Of a stretch of 64,000 nt of DNA, positions 1 through 64,000 are shown piece after piece; the first letter of the stretch is position 1; each line of letters begins with the position of its first letter. The DNA is taken from contig NZ_BBXF01000002.1 in assembly GCF_001570585.1 (NCBI RefSeq), forward strand, positions 1,825,765 to 1,889,764, read 5' to 3'. The position numbers and the translations under genes are program-made. Source of the stretch: Herbidospora daliensis. Its GTDB lineage: Bacteria > Actinomycetota > Actinomycetes > Streptosporangiales > Streptosporangiaceae. The notes beneath the pieces are model-generated. The model saw only the letters and a program-made list of their open reading frames with translations. It did no database searches and was not told the DNA's origin.

Positions 1-1305
1 CGGGCGGCCGAGGGCTCGGTAGTTCCAGCCGGCCTCTCGCCAGGTCGTGGCGTCGAGGGCGTTGCGGCCGTCGACGATGTTGCGGACGTTGACCACGCCG
101 CCCAGGGTGTGGGGGTCGAGGTCGACGAACTCCTGCCATTCGGTCAGGAGCAGGACCACATCGGCGTCGCGGGAGGCGTGCAGGGCCGAGTCGGCGTAGC
201 CCAGGGTCGGCTGGGCCTTGCGGGCGTTGTCGAGGGCCACCGGGTCGTAGACGGTGACCGAGCCGCCCTCGTGGCCGATCGTGGCCGCCACGTCGAGGGC
301 GGGGGAGTCGCGGATGTCGTCGGAGTTGGGCTTGAAGGCCGCGCCCAGGACGCCGACGACCCGGTTGCGGAACGAGCCGCCGACCATGTCGCGGGCCAGG
401 TCGACCATGCGGGCGCGGCGGCGCATGTTGATCGCGTCGACCTCGCGCAGGAAGGTCAGGGCCTGGTCGGCGCCCAGTTCGCCGGCGCGGGCCATGAACG
501 CGCGGATGTCCTTGGGCAGGCAGCCGCCGCCGAAGCCCAGGCCGGGGTTGAGGAAGCGGCCGCCGATGCGTTCGTCGTACGAGAGCGCCTTGGAGAGCTG
601 TTTGACGTCGGCCTGGGTGGCTTCGCAGACCTCGGCCATGGCGTTGATGAACGAGATCTTGGTGGCCAGGAACGCGTTGGCGGCGCTCTTGACCAGTTCG
701 GCGGTCGGGAAGTCGGTGACCACGATCGGGACCTCGCCGAGGGGGGCGTACACCTCCCGGAGGATCTGCTCCGCCCTGGGGGAGGCGACGCCGAGGACGA
801 TCCGGTCGGGGTGCAGGGTGTCGTTCACCGCGAAGCCCTCGCGGAGGAACTCGGGGTTCCAGGCCAGCTCGACGTGGGCGCCCGCCAGCCGCCGGAGCCG
901 GGTCGCCAGGCGCTGGGCGGTGCCGACCGGCACGGTCGACTTGCCGACCACGACGCAGTCGCGCCGCAGGTGCGGGCCGAGGGAGTCGACGACCTGGTCG
1001 AGGTAGGAGACGTCGGCGGCGTACTCGCCCTTCTTCTGCGGGGTGCCGACGCAGACGAAGTGCACGTCGCCGAATTCGGCGACCTCCTGGTAGGAGGTGG
1101 TGAACCGGAGCCGCCCGGTGGCGACGTGCTTCTTGAGGAGGGCCTCCAGGCCCGGTTCGTAGATCGGCGACTCGCCGCGCCGCAGCCGGGCGATCTTGTC
1201 GGGGTCGACGTCGAGGCCGAGCACGTCGAAGCCGAGCTCCGCCATGCACGCGGCATGCGTCGCGCCCAGATAACCGGTTCCCAGGACCGTCAGTCGATGT
1301 GTCAC
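1..1305 (-). CDS. ugd: UDP-glucose 6-dehydrogenase, 3' end cut by window edge
   Basis: Oxidises UDP-glucose to UDP-glucuronate in the cytoplasm with two NAD+, supplying precursor for cell-wall and exopolysaccharide sugars. The minus-strand reading starts at a GTG (1305-1303) preceded by a GAGGGGAG ribosome site. It begins with a Rossmann motif (VLGTGYLGATHA) and continues with VGTPQ and the catalytic-cysteine segment GFGGGCLPKD. It ends in the family-typical NYRALGRP at base 1, still open, so only the last codon or the stop lies outside the window. About 435 residues are visible, full length for the family. It is divergent from the acyl-CoA dehydrogenase gene across 111 bp. Family assignment is very secure; substrate is inferred from family. 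Confidence 0.93.
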   Translation of the reverse strand, partial: MTHRLTVLGTGYLGATHAACMAELGFDVLGLDVDPDKIARLRRGESPIYEPGLEALLKKHVATGRLRFTTSYQEVAEFGDVHFVCVGTPQKKGEYAADVSYLDQVVDSLGPHLRRDCVVVGKSTVPVGTAQRLATRLRRLAGAHVELAWNPEFLREGFAVNDTLHPDRIVLGVASPRAEQILREVYAPLGEVPIVVTDFPTAELVKSAANAFLATKISFINAMAEVCEATQADVKQLSKALSYDERIGGRFLNPGLGFGGGCLPKDIRAFMARAGELGADQALTFLREVDAINMRRRARMVDLARDMVGGSFRNRVVGVLGAAFKPNSDDIRDSPALDVAATIGHEGGSVTVYDPVALDNARKAQPTLGYADSALHASRDADVVLLLTEWQEFVDLDPHTLGGVVNVRNIVDGRNALDATTWREAGWNYRALGRP

Positions 1306-1404
1306 GCCGGGCGCTCCCCTCGATGACCTGCATCTATCAGGGTGTGTGATGCTACATGAGACTATCCGGGGCAGATCGCCCAACGCTGTGATAGTTGGAC
1401 GTCC

Positions 1405-1410
1405 TACAAT
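1405..1410 (+). promoter_or_regulatory. -10 box of a probable leaderless promoter for the acyl-CoA dehydrogenase
   Basis: TACAAT lies only 6 bases before the ATG at 1417 and no Shine-Dalgarno sequence precedes the start. That spacing would put the transcript start at or next to the ATG, as in the leaderless mRNAs common in actinobacteria. No convincing -35 hexamer was found. Confidence 0.4.
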
Positions 1411-1416
1411 CCGTAC

Positions 1417-2580
1417 ATGAGCTTTCCTCTGTACGCGCCGGCGGAGGAGCACGACATGCTCCGCGAGGCGGTCCGCGCCCTGGCAGAAGAGAAGATCGCC
1501 CCGCGCGCCGCCGCGGCCGACGAGAACGAGGAGTTCCCCGAAGACTCCTACAAAGACCTCGTCGCGGCCGATTTCCACGCGGTCCACGTGCCCGAGGAAT
1601 ACGGCGGCGCGGGCGCCGACGCCCTCGCCGCGGTGATCGTCATCGAGGAGGTGGCGCGGGTCTGCGCGTCGTCCTCGCTGATCCCCGCGGTCAACAAGCT
1701 CGGCACCGTGCCGCTGCTGCTGTCGGCGTCCGAGGAACTCAAGGCCGCCTACCTGCCTGCGGTGGCCCGGGGCGAGGCGATGTTCTCCTACGCCCTCTCC
1801 GAGGCCGAGGCCGGCTCCGACGCCGCCGCGATGCGCACCCGCGCCGTGGCCGACGGCGACTCCTACGTCCTCGACGGCGTGAAGACGTGGATCACCAACG
1901 CCGGGATCTCCGAGTACTACACGGTCATGGCGGTCACCGACCCGTCGGCGGGGGCGCGGGGCATCTCGGCGTTCGTGGTCGAGAAGTCCGACGAGGGCGT
2001 GTCGTTCGGGCCGAAGGAGAGGAAGCTCGGCATCAAGGGGTCGCCGACGCGGCAGGTGATCCTCGAAGGGGTGCGTATCCCGGCGTCGCGGATGATCGGC
2101 GAACCTGGGACGGGGTTCAAGACCGCGCTCGCGACGCTTGACCACACCCGGATCACCATCGCGGCGCAGGCTCTCGGCATCGCCCAGGGGGCGCTTGACT
2201 TCGCTGTCGGGTATGTCAAGGAGCGGCGGCAGTTCGGGAAGGCGATCGGCGACTTCCAGGGGGTGCAGTTCATGATCGCCGACATGGCGATGAAGCTGGA
2301 GGCGGCGCGGCAGCTGACGTATGCGGCGGCGGCCAAGAGCGAGCTGGCCATGCATGGGACGCCGGTTAAGGATCTGACGTTTTTCTCTTCGGCGGCCAAG
2401 ACTGCGGCGTCGGATGCGGCTATGGAGATCACGACTGACGCGGTGCAGTTGCTGGGCGGGTATGGGTATACGCGGGATTACCCGGTGGAGCGCATGATGC
2501 GCGATGCCAAGATCACCCAGATCTACGAGGGGACGAACCAGATCCAGCGCATGGTGATGGCTCGGCAGCTCCTGAAGTAG
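1417..2580 (+). CDS. acyl-CoA dehydrogenase; 3' end supplied by the integrated element
   Basis: FAD-dependent alpha,beta-dehydrogenation of an acyl-CoA thioester, in fatty-acid or branched-chain amino-acid breakdown. 387 residues, normal length. Visible motifs are the FAD/substrate loop [11 protein letters not shown] (about 130), WITNAG, the arginine-rich [13 protein letters not shown] and the C-terminal [10 protein letters not shown], whose Glu is the usual catalytic base. Bases 2509-2534 are repeated exactly at 31251-31276 together with a diverged copy of the gene's last 70 bases and terminator. The part after about 2534 therefore most likely came with the AICE and restores the reading frame. 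Exact acyl substrate cannot be read from the sequence. Confidence 0.93.
2509..2534 (+). repeat. attL core (26-bp direct repeat, left copy)
   Basis: Identical base for base to 31251-31276. It lies inside the acyl-CoA dehydrogenase reading frame and encodes KITQIYEG plus part of the next codon. Similarity continues with scattered mismatches to about 2638, so crossover most likely falls in this perfect block. Confidence 0.8.
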
Positions 2581-2594
2581 GGCCTGAACAGCGA

Positions 2595-2628
2595 AAACCC
2601 CGCCCAGGATGTCTCTGCGGCGGGGTTT
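2595..2628 (+). terminator. rho-independent-type terminator after the acyl-CoA dehydrogenase
   Basis: AAACCCCGCC (2595-2604) pairs perfectly with GGCGGGGTTT (2619-2628) across a 14-base loop, right after the stop codon. It is AT-flanked on both sides and could act in both directions, also ending the convergent int transcript. A near copy sits at 31337-31370. Confidence 0.75.
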
Positions 2629-2656
2629 CGTGGTTCGGCTCCGACGGCCTAAAGGA

Positions 2657-3916
2657 TCACTGTTCCGTGCCTGTTCCGTGAGAGATGAGACGCGGGCGGA
2701 ACAGGCGGTCGTCGATCGCCTTGCGGGCTCGGTCGTGGGAGCCGGGCATCAGGTGGGCGTAGACACGGAGAGTGAAGCCCGGGTCGGCGTGGCCGAGGTA
2801 CTCGGCGAGCTCCTTGACGGAGACCGCGCCGGCGAGCATCACGCTCGCGTAGTAGTGGCGGAGCTGATGGAGGCCCTCTTTGCGCGACGTTGCGAAGCGC
2901 GTGCGACTGTTGGCGTCCTTCGTCGGCGCGGGGATTACACCCGCAGCCACCAAGGCGGGTTTCCAGATCAGTTCGCTGTAGACCCGCGCCCTGATGAACC
3001 GGTCGTCGGTCCATTGGACGAGCAGGTTGTGGGTCCGCACTTTGCCGTTGAGCTTCTCCCAGGGCAGAGAGCAGGTCAGCGGCGGAAAGGCCGCCACATG
3101 ACGTCTGATGGCTTCGGCGGTCCATTCCGGCAGGGGAACGACCCGCTCACGGTCGTTCTTCGGCAGGGCGAAGACGTGTTCGCTGCCCAACTTCTTGATC
3201 TGGCGCCGGATCTGGAGCACCCGCCCTTCAAAGTCGATGTCCTCCAAGGCGAGGCCGAAGACTTCGCCCTGCCGGAGGCCGCACGACGCGGCGATGATCG
3301 GTACCAGCCGGAAGAACTCCTGGTGGGCGTGGATGATGCCGTGAACTCTCTCATCTGCCCATGCCGTCAGCTCCCCGCCAGACCGTCTGGGGACCTGGAC
3401 GATCGACGACCGGGCAGGGTTCTTCTTGATCGCCTCGTCCGCGACGGCCAGTTCGAGAACGCCTTGCAGGACGAGGAACGAGGTCTCGATGGTCGAAGGG
3501 CCGTAACGCTCGTTCAGGTCGCTGATCCATCCCTGGATGTGCGAGGGAAGGATGCTCTTCACCTGTCGCTTGTCGAAGGTGGGGGCGACGTGAAGGCGAT
3601 AGATGTACTCGTATCTGATCTTGGTGGCGGGGTCGACGATGCGTGAGTCCATCCACCGTTTGGCCACATCGGCGAAAAGGACCTTCCCTGCGTTCGGATC
3701 GATGTAGTCGCCTCGTCCCACGTCCGCTTCCATGGACGACGCATGCTTCTCAGCGTCCGTCTTCTTGGCGAAGGCCCGGGAGGCCTCTTTGCCGTTGGGG
3801 TCGAGCCACACGGCCAGCCAGCGCTTTCCTGCGCCGTGACGTGCGGTCTTGACCCGTCTGGTGCGTCCGTCCGGGTGCCGGACGGTCTTGTTCCAGAGAT
3901 CCTTGACGTAGGCCAC
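2657..3916 (-). CDS. int: tyrosine recombinase (integrase) of the AICE
   Basis: Site-specific recombinase that would insert and, with Xis, excise the element at the repeats. 419 residues: N-terminal arm-binding region (about 1-70), core-binding SAM-like domain (about 78-165) and catalytic domain. Catalytic residues are visible as R215 (CGLRQGE), H350 and R353 (HQLRHYYAS), H376 (LGHADPG) and the nucleophile Y386 (LRVYAHLM). The start is GTG at 3916, with AGGAG a few bases upstream inside the end of xis; the gap to xis is 3 bases, so the two are one transcript. The 3' end lies about 120 bp from attL, as expected for an AICE. A dead relative of this gene is at 55938-56460. Confidence 0.95.
   Translation of the reverse strand: MAYVKDLWNKTVRHPDGRTRRVKTARHGAGKRWLAVWLDPNGKEASRAFAKKTDAEKHASSMEADVGRGDYIDPNAGKVLFADVAKRWMDSRIVDPATKIRYEYIYRLHVAPTFDKRQVKSILPSHIQGWISDLNERYGPSTIETSFLVLQGVLELAVADEAIKKNPARSSIVQVPRRSGGELTAWADERVHGIIHAHQEFFRLVPIIAASCGLRQGEVFGLALEDIDFEGRVLQIRRQIKKLGSEHVFALPKNDRERVVPLPEWTAEAIRRHVAAFPPLTCSLPWEKLNGKVRTHNLLVQWTDDRFIRARVYSELIWKPALVAAGVIPAPTKDANSRTRFATSRKEGLHQLRHYYASVMLAGAVSVKELAEYLGHADPGFTLRVYAHLMPGSHDRARKAIDDRLFRPRLISHGTGTEQ
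2660..2680 (+). repeat. putative integrase arm site, left (two CTGTTCCGTG copies)
   Basis: CTGTTCCGTG occurs at 2660-2669 and again at 2671-2680, an 11-bp step (one helical turn). It overlaps the int stop region. The same pair in the same orientation with the same step lies at 31127-31147 inside the other end (20 of 21 bases equal). Confidence 0.55.
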
Positions 3917-3919
3917 GAC

Positions 3920-4087
3920 CTACTCCTGTTCGCGAACCCAAGACAGAACGTCCTGAGGCAGATAGCGGAGGTGACGACCGACCCGGTGGCTCGGAGGACC
4001 TGTGCGGCGGTGCCGCCACTGGTAGAGGGTCGCGACGGGGACGCCGAGAAAGTCCGAGACGTCTTCAGGCGTCCAGAGGCGGCTCAC
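3920..4087 (-). CDS. xis: excisionase-like MerR-type helix-turn-helix protein (Xis)
   Basis: A 55-residue protein missed by size filters. It reads VSRLWTPEDVSDFLGVP, then TLYQWRHRRTGPPSHRVG and ends ...VLSWVREQE. The LWTPEDVSDFLGVPVATLYQWR block is the winged helix-turn-helix of the excisionase/DNA-binding domain family used by AICEs to bend attachment-site DNA during excision. The GTG at 4087-4085 is the only possible nearby start because an in-frame TGA lies three codons upstream. It is placed directly before int with a 3-base gap. Confidence 0.85.
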   Translation of the reverse strand: MSRLWTPEDVSDFLGVPVATLYQWRHRRTGPPSHRVGRHLRYLPQDVLSWVREQE

Positions 4088-4202
4088 CGCAGATCACCCG
4101 ATGCGATGGCGAGTCCTGGACCTGCGCAGCGCCAAGAAGTGATCGCGACGTCGCCGAGCACGGTAAGGGTCTGCGGCGCCGCGAGGAGCTCGTCGTGGCG
4201 GC

Positions 4203-5558
4203 TCAAATGGCACCGCCGACGATGGCTCGGGTGAGGGCCTGCTCGGCCAGGCTGAGCCCCTTCCCGGCATATGACCAGTCGCCGATGACGGCGACGGTGT
4301 CTTCCGGGAAGAGCGGGAGCCGGCCGGTGGTGATGGCCTCGCCGCGCCGGTGTTCTTCGCGGGCGGCCCGCAGCGCGCCGAGGGTGGTGGAGTAACGGCG
4401 GCTCTTGGTCGAGAAGTGCCCGCGGAATCCGAGCATGTGGGCCCAGCGGTCGAGCTTCAGGTCGGCCAGGTCGTCGAGGGCGGCTAGGCGGAAGCACTCG
4501 GCGATGTGGTGGCGGGCGTGCTCGGTGATGGGCAGGGCGGCGAGGTTCTCCAGCGGCTGGATGCGCCGATCGAGGGTGCCGGTGCTCTCGGCGGATTTGG
4601 TGGCGTATTTGGCGATGTAGCCCGCCACGGCCTGGTCGGTGAGGTCGCTGGCCAGCGTGATGGGGCGGACGTCAAGCTGCTTGCCCCAGGTCAGGGTTCG
4701 CTCGGGCAAATCGTCGATGGCGGGGATGGTCACCGAGACGACGCCGGCCGCGTGGTGGATGGCGTCCGTGAGCAGCGCGACTGTGGCCCAGGCCGGAGGC
4801 GGCGAGGCGGGTCCGTCCGGTCCATCGGGGCGGACGACGGCGTGGAAGTGCACGACGCCCCGGTGCTGATACTCGGCGACTTTGGCGAAGGAGATCGTGA
4901 GGACCTGGCGCAGTTCCTTGTTCGAGAGGCCCGACAGCCTGGCGACGCGACGGCGCAGCGCTTCGGTGAATCTCCGCCAGAGCTCGGGGGCCAGGGCGTT
5001 GAACAGCACGGCCTCGGTGTAGGCGTAGCAGTCGAAGCAGAAGGGCTGGCCGAGCCGCGGATCGTTGACGGCGTGCTTGGTCGGGCACGTCATCTTGACC
5101 CCGTGAGAGCAGGGCGGTGCCGCTCGCCGGACGCGGCAGCGCGGCACCTTGGCCTTCTTGGCGCCCCGGTTGTGGACGACGCCGAAGGACGGCGCGGTGA
5201 GTGTGACGAGCAGGCTCGGGTGGGCGACGACCGAGGCCGGGACGCCTTTCCCGCCGACCAAGCCGGCGCGCACCAGTTGATAGGTGTCGGCACGGTAGAT
5301 CTCCGCGCAGGCGGGGCAGCGGGTGGCGCGGCGGGTCTTGCAGGGGACGTTCAGCACGCCACTGGGTTCGGTACGCGTGGTGTAGCGGTGCAGGACGTCG
5401 CCGGTGGCCTGGTCGATGTGTTCGACGTGGCCGCGCAGCCGGATGGGCTGGCGGCAGCCACCCGTGCCGCGGATCTGGGACGCCCATCGGTCGAAGCCGG
5501 GGTCGTCCAGCCGGGCGATAATCCCGGCTATCACGTGCGCGTTGGTGTTCTGAGGCAA
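4203..5558 (-). CDS. repSA: RepSA-like rolling-circle replication initiator
   Basis: Initiates replication of the excised circular element. 451 residues from a TTG start (5558). N-terminal cysteine pairs (C81/C84 and a cluster around C141-C177) look like zinc ligands. GVVHFHAVV (H237, H239) matches the HUH metal-binding motif of rolling-circle nucleases. GYIAKYATK (Y314, Y318) is the likely catalytic-tyrosine motif. Size and motif order match the RepSA family of pSAM2-like elements. It lies upstream of xis-int with a 115-bp gap that could contain the double-strand origin, though I could not locate a nick site. Family assignment is good; exact catalytic Tyr is inferred. Confidence 0.9.
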   Translation of the reverse strand: MPQNTNAHVIAGIIARLDDPGFDRWASQIRGTGGCRQPIRLRGHVEHIDQATGDVLHRYTTRTEPSGVLNVPCKTRRATRCPACAEIYRADTYQLVRAGLVGGKGVPASVVAHPSLLVTLTAPSFGVVHNRGAKKAKVPRCRVRRAAPPCSHGVKMTCPTKHAVNDPRLGQPFCFDCYAYTEAVLFNALAPELWRRFTEALRRRVARLSGLSNKELRQVLTISFAKVAEYQHRGVVHFHAVVRPDGPDGPASPPPAWATVALLTDAIHHAAGVVSVTIPAIDDLPERTLTWGKQLDVRPITLASDLTDQAVAGYIAKYATKSAESTGTLDRRIQPLENLAALPITEHARHHIAECFRLAALDDLADLKLDRWAHMLGFRGHFSTKSRRYSTTLGALRAAREEHRRGEAITTGRLPLFPEDTVAVIGDWSYAGKGLSLAEQALTRAIVGGAI

Positions 5559-5651
5559 GATGGGGCCGTCCTCTCCAGTGTTCCTGGTGTGGATGGCCCC
5601 CGGCCTGGCGCGGATCTTGGTGGATGTGTGGCCAGGCGGGGGGCGTTGCGC

Positions 5652-5753
5652 TTACGCGCCGAGGTCGAGTCCGGTGCCGTGGCAGTGGGGACAGCTCCCG
5701 CCGTCCCCGGTGACGCCGGTCCCGTTGCAGGCGCAGCAGAGACAGCCGGTCAC
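5652..5753 (-). CDS. 33-residue zinc-knuckle-like small protein
   Basis: Reads VTGCLCCACNGTGVTG...SCPHCHGTGLDLGA. It carries CLCCACNGTG and CPHCHGTG, two CxxCxGxG-like knuckles of the kind found in the DnaJ zinc centre. Its GTG start (5753-5751) overlaps the stop of the upstream 31-residue gene, implying translational coupling in the AICE operon. Function unknown; the Cys pattern suggests zinc binding. Small proteins of this sort are often left unannotated in AICEs. Confidence 0.6.
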   Translation of the reverse strand: MTGCLCCACNGTGVTGDGGSCPHCHGTGLDLGA

Positions 5754-5845
5754 GGCTTGGTCTTGTGGTCCCGAGGGATGAGCTTCAGGTACACCCGGTA
5801 GGGCCGACGCCGGGTCTCCGGCGCTTGGCAGATCTTGATGGGCAT
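5750..5845 (-). CDS. 31-residue basic small protein
   Basis: Reads MPIKICQAPETRRRPYRVYLK and ends LIPRDHKTKP. It is strongly basic. The ATG at 5845 follows the stop of the 96-residue gene by 3 bases, and its TGA overlaps the GTG of the next small gene. Tight spacing on both sides supports translation. No family recognised. Confidence 0.5.
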   Translation of the reverse strand: MPIKICQAPETRRRPYRVYLKLIPRDHKTKP

Positions 5846-5848
5846 GTT

Positions 5849-6139
5849 CTAGGACTCCTGAGTCCGGTACGGCGCGGCGGTGCTGCAGATCGCCACCGCC
5901 CTCCACTCGACGGGGCCGAAGCTCCGGCTGGTGGTGTAGTGGCCCCGCTCGAAGGTGATGGGCGCTTCAAACTGCGCGGCGTAGTCGTCGATCTCCGCCT
6001 TCATCACCTCGTCGGCCGCTCGGGTCGCGAAGGTGTAGACCGTGAGGTCGGCCAGCACCGGTATGGCGGGGCGGGCCTCCATGAAGTCGGCCAGGGCGCG
6101 CAGGCCGGCGATCATCTCGGTGCGCTGGTCGTTGATCAT
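5849..6139 (-). CDS. AICE-backbone hypothetical protein, 96 residues
   Basis: No family recognised. The protein starts MINDQRTEMIAGLRALADFMEARPAIPV and is predicted soluble and mixed alpha/beta. Its ATG overlaps the TGA of the SpdB-like gene (ATGA at 6139-6136), and its stop lies 3 bases before the next small gene, so it sits inside the tra-rep operon. Genes of this size and start (short helix, ARPDLPVP-like segment) are common in AICE backbones, but no role can be named from sequence alone. Confidence 0.7.
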   Translation of the reverse strand: MINDQRTEMIAGLRALADFMEARPAIPVLADLTVYTFATRAADEVMKAEIDDYAAQFEAPITFERGHYTTSRSFGPVEWRAVAICSTAAPYRTQES

Positions 6140-6693
6140 CTGGTTCCCTTCAGCGTGCGGAACAGGTCGGTCGCGAGCTGGGCGGAGACACCCAGCCGGG
6201 CTTGGAGCGTCGTGGGGCTGATGGCCTCGCCGTGCTTGGCGCGGTGTTCGTCGGCCAGGCGCTGTGCGTAGGCGACGAGCGCGGTAGATGGGCCAGGAGC
6301 GGGTTCGGCCGTGCTGGCGGCGCGGCGTTCGAGCATGGAGACCGCGATGAGGAAGGCGACGGCCGGTGTGGCGGCGGTGAGCCAGCCCCAGACGGTGGGG
6401 TAGGCCTGGTGCAGGTTGGCGGCCAGTGACAGGGTGATCCCGCCGGTCATGACCACGACAGGCCAGGACACCCGGCCGGTCGCGGTCCGGCCGGTCCGCT
6501 TGTCCCGCTGGCGTTCACGGGCGGCCATGACGCACGTCAGGTCGATGCAGATCGCGATGGCCCACGCCATCCAGCCGGTCTGGCCGTTCTCCAGGGCCGT
6601 TCGGCGGATGTGACTGAACGACCCGGCGCCCGCTATGAGCGCGAGGACGACGACCGGCCCGGAGTCGAGCAGCCAGTGAGCGACGCGGGACAC
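6136..6693 (-). CDS. SpdB/DUF2637-like spread membrane protein
   Basis: 185 residues. Four hydrophobic stretches are visible: LDSGPVVVLALIAGAGSF, MAWAIAICIDLTCVMAA, SWPVVVMTGGITLSLAA and WGWLTAATPAVAFLIAVS. A soluble C-terminal region contains a helix-turn-helix-like segment (SPTTLQARLGVSAQLATDLF). This architecture matches the DUF2637/SpdB proteins that help intramycelial spread of actinomycete plasmids and AICEs. The GTG start at 6693 has a strong AAGGAGG about 7 bases upstream. The upstream tra reading frame runs 179 bases into it in another frame. Confidence 0.8.
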   Translation of the reverse strand: MSRVAHWLLDSGPVVVLALIAGAGSFSHIRRTALENGQTGWMAWAIAICIDLTCVMAARERQRDKRTGRTATGRVSWPVVVMTGGITLSLAANLHQAYPTVWGWLTAATPAVAFLIAVSMLERRAASTAEPAPGPSTALVAYAQRLADEHRAKHGEAISPTTLQARLGVSAQLATDLFRTLKGTR

Positions 6694-8038
6694 CGATTTC
6701 CTCCTTCCGAGATCGAGCCATCAGGTCCGGGATGCGCGCGCCGGCCAGGACGGCACCCCAGCTCGGAGCCATGTGCGCCCATCGCTGGGTCGCTTCTTCC
6801 GCGGTCTCGTTGGCGACGAGTGAGGAGCGGGACCGGTACCACTGGCCGTCCTCGTGCGCCGCGATGGCGACGCCGGGGCTGGCGGCGGGGATCATGCGGG
6901 CCGAGTCGAGCGCGGCCGGATCGAGGTCGCCCAGCGCCATGACGGCCGTCTCGGGGTCGTTGACGCGGTGGCAGACCCGTCCTGAACACTGGGCGCGAAG
7001 GGCGGTGACGCCTGTGCCGAGGTCGGAGCCGATGCGCTGGCCGCAGCACACGAGGTAGATGCCGAACGCCCGGCCGAGCTGTGCCACGCGCAGGAGTGCG
7101 GTGGAGATCGCGGCGACCTCTTCTTTCTCGCTCTTGTCGGCCATGAGGTAGAGCTCGGCCAGCTCGTCGATCAGGATGACGACCGGGAGCGGCTGCAGGT
7201 CGGGGTGTAACTGCCAGATGTTGCGCGCCCCGGCCGCGCGGCAGGCGTCCATCCGGCGCTGCATCAGGGTGCCGACTTCATTGAGCAGGCTGAGGCACTC
7301 CGGCCGGGACGTGGCCAGCGCGGACAGCCGCGGGCTGTACGGGGCGAACTCGACGCCGCCCTTGAGGTCGAAGCCCACCAGGGCGACTGGTTGCGGAGCC
7401 AGCCCGACGATGAGGGCGTTGGCCAGGTTCGACTTCCCGGACTGGGTTGCCCCGGCCACCATCCAGTGCGGCACCGTCTTGAAGTCGATGATCCAAGGAC
7501 GGCCGGTCTCCAGACGTCCGACCGTGACCTGGAGCAGCTCGGCGGGGTTCGCCGGGGTGGCGACGTTCACCAGGGGATCGCGGATCGTGACCGACAGGAC
7601 GACCCGGCCCGGACGGGGTGAGCTGACCCGGACGCCGTGCATGCGCCAGGAGTGGGCCAGCCGTTCGGCGACCTTGCTGTAGTCCTGCGGAACCTGCCCT
7701 TCGAGCGTGCGGATGGTGACCCGCCAGCCGTGCCGGGTGGGCATCGGCCACCACATCCACGGCTTGGCGTCCAAGCCCACCCGGCGCCAGCGGCGGTTCA
7801 CCTGAACCGTGCCCGTCTCCAGGACCAGGCGCGGCACCCGCAGGAACCGAGGGCGCTGGCGTCTCTTGGTCAGGCCGCAGCCCAGGGCGATCTTCCGCCA
7901 GGTCAGTCGTACCCGGATGGAGGTCAGCAGGTAGCCGATCACGAGCCAGAACGAGGCGGCGTAGAAGTGATGCCAGGCCCAAAGCCCGGCCGCCGAAGCG
8001 GCCAGGGCGATGAGCGCGACGTGCAGCCCCTCAGGCAC
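6515..8038 (-). CDS. traSA: FtsK/SpoIIIE-like DNA translocase (Tra) for conjugation
   Basis: Single-protein conjugation motor that moves double-stranded element DNA between mycelial cells. 507 residues from a GTG at 8038 that overlaps the upstream stop by 8 bases and has GGGGAGG before it. An N-terminal membrane segment (about 5-40) is followed by Walker A GATQSGKSNLAN (about 196-207) and Walker B VVILIDELAEL (about 286-296). The last roughly 60 residues are read from DNA that also encodes the SpdB-like protein in another frame. A shorter ancestral stop may have been lost. Start choice rests on the coupling and ribosome site; a longer open frame to 8167 is unlikely. Confidence 0.9.
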   Translation of the reverse strand: MPEGLHVALIALAASAAGLWAWHHFYAASFWLVIGYLLTSIRVRLTWRKIALGCGLTKRRQRPRFLRVPRLVLETGTVQVNRRWRRVGLDAKPWMWWPMPTRHGWRVTIRTLEGQVPQDYSKVAERLAHSWRMHGVRVSSPRPGRVVLSVTIRDPLVNVATPANPAELLQVTVGRLETGRPWIIDFKTVPHWMVAGATQSGKSNLANALIVGLAPQPVALVGFDLKGGVEFAPYSPRLSALATSRPECLSLLNEVGTLMQRRMDACRAAGARNIWQLHPDLQPLPVVILIDELAELYLMADKSEKEEVAAISTALLRVAQLGRAFGIYLVCCGQRIGSDLGTGVTALRAQCSGRVCHRVNDPETAVMALGDLDPAALDSARMIPAASPGVAIAAHEDGQWYRSRSSLVANETAEEATQRWAHMAPSWGAVLAGARIPDLMARSRKEEIGVPRRSLAARLRAGRRPRAHSGRRVVQSHPPNGPGERPDRLDGVGHRDLHRPDVRHGRP

Positions 8039-8360
8039 GCACGTCCTCCCCGACGGGGAGGAGTGCGGCGGCCCGGTAGGAGATCCCCCACCGGCCATCG
8101 AAGTCCCAGAGGTAGCCGACCAGGCCGACCGGGTTGATCTGCTGGCCGGCGACCACGGGTGGTTCACCGCTGATGCCGATCTTCATCAGCTCAAGCCGCC
8201 CGGAGTCGTCTTCCACCGAGACGGTGACCTCGTAGACGACCTGGCCGGTCTTGTCGAGCTTGATCTCGCCGGTTTCGCGGTTCAGAAGGCGGGGCTTGGG
8301 GTTCTTCACGCAGGTGAGCGTGAGGCGGGTCGGGTCGACCGGGATCGGGATGGTGCGCAT
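8031..8360 (-). CDS. SCO3933-like AICE regulatory/accessory protein
   Basis: 109 residues starting MRTIPIPVDPTRLTLTC and containing LLNRETGEIKLDKTGQVVYE and VGLVGYLWDFDGRWG. This matches my memory of the SCO3933 family, found directly upstream of tra in actinobacterial integrative elements. A role in transfer or replication control is assumed from position only. It is the first gene of the leftward operon, with AGGAGG 6 bases before its ATG, and it faces the divergent GntR gene across about 136 bp. Confidence 0.75.
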   Translation of the reverse strand: MRTIPIPVDPTRLTLTCVKNPKPRLLNRETGEIKLDKTGQVVYEVTVSVEDDSGRLELMKIGISGEPPVVAGQQINPVGLVGYLWDFDGRWGISYRAAALLPVGEDVRA

Positions 8361-8496
8361 TTGCTTCCTCCTGAGAGCTTCCTAGAACACATGGAATACT
8401 TGGCATTCTAAGTTGTCAAGGGATTCTTTGGCGGCCTAGTTGGCAGGCCGGTCGTACTGTGCTGGACTGAGGGGATCACCTCATGAAGGGCAGGCC
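8361..8496. promoter_or_regulatory. divergent tra/korSA-type promoter region with palindromes
   Basis: Between the leftward tra operon and the rightward GntR gene. TTGACA (reverse of 8414-8419) is a good -35 for the leftward operon, though its -10 is weak. CGGCCT (8432-8437) and AGGCCG (8445-8450) form an inverted repeat with a 7-base spacer, a candidate operator for the adjacent GntR protein, by analogy with KorSA repressing the pSAM2 pra promoter. Confidence 0.5.
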
Positions 8497-8871
8497 ATGG
8501 TCGAGAAGACCGGGCGTCCGGGCTATCTCCAGATCGCCGACGACCTCCGGAGCCAGATCCAGTCAGGCAAGCTGACGCCCGGTGCCACGCTGCCGTCGAC
8601 GGCGGAACTCTGCGCGCGTTACGACGTTTCGGCGAGCGTCGTGAAATCGGCCATCTCTGTGCTTCGCACGGAGAAGCTGATCATCGGGCAGCAGGGCAAG
8701 GGCGTGTTCGTCCGGGAGCAACTGCCGGCCGCGCCGTCCGAGGTGTCTTCGGATGGGGAGTCCGAGCTCCTGCGGCAGCTCGTCATGATGCGCGAGGCGG
8801 TCCAGGACCTCGGGCAGCGAGTTGCGGATCTTGAGAAGATCGTCTTGTCAGAGCGGAAACGATCCGACTGA
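8497..8871 (+). CDS. GntR-family repressor (KorSA-like)
   Basis: 124 residues. A winged helix-turn-helix fills the first 70 residues (YLQIADDLRSQIQSGKLTPG, then LPSTAELCARYDVSASVVKSAI). A C-terminal helix (about 90-124, LLRQLVMMREAVQDLGQRVADLEKIV) looks like a short coiled coil for dimerisation instead of a full effector domain. The ATG at 8497 follows AAGGGCAGG. Short GntR proteins divergent from tra genes in AICEs repress transfer and replication, as KorSA does in pSAM2. Confidence 0.88.
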   Translation: MVEKTGRPGYLQIADDLRSQIQSGKLTPGATLPSTAELCARYDVSASVVKSAISVLRTEKLIIGQQGKGVFVREQLPAAPSEVSSDGESELLRQLVMMREAVQDLGQRVADLEKIVLSERKRSD

Positions 8872-9129
8872 TCCGGCCGAGAAGCCCGTCGAGATCTGAC
8901 CGTATTGCCTGTATTTCCTGAATGACCTCAATGTCGTCCATTTCCTGTGCCCTCACTTTCGAACCGGCCTCCCGGTGGTGCACAGGAAGTTCATCAGGGC
9001 TGACCGCATTCGGGTATCACGCGCGGTTAGCTAAACTCTTTCACTGGTAGTTGCGCGCCGATTACACAGGGTCTTCACTCGTTCTAAGTACACGTCACTA
9101 GGTGCGCGACACCAGGCGCGACCCTCCTC
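8872..9129. other. intergenic region between GntR and XRE-kinase genes
   Basis: 258 bp with several short GCGCG-containing repeats (GGTGCGCGACACCAGGCGCG near 9101-9120). It would hold the terminator of the GntR gene and the promoter of the next gene, but no clear boxes were recognised. Confidence 0.4.
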
Positions 9130-10161
9130 GTGACCCATAAGGATGCAATGAAGGCAAACCGGCCAGGCTGGACCCCCACGCGACTGCGCGAACACCGTGA
9201 AGCCCACGGCCTCAGCCTCGAAGCGGCTGGGGAGAAACTCCGCGAAGTCGCTGAAAGGAACGAACTCGGCAGTTTAGCCGCGAACTTCCAGACGCTCTGG
9301 TCGCATGAAAGCGGTGCCGTATATCCCAGCCCCGCATATCGCCGGGCCTACTGCCTCATGTACCAGGCAACCGAATCAGCGCTGGGATTCCGGTGCCCAC
9401 TCCCTGGTGAACGGGACCAGAGCCCGATCTCTGTTCTTCCCCGCTCCACGGACCCCGCCGTCGACGCCCAGACCGCGTCTGTCATCGAACAGACCTTGTT
9501 CCAGCTCGCCGCCCGGCTCTCCCCGCCCGGCGATGAGCTGGACATGCTTCGTCAACGGGTTGTCGACGCGTGGCATCGCGGTCCCAGTCCGCGGCCGATT
9601 CTCATCCTGATCGGCGGACACTCCGGCTCCGGCAGGACCGAGTTCGCACGGTTTCTGGCTGACGTCACCGGTTGGGCGCTGCTCGACAAGGACACACTGA
9701 CTCGCGCGCTCACCGAACGTTTGCTGACCACCCTCGGGGGCGACCCCCACGACCGGCACAGCGATCTCTACCTGACCGAGGTGCGCCCCCTGGAATACCG
9801 ATGCCTCCTGGACGCGGCCTTCGACAACATCGCGGTCGGGACCTCAACCATCCTGTCGGCCAATCTCGTCGCCGAACTCCACGACGACGCCTGGCTATCC
9901 CGGCTGACCAACCGCTGCGCCGCCAAAGGGGTTGACGTCGCGGCAGCGTGGGTGACCTGCGACCCAGACACGATGCGCGAGTACATCGAACACCGAGCAG
10001 CCCCACGCGATACCTGGAAACTAGCCAACTGGGACAGCTACACCGCTGCGCTCAAGCTCAACAACAGTCCTGGCGCGCACCTCACGCTCGACAACACGCT
10101 GTTCGCCGCCATCAGCCTCGCCGATCAGACCAGGGAGGCGCTCAAACAGATCCTCACGTGA
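9130..10161 (+). CDS. XRE-type HTH fused to a zeta-toxin/CPT-like P-loop kinase
   Basis: 343 residues. The N-terminal part (about 10-75) resembles a helix-turn-helix (TRLREHREAHGLSLEAAGEKL then WSHESGAVYPSPAYRR). From about 155 a P-loop kinase begins: ILILIGGHSGSGRTEFARFL (Walker A), DKDTLTRALTE, and a lid-like EHRAAPRDTWKLANWD near 290-305. This kinase type includes zeta toxins and chloramphenicol phosphotransferases, which phosphorylate small hydroxylated substrates. An HTH-kinase fusion could be a self-regulating toxin or a resistance/modification enzyme; no separate antitoxin is visible. The GTG at 9130 or the ATG at 9148 (AAGGA just upstream) are both possible starts. Confidence 0.75.
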   Translation: MTHKDAMKANRPGWTPTRLREHREAHGLSLEAAGEKLREVAERNELGSLAANFQTLWSHESGAVYPSPAYRRAYCLMYQATESALGFRCPLPGERDQSPISVLPRSTDPAVDAQTASVIEQTLFQLAARLSPPGDELDMLRQRVVDAWHRGPSPRPILILIGGHSGSGRTEFARFLADVTGWALLDKDTLTRALTERLLTTLGGDPHDRHSDLYLTEVRPLEYRCLLDAAFDNIAVGTSTILSANLVAELHDDAWLSRLTNRCAAKGVDVAAAWVTCDPDTMREYIEHRAAPRDTWKLANWDSYTAALKLNNSPGAHLTLDNTLFAAISLADQTREALKQILT

Positions 10162-10521
10162 GCGATCTCTGCTGCAACTGCCCCAACGCCGCTGATGCGG
10201 TTCGATGAAGGTCGCATGAGCTATGTGGCCCTGGTAAGCCGTCCCGCCGTATCGACTGTTCTCCGCCGCCTCTGGTCACGATCGTTTTCCGTTATGGCTT
10301 CGCCTGGCCGGCCACCCGAGCAACTCCTACCTACGTCTGTTCGCTCATGGCCCTATCGAACCACGGTCGCCCAGGCTGCTGGATGAGAACTTTCTCTACG
10401 TAATCAAGGCCGGCCCGCCTGGGGCGGTCCGGCGCGCGTCGGGCGGTCGCGGGCCGCGCTGCGGCTCTTCGGCCGGTCGCGGCCCGCGCCACCCACGCGC
10501 CGGCACTGGCAAGGTCGTCCG
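10162..10521. other. non-coding interval with a strong hairpin
   Basis: 360 bp. A hairpin at 10409-10433 pairs GCCGGCCCGCC with GGCGGTCCGGC around a 3-base loop with one mismatch. It lacks a T tract and may end transcripts from both convergent genes. The rest is GC-rich low-complexity sequence with no supported gene. Confidence 0.45.
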
Positions 10522-11652
10522 TCAGAACGGAGGATCATCCGAGAACGAGTCCCAGATCTCCAATGAGGGCTCGCCATCCTCCTCGGCACTGAGGAGATCG
10601 GGCGATGTCGGCAGGCCGTTCGGTGCGTTGATCGCCAGTGCCCGCTCCGCCCCGTCGATCAGATCCTTATATGTGATCACTTCTACGCGATTCAGCGCCG
10701 CGTTGTAGCTTCGCAAGGCCTCCGCGATTTCTTTCTCACTGAATCCCTTTGCGAACATGGGGTGGCCGATTACGACGATTGCCGTTGCCCGGCTGCAGTC
10801 GATTGAGAAATCGGTCCAAATTGAGTCGCGCTTATGGTCGAGAGTCCGCAGATAATTCACCGCTTGCATAGTGGCTTCATGAACGTCTGTTCCGGGGATC
10901 GCGTGGCTTCGCGGGCTCTCCACAAGCTTTGGAATATTGGCGCGTTTCAGCTCGACGATATGAAGTGATCCATCGGACCTTATTAGGGGGATGTCGATGG
11001 TATCGAGGACGGCGAGTCGCCTGCGTTCCTCTTTGGCTATGAACCGGCCACCGAACACCCACCAGTTGTCATCCAGAACCTTCTGTATCTGGTGCTCTGT
11101 CGAGTCGGGATTCTCAACCACCTCGCGGAGCTTGTCGATGCCGGCCCGCTGGCGGCGTGCTTCGACGAGGCTGGCCAGGAGGCTGGCACCTTCGCTGTCC
11201 ACAAGTTGATCAAGGAGTTCGGGCGAGGTGATGAGGGTTTTTAGTACGCCGGCGACTTTGCTTACGCTGAGATCGCCCTGACGTATCGCATGAAGTACGG
11301 TTGACGGCATCGATTCATTGTCAACTCTGATGTAGACGCCTGTTTCTGGGAGGAAGCCGTCAAGAAATGCGCGTAGGGCATCGATTTCCTCATCCTCGCA
11401 TGACCAGCGATTTTCGGGCTTCTCTTCGAAGTTGTATCCCCCGCGCGTTTGCCGGGCCGCGAACTGTTCGACAGTAAATGTTGTCTTTTTGACCTCGCCA
11501 GTTTCCTTGTCTCCCCTCCCGACGATCTTCGCGGCTTTCCATGCTCGGGGTCCCTTTTTGACTTCAAGTGTCTCGGCGAAGAGAAGGTTTGGATGGTCGA
11601 CTTCGGTGTTTATTCGAACTCGGAAGGCTCTTTCTGCCTCCTCTTGATCCAT
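10522..11652 (-). CDS. Shedu-type anti-phage defence nuclease (SduA-like, DUF4263)
   Basis: Predicted PD-(D/E)xK-type nuclease. In the 376-residue form starting at the ATG 11652, the C-terminal nuclease region shows STEHQIQKVLDDNWWVFG (about 184-201), LDTIDIPLIR (about 216-225) and IVELKRA (about 232-238), the Shedu signature in which D and E-x-K are catalytic. The N-terminal half is family-specific. The gene is visibly richer in A/T than its neighbours, pointing to separate acquisition. The frame stays open to 11895, adding up to 81 residues. I prefer 11652 because TATACT lies 8 bases upstream of that ATG, fitting a leaderless start. It stands alone on its strand, as Shedu normally does. Confidence 0.8.
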   Translation of the reverse strand: MDQEEAERAFRVRINTEVDHPNLLFAETLEVKKGPRAWKAAKIVGRGDKETGEVKKTTFTVEQFAARQTRGGYNFEEKPENRWSCEDEEIDALRAFLDGFLPETGVYIRVDNESMPSTVLHAIRQGDLSVSKVAGVLKTLITSPELLDQLVDSEGASLLASLVEARRQRAGIDKLREVVENPDSTEHQIQKVLDDNWWVFGGRFIAKEERRRLAVLDTIDIPLIRSDGSLHIVELKRANIPKLVESPRSHAIPGTDVHEATMQAVNYLRTLDHKRDSIWTDFSIDCSRATAIVVIGHPMFAKGFSEKEIAEALRSYNAALNRVEVITYKDLIDGAERALAINAPNGLPTSPDLLSAEEDGEPSLEIWDSFSDDPPF

Positions 11653-12139
11653 GGCGTAAGAGTATAAGCGTCGTTGTCCATCGCCGTACAGTTGAGTCTC
11701 AATCAACGCGAAAGTCGCGAATGGCGCATATTGGGTCAATTTGCACAAATTGGCGCGGCGGTGTTCGTCAAGATAGCCACTGGTTCCACTTGACTTGTGC
11801 AGGACTTCAGGGGTGGAGCGAGACGTGTCTGCGGTTGCCTCGTTTGCTGTGATCCGAGTACCCCGCTGGCGGCGGCCTTGTCGGGCGATGTGCAAGTGGC
11901 TCGCGGATGATCACTCTGTCTGGGGTGAGCGCTCGATTGATGCCTTTAGCTCGTAGGTAGTCACCTGCGTTGGACAGGTATATCGGCCGGGAAGGTCATC
12001 CCCAGTTCTTCTGTCTCGGGCTTACGGGAATGTCGATGTCTAACGCACGGTTACATATGACGCGCACACAGTTATTGTGGACGACCGTCCCCGCAAACGC
12101 TGGCTGGAACTACTGGACTGCGCTTTCGTTAGAGCAGGC
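11653..12139. other. interval between Shedu gene and divergent membrane-protein gene
   Basis: Lower GC than average. It contains TATACT (reverse of 11661-11666) as a candidate -10 for the Shedu gene. The Shedu frame remains open to 11895, so its 5' part could be coding. The remainder to 12139 shows no recognisable motif beyond a GTG-started extension (12077) of the next gene. Confidence 0.35.
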
Positions 12140-12847
12140 ATGGACTTTTTTGCGTGGCTGGCCAGCGATATCGTGCAGAGCAACGCCAACAAGATCTGCG
12201 GCGTGCTGATCGCGTTGATCGGCCTGGGTGTCACCTCGCCATCGGGAACAGACCTGTTCCTGCGCCGGAGTGGTGCGATGGCAAAGCAGCAGTTAGGAAG
12301 GCTTCGAGGTAGGCTCGCGCGATTCATTCCCGGGCTGCGTCGGAGCGTCACTGGAACGCTGGACGGCACCTTGCCAGCTCTCCAAGTCAGTTTCACTGGC
12401 AAGGTTCAGCCTGGCCGCAAGTATGCTCCGGCTGAAGACGCCACAATCGAAGAGCGCTTGGCGCTTCTGGCCGACCATGTGAAGCACCTGGAAAGCAGGT
12501 TATGGCAGGTCGACGAAGCTCATCACGCACAACACTCGAAGACCCAGGCCTCTATCGACGCCTTACGGCTGGATCTCCGCGAAGAAGTCAACGAACTCCG
12601 GAATTCCGCTGTCCAGGAGTCCCAATACGTCGCCCGGATAGATGCCCGCGGCCTGATCGTGGTCGCGTTCGGCATCGTCCTGAACGGGATACCGGAGTTC
12701 ATCGCTATGTTGCCGTGGGCTTGGCCTTGGGTATCTGTGGCAGGGGCTTGTGGAGTGAGCCTGCTCATCGCTGGTTGGACAATTCGCGACTACCTCAGAG
12801 TGAGGCCCGCCAGGCTCGCGCTGGAGAGAGCATCGGGGGTCGGATAG
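12140..12847 (+). CDS. membrane-anchored coiled-coil protein of unknown function
   Basis: 235 residues from the ATG at 12140; an in-frame GTG at 12077 would add 21. There is one hydrophobic segment near the N terminus (ICGVLIALIGLGVTSP) and two near the C terminus (LIVVAFGIVLNGIPEFIAML and WVSVAGACGVSLLIAGWTI). Between them runs a long charged helix (about 105-165, EERLALLADHVKHLESRL ... DLREEVNELRN) with heptad-like spacing. No family recognised. It is divergent from the Shedu gene and shares its lower GC, so the two may have moved together. Membrane proteins beside defence nucleases can be effectors, but no link is proven here. Confidence 0.65.
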   Translation: MDFFAWLASDIVQSNANKICGVLIALIGLGVTSPSGTDLFLRRSGAMAKQQLGRLRGRLARFIPGLRRSVTGTLDGTLPALQVSFTGKVQPGRKYAPAEDATIEERLALLADHVKHLESRLWQVDEAHHAQHSKTQASIDALRLDLREEVNELRNSAVQESQYVARIDARGLIVVAFGIVLNGIPEFIAMLPWAWPWVSVAGACGVSLLIAGWTIRDYLRVRPARLALERASGVG

Positions 12848-12848
12848 C

Positions 12849-13015
12849 TCATCGCGCGTCAGTCACCTGGCTTGCCAGAAGCTTGCGGTATTCGGTGTGG
12901 TCTTCAATCAGGTCGTCATGGGCGCCGGCTGCAGTCGTGCGCCCTTCCCGGAGCATGACGACACGGTCGGCGGTGCGGATCGTGGATAACCGGTGGGCGA
13001 TGACCGCTGCCGATC
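12849..13015 (-). pseudogene. C-terminal remnant of an ABC exporter ATPase
   Basis: The minus strand reads VIAHRLSTIRTADRVVMLRE then GRTTAAGAHDDLIEDHTEYRKLLASQ and ends DAR at a TGA (12849-12851). VIAHRLSTIR is the H-loop of type-IV ABC exporters and the tail matches the family C terminus. No Walker A, signature or membrane domain exists upstream, and homology stops near 13015. This is a decayed fragment of about 55 codons left by a deletion or recombination. Confidence 0.8.
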
Positions 13016-13183
13016 TGGCCGCCGGACGTCAGTTCACGCTGGACCCTGAAGGCCAGCTGCTTCTCGGTCGCTGCCACCGGTGTTCCATCGTTTGACGCGC
13101 CCGGCGTGGCAGGACGACAGGCAAGGGGTAAGGCCTATCCGTGGTCCGTAGGTGTCGCCGGATGATCGGGTGCCCGAGATGGT

Positions 13184-13894
13184 TCACGCCATCAGGCGTA
13201 TGCACTCGAAAGCTTCCGCGGCTTCCGCACCACATTGCACGCCGCGAAGGATGGCCAGGCTGCGGAGAGTCTCATTTGAGCGGGTGTGCGGGTGATCGCG
13301 GCGTTGACTGGTGTACAAGTTCATCGCTTCGAGCTTCGCGTTGAGATGGCGCGTCTGCAGTTCGACGTAGAAGGCTGGCGGAGTCGTGGGCGTGAGACGC
13401 CACTGGTCGGCCGGCTGTTCGTAGGCCAGGACGATCGACGGGTGGGGTCGTGTGCGGTAATCGCTGGGGCGTAGCGCGGTGATCGCGGCTTCGGCGATGG
13501 CCTGGTGGTCCTGGTTGTAGCTGGTTGGGTGCGGGAAAGCGATCAACGTCGGCTTCAGCGTCGTCAGTGAGATCGGAGTGACATTCTCGATCACGGTGGT
13601 CAGCGTCTTACGTGGGAGCCGGTCGAGGGTGAGCTGGGCGACTTCCGGCAGGGCCACGTGCCAGGAGGTGATGCCGAGGCGGGCGGCCACCTGGTCGATC
13701 TCCTTGAGGTTCTCGGCTCTGGTGGAGAAACCGGCCACGGCCTGGGAGACGTCTGCGCCGATGGTCAGATACATGACGTGGGTCTGGCCGCCTGCCTCGG
13801 TGATGCGGGAGATGAGGCCGCCACAGCCGATCACTTCGTCGTCGGGGTGCGGGGCGAGGATGAGCGCCCGCTGGTCCTTCCAGTCGATCGTCAT
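13184..13894 (-). CDS. PIG-L/LmbE-family N-acetyl-sugar deacetylase
   Basis: 236 residues. LAPHPDDEVIGCGG near the N terminus is the zinc-binding and catalytic HPDDE motif of PIG-L proteins such as MshB, Bca and LmbE. FPHPTSYNQDHQAIAEAA (about 120-135) provides the second metal ligand (DHQ). Such enzymes remove N-acetyl groups from GlcNAc conjugates or cleave amides of thiol cofactors. The ATG at 13894 has GGGGCGAGG upstream. It follows the GalE-like gene by 23 bases as last gene of the sugar/sulfur operon, so its substrate is probably an N-acetylated sugar made by the epimerases. Substrate is inference. Confidence 0.9.
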   Translation of the reverse strand: MTIDWKDQRALILAPHPDDEVIGCGGLISRITEAGGQTHVMYLTIGADVSQAVAGFSTRAENLKEIDQVAARLGITSWHVALPEVAQLTLDRLPRKTLTTVIENVTPISLTTLKPTLIAFPHPTSYNQDHQAIAEAAITALRPSDYRTRPHPSIVLAYEQPADQWRLTPTTPPAFYVELQTRHLNAKLEAMNLYTSQRRDHPHTRSNETLRSLAILRGVQCGAEAAEAFECIRLMA

Positions 13895-13917
13895 GCCTCG
13901 CCCCTTCTTCCTGCCGG

Positions 13918-14856
13918 TTATGAGGTGGCGCGGTCGGGCCGGCCGTCTCGCACCCATACGTAGACGCGCTCGATGCCCTCGGCGATGGAGGTCACCGGGA
14001 ACCAGCCCAGATCGTTCCGCGCGGTGGTGGCGTCCAGAGCGCTGCGCTGAAGTTCGCCCGGCCTGGCCGGTGCGAAGACTGGTGTGACCTCATGGTCGGC
14101 GGCCTGGCCGATGTGCTTGATCAGGTCCAGGACGCTGGTCTCGCGGCCGGTGCCGATGTTCCAGACGCCGCCATCCGGGTGGGTGCTTGCCGCCAGAAAG
14201 GCGGTGACGACGTCACCGACGTAGACGTAGTCGCGGGTCTGGGTGCCGTCGCCGAATACGGTCGGCCGGTGGCCGTCGTGGACACGTCCCAAGAAGATCG
14301 AGACGACTCCCGCCTCGCCGGCCGGGTCTTGGCGGGGGCCGTAGACGTTGCCCAGGCGCAGGGCGACGTGCTGGGTTCCGTAGAGGCGGTTGAACAGGGC
14401 CAGGTACTGCTCGGCGCAGTATTTGGCCGTCCCGTAGGGCGCTTCGGGTGCGGGTGGCACCTTTTCGTTCGACGGGATGGGCGCGTCCATGCCGTACAGG
14501 GCTCCGCCGGTGCTGGCGAACACTAGGCGGGCGTTCACGGTGCGGGCGGCTTCGAGCAGGGTGATGGTGCCGCCGATGTTGACGGCGGCATCGTGGGCGG
14601 GGTCGGTGACCGAGGCCCGGACGTCGATCTGCGCGGCCAGGTGGAAGACGACCTCAGGACGGATCTCCTCCATGACGGCGGTGACCGCAGGGGCATCGGT
14701 GATGTCCACCTGCCGCAGGTCGAGGTTTTCCGGTAGCCGTTCGCGGCGTCCGCTCGTGAGGGTGTCGAGCACGGTGACGGTGGCGCCTTGGGCGATGAGG
14801 GCGTCGGTCAGTTGGGAGCCGATGAAGCCGGCTCCGCCGGTGACGAGTGCGCGCAT
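13918..14856 (-). CDS. NAD-dependent NDP-sugar epimerase (GalE-like)
   Basis: Extended short-chain dehydrogenase of about 312 residues. The Rossmann motif TGGAGFIGS opens the protein, followed by DTLTSGRRERL, HLAAQIDVRAS, the catalytic S(T) region FASTGGALYG and YGTAKYCAEQY (YxxxK). RLGNVYGPRQDP and PGELQRSALDATTARNDLGW complete the UDP-glucose 4-epimerase-type signature. The ATG at 14856 gives the canonical MRALVTGG start; an upstream ATG at 14880 overlaps the stop of the FGE-like gene (ATGA), so translation is coupled. Part of the five-gene leftward operon. Exact sugar unknown. Confidence 0.9.
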   Translation of the reverse strand: MRALVTGGAGFIGSQLTDALIAQGATVTVLDTLTSGRRERLPENLDLRQVDITDAPAVTAVMEEIRPEVVFHLAAQIDVRASVTDPAHDAAVNIGGTITLLEAARTVNARLVFASTGGALYGMDAPIPSNEKVPPAPEAPYGTAKYCAEQYLALFNRLYGTQHVALRLGNVYGPRQDPAGEAGVVSIFLGRVHDGHRPTVFGDGTQTRDYVYVGDVVTAFLAASTHPDGGVWNIGTGRETSVLDLIKHIGQAADHEVTPVFAPARPGELQRSALDATTARNDLGWFPVTSIAEGIERVYVWVRDGRPDRATS

Positions 14857-14876
14857 GGCGGCGAGCCTAGGTCTGA

Positions 14877-15758
14877 TCATGATGGGACATCCGGTCGATC
14901 AGCGAAGACGTCGATGTCGGCGGCGCAGCGGAACCCGATCGCCCAGGTGCTGTAGGCGGGGTCGCAGGCGATGCGTTCGCTGGTGCGGACCTGCCAGCGC
15001 AGGTTCATCCACCCGCCGCCGCGCAGGACGCCGTATCGGCCTTGGGCCATGCGCAGGATTGGGTCGCACTGGATCTTGGGGTCGTACAGCTGGTAGGTGT
15101 CGGCGACCCATTCGGCGACGTTGCCGGCCATGTCGGCGAGGCCGAAGGGCGAGTCCCCTGCGGGAGAGAACGTGCCGACCGGTGTGGTCGACGGTCGGTG
15201 GGCACTTTGCCGTGACCACCATTTGTGCCACTCCTTGAGGTCGCCTGCCTCTTCGCCCACGCAGTTGACGAGCGCGGGGTCGAAGTGGGACCCCCACGGC
15301 CACGGCTGCCAGCGGGAGCCGTGTGCGGCGTACTCCCACTCGACCTCGGTGGGCAGGCGCTTGCCCGCCCATTGGCAGTACGCCTCGGCGTCGGCGCGGG
15401 CGATGTGCACGACCGGGTGGCGCTCGGAACCGGTCAGGTCGCTGCCGGGGCCGGTGGGGGCCGACCAGCAGGCGCCGCGACGTTCCTCCCAGAAACGTTC
15501 GCCGTACACCAGGCCGAACCCGCGTTGTTCGGCTTCCGTCTCGTAGCCGCTGTCTTCGACGAACTGGGTGAAGGCGGCGTTGGTGACGGGGTGGCGGTCG
15601 AGCAGGAAGGGGTCGATCGTGCACAGATGCTTGGGCACCTCGTCCAGGAACCAGGAACGAGGGTAGGACTGGGCACGTTCGAGCTGGTCCAGGTGCGCGT
15701 TGGGGGAGCCGATCGGCGCTTTGGCTCCGGGGATGGCGATCATGTTCGTGATGGTCAT
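14877..15758 (-). CDS. FGE-sulfatase (SUMF1)-fold protein lacking the formylglycine-enzyme cysteines
   Basis: 293 residues with the SUMF1/EgtB/PvdO fold: PIGSPNAHLD, HPVTNAAFTQFVEDSGYETE, HPVVHIARADAEAYCQWAGK, RLPTEVEWEYAA, GLADMAGNVAEWV and a final RGGGWMN...GFRC. True formylglycine-generating enzymes have a Cys-x4-Cys copper site in the RGGSWLC-x4-YC segment; here it is GGGWMNLRWQV, so that chemistry is unlikely. It also lacks the DinB domain with the iron-binding histidines of EgtB. The ATG at 15758 lies 2 bases after the MoaD-like stop, with AGGAGG upstream. Coupling to a sulfur carrier suggests C-S bond or sulfur-transfer chemistry on a sugar, which is inference. Confidence 0.85.
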   Translation of the reverse strand: MTITNMIAIPGAKAPIGSPNAHLDQLERAQSYPRSWFLDEVPKHLCTIDPFLLDRHPVTNAAFTQFVEDSGYETEAEQRGFGLVYGERFWEERRGACWSAPTGPGSDLTGSERHPVVHIARADAEAYCQWAGKRLPTEVEWEYAAHGSRWQPWPWGSHFDPALVNCVGEEAGDLKEWHKWWSRQSAHRPSTTPVGTFSPAGDSPFGLADMAGNVAEWVADTYQLYDPKIQCDPILRMAQGRYGVLRGGGWMNLRWQVRTSERIACDPAYSTWAIGFRCAADIDVFADRPDVPS

Positions 15759-15760
15759 GA

Positions 15761-16036
15761 TCAGCCTCCTGCCAGGGCGGGAAGGACGATGATCTCCTGG
15801 CCGTCCGGCAGCCGGGTGTCCAGGCCGTCCAGCTCGCGGATGTCGTCTCCGTCCACGTAGACGTTCACCCAGCTCGCCAGCCGGTCGGGCTCGGTCAGGA
15901 CGCGTTGCCGCAACGGAGGGTGGGTTTCGGCCAGCCAGGTGATGGCCTGGCCGACGGTTTCCGCGGCGCACGTCAGCCTTGCGTCTCCGATGCCGGCGGC
16001 CGTGCGCCACGCCGATGGGATGACGATGACGGTCAC
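15761..16036 (-). CDS. MoaD/ThiS-family sulfur-carrier protein ending in GG
   Basis: 91 residues with a beta-grasp pattern: MTVIVIPSAWR, NVYVDGDDIRELDGLDTRL and a terminal EIIVLPALAGG. The C-terminal Gly-Gly is the site that is adenylated and converted to thiocarboxylate in MoaD, ThiS and dedicated sulfur carriers of natural-product pathways. No E1-like activating enzyme (MoeB/ThiF) is in the operon, so a housekeeping one would be borrowed. The GTG at 16036 lies 4 bases after the ancestral stop of the upstream epimerase. Position between a sugar epimerase and an FGE-fold protein points to a dedicated sulfur donor. Confidence 0.9.
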   Translation of the reverse strand: MTVIVIPSAWRTAAGIGDARLTCAAETVGQAITWLAETHPPLRQRVLTEPDRLASWVNVYVDGDDIRELDGLDTRLPDGQEIIVLPALAGG

Positions 16037-16040
16037 GGCC

Positions 16041-16979
16041 TCAGGCCGCCTGTTCGTCGCGGGCCCACGTGATGGTGCGTTCGATGCCCTGCCGCAGGGA
16101 CGTCGTCGGGGTCTAGCCGAGCAGCTTTCGTGCCCTGCTGAGGTCGGGGCAGCGTACCGAGGAGTCCTGCGCCCTGCCCGCGACGACCTCGACCGAGCCT
16201 GACCCGGCGACGTCGACGATGAGGTCGGCCAGGTCGCGGATGGTGATCTCCTCGTCCGAACCCAGGTTGACCGGGCCGGGTTCGGTGGAGTCGAGCATGG
16301 CGAGCAGGCCAGTGACGAAGTCGTCGATGTAGCAGAACGAGCGGGTCTGGATGCCGCCGCCGTGCAAGGTCAGGGTGTTCCCGGCCAGGGCCTGGCGGAC
16401 GAAGGCGGGGACGACGCGGCGGTCGTCGGCGTACATGCCGGGGCCGTAGACGTTGAACGGCCGGATGATGCCGACGCTCAGCTTGTGCTGACGCCGGTAG
16501 GCGAAGGTGGCGGCCTCGGCGAAGCGTTTTCCCTCGTCGTAGCAGCCGAGCGGGGCGGTGGGGTCGACGTTGCCGCGATAGTCCTCGTCCTGTGGGTGGA
16601 CCAGCGGATCGCCGTAGATCTCCGAGGACGACAGGCAGAGGAACCTGGCGCCGTTCGCGGCGGCCAAGTCCAGGGCGTTGAGCGTGCCGATCGAACCGGC
16701 GCGGAGTGTGTCGATGGGGCGCCGGGTGACGACCTCGGGGCCGACGGGGATGGCCATGTGTACCACCGCGTCCACCGGGTCGCAGTCGATCGGCTCGGTG
16801 ACGTCCTGCTTGAGCAGCGTGAAGCGATCGTGATTCAGCAGTTCGTCCAGAGCGGGGAGATGTCCGGCGGACAGGTCGTCGAGGGCGGTGACGTGGTCAC
16901 CGCGTTGGAGCAGGGCCGCGCACAGGTGCGTGCCGATGAAGCCGGCACCGCCCGTCACGAGGACGTGGCGTGAGTTCAT
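16041..16979 (-). pseudogene. NDP-sugar epimerase/decarboxylase interrupted by an amber codon
   Basis: Extended SDR close to UDP-glucuronate decarboxylases and dTDP-glucose dehydratases: VTGGAGFIGTH, DDLSAGHL, AIPVGPE, LCLSSSEIYGD, YDEGKRFAEA (YxxxK), RPFNVYGPGM and SFCYIDDFVTG. The frame ends at TAG (16115-16113) after ARKLLG, exactly where relatives have a Trp (LLGW). Beyond the stop the same frame continues TPTTSLRQGIERTITWARDE to QAA and a TGA at 16043-16041, 4 bases before the MoaD-like start. So a TGG-to-TAG change removes the last 24 codons. The 288-residue product may still fold because only the C-terminal helix is lost. The ATG at 16979 has AGAGGAA upstream. Confidence 0.82.
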
Positions 16980-17015
16980 GGGTTCCTCTCGGTGCGAATC
17001 GAACTGAGGGGAGGT

Positions 17016-17053
17016 GGCGGCGTCTCGCGTCGTTCGATCCGGGAGACGCCGCC
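17016..17053. terminator. hairpin between two leftward transcripts (terminator or leader attenuator)
   Basis: GGCGGCGTCTC (17016-17026) and GAGACGCCGCC (17043-17053) are perfectly complementary around a 16-base loop. It lies only 36 bp before the epimerase start and 87 bp after the previous stop. It could end the upstream transcript or act in the 5' leader of the sugar/sulfur operon. Confidence 0.55.
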
Positions 17054-17139
17054 CGAGGCCGAGGGCAATGGCCAACCCTCATCCCTTGTGTACGGCCAGG
17101 CTGTCCCCTCCTTCGTCAGCAGGGCCGTACGTCATGAGG

Positions 17140-17454
17140 TCACTGAGGTGGCAGGACGCCGGTCCGTATGAGGGCCATCTCCGCTTCGAGGACGGCCCGG
17201 CGAAGCTCTTTCGGCGTCGCCGCCGTGACGACAAGGGGCGTGTCGACCGGCCATTGGGCGATGGCGCAGAATTCGCGCTGCCAGGTCAGCCAGATCACCA
17301 GCCAGCCGGAATGCTCACGGTTCAGCTCGTCGGCGAATCGATGTCCGGCGTAGTGGTCGATACGCCGGTCCTGTCGGGCGGCGCGGGACGAGCCCGGGTG
17401 ATGGTTGCCCTTCGGGCGTCGCAAACGTTCGATGGCTCTGCGCAGCGCCATCAC
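17140..17454 (-). CDS. hypothetical protein, 104 residues
   Basis: No family recognised. The N terminus is basic (MMALRRAIERLRRPKGNHH) and the C-terminal half reads HSGWLVIWLTWQREFCAIAQW and ATPKELRRAVLEAEMALIR, which suggests a small alpha/beta domain. Its GTG start overlaps the TGA of the upstream 204-residue gene (GTGA at 17454-17451), so the pair is translationally coupled. This two-gene set faces the XRE-TPR regulator gene, an arrangement common in actinobacteria where the regulator controls small neighbours. Confidence 0.65.
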   Translation of the reverse strand: MMALRRAIERLRRPKGNHHPGSSRAARQDRRIDHYAGHRFADELNREHSGWLVIWLTWQREFCAIAQWPVDTPLVVTAATPKELRRAVLEAEMALIRTGVLPPQ

Positions 17455-18065
17455 GACGCATGCTCCTCGCCGACCTGCTCGGCGATGCGCTCCTGCCGGT
17501 TGATCTCCCTGGCCAGGGCGGCGAGGTCGTCGGCGTCAACCGCCGGACTGGCGCCTGCTTCTCGCGCGGCTGTTCCGAAGTCCTCCCACCGCCAGGCCCA
17601 CAGCCGGCCGATGTCGCTGGTCAGGTATCTCCACGTGTCCGGAACCTGCGGCGTCGGGCTGGGCACGGTACGGACCTCCGGTGCGCGGGAGAAAGCACGT
17701 CGCGTTCCCGACGTGAAAGGGCGGTTCGGCGGCCGGTGGGACGTCGGCCGGGTCCGGGGACGGTCGGTGTGGCGTCGCTGAGCGGGCACCAGCACGGGGG
17801 TCTCGTCCGAGGGCGTGACGGCGGTGGGAGAGGCCGGGCGGGGGAGCGGCTGCGGACCCCCGGCGCGGCGGAGGGCCAGACGCTCGGCGGCCTGGGTTGA
17901 GCTCGGGAGGACGTACTCGTGGTCGTCCTGGTGGGAGCAGGCGTGGGCGTAGGGCGCATGGCCGCAGATGCCGCAGCCCATGGGCATAGGCGTCGATGGG
18001 CCGAAGCAGGCGCAGTTGCGCGACTGCGCGGTATCTCGTTCGAGGGTCGCACTAGGGTTGGCCAC
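17451..18065 (-). CDS. Cys-rich N-terminus, proline-rich linker hypothetical protein
   Basis: 204 residues. The first 50 residues hold CACFGPSTPMPMGCGICGHA and HACSH, a possible zinc site. A long Pro/Arg/Thr-rich disordered linker (about 75-130) follows, then a helical C-terminal domain with PDTWRYLTSDIGRLWAWRWEDF and LAALAREINRQERIAEQVGEE. No family recognised. The start at 18065 is 251 bp from the divergent XRE-TPR gene. The linker has the base composition expected of real coding sequence in this genome, but length and start are uncertain. Confidence 0.55.
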   Translation of the reverse strand: MANPSATLERDTAQSRNCACFGPSTPMPMGCGICGHAPYAHACSHQDDHEYVLPSSTQAAERLALRRAGGPQPLPRPASPTAVTPSDETPVLVPAQRRHTDRPRTRPTSHRPPNRPFTSGTRRAFSRAPEVRTVPSPTPQVPDTWRYLTSDIGRLWAWRWEDFGTAAREAGASPAVDADDLAALAREINRQERIAEQVGEEHAS

Positions 18066-18316
18066 GGGTCAGGCTCCATCCTGATCAAGGGCTCGTCCGG
18101 TCGTTCGCAGCGCCGGCCGGGCCCGCCTTTGCGAGCGCGAGGTTCGACGTCTGTAATGGTGCGATTACAAAACGGCCTCTTGGAAGGTCGCGCAGAGGAC
18201 TTCGAGCGGCCCTAAAGAGGACTTTCGGTGAGCAAATCGTCGCTGAGGGTTGCCGAAGGGGCCTTCATGGCTGACGCTGGAGTCCTCCAGTAGTCGATCC
18301 GCCTCGGGGAGCTCGC

Positions 18317-19579
18317 ATGGCGAGGGAGACCGGCAACATCAAGCTGAAGGCGGCCCGTCAGCACGCGGGCTACGCCTCGCAACAGGCACTTGTCGACGCG
18401 CTCGCCCGCGCCGGCCTCGATCTCGGCATCACTGATGCCGAGGTCAGCCTCCGACAGGTACGCCGCTGGGAAAGCCCGACACCGCCTTGGCCACACGCGA
18501 CCCACCAGCGGCTTCTTGAGCACACCCTCGGTCTGCCGATGGATCAGCTCGGTTTCACGCCGCCGTGGGGTGCGCCGACGGAACGTGCGAGTTCCCCCGT
18601 ACGTGCCGCGCAGGGAGCCGCGATGCCGCTGCCCCTGCCGTCTCCGGGGAACGGGACGCAGCCCGCGTCGATCGCTCTCGACTACGCCAACGTGACCAGG
18701 TCACACCGACGGCTGTATTGGCGTGTTCAGCCGCCGACGATCCGTGCCGCCGTCGCGGAGCATGCCCGGCTGGGCCTGCAACTGCTCAGCGAGATGAGCG
18801 GTGCGCCGCAGCAGACCCTCGCCTCCGCGCTGGCCGAATCATTGCTGCTCGTGGGCCGCATCGATTTCTTCGATCTGCGGCAGCCCGACGATGCGGAGAG
18901 CAGATTCGTCGAGGCCCTTCAGGCGGCGGGGGCGGCAGACAGCCAGCTTCTCGGGTCGGCCATCCTGGCGCACTCGGCGTTCGTGCCCGGATGGGCCGGC
19001 GAACGGGAAGGCGCGGCCGAGCGGCTACGCGCCGCGAGGGTCTATGCGCGGCGTGCGGAGGGCGTACCGGCTCAGTTCACCGCTTGGCTCCACGCCGTGG
19101 AGGCCGAGTGTGAGACGCGGTGCGGGAAGCACCGCGAGGCGCTGAAGGCGATCGGCCGAGGTGAGGAAGCCCTCGGCGAGGGGGCCGACGCGGCGTTGCC
19201 GGAGTGGTTCGACTGGTTCTCACCGGTGCGGCTGGCGGCATTCAAGGGGAACACGCAGCTCAAGGCCGGGCACCTGCCGCAGGCCAGGGAGACTCTGCTC
19301 CAGGCCCTGGCGCAGCTGTCCGACGAGGCGCGGAAGCAGCGCACGGTCGTGCTGGGCGACCTGGCCGCCGTCGAGGCCGCCGAAGGAAACCCCGAGGCGG
19401 CCTGCGCACGGGCCATCGAGGCGCTGGATCAGCTCGCCGTCACCTGGTACGCGGCGGGGATGGAGCGGCTTCGCGATCTGCGGCGCTCCATGGACCAGTG
19501 GTCTGACCTGGACTGCGTGATGGAGCTCGACAATCGCCTGTACGAATGGAGGACCACCGTCAACGCGCTTCAGCGTTGA
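18317..19579 (+). CDS. XRE-family regulator with TPR-like C-terminal domain
   Basis: 420 residues. A helix-turn-helix-like N-terminal domain (about 5-75, KLKAARQHAGYASQQALVDAL ... SLRQVRRWES) is followed by a linker and a long all-helical region (about 130-400) with repeated A-E-A patterns (AEHARLGLQLLSEMSG, ALAESLLLVGRIDFF, ARETLLQALAQLSDEAR, AAVEAAEGNPEAACARAIEAL) typical of TPR repeats. Such proteins sense a peptide or small ligand through the TPR region. The ATG follows GGGGAG. It is divergent from the two hypothetical genes and upstream of the sugar/sulfur operon on the other strand, so it could regulate either. Ends 20 bp inside the convergent HAD gene. Confidence 0.85.
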   Translation: MARETGNIKLKAARQHAGYASQQALVDALARAGLDLGITDAEVSLRQVRRWESPTPPWPHATHQRLLEHTLGLPMDQLGFTPPWGAPTERASSPVRAAQGAAMPLPLPSPGNGTQPASIALDYANVTRSHRRLYWRVQPPTIRAAVAEHARLGLQLLSEMSGAPQQTLASALAESLLLVGRIDFFDLRQPDDAESRFVEALQAAGAADSQLLGSAILAHSAFVPGWAGEREGAAERLRAARVYARRAEGVPAQFTAWLHAVEAECETRCGKHREALKAIGRGEEALGEGADAALPEWFDWFSPVRLAAFKGNTQLKAGHLPQARETLLQALAQLSDEARKQRTVVLGDLAAVEAAEGNPEAACARAIEALDQLAVTWYAAGMERLRDLRRSMDQWSDLDCVMELDNRLYEWRTTVNALQR

Positions 19580-20222
19580 ACGCGCGGATCTTCCCCGGCA
19601 ACTCGGCCAGCGAGTCGATGCGCATGGACGGGATGCGGGCGGCATCGGGGTGCGATTGCTGGATCGTGCCCCAAGGGCCTCGGCGAATCAGAGCCGTGGG
19701 CATTCCGGCCGTGGTTGCCGGGAGAACGTCGTTGTCCAGACGGTCGCCGACGTAGAGGATCTCGTCCATCGCGAACGGAACTGCGTCGGCGACGCGCTTG
19801 AAGAACTCGGGGTCCGGTTTGGAGGCGCCCCAGTCGTCAGAGGTGCCGATGAGGTCGACGTCCTCTGAGAACAGGGTGCGGAGGATGCGTCCGGCCCGGA
19901 CGGTCTGGTTGCCGGCGATGCCGAGCCACAGGCCGTCGGCGCGGAGCTGGGCCAGGGCGGGGCGGACGTCCGTGTACAGGTCTTCTTCGCCGAAGGTTTC
20001 CGGCTGTCCGGCCGCTGCACGGGCTTCGCGTTGTTCGTAGAGGTCGAAGCCGGGATCGAAGACCTGGAAGGTGTCGCGATAGTCGCGGCCTTGGGCGATG
20101 ATCGCGCCGAACATGGCGCTGAAAGTATGGCTGGGCACACCGAGCCAGTCAGCCCACGTGCCGTATTCGCGGCTTTCGTCGACCAGGCACTCGCCGACAT
20201 CGAAGACAACGGCTTGGATCAT
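19560..20222 (-). CDS. HAD-superfamily hydrolase
   Basis: 220 residues. Motif I is AVVFDVGECLVDES, with the nucleophilic Asp but Gly at the +2 acid/base position, a variant seen in many FDVG-type HAD proteins. Motif II is GIAGNQTVR, motif III SKPDPEFFKRV and motif IV ILYVGDRLDNDVLPA. A helical cap lies between residues about 15 and 95. Likely a phosphatase or haloacid-dehalogenase-like enzyme on a small metabolite. It overlaps the end of the XRE-TPR gene by 20 bp head-on. Substrate unknown. Confidence 0.88.
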   Translation of the reverse strand: MIQAVVFDVGECLVDESREYGTWADWLGVPSHTFSAMFGAIIAQGRDYRDTFQVFDPGFDLYEQREARAAAGQPETFGEEDLYTDVRPALAQLRADGLWLGIAGNQTVRAGRILRTLFSEDVDLIGTSDDWGASKPDPEFFKRVADAVPFAMDEILYVGDRLDNDVLPATTAGMPTALIRRGPWGTIQQSHPDAARIPSMRIDSLAELPGKIRAFNAEAR

Positions 20223-20395
20223 GCTGGCAGCCTATGGGGGAGGCTCGTCTCGGCCCACAGGGACGGGCTGTCATCGGCCCGTACTTCTGCAGGCCGCAGG
20301 TGCGCAGGCAGGTCGGCGGCTTGCCCGTCGCGGACATGGCTGGTCCGGCCGACGATCCGGAGTGAGGCGGAGTGCCGGAAGAAGCGTGCAGGGAC

Positions 20396-20824
20396 TCACC
20401 AACTCGACGGATCGTCGATCGGGTCGAGCGCCAGAATTGGGAACTTACGGGTGGTCTTGCTCTCGTACTCCCTCAAGCCGGGCTGGTTGTCCATCCACAG
20501 GTTGTAGACCCGCTCCCAATCGGGCGAGGCGGCGGTGACGACTCGGGGGATCGCCTTCAAGGTCCGCGTGCCGACTTCCAGCGTCACCTCAGCCATGGCA
20601 TCAGCGTTGGCAACCCATTCCGGGTCCTTCGGCGCACCGCTGTTGCTGCCACACAGCAGGAAAGTGTTTCCGTCAGAGGTGTAGGCCAGCGGGTTCACGC
20701 GGGCCTCGCCGCTGCGGCGTCCCACGGTGTGCAGGAGTAGCAGATTCCTGCCCTCGAACATGCCGCCGACCACTCCGCCGTTGGCTCGGAACTCGGCCAC
20801 GATCCCGTCATTGAAAGTGCTCAC
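20396..20824 (-). CDS. F420-dependent nitroreductase-family oxidoreductase (Ddn/DUF385)
   Basis: 142 residues. LLLLHTVGRRSGEARVNPLAY is the hallmark of deazaflavin-dependent Ddn-like split-barrel proteins, followed by FLLCGSNSGAPKDPEWVANADA. These use reduced coenzyme F420 to reduce quinones, nitro or other electron-poor compounds in actinobacteria. It is transcribed away from the neighbouring SDR gene across 332 bp. It may add a reductive step to the flavin-oxidation cluster that follows, though the opposite orientation makes co-regulation uncertain. Confidence 0.9.
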   Translation of the reverse strand: MSTFNDGIVAEFRANGGVVGGMFEGRNLLLLHTVGRRSGEARVNPLAYTSDGNTFLLCGSNSGAPKDPEWVANADAMAEVTLEVGTRTLKAIPRVVTAASPDWERVYNLWMDNQPGLREYESKTTRKFPILALDPIDDPSSW

Positions 20825-21156
20825 GGGGCCATGTTGGCAGGTGGGCCGACGGGACTATGAAGGGGGAGGGACGGTTCTCCGGGTGATATCTGGTCACGTC
20901 AAAGTGCTCTCTTGCCGCCTTCCGCCCGAGCGGTGCAGGGTACGGATGAGTTGGGAGAGCGTCAGCCGAAGTGACGAACCTCACCCTGTTGAAAGCCGGG
21001 GAGACCCCGCCGTCCGAGTACAGTTGCCTCCAGATAGGGACATATCGGTCATGCTGGCTGTGGCGGGTATGTTTTTTTTCGACCTCCATTCTGGAACGAA
21101 CGGTTGGTATTTTTACCGCCGTGATCTTCCTCGAACCTCCACGAACAAGGAGCAGC
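20825..21156. other. promoter region upstream of the SDR gene
   Basis: 332 bp without a gene. The last 60 bases carry the TetR-type palindrome at 21096-21108 and a GGTA-TTTT-TACC element (21106-21117), both repeated before the gene at 22766. The rest shows no recognisable signal. Confidence 0.5.
21096..21108. promoter_or_regulatory. TetR-type operator, copy 1
   Basis: ACGAACGGTTGGT is a 13-bp near-palindrome (AC-n-AAC-n-GTT-n-GT). It is repeated exactly at 22713-22725, with about 45 bp of conserved flank. A half-site (GGAACGAAC) also lies in the promoter of the TetR gene itself near 29162. Confidence 0.6.
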
Positions 21157-21921
21157 ATGTCCGCACGATTCGCGGAGAAGGTCATTCTCATCACCGGTGC
21201 AACCTCCGGGATGGGCCGGGCCGCCGCTGAGCAGATCGCCGCCGAGGGCGGGAAAGTCGTCCTGGCGGCCCGTGGCAAGGAGGCCGGGGGGGCAATGGTG
21301 GCCGCCCTGCGTGCCGCCGGGGGTGAGGCGACGTTCATCGCAGCCGACGTGACCGTCGAGGCGCAGGCGGCGGAACTGGTCCGCCAGACGCTCCAGCGCT
21401 ACGGCCGCCTCGATGGCGTGTTCAACAACGTCGGCGCCGCCACCGCGATGGGCCCGCTCACCGAGATCGACGGGCAGGCCTGGGATGCTGATCTGGCGCT
21501 CAACCTGAGCAGCGTCTTCTACGGTCTGAAGTACCAGATCCCCGCGCTGCGGGCGGCCGGTGGCGGCTCCATCGTCAACAACGCCTCCGTCGCGGGCGTC
21601 GTCGGGGCGGCGGGCAACGGCTCCTACAGCGCCGCCAAGCACGGCGTGGTCGGGCTCACCCGGTCGGCCGCCCTCGATGAGGCGGCGGCCGGCATCCGGG
21701 TCAACGCCCTGATCACCGGCGGCGTCGACACTCCGCTGACCCGGAACGCGCTGGGGGCGACCTCGGAGGAGGACCTGGGTCCGTTCGCCGCGATGCACCC
21801 GCTCGGGCGGGTCGGCCAGCCGCAGGAGATCGCCGCGCTCGCGGCGTTCCTGCTGAGTGACGAAGCGAGCTTCATCACCGGAGCCGCGCTCGCGATCGAC
21901 GGCGGGCTGACCGCCGCCTGA
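21157..21921 (+). CDS. short-chain dehydrogenase/reductase
   Basis: 254 residues, classical SDR length. The N-terminal ITGATSGMG is the cofactor motif, with AADVT, NNVG (NNAG variant) and catalytic S-Y-K visible as NNASVAG and GSYSAAKHG. The C-terminal PLGRVGQPQEIAALAAFLLSDEASFITG is typical. NAD(P)-dependent oxidation or reduction of a hydroxyl/keto group. The ATG at 21157 follows AAGGAG. Driven by the promoter carrying TetR-type operator copy 1, so it belongs to the flavin-oxidation cluster. Substrate unknown. Confidence 0.92.
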   Translation: MSARFAEKVILITGATSGMGRAAAEQIAAEGGKVVLAARGKEAGGAMVAALRAAGGEATFIAADVTVEAQAAELVRQTLQRYGRLDGVFNNVGAATAMGPLTEIDGQAWDADLALNLSSVFYGLKYQIPALRAAGGGSIVNNASVAGVVGAAGNGSYSAAKHGVVGLTRSAALDEAAAGIRVNALITGGVDTPLTRNALGATSEEDLGPFAAMHPLGRVGQPQEIAALAAFLLSDEASFITGAALAIDGGLTAA

Positions 21922-22020
21922 ACCGGAGCCGCCGGGATGCGCGGACCAACGGGCGCGCGTCTTGCAGGGCGACCCGACGTCTTCGCTGATCCCCTGGACA
22001 CCTTTGTGAAAGGTCCCGGC

Positions 22021-22659
22021 ATGGCCATCATCCTGTCCGTCTCCGGAAGCCCTTCCGCCTTCTCCCGCACCGCGCGACTGCTGCGCCATGTGGACGAGGG
22101 ACTCAGATCCCAGGGTCATGAGGTGATCGCGCTGGACGTCCGCTCGCTTCCGCCGGAGGCGCTGCTGTACGCCGACGCCAGCCATCCCGCGATCGCAGAG
22201 GTGATCGCTTTGTTCCGGCGAGCAGCCGGAGTCGTGATCGGCACACCGGTCTACAAGGCCGCCTACTCCGGGCTGCTGAAGTCGTTGCTCGATGTGCTGC
22301 CACAGTCCGCGCTCACCGGCAAGACCGTCCTCCCGCTGGCCACCGGTGGTACCACCGCGCACGTCCTGGCCATCGACTACGCCCTGCGTCCTGTGCTGAG
22401 TTCCATGAATCCCGCACACATCACACAGGGCTGGTTCACCCTCGACAAGGACATCATGGTGGGCGACGACGACACGCTGACCATCGCTCCGGCCGCAGCC
22501 CGGGCTTTGGCCGATGTCACGAACCGGTTTTCACGCGCACTCTGCGGGATGTCACTGCCTGCAGATCGGCCGAGGACTGACCGAAGTCACCAGCCTCACG
22601 CTGTCGGCCAGGTACGGATTCGGTGGAATGCCGGGGCCGCCCGCACTCTGTTGGCCTGA
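22021..22659 (+). CDS. NADPH-dependent FMN reductase (SsuE-like)
   Basis: 212 residues with the flavodoxin-like fold: ILSVSGSPSAFSRTARLL (phosphate-binding loop), GVVIGTPVYKAAYSGLLKSLLDVLP and TVLPLATGGTTAHVLAIDYALRPVL. This is the SsuE/MsuE pattern. It would supply reduced FMN to the group D monooxygenase and the luciferase-like enzyme encoded downstream, forming two-component oxygenase systems. The ATG at 22021 follows AAAGG. The last 40 residues are unusually Arg/His-rich for the family, so the C terminus may be slightly extended by a lost stop. Confidence 0.9.
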   Translation: MAIILSVSGSPSAFSRTARLLRHVDEGLRSQGHEVIALDVRSLPPEALLYADASHPAIAEVIALFRRAAGVVIGTPVYKAAYSGLLKSLLDVLPQSALTGKTVLPLATGGTTAHVLAIDYALRPVLSSMNPAHITQGWFTLDKDIMVGDDDTLTIAPAAARALADVTNRFSRALCGMSLPADRPRTDRSHQPHAVGQVRIRWNAGAARTLLA

Positions 22660-22682
22660 TCAGGCCAGTTAAGCGAGTCGTC

Positions 22683-22700
22683 GCGGAAGAGTACTTCCGC
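22683..22700. terminator. small hairpin after the FMN reductase gene
   Basis: GCGGAAG (22683-22689) pairs with CTTCCGC (22694-22700) around AGTA. It is short and lacks a T tract. It could end transcription or serve as a second operator just upstream of the 22713 site. Confidence 0.4.
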
Positions 22701-22712
22701 CTCGATTCTTGA

Positions 22713-22725
22713 ACGAACGGTTGGT
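22713..22725. promoter_or_regulatory. TetR-type operator, copy 2
   Basis: Same 13-mer as at 21096-21108, followed again by GGTA-TTT-TACC and ACCGCCG, 40 bp before the ATG of the SnoaL-like gene. Two identical promoters within 1.6 kb imply one shared regulator. Confidence 0.6.
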
Positions 22726-22765
22726 ATTTTACCGCCGCGATTTTCACCTAAGTGAGGAGCACACA

Positions 22766-23227
22766 ATGACCACCGCCCCCAATGTCGACACGCTGCAGCG
22801 ACTTCTCGACATCGAACAGATCAAGCAGCTCAAGGCCCGCTACTTCCGCTTCCATGACACCAAACAATGGGACGAGTTCGCCAAGGTGTTCGCGCCTGAC
22901 GTCCAGATCGAGATCGACGGGAACGTGCTGCGCGATTCCGCTGCGATGGTCAGCGCTGCCAGCGCCTGGGTCGCGGAAGCGGTCACCGTCCACCGGGCCT
23001 TCATGCCCGAGATCGAGATCACCGGTTCCGATTCCGCCACCGGCATCTGGAGCATGGCCGACTACCTCGTCTGGCCGGACAAAGACGGCCTGCCTCAGGG
23101 AATGCGGGGCTACGGCTACTACCACGAGGAGTACCGCAAGATCGGCGGCGAGTGGCTGATCAGCCGCTTGAGGCTCGATCGCCTGAAGGTCGAGCTGTTC
23201 GAAGGCGGCGTGCCCGCTGTGGGCTGA
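22766..23227 (+). CDS. SnoaL-like (NTF2-fold) protein
   Basis: 153 residues with the NTF2/SnoaL_4 pattern: LLDIEQIKQLKARYFRFHDTK, WDEFAKVFAPDVQIEIDG, then VTVHRAFMPEIEI and GEWLISRLRLDRLKVE. Members act as polyketide cyclases, steroid dehydratases/isomerases or ring-modifying subunits. The ATG at 22766 follows GTGAGGAG and the promoter has TetR-type operator copy 2. Within this cluster a role on an aromatic or steroid-like substrate is plausible, but that is inference. Confidence 0.88.
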   Translation: MTTAPNVDTLQRLLDIEQIKQLKARYFRFHDTKQWDEFAKVFAPDVQIEIDGNVLRDSAAMVSAASAWVAEAVTVHRAFMPEIEITGSDSATGIWSMADYLVWPDKDGLPQGMRGYGYYHEEYRKIGGEWLISRLRLDRLKVELFEGGVPAVG

Positions 23228-23629
23228 TCCTCCTGGCGGCAACATGACCGATCGCCGGATTGGAACGATCTGCGGCCGTTGGTGAGAGACGGCGGCATCT
23301 GCGCCTTCGCGGTTCAGTGCCGCTGTCCTACCACGTATGCCGATTCAGGACCAGGAAGAACAACGCGCGACAGTCGGCGATGGCCGACTCCGCATGTCAC
23401 CTCTCGCACCACTGACGGGGTCCGTATCTTCGCGGCAATGGCGCGCGACCGCGCCACCTCCCGTCGCACTGGGCCAGCCCTCTTCCGTCCCGCGCCTGAG
23501 CCACCAGAGCCAGGCGCCACGACCGGAGTTGTGGAGCCCGTGCCGCTTCATCACTGAACCGCTTAGCCGTCCTCGTGCCGCGCCGGGGGTCGGCTCCGCC
23601 CTTTCGCGCGGCACCGTTTGGACATCCTC
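23228..23629. other. interval before the MFS gene
   Basis: 402 bp. Several short frames exist on both strands but none shows a family motif or ribosome site. No repeat or palindrome of note was seen. Confidence 0.4.
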
Positions 23630-25120
23630 ATGACTCATGTCGCCGGCCAGCCCGACAGACGTTGGCTCATCCTGCTCCTGATATCGGCAGCCCAGTTGAT
23701 CGTGGTGTTCAACGACGCGATCATGACCGTTGCCCTGCCCTCCGCCCAGGCCGACCTGCACATCTCCGACGGGGGCAGGCAATGGGTGATCACCGCCTAC
23801 ATGCTGACCTTCGGCGGGCTGCTGCTGCTCGGTGGCCGCCTGGCGGACCTGCTGGGACGCAAGCTCGTCTTCATCGTCGGACTCATCGGGTTCGTCCTGG
23901 CATCCACTCTCGGCGGTGCCGCGGCCGCCCCCTGGATGCTGCTCGGCGCCCGCGCCCTGCAGGGTGCCTTCGGCGCCCTGCTCGCCCCGGCCGCCCTGTC
24001 GCTGATCTCGCTGGCCTTCCCCGACGGCAGAGAACGGGCCAAGGCCTTCGGCGTCTTCTCCTCCATCGTCATCACCGGTGGCGCGCTGGGGCTGCTGGCC
24101 GGCGGTCTGCTGACCGAGTACCTCACGTGGCGCTGGGCGATGTTCATCAACATCCCCCTTGCCGTGATTCCCATCCTCGGTGCGCTGGCCTACCTCCCGG
24201 CCCACACCGGGCGCGACCGCACCACCCGCCTGGACATCCCGGGCGCGGTGCTGGCCACTGCGGGCATCGTCGTCCTGATCTACAGTTTCACTCTGGCCGC
24301 CGACCACGGCTGGGGTGCCGGCGCCACTCTCGGCTCCTTCGCCGCGGCCATCGTGTTGCTGGGCGCCTTCACCCTGGTACAGGCCCGCACCCGCGATCCC
24401 CTCCTGCCGTTCCGGATCCTGACGGACCGCATCCGCCTCGGCGCCTACCTGTCGGCCGCGCTGGGAATGCTCAGCGCGTTCGGCCTGCTGCTCTTCCTGA
24501 CCTACTACCTGCAGACGGTCAAGAACTACTCGGCGGCGCTCACCGGCCTGGCGTTCCTGCCCATGGTCATCGCGCAGATCATCGGCGCCGCCCAGATCAG
24601 CGCCCGGCTGATGCACCGTGTCCGGCCCAGGATCTTGATGATCAGCGGCTATCTCGTCGCCGCCGCTTCCGTCCTGCTGCTCCTGCTGCTCGACACCGAC
24701 AGCTCCTACAGCCCGATCCTGCTCATCGCCTCGATCGGGATCGGCCTCGGGCTCGGCGTCGCCGTTATGCCGGCCACCAGCCTGGCCACGCATGGCACCG
24801 GCCACCGGGACGCGGGAGTCGCCTCAGCGATGATCAACGTTTCCCAGCAGCTGGGCGGAGCCATCGGCACAGCGCTGCTCAACACCGTCGCCACCAGCGC
24901 CACCGCCGCGTACCTGATCTCCCACCAGGCAGGACAGCCCGGCGTCGCGCTCGTCTACGGCTACCGCATCGGCTACCTGTGGATCGCCGGATTCCTCCTC
25001 GCGGCCGGCCTGATCTCGGTTCTGCTGGTCAACGCCGGACCTTCGGACGCCGAAAGCGAGAGCGCCGTCGTCGACGAGCCCGTTGACGAACTTGTCGGTG
25101 AGTCCACCGTGTCCACCTGA
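23630..25120 (+). CDS. MFS drug:H+ antiporter, DHA2 (EmrB/QacA) type
   Basis: 496 residues, 14 predicted membrane helices. After a short cytosolic start comes helix 1 with LIVVFNDAIMTVALPSAQ, the DHA2 form of motif C-like DxTIVNVALP. Motif A GGRLADLLGRK follows, and ALQGAFGALLAPAALSLIS is also characteristic. A polar C-terminal tail (PSDAESESAVVDEPVDE) is cytosolic. Exports a hydrophobic compound by proton exchange, probably the substrate or product of the surrounding oxidation genes, protecting the host. I take the ATG at 23630; a TTG at 23618 is in frame. Confidence 0.92.
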   Translation: MTHVAGQPDRRWLILLLISAAQLIVVFNDAIMTVALPSAQADLHISDGGRQWVITAYMLTFGGLLLLGGRLADLLGRKLVFIVGLIGFVLASTLGGAAAAPWMLLGARALQGAFGALLAPAALSLISLAFPDGRERAKAFGVFSSIVITGGALGLLAGGLLTEYLTWRWAMFINIPLAVIPILGALAYLPAHTGRDRTTRLDIPGAVLATAGIVVLIYSFTLAADHGWGAGATLGSFAAAIVLLGAFTLVQARTRDPLLPFRILTDRIRLGAYLSAALGMLSAFGLLLFLTYYLQTVKNYSAALTGLAFLPMVIAQIIGAAQISARLMHRVRPRILMISGYLVAAASVLLLLLLDTDSSYSPILLIASIGIGLGLGVAVMPATSLATHGTGHRDAGVASAMINVSQQLGGAIGTALLNTVATSATAAYLISHQAGQPGVALVYGYRIGYLWIAGFLLAAGLISVLLVNAGPSDAESESAVVDEPVDELVGESTVST

Positions 25121-25260
25121 CCGGCCCACTTCCATCTCGACCCGGCGCGCGAACAGGCATCGTCCTGGCAGGCCGCGTCACGCCTCGACCGCAGTGGCCA
25201 GGCGACCGTCCTCACGCCCGCCGGGCGAACCATGTCCTGCTCAACCAAAGGTGCAACCCA

Positions 25261-26319
25261 GTGAACGACGCCATCCGGGGCACGGCGCGCGGAACCGCGC
25301 CCGTCCCCCTGTCCGTGCTCGACCTGGTCCCGGTCGGCACCGGGACGACCCCAGCCCAGGCGCTGCGCAGCAGCATCGAGCTCAGCCGGATCGCCGACCG
25401 CCGCGGGTACCACCGACACTGGATCGCCGAGCACCATTCGGCGCCCAGCGTCGCCTCGTCCTCGCCGGCGGTGATCCTGGCGCACCTCGCGGCCCACACC
25501 CAGCGCGTGCGGCTCGGCTCCGGCGGGGTGATGCTGCCCAACCACCCGCCCCTGATCATCGCCGAGCAGTTCGGCGTTCTGGAAGCCCTCGCCCCCGGCC
25601 GCGTCGACCTCGGGCTGGGCCGCGCCCCGGGCACCGACCCGGCGACCGCCGCCGCGCTGCGCCGGAGCGACCAGGGAGGCGGCGACTTCCCGCAGCAGCT
25701 CAGCGACCTTCTCCGGTTCCTGGATGACGACTTCCCCGCCGGTCATCCCTACGCCCGGGTCCACGCCGTGCCAGGCCCGGTCCAAGGCGCGACGAGCCGC
25801 CCGCCGGTCTGGCTGCTCGGCTCCTCGGGGTTCAGCGCCCGGCTCGCCGGGACTCTGGGGCTGCCCTTCGCCTTCGCGCACCACTTCTCGGCCGACAACA
25901 CGGTCGCGGCGCTCGACCTGTACCGGCAGTCCTTCCGTCCGTCCACGCTCCTCGACGCCCCCTACGTGCTCATCAGTGTCAACACCATGGCGGCCGACAC
26001 GGAGCGTGAAGCACATCGCCAGGTCATGGCGGGTGCTCTGGCGATGATCCAGTTGCACGCCGGCCGGCTCGGTCTACTGCCCTCGCCCGAGGAGGCCGAG
26101 GCGTACGACTTCACCTCAGCCGAATGGAAGTTCGCTCAGAACTGGATTGCCGACATCGTGCACGGCACCCCGGACGCGGTCCGCAACGGCCTCAACGCGC
26201 TGCAGCAGCGCACCGGGGCCGACGAACTGATGCTTACCACCCTCATGAGCCACAGCAACGACGCACGCCTGCGCACCTACGAACTGATCGCCGACGCCTA
26301 CGGCTTCCCCCAGGACTGA
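25261..26319 (+). CDS. luciferase-like (LLM-class) flavin-dependent oxidoreductase
   Basis: 352 residues of the bacterial luciferase family: LSVLDLVPVGTGTTPAQALRSS, GYHRHWIAEHHSAPSVASSS, then RLGSGGVMLPNHPPLIIAEQ and RVDLGLGRAPGTDP. The subfamily matches MsnO8-like proteins that use FMNH2 and oxygen, or F420, to oxidise substrates. The SsuE-like reductase upstream could supply FMNH2. The GTG start at 25261 directly follows CAACCCA without a good ribosome site. Substrate unknown. Confidence 0.92.
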   Translation: MNDAIRGTARGTAPVPLSVLDLVPVGTGTTPAQALRSSIELSRIADRRGYHRHWIAEHHSAPSVASSSPAVILAHLAAHTQRVRLGSGGVMLPNHPPLIIAEQFGVLEALAPGRVDLGLGRAPGTDPATAAALRRSDQGGGDFPQQLSDLLRFLDDDFPAGHPYARVHAVPGPVQGATSRPPVWLLGSSGFSARLAGTLGLPFAFAHHFSADNTVAALDLYRQSFRPSTLLDAPYVLISVNTMAADTEREAHRQVMAGALAMIQLHAGRLGLLPSPEEAEAYDFTSAEWKFAQNWIADIVHGTPDAVRNGLNALQQRTGADELMLTTLMSHSNDARLRTYELIADAYGFPQD

Positions 26320-26362
26320 TCTGCGGCGTAATCCTGTATTGATCACGATGGAGAACACCAGC

Positions 26363-27577
26363 ATGAATCCCACCACCTCTACGAACAGCCAGCTCGACGG
26401 GCAGGCCAAAGCCGCCTTGACGGCACACCTGGTCGCCCGGGCGGCAGCCCTTCAACCGCTGCTGCGGCAGCACGCCGCTCAGGGTGAGGAGAACCGGGCC
26501 GTGACACCGGCCGTTGTCGAGGCACTGGGCGAGGCCGGTGTCTTCCGGCTGCTGACCCCCAGACGCTACGGCGGCCACGAGAGCAGCCTGCGGACCCTCA
26601 TCGAGGTGTCGCAGACGCTGGGGCGGGCCGACGGTTCGGCCGCCTGGGTCGGAATGATCATCTCCGTGACCAACTGGCTCGCCAGTCTCTTCCCCGACCA
26701 GGCGCAAGAGGAGGTCTTCGGCGCCGACCCCGACGCACGGGTGAGCGGCGTGGCCGCACCGACCGGCATCGGCGAACGCGTCACCGGCGGCTGGCGGGTG
26801 AGTGGCCGCTGGTCGTACAACTCCGGAGCTCCGTATGCGACCTGGGCAGCGGTCGGCGCTCTGCTCAAGGACGACCGTGGCGAGATCGCCGACCAGGCCC
26901 TGGTCCTGATCCCGGCCACCGACCTCACCATGGCCGACACCTGGCACACCGCCGGCATGCGGGGCACTGCCAGCAACACCCTGATCGGCACCGACGTCTT
27001 CGTCCCCGACCACCGGATCCTGTCGGTTCCGGCCGCCGCACAGGGCTGCTACCCACGCTCGCCCCGCCCAGAGCCGCTCTACGGCGCCGCGTTCGGGTCC
27101 ATGCTCGTGCTGTGCCTGACCGGGCCCCTGCTCGGCCTGGGCAAGGCCGCCCTCGACGCCGTGGTCGCCGCCGCTTCCACCCCGCTGTCATTCACCACCT
27201 ACGGACGACGCTCCGACTCGGTCGCTTTCCAGACGCAGATCGCCGAGGCCGCATTGAAGATCGAGACCGCCTGCCTGCACATCAACCGCGCGGCCGACGA
27301 CGTCGACATGGCAGCGCTCGCCGGGCCGCTGGACTATCCGGCGCGCGCCCGCATCAGAGCCCGGGCCGGACACGCGGTCCAGGAGATCCTCCAGGCGATC
27401 ACGATCCTGCTCAACGCGCACGGCTCTTCCGCCTTCGCCGAGGCCAGCCCTCTGCAGCGCATCTGGCGCGACGCCAACACCGCCGCCCGCCACGCCGGCT
27501 TGGTCCCCGCCGTCGGCCTGGAGGTCTACGGCAAGACCATGCTCGGCGTGGACGAGCACGTCAGCCACATGGTCTGA
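26363..27577 (+). CDS. group D flavin monooxygenase (acyl-CoA dehydrogenase fold, HsaA/DszC-like)
   Basis: About 404 residues with the acyl-CoA dehydrogenase fold but lacking the IYEGTNQ catalytic Glu segment of true dehydrogenases. Visible are VVEALGEAGVFRLLTPRRYGGHE, GRADGSAAWVGMIIS, GGWRVSGRWSYNSGA and WRDANTAARHAG, the pattern of two-component FMNH2-dependent hydroxylases such as HsaA, HpaB-like and DszC. It would hydroxylate an aromatic ring or heteroatom with FMNH2 from the SsuE-like reductase. The ATG at 26363 has GGAG 9 bases upstream; another ATG is at 26348. Confidence 0.9.
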   Translation: MNPTTSTNSQLDGQAKAALTAHLVARAAALQPLLRQHAAQGEENRAVTPAVVEALGEAGVFRLLTPRRYGGHESSLRTLIEVSQTLGRADGSAAWVGMIISVTNWLASLFPDQAQEEVFGADPDARVSGVAAPTGIGERVTGGWRVSGRWSYNSGAPYATWAAVGALLKDDRGEIADQALVLIPATDLTMADTWHTAGMRGTASNTLIGTDVFVPDHRILSVPAAAQGCYPRSPRPEPLYGAAFGSMLVLCLTGPLLGLGKAALDAVVAAASTPLSFTTYGRRSDSVAFQTQIAEAALKIETACLHINRAADDVDMAALAGPLDYPARARIRARAGHAVQEILQAITILLNAHGSSAFAEASPLQRIWRDANTAARHAGLVPAVGLEVYGKTMLGVDEHVSHMV

Positions 27578-27637
27578 CCCCTACGGCCCGGCCGACACGT
27601 CGTCTTTATCGAATCCGTCAAAGAGCGCAGGTGTGAT

Positions 27638-28426
27638 GTGAAGATCGAACGATACGTGGTCGACGGAGTGTTCGTGGAACACGCCGCCCCGGAAGGCACG
27701 ACCGCCGCACCGCCCATCGTGTTCGTGCACGGCGGCAGTCACGGAAGCTGGCTGTGGGAGAACTGGCTGCCCTACTACGCCGACCTGGGCCGGCACAGCT
27801 ACGCCTTCAGCTGGTTCAACCACACCGGATCCCAGGACCTCCCGACCGAGGAGTTCGTCCAGCGGAGCATGCTAGACGCCACTCGCGAACTGGACATCGT
27901 CGTCTCCCACATCGGCCGGGAACCGGTGCTGGTGGCGCACAGCATGGGTGCCGCGGTGGCGCAGAAATACTCCGAGAACCACCCCGTGCGGGCCCAGGTG
28001 CTGCTCGCCCCGGTGCCGTGCACGGCAAGCGCGGGCGAGGCGATCCCGCTGCCGGTGGATCTGTCGGCGCCGTTCCCGCCGATGCCGTACGACATGGCGG
28101 TGCAATGGTTCTTCGCCGGGTGCACAGAGCAGGACGCCCGCCGCTACCACGGCCTGATGCCCGACGAATCACCAAAGGCCGTGTGGGAGGCCGCACAGCG
28201 CGGGGCGGCCATCGAGCTGGACCGGACCCGGGTGAGCGGCCCCATGCTCGTCATCGCCGGCGGACAGGACGTCGTCTCACCCGCGCCTCTCGTGCGGGAG
28301 CACGCCGCCCACTTCGGCGCCGACTACCTCTACCTCGCCGACCGTGCCCACAGCTTGATCCTCGAACCGCGATGGCGCGAGGTGGCCGACCGCGTCAACT
28401 CCTGGCTGAGCCGCACCGCCTGGTGA
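27638..28426 (+). CDS. alpha/beta hydrolase
   Basis: 262 residues. Oxyanion motif FVHGGSHGSWLWENW, nucleophile elbow VAHSMGAAVAQ (Ser), acidic residue in AGGQDVVSP and catalytic His in DRAHSLILEP. Hydrolyses an ester, lactone or C-C bond; in aromatic catabolism such enzymes follow ring opening. The GTG start at 27638 is 60 bp after the monooxygenase stop, so it is in the same transcript. Substrate cannot be read from sequence. Confidence 0.9.
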   Translation: MKIERYVVDGVFVEHAAPEGTTAAPPIVFVHGGSHGSWLWENWLPYYADLGRHSYAFSWFNHTGSQDLPTEEFVQRSMLDATRELDIVVSHIGREPVLVAHSMGAAVAQKYSENHPVRAQVLLAPVPCTASAGEAIPLPVDLSAPFPPMPYDMAVQWFFAGCTEQDARRYHGLMPDESPKAVWEAAQRGAAIELDRTRVSGPMLVIAGGQDVVSPAPLVREHAAHFGADYLYLADRAHSLILEPRWREVADRVNSWLSRTAW

Positions 28427-28557
28427 ACCTTCGCCGGGTCAGCGGCGCGATGACACTCGAGGTCGGCGACCAGGCGGACGCCCAGGTCGCCGCACCCGAG
28501 ATCAACGTCACGCCCCAGCTGGTCTTCGTATGAGATCGAGATCCGTACCATCAGAAC

Positions 28558-29139
28558 TCACCCGAGGGCGTCGAGCGCGATTTCGACCACTGCCATGAGC
28601 GACACGCGGTCGGGGTTCACTGAACCCATGACCCGCAGACCGTGCATCGTCATGACGAGGTAGCGGGCCACGTCTCGCGCATCACGTTCACCGGACAGCT
28701 GGCCATCCGCCTGCGCTTCCGCGACGACTTCATAAAGCGCGTCCTCAAGAACCTCTGTCGTCGACTGCACATGCGCGGCTACCTGCGGGTCGTGGGCGAT
28801 CCGCCCGACAGCAGCGCCGATGATCAGGCAGGCTTCGCGGCTGCCGTCGCGCACGATCTCGTCCACCGCCGCTACCAGGACATAACGCAACAGTTCACGG
28901 CCCGGCGCGCCCTGGCGAAGCTGTTCGACCAGCGGCAGCGCGTAGCCTTCCCGGTAGCGGTCCATCGCCGCGAGGTACAGACCCTCTTTGCTGCCGAAAG
29001 CGGCGTACAGCGAGCCGCGGCCCACGCCGGTAGCGTCGACCAGGTCCGAAATCGAAGTGCCGTCGTAGCCGTTGCGGCGGAAGGCATTCATCGCCGCCTC
29101 CACGGCCATCTCGATATCGAACTCCCTTACACGCGCCAT
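28558..29139 (-). CDS. TetR-family repressor of the flavin-oxidation cluster
   Basis: 193 residues. The N-terminal HTH is AMNAFRRNGYDGTSISDLVDATGVGRGSLYAAFGSKEGLY in pieces around residues 14-50, and a helical ligand-binding domain follows, of the TetR_C_16-like type. The ATG at 29139 gives MARVREFDIEMAVEAA; TATACT ends 6 bases upstream, so translation is probably leaderless. GGAACGAAC in its own promoter matches half of the operators at 21096 and 22713. The likely role is repression of the SDR and SnoaL-like promoters plus itself, relieved by the cluster substrate. Confidence 0.88.
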   Translation of the reverse strand: MARVREFDIEMAVEAAMNAFRRNGYDGTSISDLVDATGVGRGSLYAAFGSKEGLYLAAMDRYREGYALPLVEQLRQGAPGRELLRYVLVAAVDEIVRDGSREACLIIGAAVGRIAHDPQVAAHVQSTTEVLEDALYEVVAEAQADGQLSGERDARDVARYLVMTMHGLRVMGSVNPDRVSLMAVVEIALDALG

Positions 29140-29145
29140 ATCAGG

Positions 29146-29175
29146 AGTATACGCCCATATCGGAACGAACAGTAC
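29146..29175 (-). promoter_or_regulatory. tetR promoter with operator half-site
   Basis: TATACT (reverse of 29146-29151) is 6 bases before the ATG at 29139. GGAACGAACAGTACAG (29161-29176) shares its first nine bases with the upstream flank of both TetR-type operators, at roughly the -35 position. Confidence 0.4.
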
Positions 29176-29176
29176 A

Positions 29177-29749
29177 GAATCCGGCGCACGGTTTGAGAGT
29201 CGCCTTGCCGGGCCTCCTGAGAGCGAGCTCGACGTCAGCACGGAAGACCGCCGCCAACCTCTTCCGCAGTGCCACGACCTGGGCTTGCGAGCGGCAGGAA
29301 GAAGGATCCGCTCATGAGACTTGTCGGCGGCCCTTGATCGGGGGCGCGGCTACGGAAGGATCTCCTGCCGCAGGCCGTCGATGTGGCGGTAGCGGGCTGG
29401 GGCCGCCGTGATCAGGCCAGCCACGGTCCAGGGCGTAGGCGACCGGAGCACGGTATTGACCGGCGCGTGGTGGTGAAGGCGGCGACTCGCGCGTGCAGGT
29501 TCAGGTAGTCGGGCTCGATGGCGCTGGCGCGGGCGGGAACACCACGGCGGACCTCGCCCCACCGGGGATGGGAGAAGGTGCCATGCGCCGCGGGTTAGAC
29601 CTGAACCCCGCGTCAATGTCCTCCTTTCTGTCCGCCCAGGTCAGAGGTGCTTTAGGTATTTACGTGGAGGGTATTCCCCACCTCGTGCTCATGCACGTCG
29701 GTGATGCCCCCGGGTCGCCGCCCATGCCGCGATCCGGAGGACGATCACC
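29177..29749. other. gene-poor interval before the oxalate decarboxylase gene
   Basis: About 570 bp. Minus-strand frames around 29350-29616 look like fragments of a small protein (HARVAAFTTT-like stretch) but are broken by stops. No intact gene, palindrome or terminator recognised except a weak GGGTATTCCCCACC motif near 29668. Confidence 0.35.
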
Positions 29750-30907
29750 GTGAAGAAGCCTAAGCAGGACAACATCCCGCACCCGCAGCGCAATGGCAGC
29801 GGCGGCCTCGACACCGGTCCCCGCAACATCGAGCTCGACCTGCAGAACCCCGACCTGCTCTCACCGCCGGTCACCGACCACGGCACGCTTCCGAACCTGA
29901 AGTTCTCCATGTCGATGGCGCACACCCGGATAGAGGAGGGCGGCTGGACCCGCGAGGTCACTCAACGGGAACTGCCGATCGCCTCCACGCTGGCCGGGGT
30001 GGACATGAAGCTCAACCCGGGTGCCTACCGTGAGCTGCACTGGCACAAGGAGGCCGAGTGGGCGTACGTGCTGGAGGGCGGCTGCCGGATCGGTGCGGTT
30101 GACCAGGAGGGCCGCAACTTCCTGGACGACGTCCGCAAGGGTGACCTGTGGTTCTTCCCCAAGGGCATCCCGCACTACATCCAAGCGCTGGATGAGGGCG
30201 TGGAGTTCCTGCTCGTCTTCGACGACGGTCAGTTCTCCGAGAACGCCACGTTCATGATGAGCGACTTCTTCGCCCACACGCCCAAGAGTGTCCTGGCCAA
30301 GAACTTCGGCTGGACCGAAGACCAGATGGCCGCCATGCCGGAGAAGGAGAAGTACATCTTCAAGGGCGAGGTGCCGCCCGCCCTCCAATCCGACAAGGTC
30401 GTCAGCCCCACCGGCGACGTGCCCGACTGGTTCAGCCACCGGCTGCTCGCGATGGAGCCCGAGCGATTCCCCGGCGGCACCGTACGCGTCGCCGACTCGC
30501 GGAACTTCAAGGCGGCCACCACCATCTCTGCGGCACTGATCGAGATCGCCCCTGGCGCGATCCGGGAGCTGCACTGGCATCCGACCGACGACGAGTGGCA
30601 GTACTACATCTCCGGTCACGGCCGCATGGGCGTGTTCGCCGGCTCCGGTCTGGCCAACACCTTCGACTTCCAGGCGGGGGACGTCGGCTACGTGCCCTTC
30701 GCCTACGGGCACTACATCGAGAACCTGGGCGACGAGCCGCTGGTCTTCCTGGAGATGTTCCGCAACCCGCTGTTCCAGGACGTATCGGCGGCCCAGTGGA
30801 TGGCCAACCTGCCGCCGCAGGTCAGCGCCGACACGATCAACGTGCCCCGCGAGCTGATCGAGGCGCTGCCCAAGCACAAGCGCCCTCTCGCCACCAGGAA
30901 CAGATGA
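29750..30907 (+). CDS. oxdC: oxalate decarboxylase (bicupin)
   Basis: Converts oxalate to formate and CO2 with manganese and oxygen. 385 residues, the same length as the well-studied bacterial OxdC. Two cupin domains each show the metal motif: ELHWHKEAEWAYVLEG (about 95-110) and ELHWHPTDDEWQYYISG (about 272-288). The lid segment FSENATF matches the SENST loop whose Glu distinguishes decarboxylase from oxidase. No signal peptide. The GTG start at 29750 has GGAGG upstream. It is the last cargo gene, about 340 bp from attR, and could serve acid stress or oxalate use. Confidence 0.93.
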   Translation: MKKPKQDNIPHPQRNGSGGLDTGPRNIELDLQNPDLLSPPVTDHGTLPNLKFSMSMAHTRIEEGGWTREVTQRELPIASTLAGVDMKLNPGAYRELHWHKEAEWAYVLEGGCRIGAVDQEGRNFLDDVRKGDLWFFPKGIPHYIQALDEGVEFLLVFDDGQFSENATFMMSDFFAHTPKSVLAKNFGWTEDQMAAMPEKEKYIFKGEVPPALQSDKVVSPTGDVPDWFSHRLLAMEPERFPGGTVRVADSRNFKAATTISAALIEIAPGAIRELHWHPTDDEWQYYISGHGRMGVFAGSGLANTFDFQAGDVGYVPFAYGHYIENLGDEPLVFLEMFRNPLFQDVSAAQWMANLPPQVSADTINVPRELIEALPKHKRPLATRNR

Positions 30908-31250
30908 TCACCTGGCCGGGCCGAGGGCGAGTTGTGATGCCCTTCTGGCCTTGCTTCGCGTGCCGGCGGGGTCACGCCCACCAGCCGGTGAAGGGACCTG
31001 AGGCCCACATGGGTGTGCACGCTTCGCAGGTGCAGTCGAACTGACGGCGGTGAGGTGGTGACATCACAGAACGTATGGACGGCGTGCTTTGGCCGTGGGT
31101 CGGATTGACGGCTCAACGATCATGATCTGTTCCGTGGCTGTTCCGTGGAAGAGCGGAAGATGGCCAAAGACGATGGAAGTTTCCGGCAAGCGTTCGCCCT
31201 GCTCACGCGCTTGATCGAGAAATTTTTCCAGGTGGCTGGTTCCCAGCGAG
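30908..31250. other. right arm of the element (non-coding)
   Basis: 343 bp between the oxalate decarboxylase gene and attR. It contains the paired arm site 31127-31147. Short frames on both strands are not credible genes. This would be one half of the attP region in the excised circle. Confidence 0.55.
31127..31147 (+). repeat. putative integrase arm site, right (two CTGTTCCGTG copies)
   Basis: CTGTTCCGTG at 31127-31136 and 31138-31147, 103 bp inside the right core. It matches the left pair at 20 of 21 bases. Here it is non-coding, so conservation cannot be explained by protein sequence. Confidence 0.55.
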
Positions 31251-31322
31251 AAGATCACCCAGATCTACGAGGGGACCAACCAGATCCAGCGGATGGTGAT
31301 GGCTCGGCAGCTCCTCAAGTAG
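31250..31322 (+). pseudogene. displaced original 3' end of the acyl-CoA dehydrogenase gene
   Basis: Reads [20 protein letters not shown] then LLK and a TAG at 31320-31322, the same protein end as 2509-2580 but with synonymous differences (for example GACC for GACG, CGG for CGC, CTC for CTG). No start and no upstream coding part. This is the chromosome's own gene end, separated from its body by the insertion. Confidence 0.88.
31251..31276 (+). repeat. attR core (26-bp direct repeat, right copy)
   Basis: Exact match to 2509-2534. The bases immediately left of both copies are unrelated, whereas bases to the right stay similar through the stop codon and terminator. This marks it as the boundary where element DNA meets the original chromosome. 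Confidence 0.8.
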
Positions 31323-31336
31323 GGCTTGAGCAGCGA

Positions 31337-31370
31337 AAACCCCGCCGCAGATGTCTCTGAGGCGGGGTTT
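31337..31370 (+). terminator. original terminator of the acyl-CoA dehydrogenase gene
   Basis: AAACCCCGCC (31337-31346) and GGCGGGGTTT (31361-31370) repeat the stem found at 2595-2628, with a different loop. Confidence 0.75.
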
Positions 31371-31463
31371 CGTGGTTCAGCTCAGGCGGCCCGGCTGCCG
31401 GCGGCAAGGCGGCTCAGCAGGCCACCTCGCAGGGGCTCTGAGACTTTCGTCGGGACCGTCGTG

Positions 31464-33503
31464 TCACCCCGCAGAGCTGAAGGAGAAGGTTCCGCCTCCC
31501 ACGGTGTAGACGTCGTACAGGCCGCTGCGGCGCAGGAAGGTCGCGCCGGGTGTCAGGGCGGAGCTGGTGGCCGCCGCCGTGGCCAGGGGGACCCAGACCT
31601 CGCCGCTGGTGCCGGAAGGGGAGGTGACCTGGAGGTGGAACTGCCGGGTGTTGTCCTGGGCCCATCTGACGGTCAGGGCGCCGCGCGCGGTCGGTGCTGC
31701 TCCCTGGGCCCAGGTGACATTGGCCGGGCGGGGCTTGACCTCCCAGGTCGAGTAGCCCGGATTGATCGGCGTCACCCCGAGGAGGGACTCGGTGAGAACC
31801 TGGGTCGGACCCGCCGCCCACGCGTGGGCGAGGCTGTCGAATCCCCGGTCGGGCAGGCCGTTGCTCATGACGAACTCCCAGAAGGTGCCGGTGTAGAAGC
31901 CGCTGTTCGGATCGACCTGCAGACCCCACAAGCGGCGCAACAGGTCCAGTGCGCCGGCGCTGTCGTCGGCGAGCATGCGTGCCATCAGCTCCCAGGTGTT
32001 GTTGAGCGGTTCGATGGTGTGGCCGTAGGGGTCGGCCATGCTTGGGGCCGGTTGGGTGATCTGGCTGCCGTGGGCCTGCCAGCGGTTCTTGAAGTAGGTC
32101 AGGATGCCCTGGACGCTGCCCGCCGGGGCGACACCGAGCCGGATGGCGTTCATGTTCGCGTCGAGCGGGAACACGTTGGGCCGGGTGTAGGTGTGCTTGT
32201 AGAGGCCCGCGCCGGCGTTCCAGAGCCGGGTGTTGATCGCGGTCTTGAGCGCGGCGGCCTTGGTGGTGTACTCGGTGACCTTGGCCGCGGTGCCGACCTT
32301 GCCTTCGAGCCAGATCATGTTCTGCAGCAGTTCGTAGTAGGCGAGGCTGTACTCGGTGACCTCGCCGCTCTGGGTCGTCTGCCAGTAGTCGGGGTCGTTG
32401 GTGACCACCAGGCCGTTGGCGTTGAGCCGGGTCGCGTGGTAGGCCGTGGCGGCCTCGAGCCTGGGCAGGAGCGAGGTGATGTACGCGGTGTCGTTCGTGT
32501 AGCGGTAGTACTGGACCGCGATGATCGCCGAGTAGGCCGAGTAGGTGACGGCGTAGTCGAAGGCGCCGCATCCCCGGAAGCCGACGGCGCTCGTCAGGCG
32601 GCCGTTGTTCGCCTGCAGGTTCATGATCGCGTTGATGGAGCCCTTGACGTACGGGACGCTGTTGGTGCCCAGCGACAGCTGTGCCACCGGGTTGGTGATC
32701 AGGAGATCGCCTGACCAGATCGCGCGGTCGCGTTTGGCGCCGTCGAAGATGACCGGCTGGGTGAAGCAGGGGGCGACACCGGCGGGCACCATGTCCATCT
32801 GGGTGGTGTAGGCGCCGGCGTACCACATCCTGTTCAGCTGATCGTCGCTGGACATGAACCAGCCCTGGTACTGCGCCGGTCCCGCGCGGTAGGCCTTGAA
32901 GTTCAGCCCTGCGGCCGTGAGGCTGACGGTGCCGGCCGTCCTCAGCTCGATCGCGGCGAACCGGAAGCCGCCGCGAAGGCCGCCGGTGTACCTTTGGGCG
33001 CCGGTGACGGTCAGGTTGATCTGCGCGCCGCTGTCGTTGACGAACGCGCCGCTGCTGTTGGTGAGGAAGCCGAGGGCCTCGCTGGTCGAGATACGCACCG
33101 TGTTCGACGTCGCCGGGGCTCTCGGCGTCGAGGCGGAGACGGTGACGTAGGGCGTGCCGCCGACTTCCTTGCCGAAGTCGAGTACGACGGCCGCCGGCTG
33201 GCCTCCGGGCGCGACGGTCAGCACCGCCGAACCGGAGCCCTGACCCGCCAGGACCCCCGCGTTGGTGACGGACCCCTGCGTCCGGACGATGCGTACGGGC
33301 CGCACGTCGTCGCTGGACGGTCCTGGCACGAGGCTCTGCCAGTTGGGGTTCGCCGGCCAGGTCGGCAGCGCCGCCGCGAGCGGGCCTCCGGCCGGCAGCA
33401 TGACCACGACCAGGGCCGTGACGAGGGACACCAGCCCGCCGACGGTCACATACCGACGCTGGTGCTCTACTGCGGGTGCGCCGGATCCACGAATATCCTG
33501 CAC
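31464..33503 (-). CDS. secreted GH78-like alpha-L-rhamnosidase / six-hairpin glycosidase
   Basis: 679 residues. A basic N terminus and hydrophobic segment (VTVGGLVSLVTALVVVMLPAG) with AALPTWPANPNW after it indicate export. A lectin-like beta domain (about 90-200) precedes an alpha/alpha six-barrel beginning near 215 (YQGWFMSSDDQLNRMWYAGAY). FDGAKRDRAIWSGD (about 253-266) corresponds to the GH78 general-acid segment DCPxRDERxxWxGD, and a C-terminal beta domain ends the protein. Removes terminal rhamnose or a related sugar from plant glycosides or polysaccharides. The GTG at 33503 has GAGGAGA upstream. It lies at the downstream edge of the rhamnose locus. Confidence 0.85.
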   Translation of the reverse strand: MQDIRGSGAPAVEHQRRYVTVGGLVSLVTALVVVMLPAGGPLAAALPTWPANPNWQSLVPGPSSDDVRPVRIVRTQGSVTNAGVLAGQGSGSAVLTVAPGGQPAAVVLDFGKEVGGTPYVTVSASTPRAPATSNTVRISTSEALGFLTNSSGAFVNDSGAQINLTVTGAQRYTGGLRGGFRFAAIELRTAGTVSLTAAGLNFKAYRAGPAQYQGWFMSSDDQLNRMWYAGAYTTQMDMVPAGVAPCFTQPVIFDGAKRDRAIWSGDLLITNPVAQLSLGTNSVPYVKGSINAIMNLQANNGRLTSAVGFRGCGAFDYAVTYSAYSAIIAVQYYRYTNDTAYITSLLPRLEAATAYHATRLNANGLVVTNDPDYWQTTQSGEVTEYSLAYYELLQNMIWLEGKVGTAAKVTEYTTKAAALKTAINTRLWNAGAGLYKHTYTRPNVFPLDANMNAIRLGVAPAGSVQGILTYFKNRWQAHGSQITQPAPSMADPYGHTIEPLNNTWELMARMLADDSAGALDLLRRLWGLQVDPNSGFYTGTFWEFVMSNGLPDRGFDSLAHAWAAGPTQVLTESLLGVTPINPGYSTWEVKPRPANVTWAQGAAPTARGALTVRWAQDNTRQFHLQVTSPSGTSGEVWVPLATAAATSSALTPGATFLRRSGLYDVYTVGGGTFSFSSAG

Positions 33504-34226
33504 GGGAATCTCCTCATCGAGACGTACCCGGCCGCCATACGAGTGGAATGCGTCCGGAGGCGGGGCAGAGTTCTTGGGATTTCGAGCATGCTGTCGCCCG
33601 CTTTTCGTAGGGGACTGCGCGATGATCAGGGCTTAGCCGCATTGCCGTGAAGGCGAACGAATCAGCTGGGACGCCGTAGGCGGCGTAGTCGTTTTCCACG
33701 CCCGGCAAATGTGGCCGTGTGGTGTCGATTCGCCGGGACCTCGAGTGTCGGCTTGGACATCAGCTGCCATTCGGACCGTGCCATGCTTTACGGCATGGTG
33801 TGGCTGCCTTTGACGAAGGTGGGATTTCCTACCGGCTTGGGTCAGATGACGATTTACGGTAGGCGGTCGCGCTGTCGGCCTTTCTTATGCCGGCTGACCG
33901 GAGGAACCGAGACGCGGCTGCGCACGGCGGATGAGCCGGGTTCCGCCAACAGGCGAAGCTCTTCTGGAAGAAGGCACTCATGGAGAAATGCATGTTGGGA
34001 CGGTTATCGTCGATGGGACAGGGCTACCAGGAGGGGGCGCTCGCGGGAAATGGCTGCGCCGACCTGGGATCGAGGAACAGCCTATTCCCGCAGACTGGCC
34101 TGGCCCACCTCTTATGGATTTCCAGAAGATGTGATCAGGATTCGTCGCGAAGGCCATGTTCATGCGAACAGGAACGTCATCGTCTACGGGGGTGGGGAAG
34201 GTTCCACACATCCCTCCTTCTGTGCG

Positions 34227-34240
34227 TTAAAACGATTTAA
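34227..34240. promoter_or_regulatory. LacI-type operator TTAAAACGATTTAA (orphan)
   Basis: A CG-centred near-palindrome, identical to 45381-45394 before the exported rhamnosidase gene. It is more than 700 bp from the nearest start (33503), so either its gene decayed or the rhamnosidase promoter has been displaced. Confidence 0.65.
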
Positions 34241-34476
34241 TCGTTCTGTTACTTTTAACGTAAACGTCACCCGCCCCGTCGTCAAGGGGTGTATTGGATG
34301 TCGATTCCCATCCTCATCGTCATGCCCAAAGCCTCGATAGGGAGAACAACCGCATACCGCGACGCTGTTCGAAACGCGGCCATCGTGGCATGGCGATCCA
34401 GAAACGCGACTCTATGGAACCTGGGGACACGGCAGCCTGGATGAAGCCGGCGCGGCTACTTGTCTTGGCGAAACAA

Positions 34477-34512
34477 AGCTGGGTCCGTCGACCGAGGTCG
34501 ACGGACCCAGCT
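34477..34512. terminator. 36-bp hairpin with 17-bp perfect stem
   Basis: Positions 34477-34493 are perfectly complementary to 34496-34512 with only GA between. The flanks extend the symmetry (AAACAAAG on the left, GGGGCTTTC on the right). It is positioned between the aldolase stop (34753) and the operator, so it could end the leftward rhamnose transcript. Confidence 0.6.
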
Positions 34513-34534
34513 GGGGCTTTCAGGCACGGGGCCG

Positions 34535-34586
34535 CGCCGCACGAAGAAGCCATCCCTTACCGCCGCACGAAGAAGCCATTCCTTAC
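34535..34586 (+). repeat. tandem direct repeat, 26-bp unit x2
   Basis: Units 34535-34560 and 34561-34586 match at 25 of 26 bases (CGCCGCACGAAGAAGCCAT core). Confidence 0.85.
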
Positions 34587-34698
34587 CTGCGTGTGCGTCC
34601 CCGATCTGGAAATGTTCGCCGAGCGGCAGGGGTGCGCAGCCTCGTGAAGATGCTGCGATCGATAGGCGCGCCGCCGGCGGGATGCAGGCTTCGGCGTG

Positions 34699-34742
34699 GG
34701 TACCGGCGGAGCGCCCGAGGGGTACCGGCGGAGCGCCCGAGG
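34699..34742 (+). repeat. tandem direct repeat, 22-bp unit x2
   Basis: GGTACCGGCGGAGCGCCCGA plus GG is repeated exactly at 34699-34720 and 34721-34742, with a partial third copy starting GGTGTCGG. It abuts the 3' end of the aldolase gene. Confidence 0.88.
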
Positions 34743-34752
34743 GGTGTCGGTG

Positions 34753-36783
34753 TTAGCGGAGGAAGGCCGCAGCCACGCCCGCGTCGACGGGGATGTGCAG
34801 GCCGGTGGTGTGCGACAGGTCGCCGCCGGTCAGGGCGAACACCGCGTTGGCGACGTGCTCGGGGAGCACCTCGCGCTTCAGCAGTGTGCGCTGTGCGTAG
34901 AACTCGCCGAGTTTGTCCTCTTCGACCCCGTACACGGCCGCCCGGTTGGCGCCCCATCCTGAGGCGAAGATGCCTGAGCCGCGCACGACCCCGTCAGGGT
35001 TGATGCCGTTGACGCGGATGCCGTGGCCGCCCAGTTCGGCGGCCAGTAGCCGGACCTGGTGGGCCTGGTCGGCCTTGGCCGCGCTGTAGGCGATGTTGTT
35101 CGGTCCGGCGAAGATGGAGTTCTTGGAGGAGATGTAGACGATGTCGCCGCCCAGGTTCTGCTCGATCATGATGCGGGCCGCCTCGCGGGAGACCAGGAAC
35201 GAGCCGCGTGCCATGACGTCGTGCTGCAGGTCCCAGTCGGCGATGGTCGTCTCCAGGAGTGGCTTTGACAACGACAGGCCGGCGTTGTTGACGATCAGGT
35301 CGACGCCGCCGAAGGCCAGCACGGCCGCGTTGAGGCCGTTGCGGATGTCGTCCTCGCTGGTCACGTCCGCTGCCACGGCAATGGCGACGTCCGGGGAGCC
35401 GAGGCCGGCGGCGATCTTCTGGGCGGCGTCCAGGTCGCGGTCGGCGACGACGACGCAGGCGCCTTCGGCGGCCAGGCGGCGGGCGGTGGCCGCGCCGATG
35501 CCCGAGCCGCCGCCGGTCACGAAGGCGATCCTGGTCGCCAGTGGTTTGGGCTTGGGCATGCGCTGGAGCTTGGCCTCCTCCAGCGTCCAGTATTCGATGC
35601 GGAACTTCTCCGCTTCGCTGATCGGAATGTAGGCCGAGACCGATTCGGCGCCGCGCATGACGTTGATCGCGTTGAGGTAGAACTCGCCGGCGACTCGGGC
35701 GGTCTGCTTGGTGGCGCCGAAGGAGAACATGCCGACGCCGGGGACCAGGACGATCGCCGGGTCGGCCCCGCGCATCGCGGGGGAGCCCTCGACCGCGTGG
35801 CGGTCGTAGTAGGCGGCGTAGTCGGCCCGGTAGAGGGCGTGGAGTTCCCGCAGGCGTGCGGCCACGACGTCCAGGGGAGTGTCGGCGGGCAGGTCCAGGA
35901 CGAGTGGTGAGACTTTCGTGCGCAGGAAGTGGTCGGGGCAGGAGGTGCCCAGGGCGGCCAGGCGGGGGTGTTCGGCGCGGGAGAGGAAGTCGAGCACGAC
36001 GTCGGCGTCGGTGTAGTGGCCGACCTGCGGCCGGTCGGTCGAGGCCAGGCCGCGGATGAGCGGGAACAGTTCGGCGGCGCGGGCGTGCCTCCGCTCCGGC
36101 GGCAGCGGTTCGTAGCCGGGGATGACGGGGCCGAAGGGTTCGGGCCGGCCGTGGGTGGCGAGGTAGGTCTCGGCCAGGCGGATGATCTCCAGCGAGTTCA
36201 TCTGGCACTCCGCGGAGGTCTCGCCCCAGGCGGTGATGCCGTGGCCGCCCAGGATGACGCCGATCGCGCGCGGGTTCGCCGCCTTGATCGCCGCGATGTC
36301 CAGGCCGAGCTGGAAGCCGGGACGCCGCCACGGCACCCATGCCACCCGGTCGCCGAAGATCGCCTGGGTCAGTTCCTCGCCGTCGGCGGCGGTCGCGATC
36401 GCGATCCCGCTGTCGGGGTGGAGGTGGTCGACGTGGGCCGCGTCCACCAGGCCGTGCATCGCGGTGTCGATGGACGGCGCCGCGCCGCCCTTGCCGTAGG
36501 TGCAGAAGTCGAGGGCTTCGACCATCTCGTCCTCGTGTTCGGCCCCCGGGTAGACGCCGGTCAGCGCCCGCAGGCGGTCGAGCCGGAGCACCGCCAGGCC
36601 GGTGGCCGTGAGGGTGCCGAGGTCGCCGCCGGAGCCCTTCACCCACATCAGGTCGACGGGCTGGGCGGTGACCGGGTCGATCTGGCTGCCCTTGGCGGAG
36701 GCGTTTCCTCCTGCGTAGTTGGTGTTGCGAGGGTCCGCGCCCAGCTCGTGGCAGCGGTTCAGCAGGTCGTCTACAACGCTCAT
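34753..36783 (-). CDS. rhaD: bifunctional rhamnulose-1-phosphate aldolase / lactaldehyde dehydrogenase
   Basis: 676 residues, two domains. An N-terminal class II aldolase/adducin domain (about 1-380) has GGNASAKG, DHLHPDSGIAIA (zinc histidines) and GGHGITAWGETSAEC. A C-terminal SDR domain (about 425-676) has VTGGGSGIGAATAR, NNAGLSLSKP and YSAAKADQAHQ. This fusion cleaves L-rhamnulose-1-phosphate to dihydroxyacetone phosphate and lactaldehyde, then oxidises the lactaldehyde. The ATG at 36783 lies 6 bp after the isomerase stop. Third catabolic enzyme of the locus; its kinase is at 43819. Confidence 0.93.
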   Translation of the reverse strand: MSVVDDLLNRCHELGADPRNTNYAGGNASAKGSQIDPVTAQPVDLMWVKGSGGDLGTLTATGLAVLRLDRLRALTGVYPGAEHEDEMVEALDFCTYGKGGAAPSIDTAMHGLVDAAHVDHLHPDSGIAIATAADGEELTQAIFGDRVAWVPWRRPGFQLGLDIAAIKAANPRAIGVILGGHGITAWGETSAECQMNSLEIIRLAETYLATHGRPEPFGPVIPGYEPLPPERRHARAAELFPLIRGLASTDRPQVGHYTDADVVLDFLSRAEHPRLAALGTSCPDHFLRTKVSPLVLDLPADTPLDVVAARLRELHALYRADYAAYYDRHAVEGSPAMRGADPAIVLVPGVGMFSFGATKQTARVAGEFYLNAINVMRGAESVSAYIPISEAEKFRIEYWTLEEAKLQRMPKPKPLATRIAFVTGGGSGIGAATARRLAAEGACVVVADRDLDAAQKIAAGLGSPDVAIAVAADVTSEDDIRNGLNAAVLAFGGVDLIVNNAGLSLSKPLLETTIADWDLQHDVMARGSFLVSREAARIMIEQNLGGDIVYISSKNSIFAGPNNIAYSAAKADQAHQVRLLAAELGGHGIRVNGINPDGVVRGSGIFASGWGANRAAVYGVEEDKLGEFYAQRTLLKREVLPEHVANAVFALTGGDLSHTTGLHIPVDAGVAAAFLR

Positions 36784-36789
36784 GGTGGT

Positions 36790-37947
36790 TCAGGCTCCCC
36801 AACCGGCCTGGGTGCCGCCGACACGCTCGGCGACGATCTTGTCGAAGTAGCCCGACGCCTTGTACGCGGCGATCGGGTCGGGGTCCAGGCCGCGCTGCTC
36901 CCGCCAGGCGGCGAGCGACGGCCGGACGTCGGTGTTGTACGCGTCCATCAGCACCGCGTTCGCGCCCAGCACGTCACCGCTGTCCTGGGCGGTGCGCAGC
37001 GCGACGGCGTCCACGAGCAGTGCCTTGGTGGTGGCTTCCTGCACGTTCATCACCGAGCGGATCTGGCCCTGGATCTTCGGCTCGATGTTGTGGCACTGGT
37101 CGAGCATGAAGGCCACCCCGGTCGCCGGGTCGAGGCCGCCGCCCCTGACGACCTCGTACATGATCCGGAAGAGCTGGAACGGGTCGGCCGCGCCGACCAT
37201 GAGGTCGTCGTCGGCGTAGAAGCGGGAGTTGAAGTCGAACGCGCCGAGACGGCCCGCCCGCAGCAGGGACGCCACGATGAACTCGATGTTCGTGCCGGGC
37301 GCGTGGTGGCCGGTGTCGACGCAGACGGTCGCCTTGGGTCCCAGCGCCAGGCAGTGCAGCAGAGAGGTGCCCCAGTCCGGTACGTCGGTGACGTAGAAGG
37401 CCGGCTCGAACAGCTTGTACTCCAGCAGAATGCGCTGGTCGTCGCCGAGCCGGGCGTACACCTCGGCGAGGGCCTCGGAGAGCCGGTCCTGGCGGGCCCG
37501 GATGTCGTCCTGGCCCGGGTAGTTGATGCCGTCGGAGAACCAGAGCTTCAGGTCACGCGATCCCGTGGCGTCCATGATGTCGACGCATTCGAGCAGGTGG
37601 TCGGTGGCCTTGCGGCGGATACGCGGATCGGGGTTGGTGACCGAGCCCAGCAGGTAGTCGTCGTCCTGGAAGACGTTGGCGTTGATCGCACCCAGCCGCA
37701 CTCCCTGGTCGACCGTGTATTCGGCGAGCAGGGAGTAGTCGGAGACCTTGTCCCAGGGGATGTGCAGGGCCACGGTCGGAGCCGCGCCGGTGAAGGCGTG
37801 CACCTGGGCGGCGTCGGCGATCTTCTCGAAGGGGTCGCGCGGCACCCCCTTCTGGGCGAACACCTTGAACCGGGTTCCGGAGTTGGCGTACGCCCATGAG
37901 GGCGTCTCGATAGCCAGGTCGTCGAGCCCGGCGGGCAGGTCGGTCAT
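36790..37947 (-). CDS. rhaI: L-rhamnose isomerase (RhaI type)
   Basis: Interconverts L-rhamnose and L-rhamnulose in the cytoplasm. 385 residues. TIM-barrel xylose-isomerase-like fold with VALHIPWDKVSDY, INANVFQDDDYLLGS, LEYKLFEPAFYVTD and VCVDTGHHAPGTNIE, the metal-binding core of the RhaI family (distinct from E. coli RhaA). The ATG at 37947 follows GAGAG; an in-frame ATG at 37965 adds 6 residues. It sits directly before rhaD and about 85 bp after the solute-binding protein gene on the same strand. Confidence 0.93.
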   Translation of the reverse strand: MTDLPAGLDDLAIETPSWAYANSGTRFKVFAQKGVPRDPFEKIADAAQVHAFTGAAPTVALHIPWDKVSDYSLLAEYTVDQGVRLGAINANVFQDDDYLLGSVTNPDPRIRRKATDHLLECVDIMDATGSRDLKLWFSDGINYPGQDDIRARQDRLSEALAEVYARLGDDQRILLEYKLFEPAFYVTDVPDWGTSLLHCLALGPKATVCVDTGHHAPGTNIEFIVASLLRAGRLGAFDFNSRFYADDDLMVGAADPFQLFRIMYEVVRGGGLDPATGVAFMLDQCHNIEPKIQGQIRSVMNVQEATTKALLVDAVALRTAQDSGDVLGANAVLMDAYNTDVRPSLAAWREQRGLDPDPIAAYKASGYFDKIVAERVGGTQAGWGA

Positions 37948-38031
37948 GCTCTCAAATCCCCGCATTCCAGAAGCGTGTGTTTTCGTGGACGGCGGATGAG
38001 GCCGGGCGACGCGGCCCCACCCGCCGGTCTG

Positions 38032-39015
38032 TCAGCCGATGGAGTCGACGTTGGTCTTGTCCACGAGGGTGACGGGGTTGAACACCTCACGCTCGGCGGC
38101 GTTGGAGAACTGGATCGGCTGCTTGTTCAGGGCCTGCTCGCCGAGGGTGACGGTCAGGGCGCCCATGGCGGTGGGGTCCTGCGCGACGGTGGCGGCCAGC
38201 AGATCGGCCTTGATCGCGGTCAGGGCCTCGGGGTCGGCGTTGAAGCCGACGCTGACGATGTCGGTGACCGGGCTCTTGCCGGCGTCCTTGATGGCGTTGG
38301 CGGCGGCCACGCCCATCGGGTCGTTGCAGGAGAACACGCCGGCGACATCGGGGTTGGCCGAGAGGATGTCCTTCATGACCTTGTAGCCCTCTTCGGCCTT
38401 GGAGTTGCCGGAGAGCTCCGCGACGACCTTGTACCCGCGCGCTTCGATCTCCTGCTTGAAGCCGGCGTTGCGGCGGGCGGCGTAGGTCGCCGACGGCTCA
38501 CAGGTGATGGAGGCGACGTTCTTGCTGTCGCCGCCGTTGGCCTGGATCTGCTTGTCCATGAACTCGGCGGCCAGCTTGCCGCCGCCGGCGTTGTCGGAGA
38601 TGACGATCGCGTCGTACGGGGTCCCGCCGCCGCCGATGTCGTTCACGATCACTGGAACGTTCTCGGCCTTGGCCTTGGCGATGATCGGGCCCAGCGCGGT
38701 CGGCTTGAACGGGCTGATGATCAGCAGGTCGACGCCCTGGTCGATGAGCGCGGAGGCGCCGGTGACCATCTCGTTCTCGTCGCTCTTCTCGTCGTGGAGC
38801 TTGATGTCCCAGCCCTTGGCCGCGACGGCGTCCTGGGTGCCCTTGGCCATCTTCTGGAAGAACTCGTACTGCATGTCGTAGACGGAGAAGCCCACAGTGA
38901 TCTTCTTGTCGGCCGGGGGAGCCGAACTCGTGGCCGCGGTCTCGCTGGAGTCCGAGCAGCCGGCGAGGGTCAGCATGCCGAGGAGGGCAAGAGAAACGAT
39001 CTTCTTCGTGCGCAT
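38032..39015 (-). CDS. rhaS: rhamnose ABC importer substrate-binding lipoprotein
   Basis: 327 residues. The signal peptide ends in the lipobox LTLAGC (about 15-20), so the protein is a lipid-anchored periplasmic-type binding protein. The mature part is a ribose/galactose-type (type I) fold: ITVGFSVYDMQYEFFQKMAKG, LIDQGVDLLIISPFKP, SITCEPSATYAARRNAGF and GVFSCNDPMGVAAANAI. RhaS-type binding proteins feed rhamnose to the two permeases and double-cassette ATPase encoded upstream. Context makes rhamnose the expected ligand. Confidence 0.92.
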   Translation of the reverse strand: MRTKKIVSLALLGMLTLAGCSDSSETAATSSAPPADKKITVGFSVYDMQYEFFQKMAKGTQDAVAAKGWDIKLHDEKSDENEMVTGASALIDQGVDLLIISPFKPTALGPIIAKAKAENVPVIVNDIGGGGTPYDAIVISDNAGGGKLAAEFMDKQIQANGGDSKNVASITCEPSATYAARRNAGFKQEIEARGYKVVAELSGNSKAEEGYKVMKDILSANPDVAGVFSCNDPMGVAAANAIKDAGKSPVTDIVSVGFNADPEALTAIKADLLAATVAQDPTAMGALTVTLGEQALNKQPIQFSNAAEREVFNPVTLVDKTNVDSIG

Positions 39016-39044
39016 GTGACGTGTCTTTCTAGGTGGGGGGTCGG

Positions 39045-40091
39045 TCAGGACGTTGGGCGCAACGCCCTGCGGAAGGAGCCGGGGGCGGCGAAGCGGGTGC
39101 GGAGACCGTCGATGGTCAGGGCGACGATGAGGACGAGACCCAGGACGATGCGCTGGTAGGCGGACTCGACACCCTGGCTGACCAGGACTTCGTTCAGGAC
39201 GCTCACGAGGAAGACGGCGGAGAAGGTGCCGATGAGGGTGCCCTTGCCGCCCTTGAGGGCGGTGCCGCCGAGGACGACGGCGGCGATCACCTTGAGCTCG
39301 AAGCCGTCCTGGGCGGACCCGTCGGCGGTCCACACCCGGGTGATGTAGGTCAGTGCGGCGATCCCCACGGTCAGACCGACCAGGACGAACACGAACAGCC
39401 TGATCCGGGTGTCGGAGATGCCGCAGAACCGGGCGGCCGACGGTGACGACCCGTAGGCGAGGGTGCGGCGGCCGATCGCGGTCCGGCGCATCAGCACCCA
39501 GCCCGCCGCGAACACGGCGACCATGATGAGGAAGGGCACCGGCAGCCCGGCGAGGTTGAGGCTGCCGATCTTGGCGAACGGTGAGTCGACGTGCTCGTAG
39601 GGCAGGGTCTGGGGGCCGTCCTGGGTGAGCAGGTAGGCGATTCCCCGGAAGACGAACAGCGAGCCCAGGGTCGCCACGAAAGGCGGAACCTTGAGCTGGG
39701 TGATCAGGCCGGCGTTCACCAGGCCGCACAGCAGGCCCGTGGTGATCGCGGCCGCGACGGCCGCCGCCGTCCCCCCTCCGTTGAACGCCATCAGGGTGAC
39801 CACGCTGGTGAGCGCGAGCTGGCCGCCCACCGACAGGTCGAAGGCGCCGCTGGCGATGGCGAAGGTCATGCCGACGGCGACGATGCCGACGTAGGCGCTC
39901 TCGCGCAGGACGGACTGCAGGTTCTCGATCTCCAGGAAGCCGGGCGCGACGGCCGGCGTACACAGGAGCAGGAGGATGAGGAGTGCGGTGACTCCCCAGG
40001 TGTCCCACAACCGGCCCAGGGAGACCTTCGGCGATCTGCTGCCGGTGACAGGCTGTTCCGCGGGCTTCTGGGTCGTCGTCTGGGTGCTCAT
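39045..40091 (-). CDS. rhaP: rhamnose ABC importer permease 1
   Basis: 348 residues, about 9-10 membrane helices. It belongs to the RbsC-like branched-chain/ribose permease family: [49 protein letters not shown] and [24 protein letters not shown]. The ATG at 40091 overlaps the stop of permease 2 (ATGA), so both are coupled. Its N terminus ([14 protein letters not shown]) is cytosolic. Confidence 0.92.
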
Positions 40092-41065
40092 GCCGCACTC
40101 TCCTGGACCCTCGCCGGGACCCGGTTCGGTTTCGTTCCGCGCTTCTCCCGGCGGCGCAGAGCCAGCAGCGCCAAGGCCGCGATCAACAGCAGTCCCACGC
40201 TGATGCGCTGGTAGGCCGGGGGCGTGTTGAGCAGGTTCAGGCCGTTCCTGATCGTCTCGATCATCACCGCGCCCAGAACGGTGCCGATGACCGAGGCCCG
40301 GCCGCCGAGAAGGGCCGTGCCGCCCAGGACCACGACCGTGATCGCGTCGAGTTCGAAGCCGAGCCCGAGCTGGCCGTTGCCCTTCTGGAGCTGGCTGGAG
40401 ATCAGCAGACCCCACAACCCGCCGGACAGGCCGACCAGGACGTAGACGGCGATCCGGATGCGGTCGACCGGCAGCCCCGACATCCGGGCGGCGTCACGGT
40501 TGGACCCGATCGCGCAGACCCAGCGGCCGAACCGGGTCCGGTTGATCGTCCACCAGCCCAAGGCGGCGACCACGACTGCCAGCACGATCGGCATGGGGAT
40601 GCCGAGCGGGCGGCCCGCGACCAGGTACTTCAGGCCTGGTGAGCTGACGATCTGGTCGTGCCCGTCGGTGTAGGCCAGAGACGCGCCACGGACGATCACC
40701 ATCGTCGCCAACGTGGCGATGAACGGGGTCACTCCGAGTTTGGTGATGACCAGCCCGTTGGCCAGGCCGATGAGCGCGCCGACGCCGAGCGCCGCGATCA
40801 GCGAGAAGGCCAGGGACTGCCCGGCGATGAGCGCGCTGCAGCAGGCGACCCCGGCCAGAGAGACCGTCGAGCCGATCGACAGGTCGAACTCGCCCATCGC
40901 CAGGCAGAAGGTCATGGCGATGCCCGGGATCGCGAGGATCGCGGCCGCCACCAGGACGTTCTCGAGGTTTCCCGCGCTGAGGAAGGTGTCGGTGGTGATG
41001 GCGAGGATCGCCGCCACCAGGACGAGCGGTACCAGCAACGGCACCTTCTTGATCGTGTTGATCAT
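40088..41065 (-). CDS. rhaQ: rhamnose ABC importer permease 2
   Basis: 325 residues with the same RbsC-like architecture: [48 protein letters not shown] and [20 protein letters not shown]. The pair of distinct permeases is normal for RhaSTPQ importers. Start overlaps the ATPase stop (ATGA at 41065-41062). A basic C-terminal tail ([12 protein letters not shown]) is cytosolic. Confidence 0.92.
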
Positions 41066-42615
41066 CGTTTGCTCCGCTCCTCGGAGAAGATGCGGCGCCC
41101 GGTCGTCGCGCAGGCCACGACGTTCTCCTCGGTCCGGTCATCTCCGGTGAGGTGCCCGACGATCTCGCCGCCGGCCATGACGTAGACGCGGTCGCTGACG
41201 CCGAGAAGCTCGGGCAGGTCGCTGGAGACCATGAGCACCGCCGCTCCGTCGCCGGTGAGAAGGTTGATCAGCCGGTGGATCTCGGCCTTGGCGCCGATGT
41301 CGACGCCCCGGGTCGGCTCGTTGAGCAGCAGGAGCCTGCCGCCCGGGGCGAGCGCGCGGCCGAGCAGGACCTTCTGCTGGTTGCCGCCGGAAAGCTGGCC
41401 GATGAGCTGGTCGGGGCCGGTCGCCTTGACGTTGAGCCGCCGGTGGTAGCCGGCGTACACGTCGGTCTCCTTGGCCGGTGCTATCAATCGGGTGACCGCG
41501 CTGCGGACCCTGTCCAGGATGGAGATCGTCAGGTTGTGGCGAATGGACAGGTCGGGCAGGTTGCCGGCCGCCTTGCGGTCCTCGTGCAGGAACCCGATGC
41601 CCCGGGCCATGGCGTCGCCGGGGTCGCGGGGCCTGAAGGGTTCGCCGTTCAGCGCCATGGTCCCGGAGTCGACGCCCAGCGCGCCGAAGATCAACTGCGA
41701 CAGCTCGGGCTGGCCGGCCCCGGCGATGCCTCCGATGCCGACGACCTCTCCGGCCCGGATCGTCAGGGAGACGTCTCGCAACCGCCGTCCGGCGCTGACG
41801 TCCGTCAGTTCGAGCACGACCTCTCCGCCGCCGACCTGGTCTCGGTGGAAGACCGATTCGACGTCGCGGCCGACCATGTGGCGGACCAGTTCGTCGGGAT
41901 CGGTTTCGGTGATGTCGCAGGTGCGGATGTGCTTGCCGTCGCGAAGGACGGTGACCCGGTCGGCCAGGGCGAAGACCTCGTCGAGGCGGTGGCTGACGTA
42001 GACGACGCTGCGACCTTCTTCGCGCAGCCGCCGGACGACGTCCAGTAGCCGCGTGACCTCGTCGGCCGACAGCGCGGCGGTCGGTTCGTCCATGACGATG
42101 ATCCGGCCGTCGACAGACAGCGCCTTGCAGATCTCGACGAGCTGCTGCTCGGAGACGGTCAGATCCCCGACCGTGGCGGTGGGGTCGATGCGAACTCCCA
42201 GACCCTCGAACAGTTCGCTGGTCCGACGGTTGATCGCGGAGTACCGGATGCCTCTGGAGATCCCGCTATGGGGTTCCCGGCCGGAATAGACGTTCTCCGC
42301 GACCGTCAGGTCGGGATAGAGATTGAACTCCTGGTAGATGACGGCGATGCCGGCCGCGAGCGCGTCGGCGGGCCGTCGGGGGCGGTAGTGGTCCCCGGCC
42401 AGCCGCACCTCGCCGGAGCTCGGGCGATGGACACCGCCCAGGACTTTCAACAGCGTCGACTTGCCGGCCCCGTTCTCGCCGACGAGGGCGTGTACCTCGG
42501 CGGGCCGGATGTCGAAGCGCACCGAGTCCAGCGCTCGGATGCCGGGGAACTCGACGGTGAGGTCGTTCACCTCGAGCAGTGCTCGATCGCCCCGGGGAGG
42601 GGGGTCGCTTCCCAT
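41062..42615 (-). CDS. rhaT: rhamnose ABC importer ATPase with two cassettes
   Basis: 517 residues, tandem nucleotide-binding domains as in RbsA. Domain 1 has Walker [13 protein letters not shown] and signature [16 protein letters not shown] with [11 protein letters not shown]. Domain 2 has degenerate Walker [16 protein letters not shown] and signature [17 protein letters not shown] with [12 protein letters not shown], the usual asymmetric pattern. First gene of the leftward rhamnose transport operon; the ATG at 42615 has GAGGG upstream, and a perfect LacI palindrome lies at 42642-42651. Confidence 0.94.
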
Positions 42616-42641
42616 GTTCCCTCACGCCCTCTTATGAAGAA

Positions 42642-42651
42642 AAAACGTTTT
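42642..42651. promoter_or_regulatory. LacI-type operator AAAACGTTTT before rhaT
   Basis: A perfect 10-bp CG-centred palindrome 27 bp upstream of the ATPase start. Confidence 0.65.
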
Positions 42652-42727
42652 AATAAATCGTGTCTGGAGGAACGTAGATCTAACTCCGATGACTCGTCAA
42701 GGGTGCAGTTTTGCGGCGTGAGATCTA

Positions 42728-42741
42728 TTGACACGTTTCAA
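42728..42741. promoter_or_regulatory. LacI-type operator TTGACACGTTTCAA before the lacI-rhaB pair
   Basis: A 14-bp near-palindrome with CG centre, 59 bp before the LacI start. It implies autoregulation, and together with 42642-42651 it brackets the divergent promoters. Confidence 0.65.
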
Positions 42742-42799
42742 TCGGACCGCCACAGTGTGGCGAGCATCGCTGCTCTGCCGAGTCCTTGTGAGGTCACCC

Positions 42800-43822
42800 G
42801 TGCCAAGATCCGAAACCGGTTCGCGTGACGTGACGGTCGGCATCAAGGAGGTCGCCCAGCAGGCCGGAGTCTCACCCGGGACCGTCTCCAACGTGCTGAA
42901 CCGGCCCGAACGGGTGGCTCCTGAGACACGGGCGCGGGTTCAGCGGGTCATCAAGGAACTGGGATTCGTGCGCAACGGTTCGGCCTCCAGCCTGCGGGCC
43001 GGTCATGGCCGGATCGTCGGGCTGATGCTGCTCGACCTGGGGAACCCGTTCTTCGCCGAAGTGGCCCGCGGCGTGGAGGACCTGATGAGCGAACGCGACT
43101 ACGGCGTGATCCTCTGCGGGTCGGCGAGTCAGGCGGGGCGTGAGGCCCGCAACATGCGGATGCTCGCCGAGCAGCAGGTACGCGGTGTCCTGGTCACCCC
43201 CGTGAGTGACAGCCGAGGGACCCCGGCGCTGCTGCGGGAACGGGGCATACCCACGGTCCTGCTCGACCATCCGGCCACTCGCGGCGATCAGTGCTCGGTC
43301 ACGGTCGACGACGTGACCGGCGGCTGGCTGGCCGTCAACCACCTGCTGGAACGCGGCGCCCGCGACATCGTGTTCCTCGGCGGGCCGCTGACCATCCGGC
43401 AGAACGCCGACCGGCGCAAGGGCGCTCTCCGGGCGTTGCGGGAGGCCGGCGCGGGGACGCTGCGTGAGGTGATCGTCGACGAGATGAACTCACGCGCCGG
43501 CCATGAGGCGGCGGAGCGGCTTCTCGCCGAACTGCCCGACGCGGTCTTCTGCGCCAACGACCTGCTCGCCATGGGGGTGCTGCGGGTCTTCCTCCAGCAG
43601 GGGGTCAGGGTCCCGGGCCGGGTCCTGGTCGTCGGCTACGACGACATCGAATACGCCGTGGCTTCGGCGGTTCCGCTGACTTCGGTCCGTCAGCCGCCCT
43701 ACAAGCTCGGCCGGATCGCCGCGAAACTGCTGCTCGACGAGTGCGACAACCCGGGAGAGCACGCTCATCAGCAGATCATGTTCCAGCCCGAGCTGATCAT
43801 CCGGGAGTCGACGAGCCGATGA
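42800..43822 (+). CDS. LacI-family regulator of the rhamnose operons
   Basis: 340 residues. The DNA-binding domain is GIKEVAQQAGVSPGTVSNVLNRP with hinge helix (SSLRAGHG), followed by a type I binding-protein-like effector domain (GRIVGLMLLDLGNPFFAEVARG, VGYDDIEYA). I take the GTG at 42800 because GAGG stands 6 bases before it; a GTG at 42830 would give the shorter VTVGIKEV start. Its stop overlaps the rhamnulokinase start (ATGA). It sits between divergent transport and kinase genes flanked by CG-centred palindromes, so it is the likely repressor, released by rhamnose or an intermediate. Confidence 0.9.
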   Translation: MPRSETGSRDVTVGIKEVAQQAGVSPGTVSNVLNRPERVAPETRARVQRVIKELGFVRNGSASSLRAGHGRIVGLMLLDLGNPFFAEVARGVEDLMSERDYGVILCGSASQAGREARNMRMLAEQQVRGVLVTPVSDSRGTPALLRERGIPTVLLDHPATRGDQCSVTVDDVTGGWLAVNHLLERGARDIVFLGGPLTIRQNADRRKGALRALREAGAGTLREVIVDEMNSRAGHEAAERLLAELPDAVFCANDLLAMGVLRVFLQQGVRVPGRVLVVGYDDIEYAVASAVPLTSVRQPPYKLGRIAAKLLLDECDNPGEHAHQQIMFQPELIIRESTSR

Positions 43823-45246
43823 GCGCCACCATCGCCGCGGTCGATCTCGGCGCCTCCAGCGGTCGCGTCATCAGCGCCGAGGTCGACGACGGCAAACTGG
43901 ACATCACCGCGATCCATCGTTTCCCGAACCGGTCCGTCCGGGTGAGCGGAACCCTGCACTGGGACATCCTGGGCCTGTACGCCGACGTCCTGGACGGGCT
44001 GCAGCGCATCGACACCGCTCGCCTCGACTCGCTGGGCATCGACTCGTGGGCCGTCGACTACGGGCTCCTCGACCGGAACGGCCGGCTGATCGGCAATCCG
44101 GTCCACTACCGGGACGAACGCACGGCCGCCGTCATCGAGCGAGTACACCGCCAGGTCTCCCCGCAGCGCCTCTACGAGGTCACCGGCCTGCAGCATCTCC
44201 CCTTCAACACCCTCTACCAACTGGCCGCCGAACCGTTCCTGGCGCAGGCCGAGACCCTGCTGCTCATCCCTGATCTGATCTCGTTCTGGCTGACCGGGCA
44301 GCGGGGCGCCGAACTGACGAACGCCTCGACCACGGGCCTGTACGACACGAGCCGTGGGACCTGGTCGGATGAACTGATCGCGGCATTGTCGCTGCCGGCC
44401 GGCATCTTCCCCGAACTACGCGCACCCGGCGCACCCGCCGGACGGCTCCTCCCCGGCGCCGGAGCCTTCAGCGGAACCCCCGTCACCACGGTGGCCTCTC
44501 ACGACACCGCCTCTGCCATCGCGGCGGTACCCGCCACGGGTCCGGACTTCGCCTACATCTCCTGCGGCACCTGGTCCCTGGCCGGAGTGGAGACGACCGC
44601 GCCGATCCTCACCGAGGCCGCGCGGGCCGCGAACTTCACCAACGAGACCGGCGTCGACGGGACCATCCGCCACCTGCGCAACATCATGGGACTGTGGCTG
44701 CTGTCGGAGTCGCTGCGCGCCTGGAAGGTCGCCCCCGCTGACCTCGGCGCGCTTCTCGATCAGGCCGCCGGCCTGCCTGCGCTGCGCAGCGTCGTCGACC
44801 CCAACGACCCCGCCTTCCTGCCCCCCGGCGACATGCCCTCTCACATCGCCCGGCGTTGTGCCGAGACAGGCCAGCCCGTTCCCGGCACCAAGGCCGAGGT
44901 CGTCCGCTGTGTGATGGACAGCCTCGCGCTCGGCCACCGCGCCGCGATCCGCCAGGCCCTCGCGTTGTCCGGACAGCGGGCCGACGTCATCCACATCGTC
45001 GGAGGCGGCGCCCAGAACGCGCTCCTCTGCCAGCTCACCGCCGACGCCACGGGCATCCCCGTCGTGGCCGGGCCGGTCGAGGCGACCGCTCTGGGGAACA
45101 TCGGGATTCAAGCCCGATCCCTCGGTCTCATCCCCAGCCTGCCCTCCCTTCGATCTCTCATCTCAGCGACACAGCCCTTGCACCACTACGAACCACAGGG
45201 TTCCGCGGCCTCCTGGAACGAGGCCGCCGACCGGACCTCTGTTTAA
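43819..45246 (+). CDS. rhaB: rhamnulokinase
   Basis: Phosphorylates L-rhamnulose at O1 with ATP. 475 residues, FGGY-kinase family: AAVDLGASSGRVISAEV (phosphate 1 loop), HWDILGLY, SWAVDYGLLDRNG, VTGLQHLPFNTLYQL, ISCGTWSLAGVE (phosphate 2) and HIVGGGAQNALLCQLTADATG (adenosine motif). These are specific for RhaB rather than xylulo- or glycerol kinase. The ATG at 43819 overlaps the LacI stop. Confidence 0.94.
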   Translation: MSATIAAVDLGASSGRVISAEVDDGKLDITAIHRFPNRSVRVSGTLHWDILGLYADVLDGLQRIDTARLDSLGIDSWAVDYGLLDRNGRLIGNPVHYRDERTAAVIERVHRQVSPQRLYEVTGLQHLPFNTLYQLAAEPFLAQAETLLLIPDLISFWLTGQRGAELTNASTTGLYDTSRGTWSDELIAALSLPAGIFPELRAPGAPAGRLLPGAGAFSGTPVTTVASHDTASAIAAVPATGPDFAYISCGTWSLAGVETTAPILTEAARAANFTNETGVDGTIRHLRNIMGLWLLSESLRAWKVAPADLGALLDQAAGLPALRSVVDPNDPAFLPPGDMPSHIARRCAETGQPVPGTKAEVVRCVMDSLALGHRAAIRQALALSGQRADVIHIVGGGAQNALLCQLTADATGIPVVAGPVEATALGNIGIQARSLGLIPSLPSLRSLISATQPLHHYEPQGSAASWNEAADRTSV

Positions 45247-45588
45247 GCGAAAACGCAATTCCATTCGGCGATATATGGGCGCCGAATGGCGCTTCGGCAT
45301 GTCCGCATTCGAATGCAAATGATTCCGGAATTCGGTCTTGACGCTCACCAATGAAACGCTTAGGTTGATTGATGAGCACATTAAAACGATTTAATACACA
45401 CCGGGAACGTCGGTGTCCGCGGCCCGGGTCTCCGCCGACACCGACCTCCCAGCCTGGGGACTCCTTCCTGGCAGCCCTCGGCTTCATCGGGGATCGACCC
45501 ACCGATTTCGCTCAGCAACGGAACATCTGCGAACTGGCATTCAACAGCCGGACCCGATGATTTCCGACTGGAAATGGAAGGAGCAGCC
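45247..45588. other. promoter region of the large exported rhamnosidase
   Basis: 342 bp. The LacI-type operator lies at 45381-45394. No gene-like frame with a ribosome site. The stretch 45247-45380 is AT-richer, with AAACG-containing half-sites (near 45254 and 45352) that could be secondary operators. Confidence 0.5.
45381..45394. promoter_or_regulatory. LacI-type operator TTAAAACGATTTAA
   Basis: Exact match to 34227-34240, and one base different from the reverse of 55721-55734. 195 bp before the exported rhamnosidase start. Confidence 0.7.
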
Positions 45589-48500
45589 ATGCCGGTGAAC
45601 AGAAATTCACGGCGCACTCTGGCGATGGGTCTTGCCATCGCCGTGGTCGCGCCGTTCATGGTCACCAACACCCCTGCCGTCGCCGCGGCGCCGGGAGGAA
45701 ACGTCGAAGTCGAACGGCTCGGCGTGGACGGCCGGTATGACAACCCGCTCGGGCTGGACGACGTGCAGCCGGTCCTCAGCTGGCAGTTCGCCGAGACCTC
45801 ACAGGCCCGGTCGCACGCCTGCCACCAGCCCGGCGCCGTCGTGGCCTGCCCCGGCGACAAGCAGACCGCCTACGAGGTGCAGGCGGCCGAGTCGGCGGAG
45901 AAGCTGGCCGCGGGTGACCTGATCTGGACCACGGGCCGGGTGCGGAGCGCGGACCAGCGGGTCATCTTCCGGGGAACGCTCCACTCCCGGCAGTCCGTCT
46001 TCTGGCGCGTCAAGGTGTGGGACGCCGACGAGCAGGAGTCCGCCTGGTCGACGCCGGCCCGATGGACCGTCGGTCTGCTGGAGCAGAGCGACTGGGGCCA
46101 GGCCCGCTGGATCGACTTCCCCGACCGCACCGAGAACCAGCCGCTGCCGATCTTCGCGCGGCAGTTCCAGATCCCGGCGAACAAGCAGGTCGCCGACGCG
46201 CGCCTCTACCTGTCGGGCGTCGGTCTGCACCACACCACGATCAACCGGCAGGAACTGACCGACGAGGTGCTCGCGCCGGGCAACTCCAACTACCAGTTGT
46301 CCAGCGAGTACCGCACCTACGACATCACCAAGGCGCTGCGCTCGGGCGACAACACCATCGGCGTGCAACTCGGCAACGGCCCCGCCTACGTCCGCCGCAG
46401 CGTGACCAACCCGGCCGTAGGCCGCACCTCGCCCTACTCCTGGTGGCAGAGCCAGCCCAAGGGGAACGGCACGCTGACCGCCGACGTCGCGGTCGGCGCG
46501 ACGAACGTCAAGGTCGACAGCGTCGCCAACTACCACGTCGGCGGCACCGTCAACGTCGACACGGGCCAGGGCGGTGACCGCCTGGAGTCCAGGACGATCA
46601 CCGCGATCGGCACCGCCGGAGCGGCCGGGACCGGCATCACCTTCACTCCCGCCCTGTCGATCGCCCACCCCACCGGCGCGAAGGTGACCGGCTCGGGCAA
46701 CAACCTCGCGGCCAGCGACGCCTCCGCCGGCGCCGCTGTGACCCCGCGCCTCATCGGCCGCGTCGAGATCGACTACAGGGACGGCACCTCCGACACGATC
46801 GTCACCGACCGGTCGTGGCGGACCGCGCTGGGCCCGCTCGTCACCGACGCGTGGTACTCGGGTTCGGACTACGACGCCCGCAAGGAGCAGCCGGGCTGGG
46901 ACAAGCCCGGCTCGAACCTGACCGCGACGGCCAAGCGCCGTGACGGCTCGCCCACCGGTTGGGTCAGCGCCGGGATCGCCCCGCCGCCGAACCTGGCCAC
47001 CAAGCTGGTCGCCCGGACCGCCGACCCCGTCCGCGAGCAGGAGACCTTCAAGCCGATCTCGGTGACCAACCCCGTACCGGGCACCTGGGTCTTCGACTTC
47101 GGCCAGAACATCGTCGGATGGCCGAAGCTCAACCTCGAGCAGGTTCCCGCGGGCACAGCGGTGAAGATGCAGCCGGCGGAGTCGCTCAACGCCAACGGCA
47201 CCGTCAACTCCTCGTCCCTGATGGGCGGCGGCACCTCACGCGGCACCAACCTCTTCAACACCTACACGGCCTACGGCGCCGCCGAGGGCGAGGTCTGGCA
47301 CCCGAACTTCAACTACTTCGGCATGCAGTGGGTCCAGGTCACCGGCCTGCCCGAGGGCTACACCCCCACGGCCGACCTGATCACCGGCGTCCGCCTCCAG
47401 GCCGACACCGCCCAGGTCAGCGAGTTCAGCAGCTCCAACGCGCGGGTCAACCGCATCCACAAGATGGCGCGGTACTCCTTCGCCGGGAACATCATGTCGG
47501 TCTTCACCGACTGCCCCGGCCGCGAGAAGCTCTCCTACCCCGCCGACTACACCATGCCGATGGGCTCCATCCACCGGAACTTCGACCTCGACGCCTTCAT
47601 GCGAACGACGATGCGCCACCTCGTCGAAGGGCAGTCGGTCGCGGACACGTCCATGGCCGGAAACGTCGCGCTCAAGACGCCGGTCTACGACTGGGGCTAC
47701 ACCGGCCAGTTCGGTGACGAGATCAACTGGGGCAACGCGATCATCCTGGTCCCGAGCATGTTGTACGAGTACTACGGCGACACCCGGACGATGGCGCAGT
47801 ACTACCCGCAGATGGTGAAGTTCGTCGACTACATCCAGCGCCAGAAGGTCGGCACCGGCGCCAACGCCAACATCGTCAACGCCGCCCTCGCCGACTGGGT
47901 CTCCGCCGAGCAGACCTCGGGCCGGATCACCGGCACCTGGGGCTACTACATCATGATCACCAAGATGGCCGAGATGGCCCAGGTCCTTGGCAACAGCGCC
48001 GACGTGGCCAAGTGGACCCAGCTCGCCGCCGACATCAAGACCTCCTACAACCAGGCGTTCTTCAACGACTCGCTGGGCTACTACACCGCCAACGGCAACG
48101 CCGGCACCACCGGCGCCACCCAGGCGGCCCAAGCCCTCGCGCTCGACGCGGGCCTGGTGCCCGAGGGCAAGCGCGAGAGCGTGCTGAACGCCCTGGTCGC
48201 CAACGTCTACGCCTTCCACCCGAGCGGCGACGGCCCGCACTTCAGCGGCGGCACCATCGGCATGGCGCCGACCGTGCGCGCGCTGATGAACGGTGACCGC
48301 GACGACGTTCTGTGGGACCTCATCCAGGAGGACGAGCAGCCCAGCTACGGCTTCTTCATGGAGTCCACGACCGCCAACCCCGGCGGCATGACGACCATGG
48401 GTGAGCGCTGGAACCGCGGCGACTCCAAGAACCACATGATCCTCGCCCAGATCGAGGAGTGGTTCCAGTCCGGCCTGGCCGGCATCAAGGCGGCCCCCGG

Positions 48501-48795
48501 CTCGATCGCCTACAGCAAGCTGGTCATCCAGCCCAAGCCGGTGGGCGACCTGACGAGCGCCGAGTCGAGCTACGCCACGCCGCACGGCCTGACCAAGAGC
48601 TCCTGGACCAAGGAAGGCGACCGGTTCAAGCTCAAGGTGACGATCCCGACGAACACCACGGCGGAGATCCGGGTGCCGAAGACCGGCACCCAGACGATCG
48701 TCGCGCCGTCGCGGGCGACGTTCGTCAAGAACGAGGGCGGCTACGCCGTCTACACGGTTCCCTCCGGCGCCGACTTCGTCTTCGTCGCCAGGTAG
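45589..48795 (+). CDS. secreted GH78 alpha-L-rhamnosidase, large form with inserted beta domain
   Basis: 1068 residues. The start MPVNRNSRRTLAMGLAIAVV and ...NTPAVAAAPGG give a Sec-type signal peptide, cleaved near residue 35. An N-terminal beta domain holds an inserted Thr/Val-rich module (about 290-375, VGATNVKVDSVANYHVGGTV) of the kind seen in secreted adhesive or carbohydrate-binding proteins. The catalytic barrel contains TDCPGREKLSYPADYTMPMG (motif from residue 641; the Glu is the presumed general acid). A C-terminal beta domain follows. It inverts terminal alpha-L-rhamnosides outside the cell to feed the importer. ATG 45589 is preceded by GGAAGGAG; the promoter carries operator 45381-45394. 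Confidence 0.92.
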   Translation: MPVNRNSRRTLAMGLAIAVVAPFMVTNTPAVAAAPGGNVEVERLGVDGRYDNPLGLDDVQPVLSWQFAETSQARSHACHQPGAVVACPGDKQTAYEVQAAESAEKLAAGDLIWTTGRVRSADQRVIFRGTLHSRQSVFWRVKVWDADEQESAWSTPARWTVGLLEQSDWGQARWIDFPDRTENQPLPIFARQFQIPANKQVADARLYLSGVGLHHTTINRQELTDEVLAPGNSNYQLSSEYRTYDITKALRSGDNTIGVQLGNGPAYVRRSVTNPAVGRTSPYSWWQSQPKGNGTLTADVAVGATNVKVDSVANYHVGGTVNVDTGQGGDRLESRTITAIGTAGAAGTGITFTPALSIAHPTGAKVTGSGNNLAASDASAGAAVTPRLIGRVEIDYRDGTSDTIVTDRSWRTALGPLVTDAWYSGSDYDARKEQPGWDKPGSNLTATAKRRDGSPTGWVSAGIAPPPNLATKLVARTADPVREQETFKPISVTNPVPGTWVFDFGQNIVGWPKLNLEQVPAGTAVKMQPAESLNANGTVNSSSLMGGGTSRGTNLFNTYTAYGAAEGEVWHPNFNYFGMQWVQVTGLPEGYTPTADLITGVRLQADTAQVSEFSSSNARVNRIHKMARYSFAGNIMSVFTDCPGREKLSYPADYTMPMGSIHRNFDLDAFMRTTMRHLVEGQSVADTSMAGNVALKTPVYDWGYTGQFGDEINWGNAIILVPSMLYEYYGDTRTMAQYYPQMVKFVDYIQRQKVGTGANANIVNAALADWVSAEQTSGRITGTWGYYIMITKMAEMAQVLGNSADVAKWTQLAADIKTSYNQAFFNDSLGYYTANGNAGTTGATQAAQALALDAGLVPEGKRESVLNALVANVYAFHPSGDGPHFSGGTIGMAPTVRALMNGDRDDVLWDLIQEDEQPSYGFFMESTTANPGGMTTMGERWNRGDSKNHMILAQIEEWFQSGLAGIKAAPGSIAYSKLVIQPKPVGDLTSAESSYATPHGLTKSSWTKEGDRFKLKVTIPTNTTAEIRVPKTGTQTIVAPSRATFVKNEGGYAVYTVPSGADFVFVAR

Positions 48796-48818
48796 CCGGT
48801 TCGCCTGACAAGCACCCG

Positions 48819-48849
48819 CTAGGGGCGCCACGGAATGTGGCGTCCCTAG
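48819..48849 (+). terminator. terminator after the large rhamnosidase gene
   Basis: CTAGGGGCGCCAC (48819-48831) pairs with GTGGCGTCCCTAG (48837-48849) around GGAAT, 13 bp with one G-T pair. It serves this gene and possibly the convergent LacI gene. Confidence 0.8.
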
Positions 48850-48919
48850 TCGTGTTGAGAGGGGCGCCGAATGCCGACCCGCCGCGCGAATAGCCGTCGC
48901 GGCGAGCGCCTCTGACTTC

Positions 48920-49960
48920 TTAGACGGCGAAGGGCGGAGGCGCGGTCGATCGGCGGGCGACGAGTTTCGGCGCCACGGAGTAGCGCGCCGCCGATGTCCG
49001 TCCCTCGATGCGCTCCAGCAGCAGTCTGCCCGCCGTGCGGCCCATGGAGAAGCCGTCCTGGTCGACGCTGGTCAGGTTGATGTTCGGCAGGGCGGCCAGC
49101 AGGGTGTTGTCGTAGCCGGAGATCGAGATGTCCTCCGGCACTCTGAGGCCGGCCTCGTGGATGGCGGCCAGGGCGCCGATCGCCGCCTGGTCGGCGCCGG
49201 CGAAGATCGCGGTGGGACGAGGAGACCGGCTCAGCAGCTCGCGGGCTCCGTCGTAGCCGCCCTGCTCCGAATAGAAGGTGGTCGCGACCGCGATCCCGTC
49301 TTCGAGACCGTGCTCGCGCATCACCCGCTTGTAGGTCTCGGCTCTTATCATGTGCAGCAGATCGGTCGGCTGAGCGATCGCGTTGTCCTGGTGCGTGATG
49401 TGCCCGATGCGGCGGTGTCCCAGCTCGATCAGGTGGTTGACGACCAGTTCGGCCCCTGTCTGGTCGTCGTCGTACACCGAGTCGTAGACGGTCGATCTTT
49501 CGTGGCGTGCCAGCACGACGAACGGCCGTTCCCTCGCCACCTCTTCCATGCGGTTCTTCGAGGCGAGGGGGGCGACGGCGATGATGCCGTCCACCTGACG
49601 GTCGAGCAGGGCCTCGACGGCCTCCTTCTCGGCCTTACGCGTGGTGCCGCCCTGCACCATGATCGCCTGGTAGCCGGTGCCGTCGAGATTCTCGTAGAGG
49701 CCGTCGAGGATGTCGGCGAAGAAGGGGTTGCGTATGTGCGGGAGGACCACGCCGATGGTGAAGGTGCGGCCACGCATGCCCCGGGCCGCCGCCTGCGGCC
49801 GATAGCCCAGTTCCGCGATCGAGGCCTGGATCCGGCTTCGGGTCACGGCACTGACGCCGTCGGCGTTGCGTATCACCTTGGAGACGGCGGTGGTGGACAC
49901 CTGGGCGTGGCTGGCCACGTCGGCGATCGTCACGCGCCGCCGCGGGTGCTGCGTGGCCAT
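48920..49960 (-). CDS. LacI-family regulator of the second rhamnoside module
   Basis: 346 residues. HTH VTIADVASHAQVSTTAVSKVIRN, hinge GMRGRTFTIGVVLPHIRNPFF and an effector domain ending SISGYDNTLLAALPNINLTSVDQ. The ATG at 49960 is preceded by AGGAGG; the upstream palindrome AAACGTTT (49975-49982) suggests autoregulation. It lies between the exported rhamnosidase gene and the cytosolic rhamnosidase-ABC operon, whose binding-protein promoter has a matching operator (55721), so it probably controls that operon. Confidence 0.9.
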   Translation of the reverse strand: MATQHPRRRVTIADVASHAQVSTTAVSKVIRNADGVSAVTRSRIQASIAELGYRPQAAARGMRGRTFTIGVVLPHIRNPFFADILDGLYENLDGTGYQAIMVQGGTTRKAEKEAVEALLDRQVDGIIAVAPLASKNRMEEVARERPFVVLARHERSTVYDSVYDDDQTGAELVVNHLIELGHRRIGHITHQDNAIAQPTDLLHMIRAETYKRVMREHGLEDGIAVATTFYSEQGGYDGARELLSRSPRPTAIFAGADQAAIGALAAIHEAGLRVPEDISISGYDNTLLAALPNINLTSVDQDGFSMGRTAGRLLLERIEGRTSAARYSVAPKLVARRSTAPPPFAV

Positions 49961-49974
49961 GGAAGTCCTCCTGA

Positions 49975-49982
49975 AAACGTTT
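49975..49982. promoter_or_regulatory. LacI-type operator core AAACGTTT before the second lacI gene
   Basis: A perfect CG-centred palindrome inside TGAAAACGTTTATT (49972-49985), 14 bp before the start codon. It overlaps the expected leader, consistent with autorepression. Confidence 0.6.
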
Positions 49983-50062
49983 ATTCGATCACGAGTCGGG
50001 TGTCGTGCAAAGACGCCACCCATCGGCGGTCCAGCTCTGCCACGAACGTTCGGGTCGGGACA

Positions 50063-52639
50063 TCACCAGCGATCGAGTCCTGCTCCGGCCACGTGGAAGA
50101 CATGCCGGCCGGATCCGACCTCGATCGGCTCTGGTTCGGCGGGGAGATGGATGTCAGCGCGGGTATTGGGCGGAACCGTCACCTCCACGGTGAAGCCGTC
50201 GTCGTCGGATGACCAGCTCACCTCCGCGCGCCCATAGGGGGTCTCGTGCCGGGCAAGGGCACGGGTGAGACCGCCGCCCGGAATCGGCCGTACCGTCAGG
50301 CGGCGATAGCCGGGTTCGGCCGGAGCCAGACCGGCGATGGTGCGGTGCATCCAGTCGGCGACCCCGCCCAGGGCGTAGTGGTTGAACGAGGTCATCTCGC
50401 CGGGGTTGACGCTGCCGTCGGGCAGCATGCTGTCCCAGCGTTCCCAGATCGTGGTCGCGCCCATGGTCACCGCGTACAGCCATGATGGGCATTCGGTCTG
50501 CAGCAGCAGTCGGTAGGCGTCGTCGACGGCGCCGACGTCGGTGAGGGCGTCGCAGATCAGCGGGGTGCCGACGAATCCGGTTCCGATACGGTGACCGTTC
50601 GCCTGGACGAGCTCGGCCAGCCGTCGGCCCGCGTACGCGCGCCGCTGCTCGCCGACCACCAGGCCGAACCGGAGGGCCAGGGCGTAGGCCGTCTGGGAGT
50701 CGCCGGCGACTTTCCCCTCCGCCGTCGTGTAGGCGGCGTCGAACGCGGTGACGACCTGGTCGGCCAGGTCGTGGTAGCGCGCCGCGTCCTCCGCCAGGTC
50801 GAGCAGCGTCGCCGTCTCGGCGACCAGGCGGGCCGAGTACGCCAGATAGGCGGTCGCCACCAGGCCGGGGTCGGTCTGCGCCTCGAAGGGGCGCTCGGGT
50901 GGTGCCGTCGGGTCGAGCCAGTCGCCCAGTTGCGGGCCGGTGTCCCACAGCCGGGTCTCCCCGGCCAGGCCGGCGATCTGATCCACCCAGGCGGTCATGC
51001 TGGCGTACTGCGTGCGGAGCAGGCCGAGGTCTCCGCTCCGCTGATGGAGTACCCACGGCACGACGACCGCCGCATCACCCCATGCCGCCGTCGGCGGTAT
51101 CTCCCGGAACGGGTCGAGCGAGATCCACGGGACGTACAGGGGCACGGTGCCGAGTTGTTTTTGTTCGGCCGCGAGGTCGGCCAGCCATGAGGAGAGCGAT
51201 CCGGCACAGTCGTAGAGGAAGGCCGCAGTGGGCGTGAACACCTGGATGTCGCCCGTCCAGCCGAGCCGCTCGTCCCGCTGCGGGCAGTCGGTCGGCAGGT
51301 CGACGAAGTTGCCCCGCATGCTCCACACGACGTTCTCGTGCAGGCGGTTCAGCCGCGGGTCGGACGACTCGAAGTAGCCGGTCCGGCGCAGGTCCGTGTG
51401 GCACACGACGGCGACGACGTCGCCGGGATCGAGGTCGCCGGGCCATCCGTCGACCTGGGCGTAGCGGAACCCGTGGACGGTGAAGCGCGGCTCCCACTCC
51501 TCGACGCCGTCGCCCTTGAGGGTGTAGGCGTCGTGTGCGGCGGCGTGCCTGAGGGGGCGCAGTGCCAGGGCGCCGTTCTTCTCGAGGACCTCCGCGTGAC
51601 GCAGCGAGACCGTGTGCCCGGCGGGACCCTGAACGCGGATGCGCAGGCGGCCGGCGAGGTTCTGGCCGAAGTCGAGGATCGTCTCACCGTCCGGCCCGGT
51701 GAGGGCGGCGACGGCCGAGATCGTCTCGATCCTGCGGACGGGCGGGCCGGTCGGAGCGACGAGCAGCGCCCGGTCGTGGGACAGGAGCTCGGCCGGGTGC
51801 CAGTTCGCGTCGTCGAAGCCAGGTGAGGACCAGCCGGGAACGTGCCGGCGGGCGTCGTGGTGCTCGCCGTCGTAGAGACCGGCGGAGGTCACCGGGCCGG
51901 GGGCGCTGCGCCAGCCGTCATCGGTTCCCACCGTGTCCCGGCTGCCGTCGGTGTACGTGATCTCCAGCTGGGCGATCAGCGCGGTTCGGTCGCCGTAGAT
52001 GCCGGAGACGCCTCCGTGAAACCCGTACCGGCCGGTGTACCAGCCTTCGGCCAGCGTGGCGCCGATGACGTTGTCGCCCTCCCGGACCAGTTCGGTGACG
52101 TCGTGGGTGCGGTAGCGCAGCCGATGGTGGTAGCTGCTCCAGCCCGGGGGCAGCACGTCGTCGCCCACACGGGCGCCGTTGACCTCGACTTCGTAGACGC
52201 CGTGGGCGGAGACGTACAGGCGGGCCGAAACGATGTGGGCCCTCGCCCGGAAATCGCGTCGTAGCAGTGGCGCTCCACTGAGCAGCTCGCGGGGAGGCGC
52301 GACGGCGCCCGCCTGCCAGTCGGACGGTTCCAGCAGCCCCGCCTCGACCTCCGACCACGGACTCCAGCCGCTCGCGGAGCCGTCCTGGCCGGTCACCCGC
52401 ACTCGTACACCCAGACGTTCGCGTGAGCGCAACGGCCGACGCGGCCAGGGCGCCAGCACGGAGTCGCCGGAAGCCACGTGGATTGCCGTGCCGTCGCTGA
52501 ATTCGAGGTCGTAGGCCTGCTGCAGCCATCCGGCCAGTTCGGTGCGGACCACCCAGGACAACCGGGGGGCGGCTTCGCCGATGCCGAGGGGATCACGATG
52601 GTGTTCGAAGGTGACCGGGTCGACGTGCAGAGAGGTCAT
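50063..52639 (-). CDS. cytosolic GH78 alpha-L-rhamnosidase
   Basis: 858 residues, no signal peptide (starts MTSLHVDPVTFEHHRDPLGI). Full GH78 domain order: N-terminal fibronectin-like domain with GIGEAAPRLSW and GLLEPSDWQA, beta domain with ARLYVSAHGVYEVEVNG and LAEGWYTGRYGF, catalytic barrel with DCPQRDERLGWTGD at 451-464 (general-acid segment) and WERWDSMLPDGSVNPGEMTSFNHYA, then a C-terminal beta domain. It would release rhamnose from imported oligo-rhamnosides. The ATG at 52639 follows the permease stop by 1 bp, so it ends the ABC operon. Confidence 0.94.
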   Translation of the reverse strand: MTSLHVDPVTFEHHRDPLGIGEAAPRLSWVVRTELAGWLQQAYDLEFSDGTAIHVASGDSVLAPWPRRPLRSRERLGVRVRVTGQDGSASGWSPWSEVEAGLLEPSDWQAGAVAPPRELLSGAPLLRRDFRARAHIVSARLYVSAHGVYEVEVNGARVGDDVLPPGWSSYHHRLRYRTHDVTELVREGDNVIGATLAEGWYTGRYGFHGGVSGIYGDRTALIAQLEITYTDGSRDTVGTDDGWRSAPGPVTSAGLYDGEHHDARRHVPGWSSPGFDDANWHPAELLSHDRALLVAPTGPPVRRIETISAVAALTGPDGETILDFGQNLAGRLRIRVQGPAGHTVSLRHAEVLEKNGALALRPLRHAAAHDAYTLKGDGVEEWEPRFTVHGFRYAQVDGWPGDLDPGDVVAVVCHTDLRRTGYFESSDPRLNRLHENVVWSMRGNFVDLPTDCPQRDERLGWTGDIQVFTPTAAFLYDCAGSLSSWLADLAAEQKQLGTVPLYVPWISLDPFREIPPTAAWGDAAVVVPWVLHQRSGDLGLLRTQYASMTAWVDQIAGLAGETRLWDTGPQLGDWLDPTAPPERPFEAQTDPGLVATAYLAYSARLVAETATLLDLAEDAARYHDLADQVVTAFDAAYTTAEGKVAGDSQTAYALALRFGLVVGEQRRAYAGRRLAELVQANGHRIGTGFVGTPLICDALTDVGAVDDAYRLLLQTECPSWLYAVTMGATTIWERWDSMLPDGSVNPGEMTSFNHYALGGVADWMHRTIAGLAPAEPGYRRLTVRPIPGGGLTRALARHETPYGRAEVSWSSDDDGFTVEVTVPPNTRADIHLPAEPEPIEVGSGRHVFHVAGAGLDRW

Positions 52640-52640
52640 G

Positions 52641-53468
52641 TCATCCCTTGATGGCGCCGGCCGTCATGCCGGCCACGATCTTGCGGTTGAAGAAGACGAA
52701 GGCCAGCAGCGGGGGGATCGTGATCAGCACGATGTCCATGAACAGCAGGTTCCACTGCGTGCTGTACTGGCTCTGGAAGTTGTAGAGGGTGACCTGCACC
52801 GTCGCGTTCTCGTCGCCCGGCAGGAAGTACAGCGGGTTCACGAAGTCGTTGAAGACGGCCACCGAGCTGGTCAGGATCACCGTGATCGTCACCGGCCGCA
52901 GCAGCGGGAAGATCACCCGGAAGAACAGCGTGAACCCGCCGCAGCCGTCCATCATGGCCGCCTGGTCGAGTTCGCGGGGGATCGCGGCGATGAACGCCTT
53001 GAACAGCAGCACCGCGTACGCCAGCCCGAAGGCGACCTCGACCAGGATCAGCCCCGGCATCGTCTTGAACAGGCCGATGGCCTGGAGCAACCAGATCGTC
53101 GGCACGATCGCGGGCGGGATGATCAACCCCGAGAGCACCAGGAAGTTGGCCACCGCACTGATCCGGCCCGCGCGCCGCTGCAGGACGAAGGCCGCCATCG
53201 CGGCCGCGACCACGATCAGCGCCACGGAGGTGACGGTGAGGATGGTGCTGTTGAGGTACGCGCGGAGCAGGACGTAGTCGCGCGCCTGGACGACCTCGAC
53301 GAAGTTCTGTACGACCGGCCAGTTGGCCGGCCAGGCGAAGTCCAGGTCCGCCGACTGCACGTCGTCCTTGACCGCGGTCAGCAGCATGAACGAGAACGGC
53401 ACCAGGAAGACCGCGGTGGCGATGACCAGCGCGACCGCTTCGGCGCCGGCCCGTTTGAACGACCTCAT
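52641..53468 (-). CDS. carbohydrate ABC permease, MalG type
   Basis: 275 residues, six predicted helices. The cytoplasmic EAA loop is IPRELDQAAMMDGCGGFTLFFRVIFPLLRP in pieces around 185-215, typical of CUT1 sugar permeases. The N-terminal helix is AVALVIATAVFLVPFSFMLL. The ATG at 53468 overlaps the stop of permease 1 by 4 bp. Partner of the next two genes; likely imports short rhamnosides for the cytosolic GH78 enzyme. Confidence 0.92.
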   Translation of the reverse strand: MRSFKRAGAEAVALVIATAVFLVPFSFMLLTAVKDDVQSADLDFAWPANWPVVQNFVEVVQARDYVLLRAYLNSTILTVTSVALIVVAAAMAAFVLQRRAGRISAVANFLVLSGLIIPPAIVPTIWLLQAIGLFKTMPGLILVEVAFGLAYAVLLFKAFIAAIPRELDQAAMMDGCGGFTLFFRVIFPLLRPVTITVILTSSVAVFNDFVNPLYFLPGDENATVQVTLYNFQSQYSTQWNLLFMDIVLITIPPLLAFVFFNRKIVAGMTAGAIKG

Positions 53469-54394
53469 GGAGCCACCTGCCGCTTGCCGAGGAAGTAGTT
53501 GAGCGGGACCACCAGCGCCGTCACGACGAGGAACAGCAGCACGTTGCCCGCCGTGGACAGGCCGAAGAACCCGGCCTGGTACTGCTTGTAGATGATCGAG
53601 GCGATCACGTCGCTGGTGAAGCCGGGGCCGCCGCGCGTCATCGTCCAGATGAGATCGAACGACCGCAGCCCGCCGATGAACGACAGGATGATCACCGAGT
53701 AGGTCGCGGGCCAGCTCAGCGGCAGGGTGACGTGCCGGAAGCGGTGCCAGGCGGTGCCGCCGTCGACGGCGACGGCGTGGTAGTACTGCTGCGGGATCGA
53801 CAGGATGCCGGCGATGTAGATGACGGTCGCCAGCCCGACGCCCTTCCAGACGTCCACCAGCGCGACCGACAGCAGCGCGGTCGTGGCGTCGCCGAGCCAG
53901 TCGGGCCCCGAGATGCCGACCACCGCCAGCGCCTTGTTCACCAGTCCCGTGTCCGGCCGCAGCAGCGCGCTGAAGGTGATGCCGACGGCGACGGTCGAGA
54001 CCAGCACGGGGAAGAACACGACCGCGCGCAGGAACCCGCGCAGCCGCATCCGGCTGGTGAGCAGGACCCCGAGGCCCAGCCCGAGCACGACCTTCAGCCC
54101 GCTGGTGACGACCGCGTAGAACAGGGTGTTCTGGAAGCCGACGCGCAGGTTCTGCTCGGCGAGGAAGTCGCGGAAGTTGTCGAGCCCGACGAAGGTGCTG
54201 TCGAACAGGGTCCACCGGGTGAGCGCGAAGTAGAACGCCATCACCGTCGGCACCAGGAAGATCAGCAGGTAGACGACGGCGGCCGGGAGATAGAGCGCGT
54301 ACGGGTAGGGCGAGCCCGTCTTCCCCGGCCGTCTGCCGTGACGGCCGGCCCGAGCCGGGCCGGGCCCCGTGCGGGACTCGGCCTGCCTGGTCAC
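53465..54394 (-). CDS. carbohydrate ABC permease, MalF type
   Basis: 309 residues with six helices and the EAA loop IPQQYYHAVAVDGGTAWHRFRHVTLPL (in pieces, around 205-230). Helix 1 (YALYLPAAVVYLLIFLVPTV) follows a basic Gly/Arg-rich cytosolic N terminus. Start taken as GTG 54394, overlapping the binding-protein stop (GTGA); GTG 54397 is also possible. No ATPase gene accompanies the pair. Confidence 0.92.
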   Translation of the reverse strand: MTRQAESRTGPGPARAGRHGRRPGKTGSPYPYALYLPAAVVYLLIFLVPTVMAFYFALTRWTLFDSTFVGLDNFRDFLAEQNLRVGFQNTLFYAVVTSGLKVVLGLGLGVLLTSRMRLRGFLRAVVFFPVLVSTVAVGITFSALLRPDTGLVNKALAVVGISGPDWLGDATTALLSVALVDVWKGVGLATVIYIAGILSIPQQYYHAVAVDGGTAWHRFRHVTLPLSWPATYSVIILSFIGGLRSFDLIWTMTRGGPGFTSDVIASIIYKQYQAGFFGLSTAGNVLLFLVVTALVVPLNYFLGKRQVAP

Positions 54395-55698
54395 CACCCC
54401 GCCAGACCCAACTGCTTGGCCTGCTTCTCGACGTCCTGGTCGTACTGGGCGGCGCCTTCGGCAGGAGGCGTCAGCCCCGAGCCGACCGCGACGGTGATCT
54501 GCTCCAGCGACGGGCCCTTGATGGGGGACAGGAACTCCAGCGCCGGGGCGGTCGCGCTCTGGTCGATGTAGACCTGGAGGTCCTTGGCGACCTGGAGCGC
54601 GTCCTCGGGCAGCTTGGAGCCCTTGATCCGGTAGGGCCCGGACGGGCGGACCGCCGCGGTCACCGCGTCGGTCCCGGCGGGGGAGGCCACGAAGGCGAGG
54701 AACTTCTTGGCCGCGTCCAGATGCTCGGTGGTCTTGGCGATGTAGAGGGCGGCGGGCTCCCACACGGTCGCGCCGTGCTTGGCGGCGTCGTCGCCCGGCA
54801 GGCCGAAGAAGCCGACGTCGGTGGCCGTCTGCGGGTAGGTCGCCAGCTGCGCGGGCAGCAGCGTGGTGAGCATCGGGTAGTGGGCGCCGGTGCCCTCGAT
54901 GAGCATCTTGAGGCCCTGATCGAGGACGGCCGAGCCGAAGCCCTTGTTCACGTAGTCCTTGGCGTGGACGTCGGCCAGGTGCTGGAATCCGCCGATCGCC
55001 GCCGGGGTGGTGGCGAACTTCGCCTTGCCCGCCGTGTAGTCGGCGGCGAAGGTCGGCGCCGCGGCCTGCACGTTGTAGAAGTCGGACAGCACGAACAGCT
55101 GCGAGGTCCAGGTGTCCTTGAACGTGGTGATCACCGGAGTGATGTTCGCGGCCTTGATCTTCTCGTTGTTGGCCATGAACTCGTCCCAGGTCTTGGGCAC
55201 CTGGAGGCCGAGCCGCTCGTAGACCTTGCGGTTGTAGAGGATGCCGCCGCCGGCCAGCGTGGTGGCCGGCACGCCGAACGCCTTGCCGCCCTGGCTGACG
55301 ACGGGCAGGTAGTCGGGCTGGACGTCGGCCAGGACCGGGTCGCCGGTGAGGTCGACCATGGTCTGGGTGGGGTTGAGCGCCTGGAGCAGCGAGCCGGAGT
55401 TGTACCAGAAGACGTCGCTCATCTCGCCGGTGGACAGCCGGGTCTTGATGATGTTGTCGCCCTCGCTGCCGCCGGGCTGGTTCTCGATCTCGATCTTGAT
55501 GTCCGGATTGGCCTTCATGAAGGCGTCGGCCAGAGCCTTGGAGGTGTCGACCGTGGACTGGTCGCTGCCGGTCAGGAAGGAGAGGGTGACCGAACCGCCC
55601 GCAGCCGGTTCGTCGTCGCCGCTCGTGCCGCAGGAGGCCAGGACCGCTATGGCGAGGACGGCGGCTGCCGTCTTGAGCATGGGGGGTGAGCTTTTCAT
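54391..55698 (-). CDS. carbohydrate ABC substrate-binding lipoprotein (CUT1)
   Basis: 435 residues. Signal peptide MKSSPPMLKTAAAVLAIAVL ending in lipobox LASC. The mature part is an extracellular solute-binding family 1 protein: VTLSFLTGSDQSTVDTSKAL, IEIENQPGGSEGDNIIKTRL and AATTLAGGGILYNRKVYERLG. First gene of the second importer operon. An operator (55721-55734) lies 23 bp before the ATG. The expected ligand is an oligosaccharide containing rhamnose, judged from the operon's cytosolic rhamnosidase. Confidence 0.92.
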   Translation of the reverse strand: MKSSPPMLKTAAAVLAIAVLASCGTSGDDEPAAGGSVTLSFLTGSDQSTVDTSKALADAFMKANPDIKIEIENQPGGSEGDNIIKTRLSTGEMSDVFWYNSGSLLQALNPTQTMVDLTGDPVLADVQPDYLPVVSQGGKAFGVPATTLAGGGILYNRKVYERLGLQVPKTWDEFMANNEKIKAANITPVITTFKDTWTSQLFVLSDFYNVQAAAPTFAADYTAGKAKFATTPAAIGGFQHLADVHAKDYVNKGFGSAVLDQGLKMLIEGTGAHYPMLTTLLPAQLATYPQTATDVGFFGLPGDDAAKHGATVWEPAALYIAKTTEHLDAAKKFLAFVASPAGTDAVTAAVRPSGPYRIKGSKLPEDALQVAKDLQVYIDQSATAPALEFLSPIKGPSLEQITVAVGSGLTPPAEGAAQYDQDVEKQAKQLGLAGW

Positions 55699-55720
55699 GG
55701 GGGGACCCTCCCCGGGTTCA

Positions 55721-55734
55721 TTGAATCGTTTTAA
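55721..55734. promoter_or_regulatory. LacI-type operator TTGAATCGTTTTAA
   Basis: Its reverse complement TTAAAACGATTCAA differs by one base from the sites at 34227 and 45381. It lies just before the binding-protein gene, where a repressor would block initiation. Confidence 0.68.
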
Positions 55735-55791
55735 TCGACTCCCCGAATGTCGTTAACTTAGGCGTTACATGTGATGGGGTCAAGATTCATT

Positions 55792-55807
55792 TGGGTAACG
55801 TTACCCA
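55792..55807. promoter_or_regulatory. perfect 16-bp palindrome TGGGTAACGTTACCCA
   Basis: CG-centred like a LacI-family operator but different in sequence from the other sites, 94 bp upstream of the binding-protein start. It could be a second regulator's site. It occurs once in the window as far as I can see. Confidence 0.55.
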
Positions 55808-55937
55808 TCGAATGGGCAGGTCATAGATGTGTGGACGACTAGTTTTCGGCATCGATGCTCATTCTGATGGCCGCGGTGCGCGTCAGGGTGCGTGCAGTCA
55901 CGTTGCTCGGGCCGCTCACGCCGGAGGCGGTGATGGC

Positions 55938-56460
55938 TCCCGTGAACCCTGGATCGGCGTGGCCGAGGTACTCGGCGAGTTCCGCGACGGCGGGCATCAC
56001 GCTCGCGCAGTAGCGGCCGAGTTGGTGGAGGCCCTCCTTGCGCGACGTGGTGAAGCGCGTCCGGCTATTGGCGTCCTTCGTCGGTGCCACCGCGAGCAGA
56101 GCGGCCTCGCGCGGGAATACGTGCTCTTCTTCGTGCTCAACGGCGTCGGCCTGCTGATCGAGCTGATCTGCCTCGGCCTGAGCCGCTACACCCTCGGTCT
56201 CGCGGGGATGACCCCAGCGGGTTTCCAGATCAGTTCGAGGTAGACCCGCACTCTGATGAACCGGTCGTCGGTCCATCGGACGAGCAGGTTGTGGGTCTGA
56301 ACTTTGCCGTTGAGCTTCTTCCCGGGAAGGCCGCCGCATGACGCCTGGTCGCCTCGGCGGTCCTTTCGGGCAAGGGCACGACGCGCTCACGATCGTTCTT
56401 CGGCAAGGCGAAAACGTGTTCGCTGCCCAGCTTCTTGATTTGCCGCCGGCCCTGGACCAC
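55938..56460 (-). pseudogene. degenerate tyrosine integrase relic
   Basis: Minus-strand fragments match the AICE integrase in order: RRQIKKLGSEHVFALPKNDR and ERVVPLPERTAEATRRH, then RTHNLLV-like DNA, TKDANSRTRFTTSRKEGLHQ and LAEYLGHADPGFTGA. Several frame changes separate them. The catalytic Arg of HQLRH is Gly here (HQLGRY), and both the N-terminal domains and the Tyr-bearing tail are missing. A foreign block (56092-56216) replaces about 30 bp in the middle. It cannot be active; it marks an old integration or recombination scar. Confidence 0.85.
56106..56214 (+). pseudogene. GtrA-like membrane protein fragment inside the integrase relic
   Basis: On the plus strand this block reads LAREYVLFFVLNGVGLLIEL then ICLGLSRYTLGLAGM, closely resembling an internal helix pair of actinobacterial GtrA-family flippase-like proteins. 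No start, no further GtrA sequence on either side. Integrase homology resumes at GCGGGTTTCCAG near 56216. About 36 codons survive. Confidence 0.5.
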
Positions 56461-56668
56461 ACCAGCGTGAGCACGACCACGAGCTGAACCAGGCCGCGTT
56501 CACGCCTGGGTGAGGGAAGACCGCCGCGAACGCGACGGCCGGCCCGGCGGCGACGGGGCCGGGCGCGACCCCGCCGCCTGCGAAGAGATGGGCGGTCACC
56601 GCCGGCCCTGTGGCGACCACGGTGAACGTGGCCGACCGCAGGAACCGGAACGGTTACCGCGCTTTCAC
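56456..56668 (-). pseudogene. dead fourth paralogue of the four-helix membrane protein family
   Basis: A GTG (56668-56666) overlapping the CopC stop begins VKAR, then TAA at codon 5 (56656-56654), then PFRFLRSATFTVVATGP and AVTAHLFAGGGVAPGPVAAG. After a frame change it continues PRRERGLVQLVVVLTLVW before joining the integrase relic near 56456. The GAHxxxGG-like and RERG motifs align with the intact proteins at 59052, 59932 and 60625. So it was once the last gene of the PCuAC-DyP-CopC operon and was lost by nonsense, frameshift and truncation. Confidence 0.65.
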
Positions 56669-57297
56669 GACGGGCTGCCTCGTCCGCGACCGCGGAACAG
56701 CAGGAAGCCCAGGCCGAGCGCGACCACGAGGCCACCGGCCAGCCACACGAAGCCGAACCCTCCGCCGTCGTCCTCCTCGGGCGCGGATACTCGCTGGGTG
56801 CCCGGGGCGGGGCGGCTCATGGTCGAGTCGCTCGTGGCGGCCAGGGCGGAGGTGCCCGCCGCCGGGGTGTTGGCCGGTGACGTTTTTGAATCGGCGGGGG
56901 ACGCGGAACCGGGGGCCTCCGCAGGTGCGGCGGTCTCCGCAGGTGCCGCCCCCGCGAGGGTGAACGGGATCTCGCCCTCGATCGGGTGGCCGTCGGAGGA
57001 GACCACCCGCCAGCCGATCACATACCTGCCCGGAGGGGGTGGCGACACCAGGTCGGCGGAGACCTGCTTGCCGTCGACCACCGGTTTGGACAGCGGCAGC
57101 AGGTTGTCCGCCCCGTCGCGGAGCACCACCGCAGGGAAGCGCACCTGGGACGAGAAGGTCAGGGTGATCGACTTCAGGTCGTCGACGGTCGCGTTCTCCT
57201 TCGGCGAGCTGCCCTTCAGCTGGTCGTGGGCGAACGCCGGCGGGGCCGTGGCGAACAGGGCCGCGACCACGGCCGCGATCACCGCGAGCCTTCTCAT
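56665..57297 (-). CDS. copC: CopC-domain copper-binding protein with C-terminal membrane anchor
   Basis: 210 residues. The signal peptide ends AFA, so the mature protein starts HDQLKGSSPKENATV, the N-terminal His of the CopC copper(II) site; SSDGHPIEGEIPFTL supplies the second His. After the beta-sandwich (about 24-125) comes a long Ala/Pro/Thr linker and a C-terminal helix GGGFGFVWLAGGLVVALGLGFLLF with basic tail. Acts outside the membrane in copper delivery or storage. The ATG overlaps the DyP stop (ATGA). Confidence 0.92.
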   Translation of the reverse strand: MRRLAVIAAVVAALFATAPPAFAHDQLKGSSPKENATVDDLKSITLTFSSQVRFPAVVLRDGADNLLPLSKPVVDGKQVSADLVSPPPPGRYVIGWRVVSSDGHPIEGEIPFTLAGAAPAETAAPAEAPGSASPADSKTSPANTPAAGTSALAATSDSTMSRPAPGTQRVSAPEEDDGGGFGFVWLAGGLVVALGLGFLLFRGRGRGSPS

Positions 57298-58427
57298 GAC
57301 AGCACCTCCTGGCCGATCCAGCCCTTCTCGTCGCAGCCCTTCGGGATGGCGAAGACGGCCGAGCCGATCGGGGTGATCCACTCGTTGAGGAGGTCGGCCT
57401 CGGCGAGTTGTTTCTGGATGGGCGTGAACTGGCGCTCGATGTCGGCCTGGTAGGAGGCGAAGATCAGGCCCGAGTCGGCGTGGCCTTGTGAGGTGACCCC
57501 CTCGTCGTAGTTGTAGACGCGGCGCAGGATGCGCAGGGACGGGTCGCCGACGTGGGCGCGGCGGATGTGGGCGTACTCGGAGATGACCGGGAAGCCGTGG
57601 GCGCCCTTGGCGGCGAAGTCGGGGGCGTCGGTCTCCTTGGTGCCGGTCAGGGGCGCGCCCGTGGAGAGCTTGCGGCCGATGGTGAACTCCTTGGCGACCA
57701 CGTCGGCGGCGTCCCAGGTCTCCAGCTCGGCCTTGATCCTTCTGACGACCAGCTGGGTGGTGCCGTCGGGGCGCCAGACGGCCAGGTCGAACTCCGGAGT
57801 GCCCGGTTTGGGGTTGCCGGTGCCGTCCATCTGGCCCATCACGTTGCGCTGGGTCTGCCCGGCCGACTGGGTGCCGGCCGCGCGGCGGAAGCCGCGTTGG
57901 GTCCAGCGCACGGTCGCGAACGACCGGGCGTCCTTGACGATCATCCGCAGGGCGTGGGCGACCGTGAGCGGGTCGTCGGCGCAGATCTGGACGAGCAGGT
58001 CGCCGCCGGTCCACTTCTTGTCGAGCTTGTCGACGGAGAACTTCGGCAGCACCTTGACGGGGCTGGGGGCCTTGATCCTGGCGTACAGGCCCGGACCGAA
58101 ACCGAAGGTCACGGTCAGGCGCGCGGCCGGGGAGGCGAGTTCGGGCTCGGTGTCGGCGAGCGCCGGGCGGCCCTGGGTGAGCCGCCTGGCGTCGTCGGTG
58201 AGCAGCCGCATCATCCGGGCCAGGGCGTCCTTGTCGGTGTCTTCGCGCAGGTCGAACGCCACGAACACGGCGTGGGCCTGCGGTTCGGTCGCGATGCCGG
58301 CCTGGCGCGGGCCGTGGAAGGGCACGACCGTCTCGGCGGCGGCCTGGGCGGCGGCGGGGCGGGCGAGGGCCACGACCCCCGCCGCCACGCCGCCGGTGAG
58401 CAGGCCCCGGCGACTGAGCTCAGCCAT
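57294..58427 (-). CDS. Tat-exported DyP-type heme peroxidase (EfeB-like)
   Basis: 377 residues. Twin-arginine signal MAELSRRGLLTGGVAAGVVA. DyP signature with distal Asp in MGQMDGTGNP (about 200) and proximal heme histidine in SEYAHIRRAH (about 290); the C terminus has LIFASYQADIERQFTPIQKQL. Family members use peroxide to oxidise dyes, lignin fragments or porphyrins, and EfeB-type ones work with metal import. Here it is in a copper operon, 8 bp overlapped by the PCuAC gene, with no EfeU/EfeO partners. Confidence 0.93.
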   Translation of the reverse strand: MAELSRRGLLTGGVAAGVVALARPAAAQAAAETVVPFHGPRQAGIATEPQAHAVFVAFDLREDTDKDALARMMRLLTDDARRLTQGRPALADTEPELASPAARLTVTFGFGPGLYARIKAPSPVKVLPKFSVDKLDKKWTGGDLLVQICADDPLTVAHALRMIVKDARSFATVRWTQRGFRRAAGTQSAGQTQRNVMGQMDGTGNPKPGTPEFDLAVWRPDGTTQLVVRRIKAELETWDAADVVAKEFTIGRKLSTGAPLTGTKETDAPDFAAKGAHGFPVISEYAHIRRAHVGDPSLRILRRVYNYDEGVTSQGHADSGLIFASYQADIERQFTPIQKQLAEADLLNEWITPIGSAVFAIPKGCDEKGWIGQEVLS

Positions 58428-58995
58428 TGTCGGACTCGCCGCCCATGTCCATTCCGGGCTGGTAGTCCTCCTTCGCGCCGGCGAAGTCCTTGCCGATGGC
58501 GGTGAACTCGAAGGTGCCGCCGTCGGCGAAGGTGAGGGTGAACGGGACCTCGGCGCCGGGATCGACCGGCTCCTTGGCGTCCATGATCATGATGTGGTCG
58601 CCGCCGGGCTTCAGCTCGTGGGAGCCGCCCGCCGGGATGACGAAACCGCCCTGCTTGGGCTGCATGACCATCTTGCCGTCCTGGTCGACGACCTCATGGA
58701 GCTCGATCATCGGCGACAGCGGGCTGGTGCCCGACACCACGGTGATGTCGGCGGCGGAGTTGTTGACCAGGGTGCCGAAGGCGGCGGTCATGCCCTCCTT
58801 GGCGGTCTTCACCCACGGGTCGGTGATCGACAGGGTGGCGCCGGCCGGCGCGGGGGCCGCCGACGTGGCGGGCGCGGCGGCGGGTGCGGTGGTGGCGGGG
58901 GCGGCCGCGGTCGGCGTCTCCTCCGTGGAACCACAGGAGGCGACCACGACGACGGTGGCGAGGGCGAGCGCGGACAGCGTGAAGCGCGAGGACAT
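58420..58995 (-). CDS. PCuAC-type copper chaperone lipoprotein
   Basis: 191 residues. Lipobox VVASC near residue 21, then a Pro/Ala/Thr linker and the PCuAC domain: DPWVKTAKEGMTAAFGTLVN, MIELHEVVDQDGKMVMQPK, GGFVIPAGGSHELKPGGDHI and MIM. His, Met and His-x-Met of the copper(I) site are present, though the usual Met two after the first His is Val. The Met/Gly-rich tail (YQPGMDMGGE) may also bind copper. Delivers copper to cytochrome oxidase or other surface enzymes. First gene of a three-gene operon. Confidence 0.92.
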   Translation of the reverse strand: MSSRFTLSALALATVVVVASCGSTEETPTAAAPATTAPAAAPATSAAPAPAGATLSITDPWVKTAKEGMTAAFGTLVNNSAADITVVSGTSPLSPMIELHEVVDQDGKMVMQPKQGGFVIPAGGSHELKPGGDHIMIMDAKEPVDPGAEVPFTLTFADGGTFEFTAIGKDFAGAKEDYQPGMDMGGESDNG

Positions 58996-59022
58996 GCGAG
59001 AAGAACCCTTCCGGGGTGATTA

Positions 59023-59079
59023 CGGCAACGTCAGGAGAGCCGCGCTGAGGGTCAGGCGGCGGCGGGGTTGACGTTGCCG
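59023..59079. promoter_or_regulatory. 11-bp inverted repeat upstream of the PCuAC gene
   Basis: CGGCAACGTCA (59023-59033) and TGACGTTGCCG (59069-59079) are perfect reverse complements 35 bp apart. The right arm lies inside the 3' end of the membrane-protein gene. It could be a two-site operator or a terminator stem. Confidence 0.45.
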
Positions 59080-59618
59080 GGAGGGCCCCGGCGGCTGATC
59101 GCGTGTCCGGTCAGCGCCGACGACAGGACGACGACCCGGTCGGCCACGACCGGGACGATCAGGGGGTGGGCGGGTTCGACGGCCACCCGGAGCAGCACCA
59201 GGAGCCGGACCGCCATACGGCGCAGCAGCCCCCACAGAAGGGCCTCGCCCCGGGACAACCACAGGGCCGTCAGCCCGGCCGCCCAGGCGTGGGTGACCAG
59301 CATGCTCAGGCTGGGCAGCAGCGTCATGTGGTGATGCCCGGCGGGCATCGGCCCGGCGGAGTGGGCGACGGCGAACAGCACGTGGAGCAGGGCCTGACAA
59401 CCGGCCAGCGCCGGGAAGATCACCTTGGCCGAGCGTTCCCGCCCCGCCAGCGCACACGCGACCACGAACGACAGGGCGAACGCGACGAAGACCGTCTCCG
59501 TCGTCGTCGAACCGCCCGCGTAGGCGTGCGCGCCGACGCTCAGCACGACCGAGACCGCCCCGAAGACGGCGGCCCGGACGACGCGGAAAGGCGTCGAGGC
59601 TGGCGTGGTGCTTGTCAT
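59052..59618 (-). CDS. uncharacterised four-helix membrane protein, paralogue A
   Basis: 188 residues, four hydrophobic helices. Shared family motifs: VRAAVFGAVSVVLSVGAHAYAGG (in part), AGRERSAKVI, LLHVLF, HHHM before helix 3 (PAGHHHMTLLPSLSMLVTH) and LSRGEALLWGLLRRMAVRLL. The conserved histidines face the outer side in a simple topology model, which would fit metal binding. It lies upstream of the PCuAC operon on the same strand, 56 bp away. No known family name; homologous to 59932-60492 and 60625-61236 in this window. Confidence 0.75.
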   Translation of the reverse strand: MTSTTPASTPFRVVRAAVFGAVSVVLSVGAHAYAGGSTTTETVFVAFALSFVVACALAGRERSAKVIFPALAGCQALLHVLFAVAHSAGPMPAGHHHMTLLPSLSMLVTHAWAAGLTALWLSRGEALLWGLLRRMAVRLLVLLRVAVEPAHPLIVPVVADRVVVLSSALTGHAISRRGPPGNVNPAAA

Positions 59619-59931
59619 GGCGCCGTCATCATCGCACGCGCCCCGCCCGGCTCCCAACGCCGACTTCGCGGACTGCCGGTTGACACCGGGCCCCCGGTTC
59701 ACGAGAGGAGTTTGCGCATGATCCCAGGTTGCGGGAGCCGCGACTGCCACGTCGAGGAGCGAGTGATCTTCGGCCCGTTTTCTCGCGAGTAGTCGTCTCA
59801 GTCGGATCGGCGCCATGAAACTGTGGACCGTCGACCTGCGCGGCCGCGAGGCCACCGTCACCGACACGGCGGGCGAGAAGGTCCTCGCCGAAGAGGCCGA
59901 GGGCTTTTCAGCACCCTGATCGCCTGTCACC
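59619..59931. other. divergent promoter interval between paralogues A and B
   Basis: 313 bp. A frame near 59821-59919 (LWTVDLRGREATVTDTAGEK) looks coding-like but has no start in frame and is probably a relic. No clear -10/-35 pair recognised. Confidence 0.4.
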
Positions 59932-60492
59932 ATGTCGATCGTGTCCGGGAATCACGCACCGACCTCGCGACTGCCCCGTGTGGCCGTCTTCGCGGTCGCC
60001 TGCGTCGCCGTCTCCGGGCTCGGGCACGCCTACGCAGGTGGCGGGCACGTCGCCCCGCACCTGCTCGGGCTCGGCGCCCTCCTCGCGGCCCTGCCCGCCT
60101 GGTTGTTGTCGGGGCGGGAACGCGGCCCGGAAGTGATCCTGGCCGCCACCCTCGCCACCCAGTTCGGGCTGCACCACCTGTTCGGCCAGACCGCTCCCGG
60201 CACGCCCGGGGTCGACGGCCACGCCCACCCGGCCGTCGGCATGCTGCTCGTGCACGTCACGCTGGCGCTGCTCACCGGCTGGTGGCTGCACCGGGGCGAA
60301 GACGCCTTCTGGGGGTACGTCCGCCTCCGGTCGGCGCGGCTCCTCCGCCTGTTGATCTCCGGTACGCCCGCCCTTTCCGCCGGGCCGGTTGGTCTGCGCG
60401 TGGCCGCCGAGCCCGAGGTCGCGCCCGCGAGCGCGGAGATCGTGTCGGCCGGCCGGCGGCGCGGTCCGCCGATCGTCTCCCCGGCTGGCTGA
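59932..60492 (+). CDS. uncharacterised four-helix membrane protein, paralogue B
   Basis: 186 residues. Same architecture as paralogue A: VAVFAVACVAVSGLGHAYAG, LSGRERGPEVILAATLATQ, FGLHHLFGQ, GVDGHAHPAVGMLLVHV and LHRGEDAFWGYVRLRSARLL. The loop DGHAHP keeps the His-x-His element. ATG 59932, 133 bp before paralogue C on the same strand. Function unknown; association with CopC, PCuAC and an ECF sigma factor suggests a copper-related membrane role (inference). Confidence 0.75.
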   Translation: MSIVSGNHAPTSRLPRVAVFAVACVAVSGLGHAYAGGGHVAPHLLGLGALLAALPAWLLSGRERGPEVILAATLATQFGLHHLFGQTAPGTPGVDGHAHPAVGMLLVHVTLALLTGWWLHRGEDAFWGYVRLRSARLLRLLISGTPALSAGPVGLRVAAEPEVAPASAEIVSAGRRRGPPIVSPAG

Positions 60493-60624
60493 CCTCCGTA
60501 CCCGGGTCTCTGACCTGGCGTACCTCAGGGTCGTCATCACCAGCCCGATCCGCTTGTGTGCGCGGGCCGTATCTATGAGTACGGGCCTATCTGGTGAGCC
60601 CGATCCGATTGGAGTTCCCCTCCC

Positions 60625-61236
60625 GTGTCAGCGGCGTGGCCGTACAGCCGGGTGACGCCCGTGGCGAGTGCCGCGGGCGCCGGTGGCGTGCCCGCGGCGC
60701 GGTCGTTCCGGCTGGCGCGGGCCGCCGCCTTCGCGGTGGCCTGCCTGGGGCTGGCCATGGGGGCGCACGTCTTCGGCGGCGGCGAGGTGTCGGCCCACGC
60801 GGCCGCCGCCGGGCTGCTGGCCGCGCTCGTCGCGGCGCTGCCCGCGACCGGGCGTGAGCGCGGCCCGGCCGTGATCTTCGCGCTCATGACGGGCGGGCAG
60901 ACGGGGCTGCACCTGCTGTTCGCCAACGCCCACGTGATCCTCCCGGTCGAGACCGGCGGGCACGTCCACTCGGCGTCGGCGCTGGTCCCCGGTCTGGGGA
61001 TGCTGGTCACCCATGGGGTGGCCGCCCTGCTGCTGGCCCTCTGGCTGGCTCGGGGCGAGGCCGCGCTCTGGTCGATCCTGCGGCTGCTCGCGGCCCGGCT
61101 GCTCGCGCTGCTGATCGTCACGGGGCTGTCCCTTCCGGTTCCGCCGAGGCCCCGGTTCGCCCGGCGGGTGCGTCGTGCCCGCTCGGCCCTGATCCGGCAC
61201 TCGGTGTACGGACGGGCGCCACCGGCGACCGCCTGA
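60625..61236 (+). CDS. uncharacterised four-helix membrane protein, paralogue C
   Basis: 203 residues from a GTG. Family motifs again: ARAAAFAVACLGLAMGAHVF, GRERGPAVIFALMTGGQTG, LHLLFANAHVILPVETGGHV, HSASALVPGLGMLVTHGVAA and ARGEAALWSILRLLAARLL. It keeps GAHxxxGG, GRERGPxVI, H-x-H and GMLVTH. A basic C-terminal tail (RPRFARRVRRARSALIRH) is cytosolic. Followed 114 bp later by the ECF sigma factor gene on the same strand. Confidence 0.75.
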   Translation: MSAAWPYSRVTPVASAAGAGGVPAARSFRLARAAAFAVACLGLAMGAHVFGGGEVSAHAAAAGLLAALVAALPATGRERGPAVIFALMTGGQTGLHLLFANAHVILPVETGGHVHSASALVPGLGMLVTHGVAALLLALWLARGEAALWSILRLLAARLLALLIVTGLSLPVPPRPRFARRVRRARSALIRHSVYGRAPPATA

Positions 61237-61350
61237 CGCATCTTCTCCCGCACGCCCCATCCGGGTGGACCTGGTCCGTCCGGCTGCCGTCGCGTGCCGA
61301 AATGCGTTCCCGGTCGTCCAGCGCCGATTCCGTACACCCAAGGAACGATC

Positions 61351-61929
61351 ATGATGCGGCACCTCCGCTCCACCGAAACCCTCGACGACCACCACGTGAC
61401 CGAGCTGGCGCTGGCCGCCAGAGCCGGCGGGGCCGACGACGTCGAGGCCTTCACCCGCGCCGTCTACGCCGACGTGCGGCGGTTCGTCCAGTTCCTGTGT
61501 CCCGGCGGGTCCGCCGAGGACCTCGCGCAGGAGACCTTCGTCCGGGTCCTCCGCAGCCTCCCGGGGTTCGCCGGGCGGTCCTCGGCCCGGGTCTGGGTGT
61601 TGTCGATCGCCCGCCGGGCGGTCGTCGACGGCTTCCGGGCCGCCTCCGCCCGTCCCGTCATCGCCGACCTCACCGACTGGCAGGGGGCGGCCGACCGCCG
61701 CCAGCCGCGCGGGCTGCCGGGCGTCGCCGACGGCGTCGCCCTGGACGACCTGCTCGCCGCCGTCCCCGAGGAGCGGCGCACGGCGTTCGTGCTGACCCAG
61801 GTGATCGGCCTGCCCTACCAGGAGGTGGCCGAACACCTCGGCTGCCCGGTCGGCACCGTGCGCTCGCGCGTGGCCAGGGCCCGGCTGCAGCTCGTCGCCT
61901 CGCTGACCCAGGCCGAACAGGCCGCCTGA
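61351..61929 (+). CDS. ECF sigma factor, SigC-like
   Basis: 192 residues. Region 2: VEAFTRAVYADVRRFVQFLC and GGSAEDLAQETFVRVLRSLP; region 4: VPEERRTAFVLTQVIGLPYQ then EVAEHLGCPVGTVRSRVARA. This is group IV sigma. No anti-sigma gene is adjacent. The sequence resembles mycobacterial SigC, which has been linked to copper acquisition, matching the copper-type neighbours. The ATG at 61351 is preceded by AAGGA. It likely drives some of the surrounding genes; an ECF-like promoter is seen at 62262-62290. Confidence 0.9.
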   Translation: MMRHLRSTETLDDHHVTELALAARAGGADDVEAFTRAVYADVRRFVQFLCPGGSAEDLAQETFVRVLRSLPGFAGRSSARVWVLSIARRAVVDGFRAASARPVIADLTDWQGAADRRQPRGLPGVADGVALDDLLAAVPEERRTAFVLTQVIGLPYQEVAEHLGCPVGTVRSRVARARLQLVASLTQAEQAA

Positions 61930-61930
61930 C

Positions 61931-61977
61931 ACACGTGAGGGTGCCGGACCGTGGCTCGGCCCGGCACCCTCACGTGT
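61931..61977 (+). terminator. strong terminator hairpin after the ECF sigma gene
   Basis: Positions 61931-61947 (ACACGTGAGGGTGCCGG) and 61961-61977 are perfectly complementary, a 17-bp stem with 13-base loop, starting right after the stop codon. Confidence 0.85.
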
Positions 61978-62333
61978 ACCTCGATCGCGGATCTGCGACC
62001 CCCGGATCGTTGCCCTCCGCCGGATCGTGCGCCGTTCCGGGGCGGTCAGATGAGGGCCGCGGCAGCCCGCGGACTCCGAAGGGGACGTCCACCCGTCTTT
62101 CCCGAAGCCGCGCCGACTGGCTTCCGAAACGGCGGGAGGGGACGTCACCTGCCGTATGACAGAGAAGTCGTGCGGGGACGCGTTGTGGTTCCCGGCGATT
62201 TCGGAAGTGACCGCGCCCATGGGCCGTTAAGCGAAGCCGGATCCAGATTCTCCGGCTCGCCGGGAACCAGGTGGGCACGGGACACGACTCTCTAATTCGA
62301 GCCAGGGGCTCACCAGATTCGAGAGGACCCCCC
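61978..62333. other. promoter interval of the PepSY gene with ECF-like promoter
   Basis: 356 bp, no gene. GGGAAC (62262-62267), a 17-bp spacer and CGACTC (62285-62290) resemble the GGAAC-N16/17-CGTC pattern of ECF promoters, about 45 bp before the GTG start. The adjacent sigma factor is the natural candidate to read it. Confidence 0.45.
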
Positions 62334-63794
62334 GTGACCACCGACTCCCTTCCCCCACAGGCCCCGCCCCGCCGAGGCGTGTGGTCCCAGTTGCGGCCCC
62401 TGCTGCTGCGTCTGCACTTCTACGCAGGTGTGTTCATCGCGCCGTTCATCCTGATCGCGGCCGTCACCGGCCTCATCTACACCACCGCGCCGCAGGTCGA
62501 GCGCATGGTGTACGACCACGAGCTCCGCGTGCCCGCCGGGCAGACGATGCAGCCGCTCAGCAAGCAGGTCGCCGCCGCCAGGGCGGCCCACCCCGCGGGC
62601 GACGTCAACTCGGTCATGCCGGCCGTCGACGCGACCAGCACCACCCGGGTGGTCTTCTCCGACGAGACCGTGCCCGCCGACTACGAGATGGCGGTGTTCG
62701 TCGACCCGTACACGCTGGAGGTGCGCGGCCAGGAACGCACCTTCGGGCAGTGGCTCGGCGTCCGGGCCTGGATCGACGACCTGCACCGCAACCTGCACCT
62801 GGGCGCGTTCGGCCGCAACTACAGCGAGCTGGCCGCGAGCTGGATGTGGATCGTCGTCCTCGGCGGCCTGGCCCTGTGGATCGGGCGGCGCCGCAGCACG
62901 AAGCGTGTCCTCCTGCCGGACACCAAGGCCAAGAAGGGCCGCTCCCGCAACCTGTCGTGGCACGCCGCCACCGGCGTGTGGATCACTATCGGCCTGCTGC
63001 TGCTCTCGGTCACCGGCCTGACCTGGTCGAACCATGCGGGCGCGAAGATCGCCGACGTCCGGACGCTGTTCGACTGGAACTCCCCGCCGCTGGAGACCAG
63101 CCTGACCGCCGGCGGCCAGGCGGCCGAGCACCAGCACGGCGGAGCGGCCCCGGCCGCCGAGGGCGGCGACGCGGTGTTCACCTCGGGCGTCGGCATCGAC
63201 GGCGTCATGGCCACCGCCACCGCGCAGGGCCTCAAGACCCCGCTGTTCATCGCGCCGCCCGCCGACGGGCAGTCGGCCTGGAAGGTGAACGAGAGCAAGC
63301 GCGACTGGCCGACCCGCTTCGACGCGGTCACCGTCAACGGGAACACCGGCGCGGTCGTCGACCGGGTCGACTTCGCCGAGTGGCCCTTCATGGCGAAGAT
63401 GACCAACTGGACCATCGACGCCCACATGGGCATCCTGTTCGGCATCCCCAACCAGCTCGTGCTGGCCGGTCTGGCGATCGGGCTGATCTTCGTGATCGTG
63501 CGCGGCTACGGGATGTGGTGGCAGCGCCGTCCGACCGGACAGCGGTTCGGCCGCCCGGCGCCGCGCGGCAGCCTGCGGTCGCTGACGCCGGGCGTGCTCG
63601 TCGTGGTGGCGGCGACCACCCTGTTCGTGGCCTACTTCCTGCCGCTGTTCGCGATCAGCCTGGCGGTCTTCCTGGCCGTGGACGTGGTGCTCGAACGGCG
63701 GCGGACGACCCGCCCGGCGGTGCTCCCCGGAACCCTCGATCCGGTCCCGGCCTCTCCCGAGGAGACTCAGCCGTCCGAGCCCAGCCTGCTGTAG
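62334..63794 (+). CDS. PepSY-domain membrane protein (PepSY_TM family)
   Basis: 486 residues. Helix 1 region LRLHFYAGVFIAPFILIAAV, an extracytoplasmic PepSY-like domain with PLSKQVAAARAAHPAGDVNS and VFVDPYTLEVRGQ, then IDDLHRNLHLG, SWMWIVVLGGLALWI, a second helix pair WHAATGVWITIGLLLLSVTG, a His/Gly-rich loop (AAEHQHGGAAPAAEGGD) and a C-terminal helix pair. The family is linked to metal-siderophore reduction and uptake. The GTG at 62334 follows GAGAGGA. Together with the copper genes it may handle metal reduction at the membrane. Confidence 0.9.
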   Translation: MTTDSLPPQAPPRRGVWSQLRPLLLRLHFYAGVFIAPFILIAAVTGLIYTTAPQVERMVYDHELRVPAGQTMQPLSKQVAAARAAHPAGDVNSVMPAVDATSTTRVVFSDETVPADYEMAVFVDPYTLEVRGQERTFGQWLGVRAWIDDLHRNLHLGAFGRNYSELAASWMWIVVLGGLALWIGRRRSTKRVLLPDTKAKKGRSRNLSWHAATGVWITIGLLLLSVTGLTWSNHAGAKIADVRTLFDWNSPPLETSLTAGGQAAEHQHGGAAPAAEGGDAVFTSGVGIDGVMATATAQGLKTPLFIAPPADGQSAWKVNESKRDWPTRFDAVTVNGNTGAVVDRVDFAEWPFMAKMTNWTIDAHMGILFGIPNQLVLAGLAIGLIFVIVRGYGMWWQRRPTGQRFGRPAPRGSLRSLTPGVLVVVAATTLFVAYFLPLFAISLAVFLAVDVVLERRRTTRPAVLPGTLDPVPASPEETQPSEPSLL

Positions 63795-63997
63795 AGGGGA
63801 ACGGCGAATCTGGCGCTCTGGTCGCGGAACTGCGCCGCCTTGCGGCGGTGGGCGGCGCAGTCGCATCCCAGCGTGTGACCGGCCAACTCGTGCATCCTGG
63901 CCAGCCGTTCGTGCAGTTCGGCCATGTCGGAACAGGTGGTGGCGGCGCGCCGGCACATGATCCGCGATTCGTTCCGCATGATCGCGCTCAGTTCCAT
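63767..63997 (-). CDS. small Cys/His-containing hypothetical protein
   Basis: 76 residues, MELSAIMRNESRIMCRRAAT then TCSDMAELHERLARMHELAG and HTLGCDCAAHRRKAAQFRDQ. The helical pattern with CRR, CSD and GCDCAAH could bind a metal. Convergent with the PepSY gene and overlapping its end by 28 bp. The start is 3 bp from the window edge and might lie further upstream. No family recognised. Confidence 0.45.
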   Translation of the reverse strand: MELSAIMRNESRIMCRRAATTCSDMAELHERLARMHELAGHTLGCDCAAHRRKAAQFRDQSARFAVPLYSRLGSDG

Positions 63998-64000
63998 GGC

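Follow-up and report, generated by a model that had tools for sequence, protein, structure and literature searches.

A 28.7-kb insertion at the catalytic-motif codons of an acyl-CoA dehydrogenase gene in Herbidospora daliensis: very probably a pSAM2-type AICE in an accretion hotspot

Introduction

How can an integrating element use the end of a metabolic gene as its target, and what becomes of that gene? The question is raised by a locus of Herbidospora daliensis (Actinomycetota, Streptosporangiales, Streptosporangiaceae in the GTDB lineage), in which an acyl-CoA dehydrogenase (ACAD) gene is followed, 28.7 kb downstream, by a second copy of its own 3' end. Throughout, the window is the whole stretch of DNA that was analysed, 64,000 nt of assembly GCF_001570585.1 (NZ_BBXF01000002.1, positions 1,825,765-1,889,764, forward strand). 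According to the main text of Ghinet 2011 (PMC3218068), the vast majority of tyrosine-integrase AICEs reside at tRNA 3' ends, the pSLS subfamily excepted. From sequence comparison, we consider the insertion described here to be very probably a pSAM2-type AICE, located at the catalytic-motif codons of the ACAD gene end and forming one layer of an accretion.

Results

The insertion boundaries and the target gene

The features that define the ends of the element, together with a related remnant further downstream, are as follows.

1417-2580, plus strand: ACAD gene of type A, read as a hybrid of host 5' part and element-supplied 3' tail (Pfam Acyl-CoA_dh_N/M/1)
2509-2534, plus strand: attL core repeat, 26 bp (exact direct repeat)
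2532-2580, plus strand: element-borne ACAD 3' tail including the stop codon (tail comparison)
2580-2641, plus strand: terminator-like hairpin between the convergent ACAD and int genes, read as element-borne (-40.7 kcal/mol, z -5.4)
2661-2679, plus strand: left pair of putative arm sites, TGTTCCGT at 2661 and 2672, within the int 3' end
31128-31146, plus strand: right pair of putative arm sites, TGTTCCGT at 31128 and 31139
31251-31276, plus strand: attR core repeat (exact direct repeat)
31277-31391, plus strand: displaced ACAD tail with stop and a terminator of element type, suggesting an older occupant
55911-56460, minus strand: decayed integrase of the same family, in pieces of amino acids 233-392 and interrupted at 56087-56209 (tblastn pieces, 71-83%)

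A preliminary description of this DNA had reported a perfect 26-bp repeat in the same orientation, and the two copies are indeed identical. It had also proposed that the ACAD gene is the target and is rebuilt by the incoming element, a proposal that the two ends support: the left copy lies within an intact ORF of 387 amino acids, with full-length open matches at 95-99% identity in all six congeners, and the right copy comprises the last 23 ACAD codons and nothing more of the gene. The core encodes I-T-Q-I-Y-E-G-T, catalytic glutamate included, and opens a 141-bp repeat that runs to 31391 (91.5%, E 4e-54 against the window) and consists of those 23 codons plus the terminator. Leftward of it similarity ends abruptly, with 9 of 31 positions equal. 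Over the last 22 codons the element-borne and displaced tails differ at three, all synonymously. Five exact direct repeats of at least 22 bp occur in the window; two (26 and 23 bp) belong to the ACAD-tail repeat, two are shared between int and the decayed integrase at 56 kb, and the fifth is a local tandem. Within the attL core, ATCACCCAGATCTACGAGGG occupies 2512-2531, and we propose a 7-bp overlap at 2514-2520 as the likely place of strand exchange.

Only 76 bp separate the ACAD stop from the int ORF, and it is here that the hairpin lies; no sequence similar to it was found 3' of the ACAD stop in the unoccupied sites of G001 and G018 or in six Nonomuraea sites. The element brings its own copy of the gene end, so that the ACAD gene stays whole. 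ARAGORN detected no tRNA gene in the window, and the tRNA target usual for AICEs is thus absent from it.

Backbone, cargo and extent of the element

Between the two tail copies lie a transfer and replication backbone and then some 22 kb of cargo.

2657-3916, minus strand: tyrosine integrase, 419 amino acids (Pfam Phage_integrase, Phage_int_SAM_3)
3920-4087, minus strand: HTH_17 protein of 55 amino acids, putative excisionase (xis)
4203-5558, minus strand: RepSA replication initiator (PF20199, 3.1e-159)
6136-6693, minus strand: DUF2637 protein, SpdB-like; start codon uncertain, overlaps tra
6515-8167, minus strand: FtsK/SpoIIIE-type transfer protein Tra (PF01580, 1.6e-26)
8031-8360, minus strand: SCO3933-family protein (NCBIfam NF051478, above cut-off)
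8440-8871, plus strand: GntR-type HTH regulator (24 NCBIfam GntR/MocR-type models on the HTH part, all below their cut-offs)
9130-10161, plus strand: AAA_33/zeta-like kinase protein (Pfam)
10522-11895, minus strand: Shedu-type SduA protein, defence cargo (Pfam SduA_C; PADLOC SduA 9.1e-84)
13184-18065, minus strand: PIG-L, two epimerases, an FGE-sulfatase-like protein and two family-less ORFs
18317-20824: an ORF without match above the Pfam cut-off, a HAD hydrolase and an F420H2-dependent quinone reductase
20971-30907: SDR, FMN reductase, SnoaL, MFS, luciferase-like monooxygenase, ACAD-like enzyme, hydrolase, TetR and an oxalate-decarboxylase-type bicupin

The RepSA-SpdB-Tra backbone with int and xis that had been read from the letters is borne out by these Pfam and NCBIfam matches, and the features by which an AICE is recognised occur together: a tyrosine integrase beside att, RepSA, an FtsK/SpoIIIE Tra, an HTH_17 ORF and direct-repeat att sites. 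Tra is predicted to act as a single-protein transfer system, and we take the DUF2637 protein to have an SpdB-like role in spread.

It could be argued that 2535-31250 is composite and that the AICE proper is only the left 9-12 kb, from int to the Shedu gene. Islands with the same integrase type and tails measure only 7.8-8.7 kb in two genomes (G064, G060) with partial rep matches, and parts of the cargo are also present 3' of ACAD in G004, G005 and G006. This reading is nonetheless improbable: no third core copy, at up to 3 mismatches, occurs in the region, the right repeat pair adjoins the core at 31251, and G005 has a matching right end. Within one element extending over the full 28.7 kb, the cargo may have been gained later.

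ACAD ends as a recurrent target

Related integrases return to the same kind of site. ACAD 3' ends adjoin 28 of 35 related integrase loci (the gene in 26, a tail in 2), and 28 of the 32 loci whose best segment has at least 53% identity (53-95%). In four of the loci (L009, L011, L013, L014) int lies 0.8-1.4 kb from ACAD and not immediately beside it. An Actinomadura locus (L018, 55%) has arm-like repeats and no ACAD within its 11.3 kb. No ACAD accompanies the distant integrases (31-47%; 0 of 26, in loci with at most 1.5 kb per side) or the intermediate ones (35-53% by tblastn; 0 of 5, over 5-8.5 kb of sequence, a contig end being 149 bases away in one case). Each of three ACAD types is targeted by elements with the matching tail, relatives of the window element using sister genes. 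We propose, on these comparisons, an ACAD-targeting integrase clade.

Sixteen left and right tail pairs could be compared, decayed islands included (G065 type A, G011, L027, L028, G005). Two loci with the second tail on another contig (L006, L008) and the third tail of G065 type B were left out, and the remaining integrase loci have no second tail in the stretch examined. In each of the 16, left and right tails part at the same two codons; codon differences over all pairs comprise 49 synonymous and 13 non-synonymous, the window pair contributing 3 and 0. Paired arm-like repeats at fixed distances flank most pairs. TGTTCCGT has just five copies in the window, four of them in the left and right pairs; an exact left pair accompanies 11 of the 16 tail pairs (single copy in 4) and an exact right pair 12 (single copy in 2). 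Measured from the GAG, the repeats lie at 132-136 and 143-145 bp in Streptosporangiaceae loci of types A and B (L032 having 142 alone), at 98-113 bp in L012, L029 and L034, and at 155-169 bp in L020 and Kribbella; L035 has none. One Kribbella tail pair (G070, 31 kb) lacks both TGTTCCGT-type repeats and a detectable relative of the window integrase, so another integrase may use the ACAD target.

Empty sites and accretion

Joining of 2534 directly to 31277, the empty site that the preliminary description led one to expect, did not turn up in the sequence examined from six Herbidospora-like congeners, which extends downstream for 3.5 kb in G003, ~30 kb in G002 and ~54 kb in the other four. For a sister element the expectation was borne out. 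For the element of Nonomuraea thailandensis (G067), a congener (G142) provides the unoccupied site: G067 1-3142 corresponds to G142 581-3716 (95.5%) and G067 22805-22993 to G142 3646-3835 (90.6%), the further flank being collinear. Over the first 40 bases 3' of the G142 stop, ungapped, 13 fit attR against 16 for attL; the gapped BLAST match fits attR. In five further genomes of the same genus set ACAD is intact, and a 174-187 bp match (78-89%) covers the tail and the start of the flank. The flank of Kribbella G070 best matched G109, with no ACAD in the 20 kb examined, and that of N. dietziae (G068) matched other genomes over at most 130 bp. Among the flanks compared 3' of the right tail in 11 islands, matches were short and scattered.

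The right flank of the window element is itself peculiar. From 31392 to the decayed integrase at 56 kb it has no match in the six congeners' stretches, and the adjoining rhamnosidase was found, among 16 genomes searched (E <=1e-100), in its own genome only. In G001, where neither an int (E 1e-40) nor a second tail (in 40 kb) was found, the site is unoccupied and 7.9 kb of its own sequence precede the shared flank. No att copy lies near the decayed integrase; its 120-bp insert was considered as a MITE and rejected, since 116 bp of it also occur, letter for letter, in DNA that precedes the window (L093). Given a right flank that is strain-specific in the stretches compared and a displaced tail with an element-type terminator, an older element of this type had probably settled at the site in H. 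daliensis before the insertion. The same terminator and the unmatched flank suggest that the 28.7-kb element forms a single layer within an accretion hotspot of ~81 kb.

These flanks bear on a further possibility, in which the ACAD 3' end was duplicated or underwent homologous recombination to give the repeat, and the interior is a general island with no precise boundary. The right flank is strain-specific among the stretches compared, and the variable region of ~81 kb makes the island larger than the repeat pair. Against this, divergence at the same place in 16 of 16 pairs, the repeat spacing and the sister element with its empty site render such an origin highly improbable and favour site-specific insertion.

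Whether the element still moves is a separate matter. It may be integrated but immobile and vertically inherited, a view we regard as possible though doubtful: in four of the six congeners (G002, G004, G005, G006) only int fragments remain beside ACAD, whereas the window retains open frames for int, xis, rep and tra as well as undamaged repeat pairs and cores at either end, and its tails differ only synonymously. A mobile element, predicted to excise and transfer, is the reading we prefer. As regards free forms, neither plasmid nor phage records held an integrase of at least 60% identity, the best in viral contigs reached 54%, and the exact arm-pair pattern occurred in no viral contig; 350 plasmid records have an ACAD-like tail.

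Discussion

In the mechanism that we propose, attP would hold the core, the terminator and an entire ACAD 3' tail, in frame and with its stop codon, flanked on both sides by pairs of arm-type integrase sites. The tyrosine integrase would recombine it with the ACAD catalytic-motif codons (K-I-T-Q-I-Y-E-G-T) near the gene's 3' end, joining the host 5' part to the element tail as attL with the gene intact and displacing the host's own tail to the right end as attR. Each insertion would then rewrite C-terminal codons of a host enzyme, and selection on that enzyme would preserve the element's att site. Since ACAD paralogues are so similar in the codons surrounding the catalytic glutamate, the clade could shift between them, the 7-bp overlap (CACCCAG, CATGCAG, CTACACC) and gene tail changing while the core frame and arm repeats are kept. 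That the clade is specialised in this way on the catalytic-motif DNA of an enzyme superfamily, with paralogue shifts via overlap and tail and host selection keeping att, has in our judgement about an even chance of being correct.

The element shares with pSAM2-type AICEs the int/xis/rep/tra modules, RepSA, an FtsK-type Tra and integration at gene 3' ends, and differs in its ACAD target, tRNA genes being mostly used there (PMC3218068); the main text of that paper does not contain 'acyl-CoA'. As an AICE target, a protein gene is not in itself unprecedented: Choufa 2022 (PMC9513070) places 14 of 51 Streptomyces AICEs in protein genes, including rlmN and a glycosyltransferase gene, with a like backbone and with accretion and decay at one site. 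The target genes named there are others, and 'acyl-CoA' is likewise absent from its main text. Rebuilding of a metabolic gene is also known already, from the E. coli prophage e14 in icd, which supplies the gene's 3' end and displaces a tail (163 bp); as described in PMC6379469, e14 differs in being a phage with a single target gene and no described use of paralogues. An ACAD gene of S. rimosus has served as a phiC31 pseudo-attB (PMC7890619), in contrast through a plasmid at an imperfect second site that disrupted the gene. The apparent novelty lies in targeting of the ACAD catalytic motif, and in its use across ACAD types; the literature searched held no earlier account of ACAD active-site targeting. 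The phiC31 integrase is, moreover, a serine integrase.

These findings would carry the principle behind tRNA targeting over to a protein family, at its active-site codons. They also offer a natural series of integrases whose target gene has changed inside a single enzyme superfamily with much of the att layout preserved, making target switching by tyrosine integrases testable. In Streptosporangiaceae and Kribbella, cargo such as the Shedu-type gene found here may be sought at the ACAD 3' end, and the element may provide a candidate integration system for genera of Streptosporangiaceae and for Kribbella.

Results

The window element and its ends

The preliminary description placed an actinomycete integrative and conjugative element (AICE) in the 3′ end of an acyl-CoA dehydrogenase (ACAD) gene. 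Its int, excisionase-like (HTH_17) reading frame, RepSA, DUF2637 protein and FtsK-type Tra are indeed present; an SCO3933-family protein and a GntR-type regulator complete a backbone of pSAM2 type, that of an ordinary AICE. Some 22 kb of cargo lies beyond the backbone. The features are:

1417-2580 (+), ACAD gene, type A
2509-2534, left core repeat (attL)
2657-3916 (-), int, tyrosine integrase
10522-11895, cargo, Shedu-type SduA, putative defence gene (PADLOC 9.1e-84)
cargo, AAA_33 protein
cargo, PIG-L/epimerase/FGE block
cargo, redox enzymes, transporter and TetR regulator, the last gene being an oxalate-decarboxylase-type bicupin
31251-31276, right core repeat (attR)
31277-31391, displaced ACAD tail

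Pieces of cargo recur downstream of the corresponding ACAD gene in three congeners: G006 (84% over 5.0 kb, 45 kb downstream), G005 (87% over 1.5 kb, 1.2 kb downstream) and G004 (82% over 1.1 kb, 9 kb downstream).

The exact 26-bp repeat stands at the coordinates originally described, both copies identical, and forms the left end of a longer repeat of 141 bp (2509-2649 versus 31251-31391) whose copies are 91.5% identical; comparison of both flanks found no similarity left of the core. The left copy ends a 387-aa ACAD reading frame; of the gene, the right copy contains just the final 23 codons, followed by a stop and a hairpin. The proposal that the element rebuilds its target is supported. Three codons differ over the last 22, all synonymously, and the hairpins after both stops fold far better than shuffled sequence (z -5.4 and -6.0). 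A PDB search aligned residues 12-384 with 20-389 of the MCAD chains 1ege and 1egc (396 residues), which we take to be human. If the last stretch is ungapped, Glu371 would correspond to MCAD residue 376, and because this matches it to the catalytic residue, the catalytic glutamate codon would lie within the core repeat.

Layout of the attachment sites

We assembled 16 left/right tail pairs, decayed islands among them. At the two positions preceding the AG in codon AAG, 0 and 2 of the 16 pairs agree; over AG-ATC the counts are 15, 13, 15, 12 and 16, and agreement stays high on through the tail. The core follows the pattern AAGAT-N7-ATCT, where N7 is CACCCAG, CATGCAG or CTACACC and is the same on both sides in 12 of 16 pairs; we infer that N7 is the strand-exchange overlap. 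Lambda-like attP sites carry arm-type integrase sites, and TGTTCCGT pairs, 11 bp apart, are read here as putative sites of this kind. Counted from the last sense base, they lie at about +84/+95 on the left (exact in 11/16, one copy in 4/16, none in 1/16) and at -191/-180 on the right (12/16, 2/16 and 2/16 respectively). The two strands of the window together contain five copies, four of them forming the two pairs. The left arm-like repeats (2657-2680) fall within the last int codons, so the integrase C-terminus and the repeats would constrain each other.

An empty site for a sister element and a probable older occupant

An empty site had been predicted in a close genome. Such a site was found for a sister element; for the window copy, the predicted junction 2534/31277 did not appear in the stretches examined from six congeners, nor was the flank past the displaced tail shared there. 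The sister is a 19.7-kb element in Nonomuraea thailandensis (G067; int 74% identical, with one TAA within the match), and G142, from the same genus set, has the locus without it. G067 1-3142 corresponds to G142 581-3716 (95.5%), and 22805-22993, the tail and about 120 bp of flank, to 3646-3835 (90.6%); the flanks continue collinear to 31993/12975 with gaps of at most about 1.1 kb. Left of the core G142 agrees with attL at 37/39 positions versus 15/39 for attR, while over the tail attR is slightly ahead (46/49 versus 44/49); ungapped counts over the first 40 bases past the stop, 13 (attR) versus 16 (attL), favour neither side, since small indels shift them. The N. thailandensis flank, used as a query against 54 genomes, also brought up five (G134, G119, G114, G118, G062) with ACAD intact and a 174-187 bp match (78-89%) across the tail and flank start. 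Within the bases shown they carry neither an element-like terminator nor arm repeats, and where the stretches extend beyond the match, the flanks differ.

At the window locus, the flank common to congeners G001, G004 and G005 begins about 81 kb past the ACAD stop, versus 7.9, 38 and 51 kb in those genomes. The displaced tail bears an element-type terminator and is followed by a flank that is not shared; farther on, at 55911-56460, there is a decayed int from the same family. From these we infer that the insertion struck an ACAD site that was probably already occupied. Fragments of int adjoin ACAD in G002, G004, G005 and G006; G003 has an element-type tail and no int within its short contig end, and G001 has neither at its ACAD gene. 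In G005 a second tail lies 29.5 kb from its ACAD, with a right end 83% similar to window 30985-31372.

The decayed int is broken by about 120 bp, of which 116 are identical to a stretch lying upstream of the window (L093:16878-16993) with relatives in other genomes. We considered a MITE and rejected it in favour of a small copied insert, given that identity. The presumed accretion hotspot also includes a sugar-use region (31464-52639) with three rhamnosidase-type genes, an ABC transporter, an aldolase/SDR fusion and a LacI regulator; among 16 genomes searched, the first rhamnosidase was found in its own genome only.

ACAD 3′ ends as a recurrent target

A scan for integrase relatives with one genome per species gave 35 loci, three of them distant (25-34%). 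Among the remaining 32, whose best segments are 53-95% identical, 26 have an ACAD gene within about 1.4 kb, its 3′ end facing that of int. Two more have an ACAD tail beside int (L032, L034), L015 has ACAD 13 kb away within the same island, and in L016 and L033 int lies at a contig end. Two viral contigs with 54% integrases stop directly after int, so the neighbouring gene is out of reach. No ACAD was found within 1.5 kb per side, several sides being shortened by contig ends, of 26 control integrases (31-47%), drawn from 20 of 396 further genomes searched across the phylum, nor in 5-8.5 kb stretches around five Nonomuraea integrases (35-53%), one at a contig end. The exception is L018, an Actinomadura integrase (55%) with no ACAD in its locus; here int and arm-like repeats (about 5001-6266) adjoin a small gene, upstream of which a reading frame looks, by eye, presumably RecR-like. 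A switch of target out of the ACAD family is possible.

In Kribbella G070 a 31-kb island lies between exact 81-bp ACAD tail repeats (L110-L112, oriented 3168-34381). The island lacks TGTTCCGT repeats, and no relative of the window integrase was detected in it, so a different integrase may use the ACAD 3′ end there.

The ACAD genes fall into three types defined by their tails: A, a 22-residue sequence and close forms, including the window gene; B, a 23-residue sequence in L007, L010, L017 and L030, with one changed residue in L032; and C, IYTIFEGTSEIQRL or IFAIFEGTSEIQRL in L012, L020, L021, L022, L029 and L034, a grouping by tail alone. Complete genes of types B and C share 35-44% identity with the window gene, and each element carries a tail fitting its own ACAD type. 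On the integrase tree (24 rows) two type B rows nest among Nonomuraea type A rows with support 100/99. At least four target changes are needed, a number equally low in 8 of 200 shuffles; deeper switches are uncertain, given 10 open branches among the 21 inner ones. When one mismatch is allowed, the motif pattern occurs in five places in the window's own genome, all ACAD-like genes or the displaced tail, and 3-kb stretches at its type B and C genes hold no int.

Further tail copies were seen elsewhere. The type B locus of Nonomuraea maritima G065 (L136-L138) has three in succession, about 19.9 and 6.6 kb apart, the last partial. Four places match the ACAD tail in N. gerenzanensis NZ_LT559118.1 (L157; 11.85 Mb), which is labelled plasmid I and looks like a chromosome in size.

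Discussion

We hold with high confidence that the window element is an AICE with an ACAD gene as its target, as judged from sequence comparison; the L018 exception at 55% and the narrow searches behind the absence of free forms keep that confidence from being higher. Earlier work (Ghinet 2011, PMC3218068; Choufa 2022, PMC9513070) describes tRNA genes as the usual AICE targets, with protein genes in the minority, and reports elements in tandem or built up by accretion. In the open-licence papers searched we found no ACAD-targeting AICE described, and no earlier description of the ACAD target and its target-changing integrase family; a case of integration in an ACAD gene is that of phiC31 (PMC7890619). 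A rebuilt metabolic gene has its counterpart in e14, which inserts in icd (PMC6379469): like e14, the window element would rebuild a metabolic gene upon insertion, here in ACAD.
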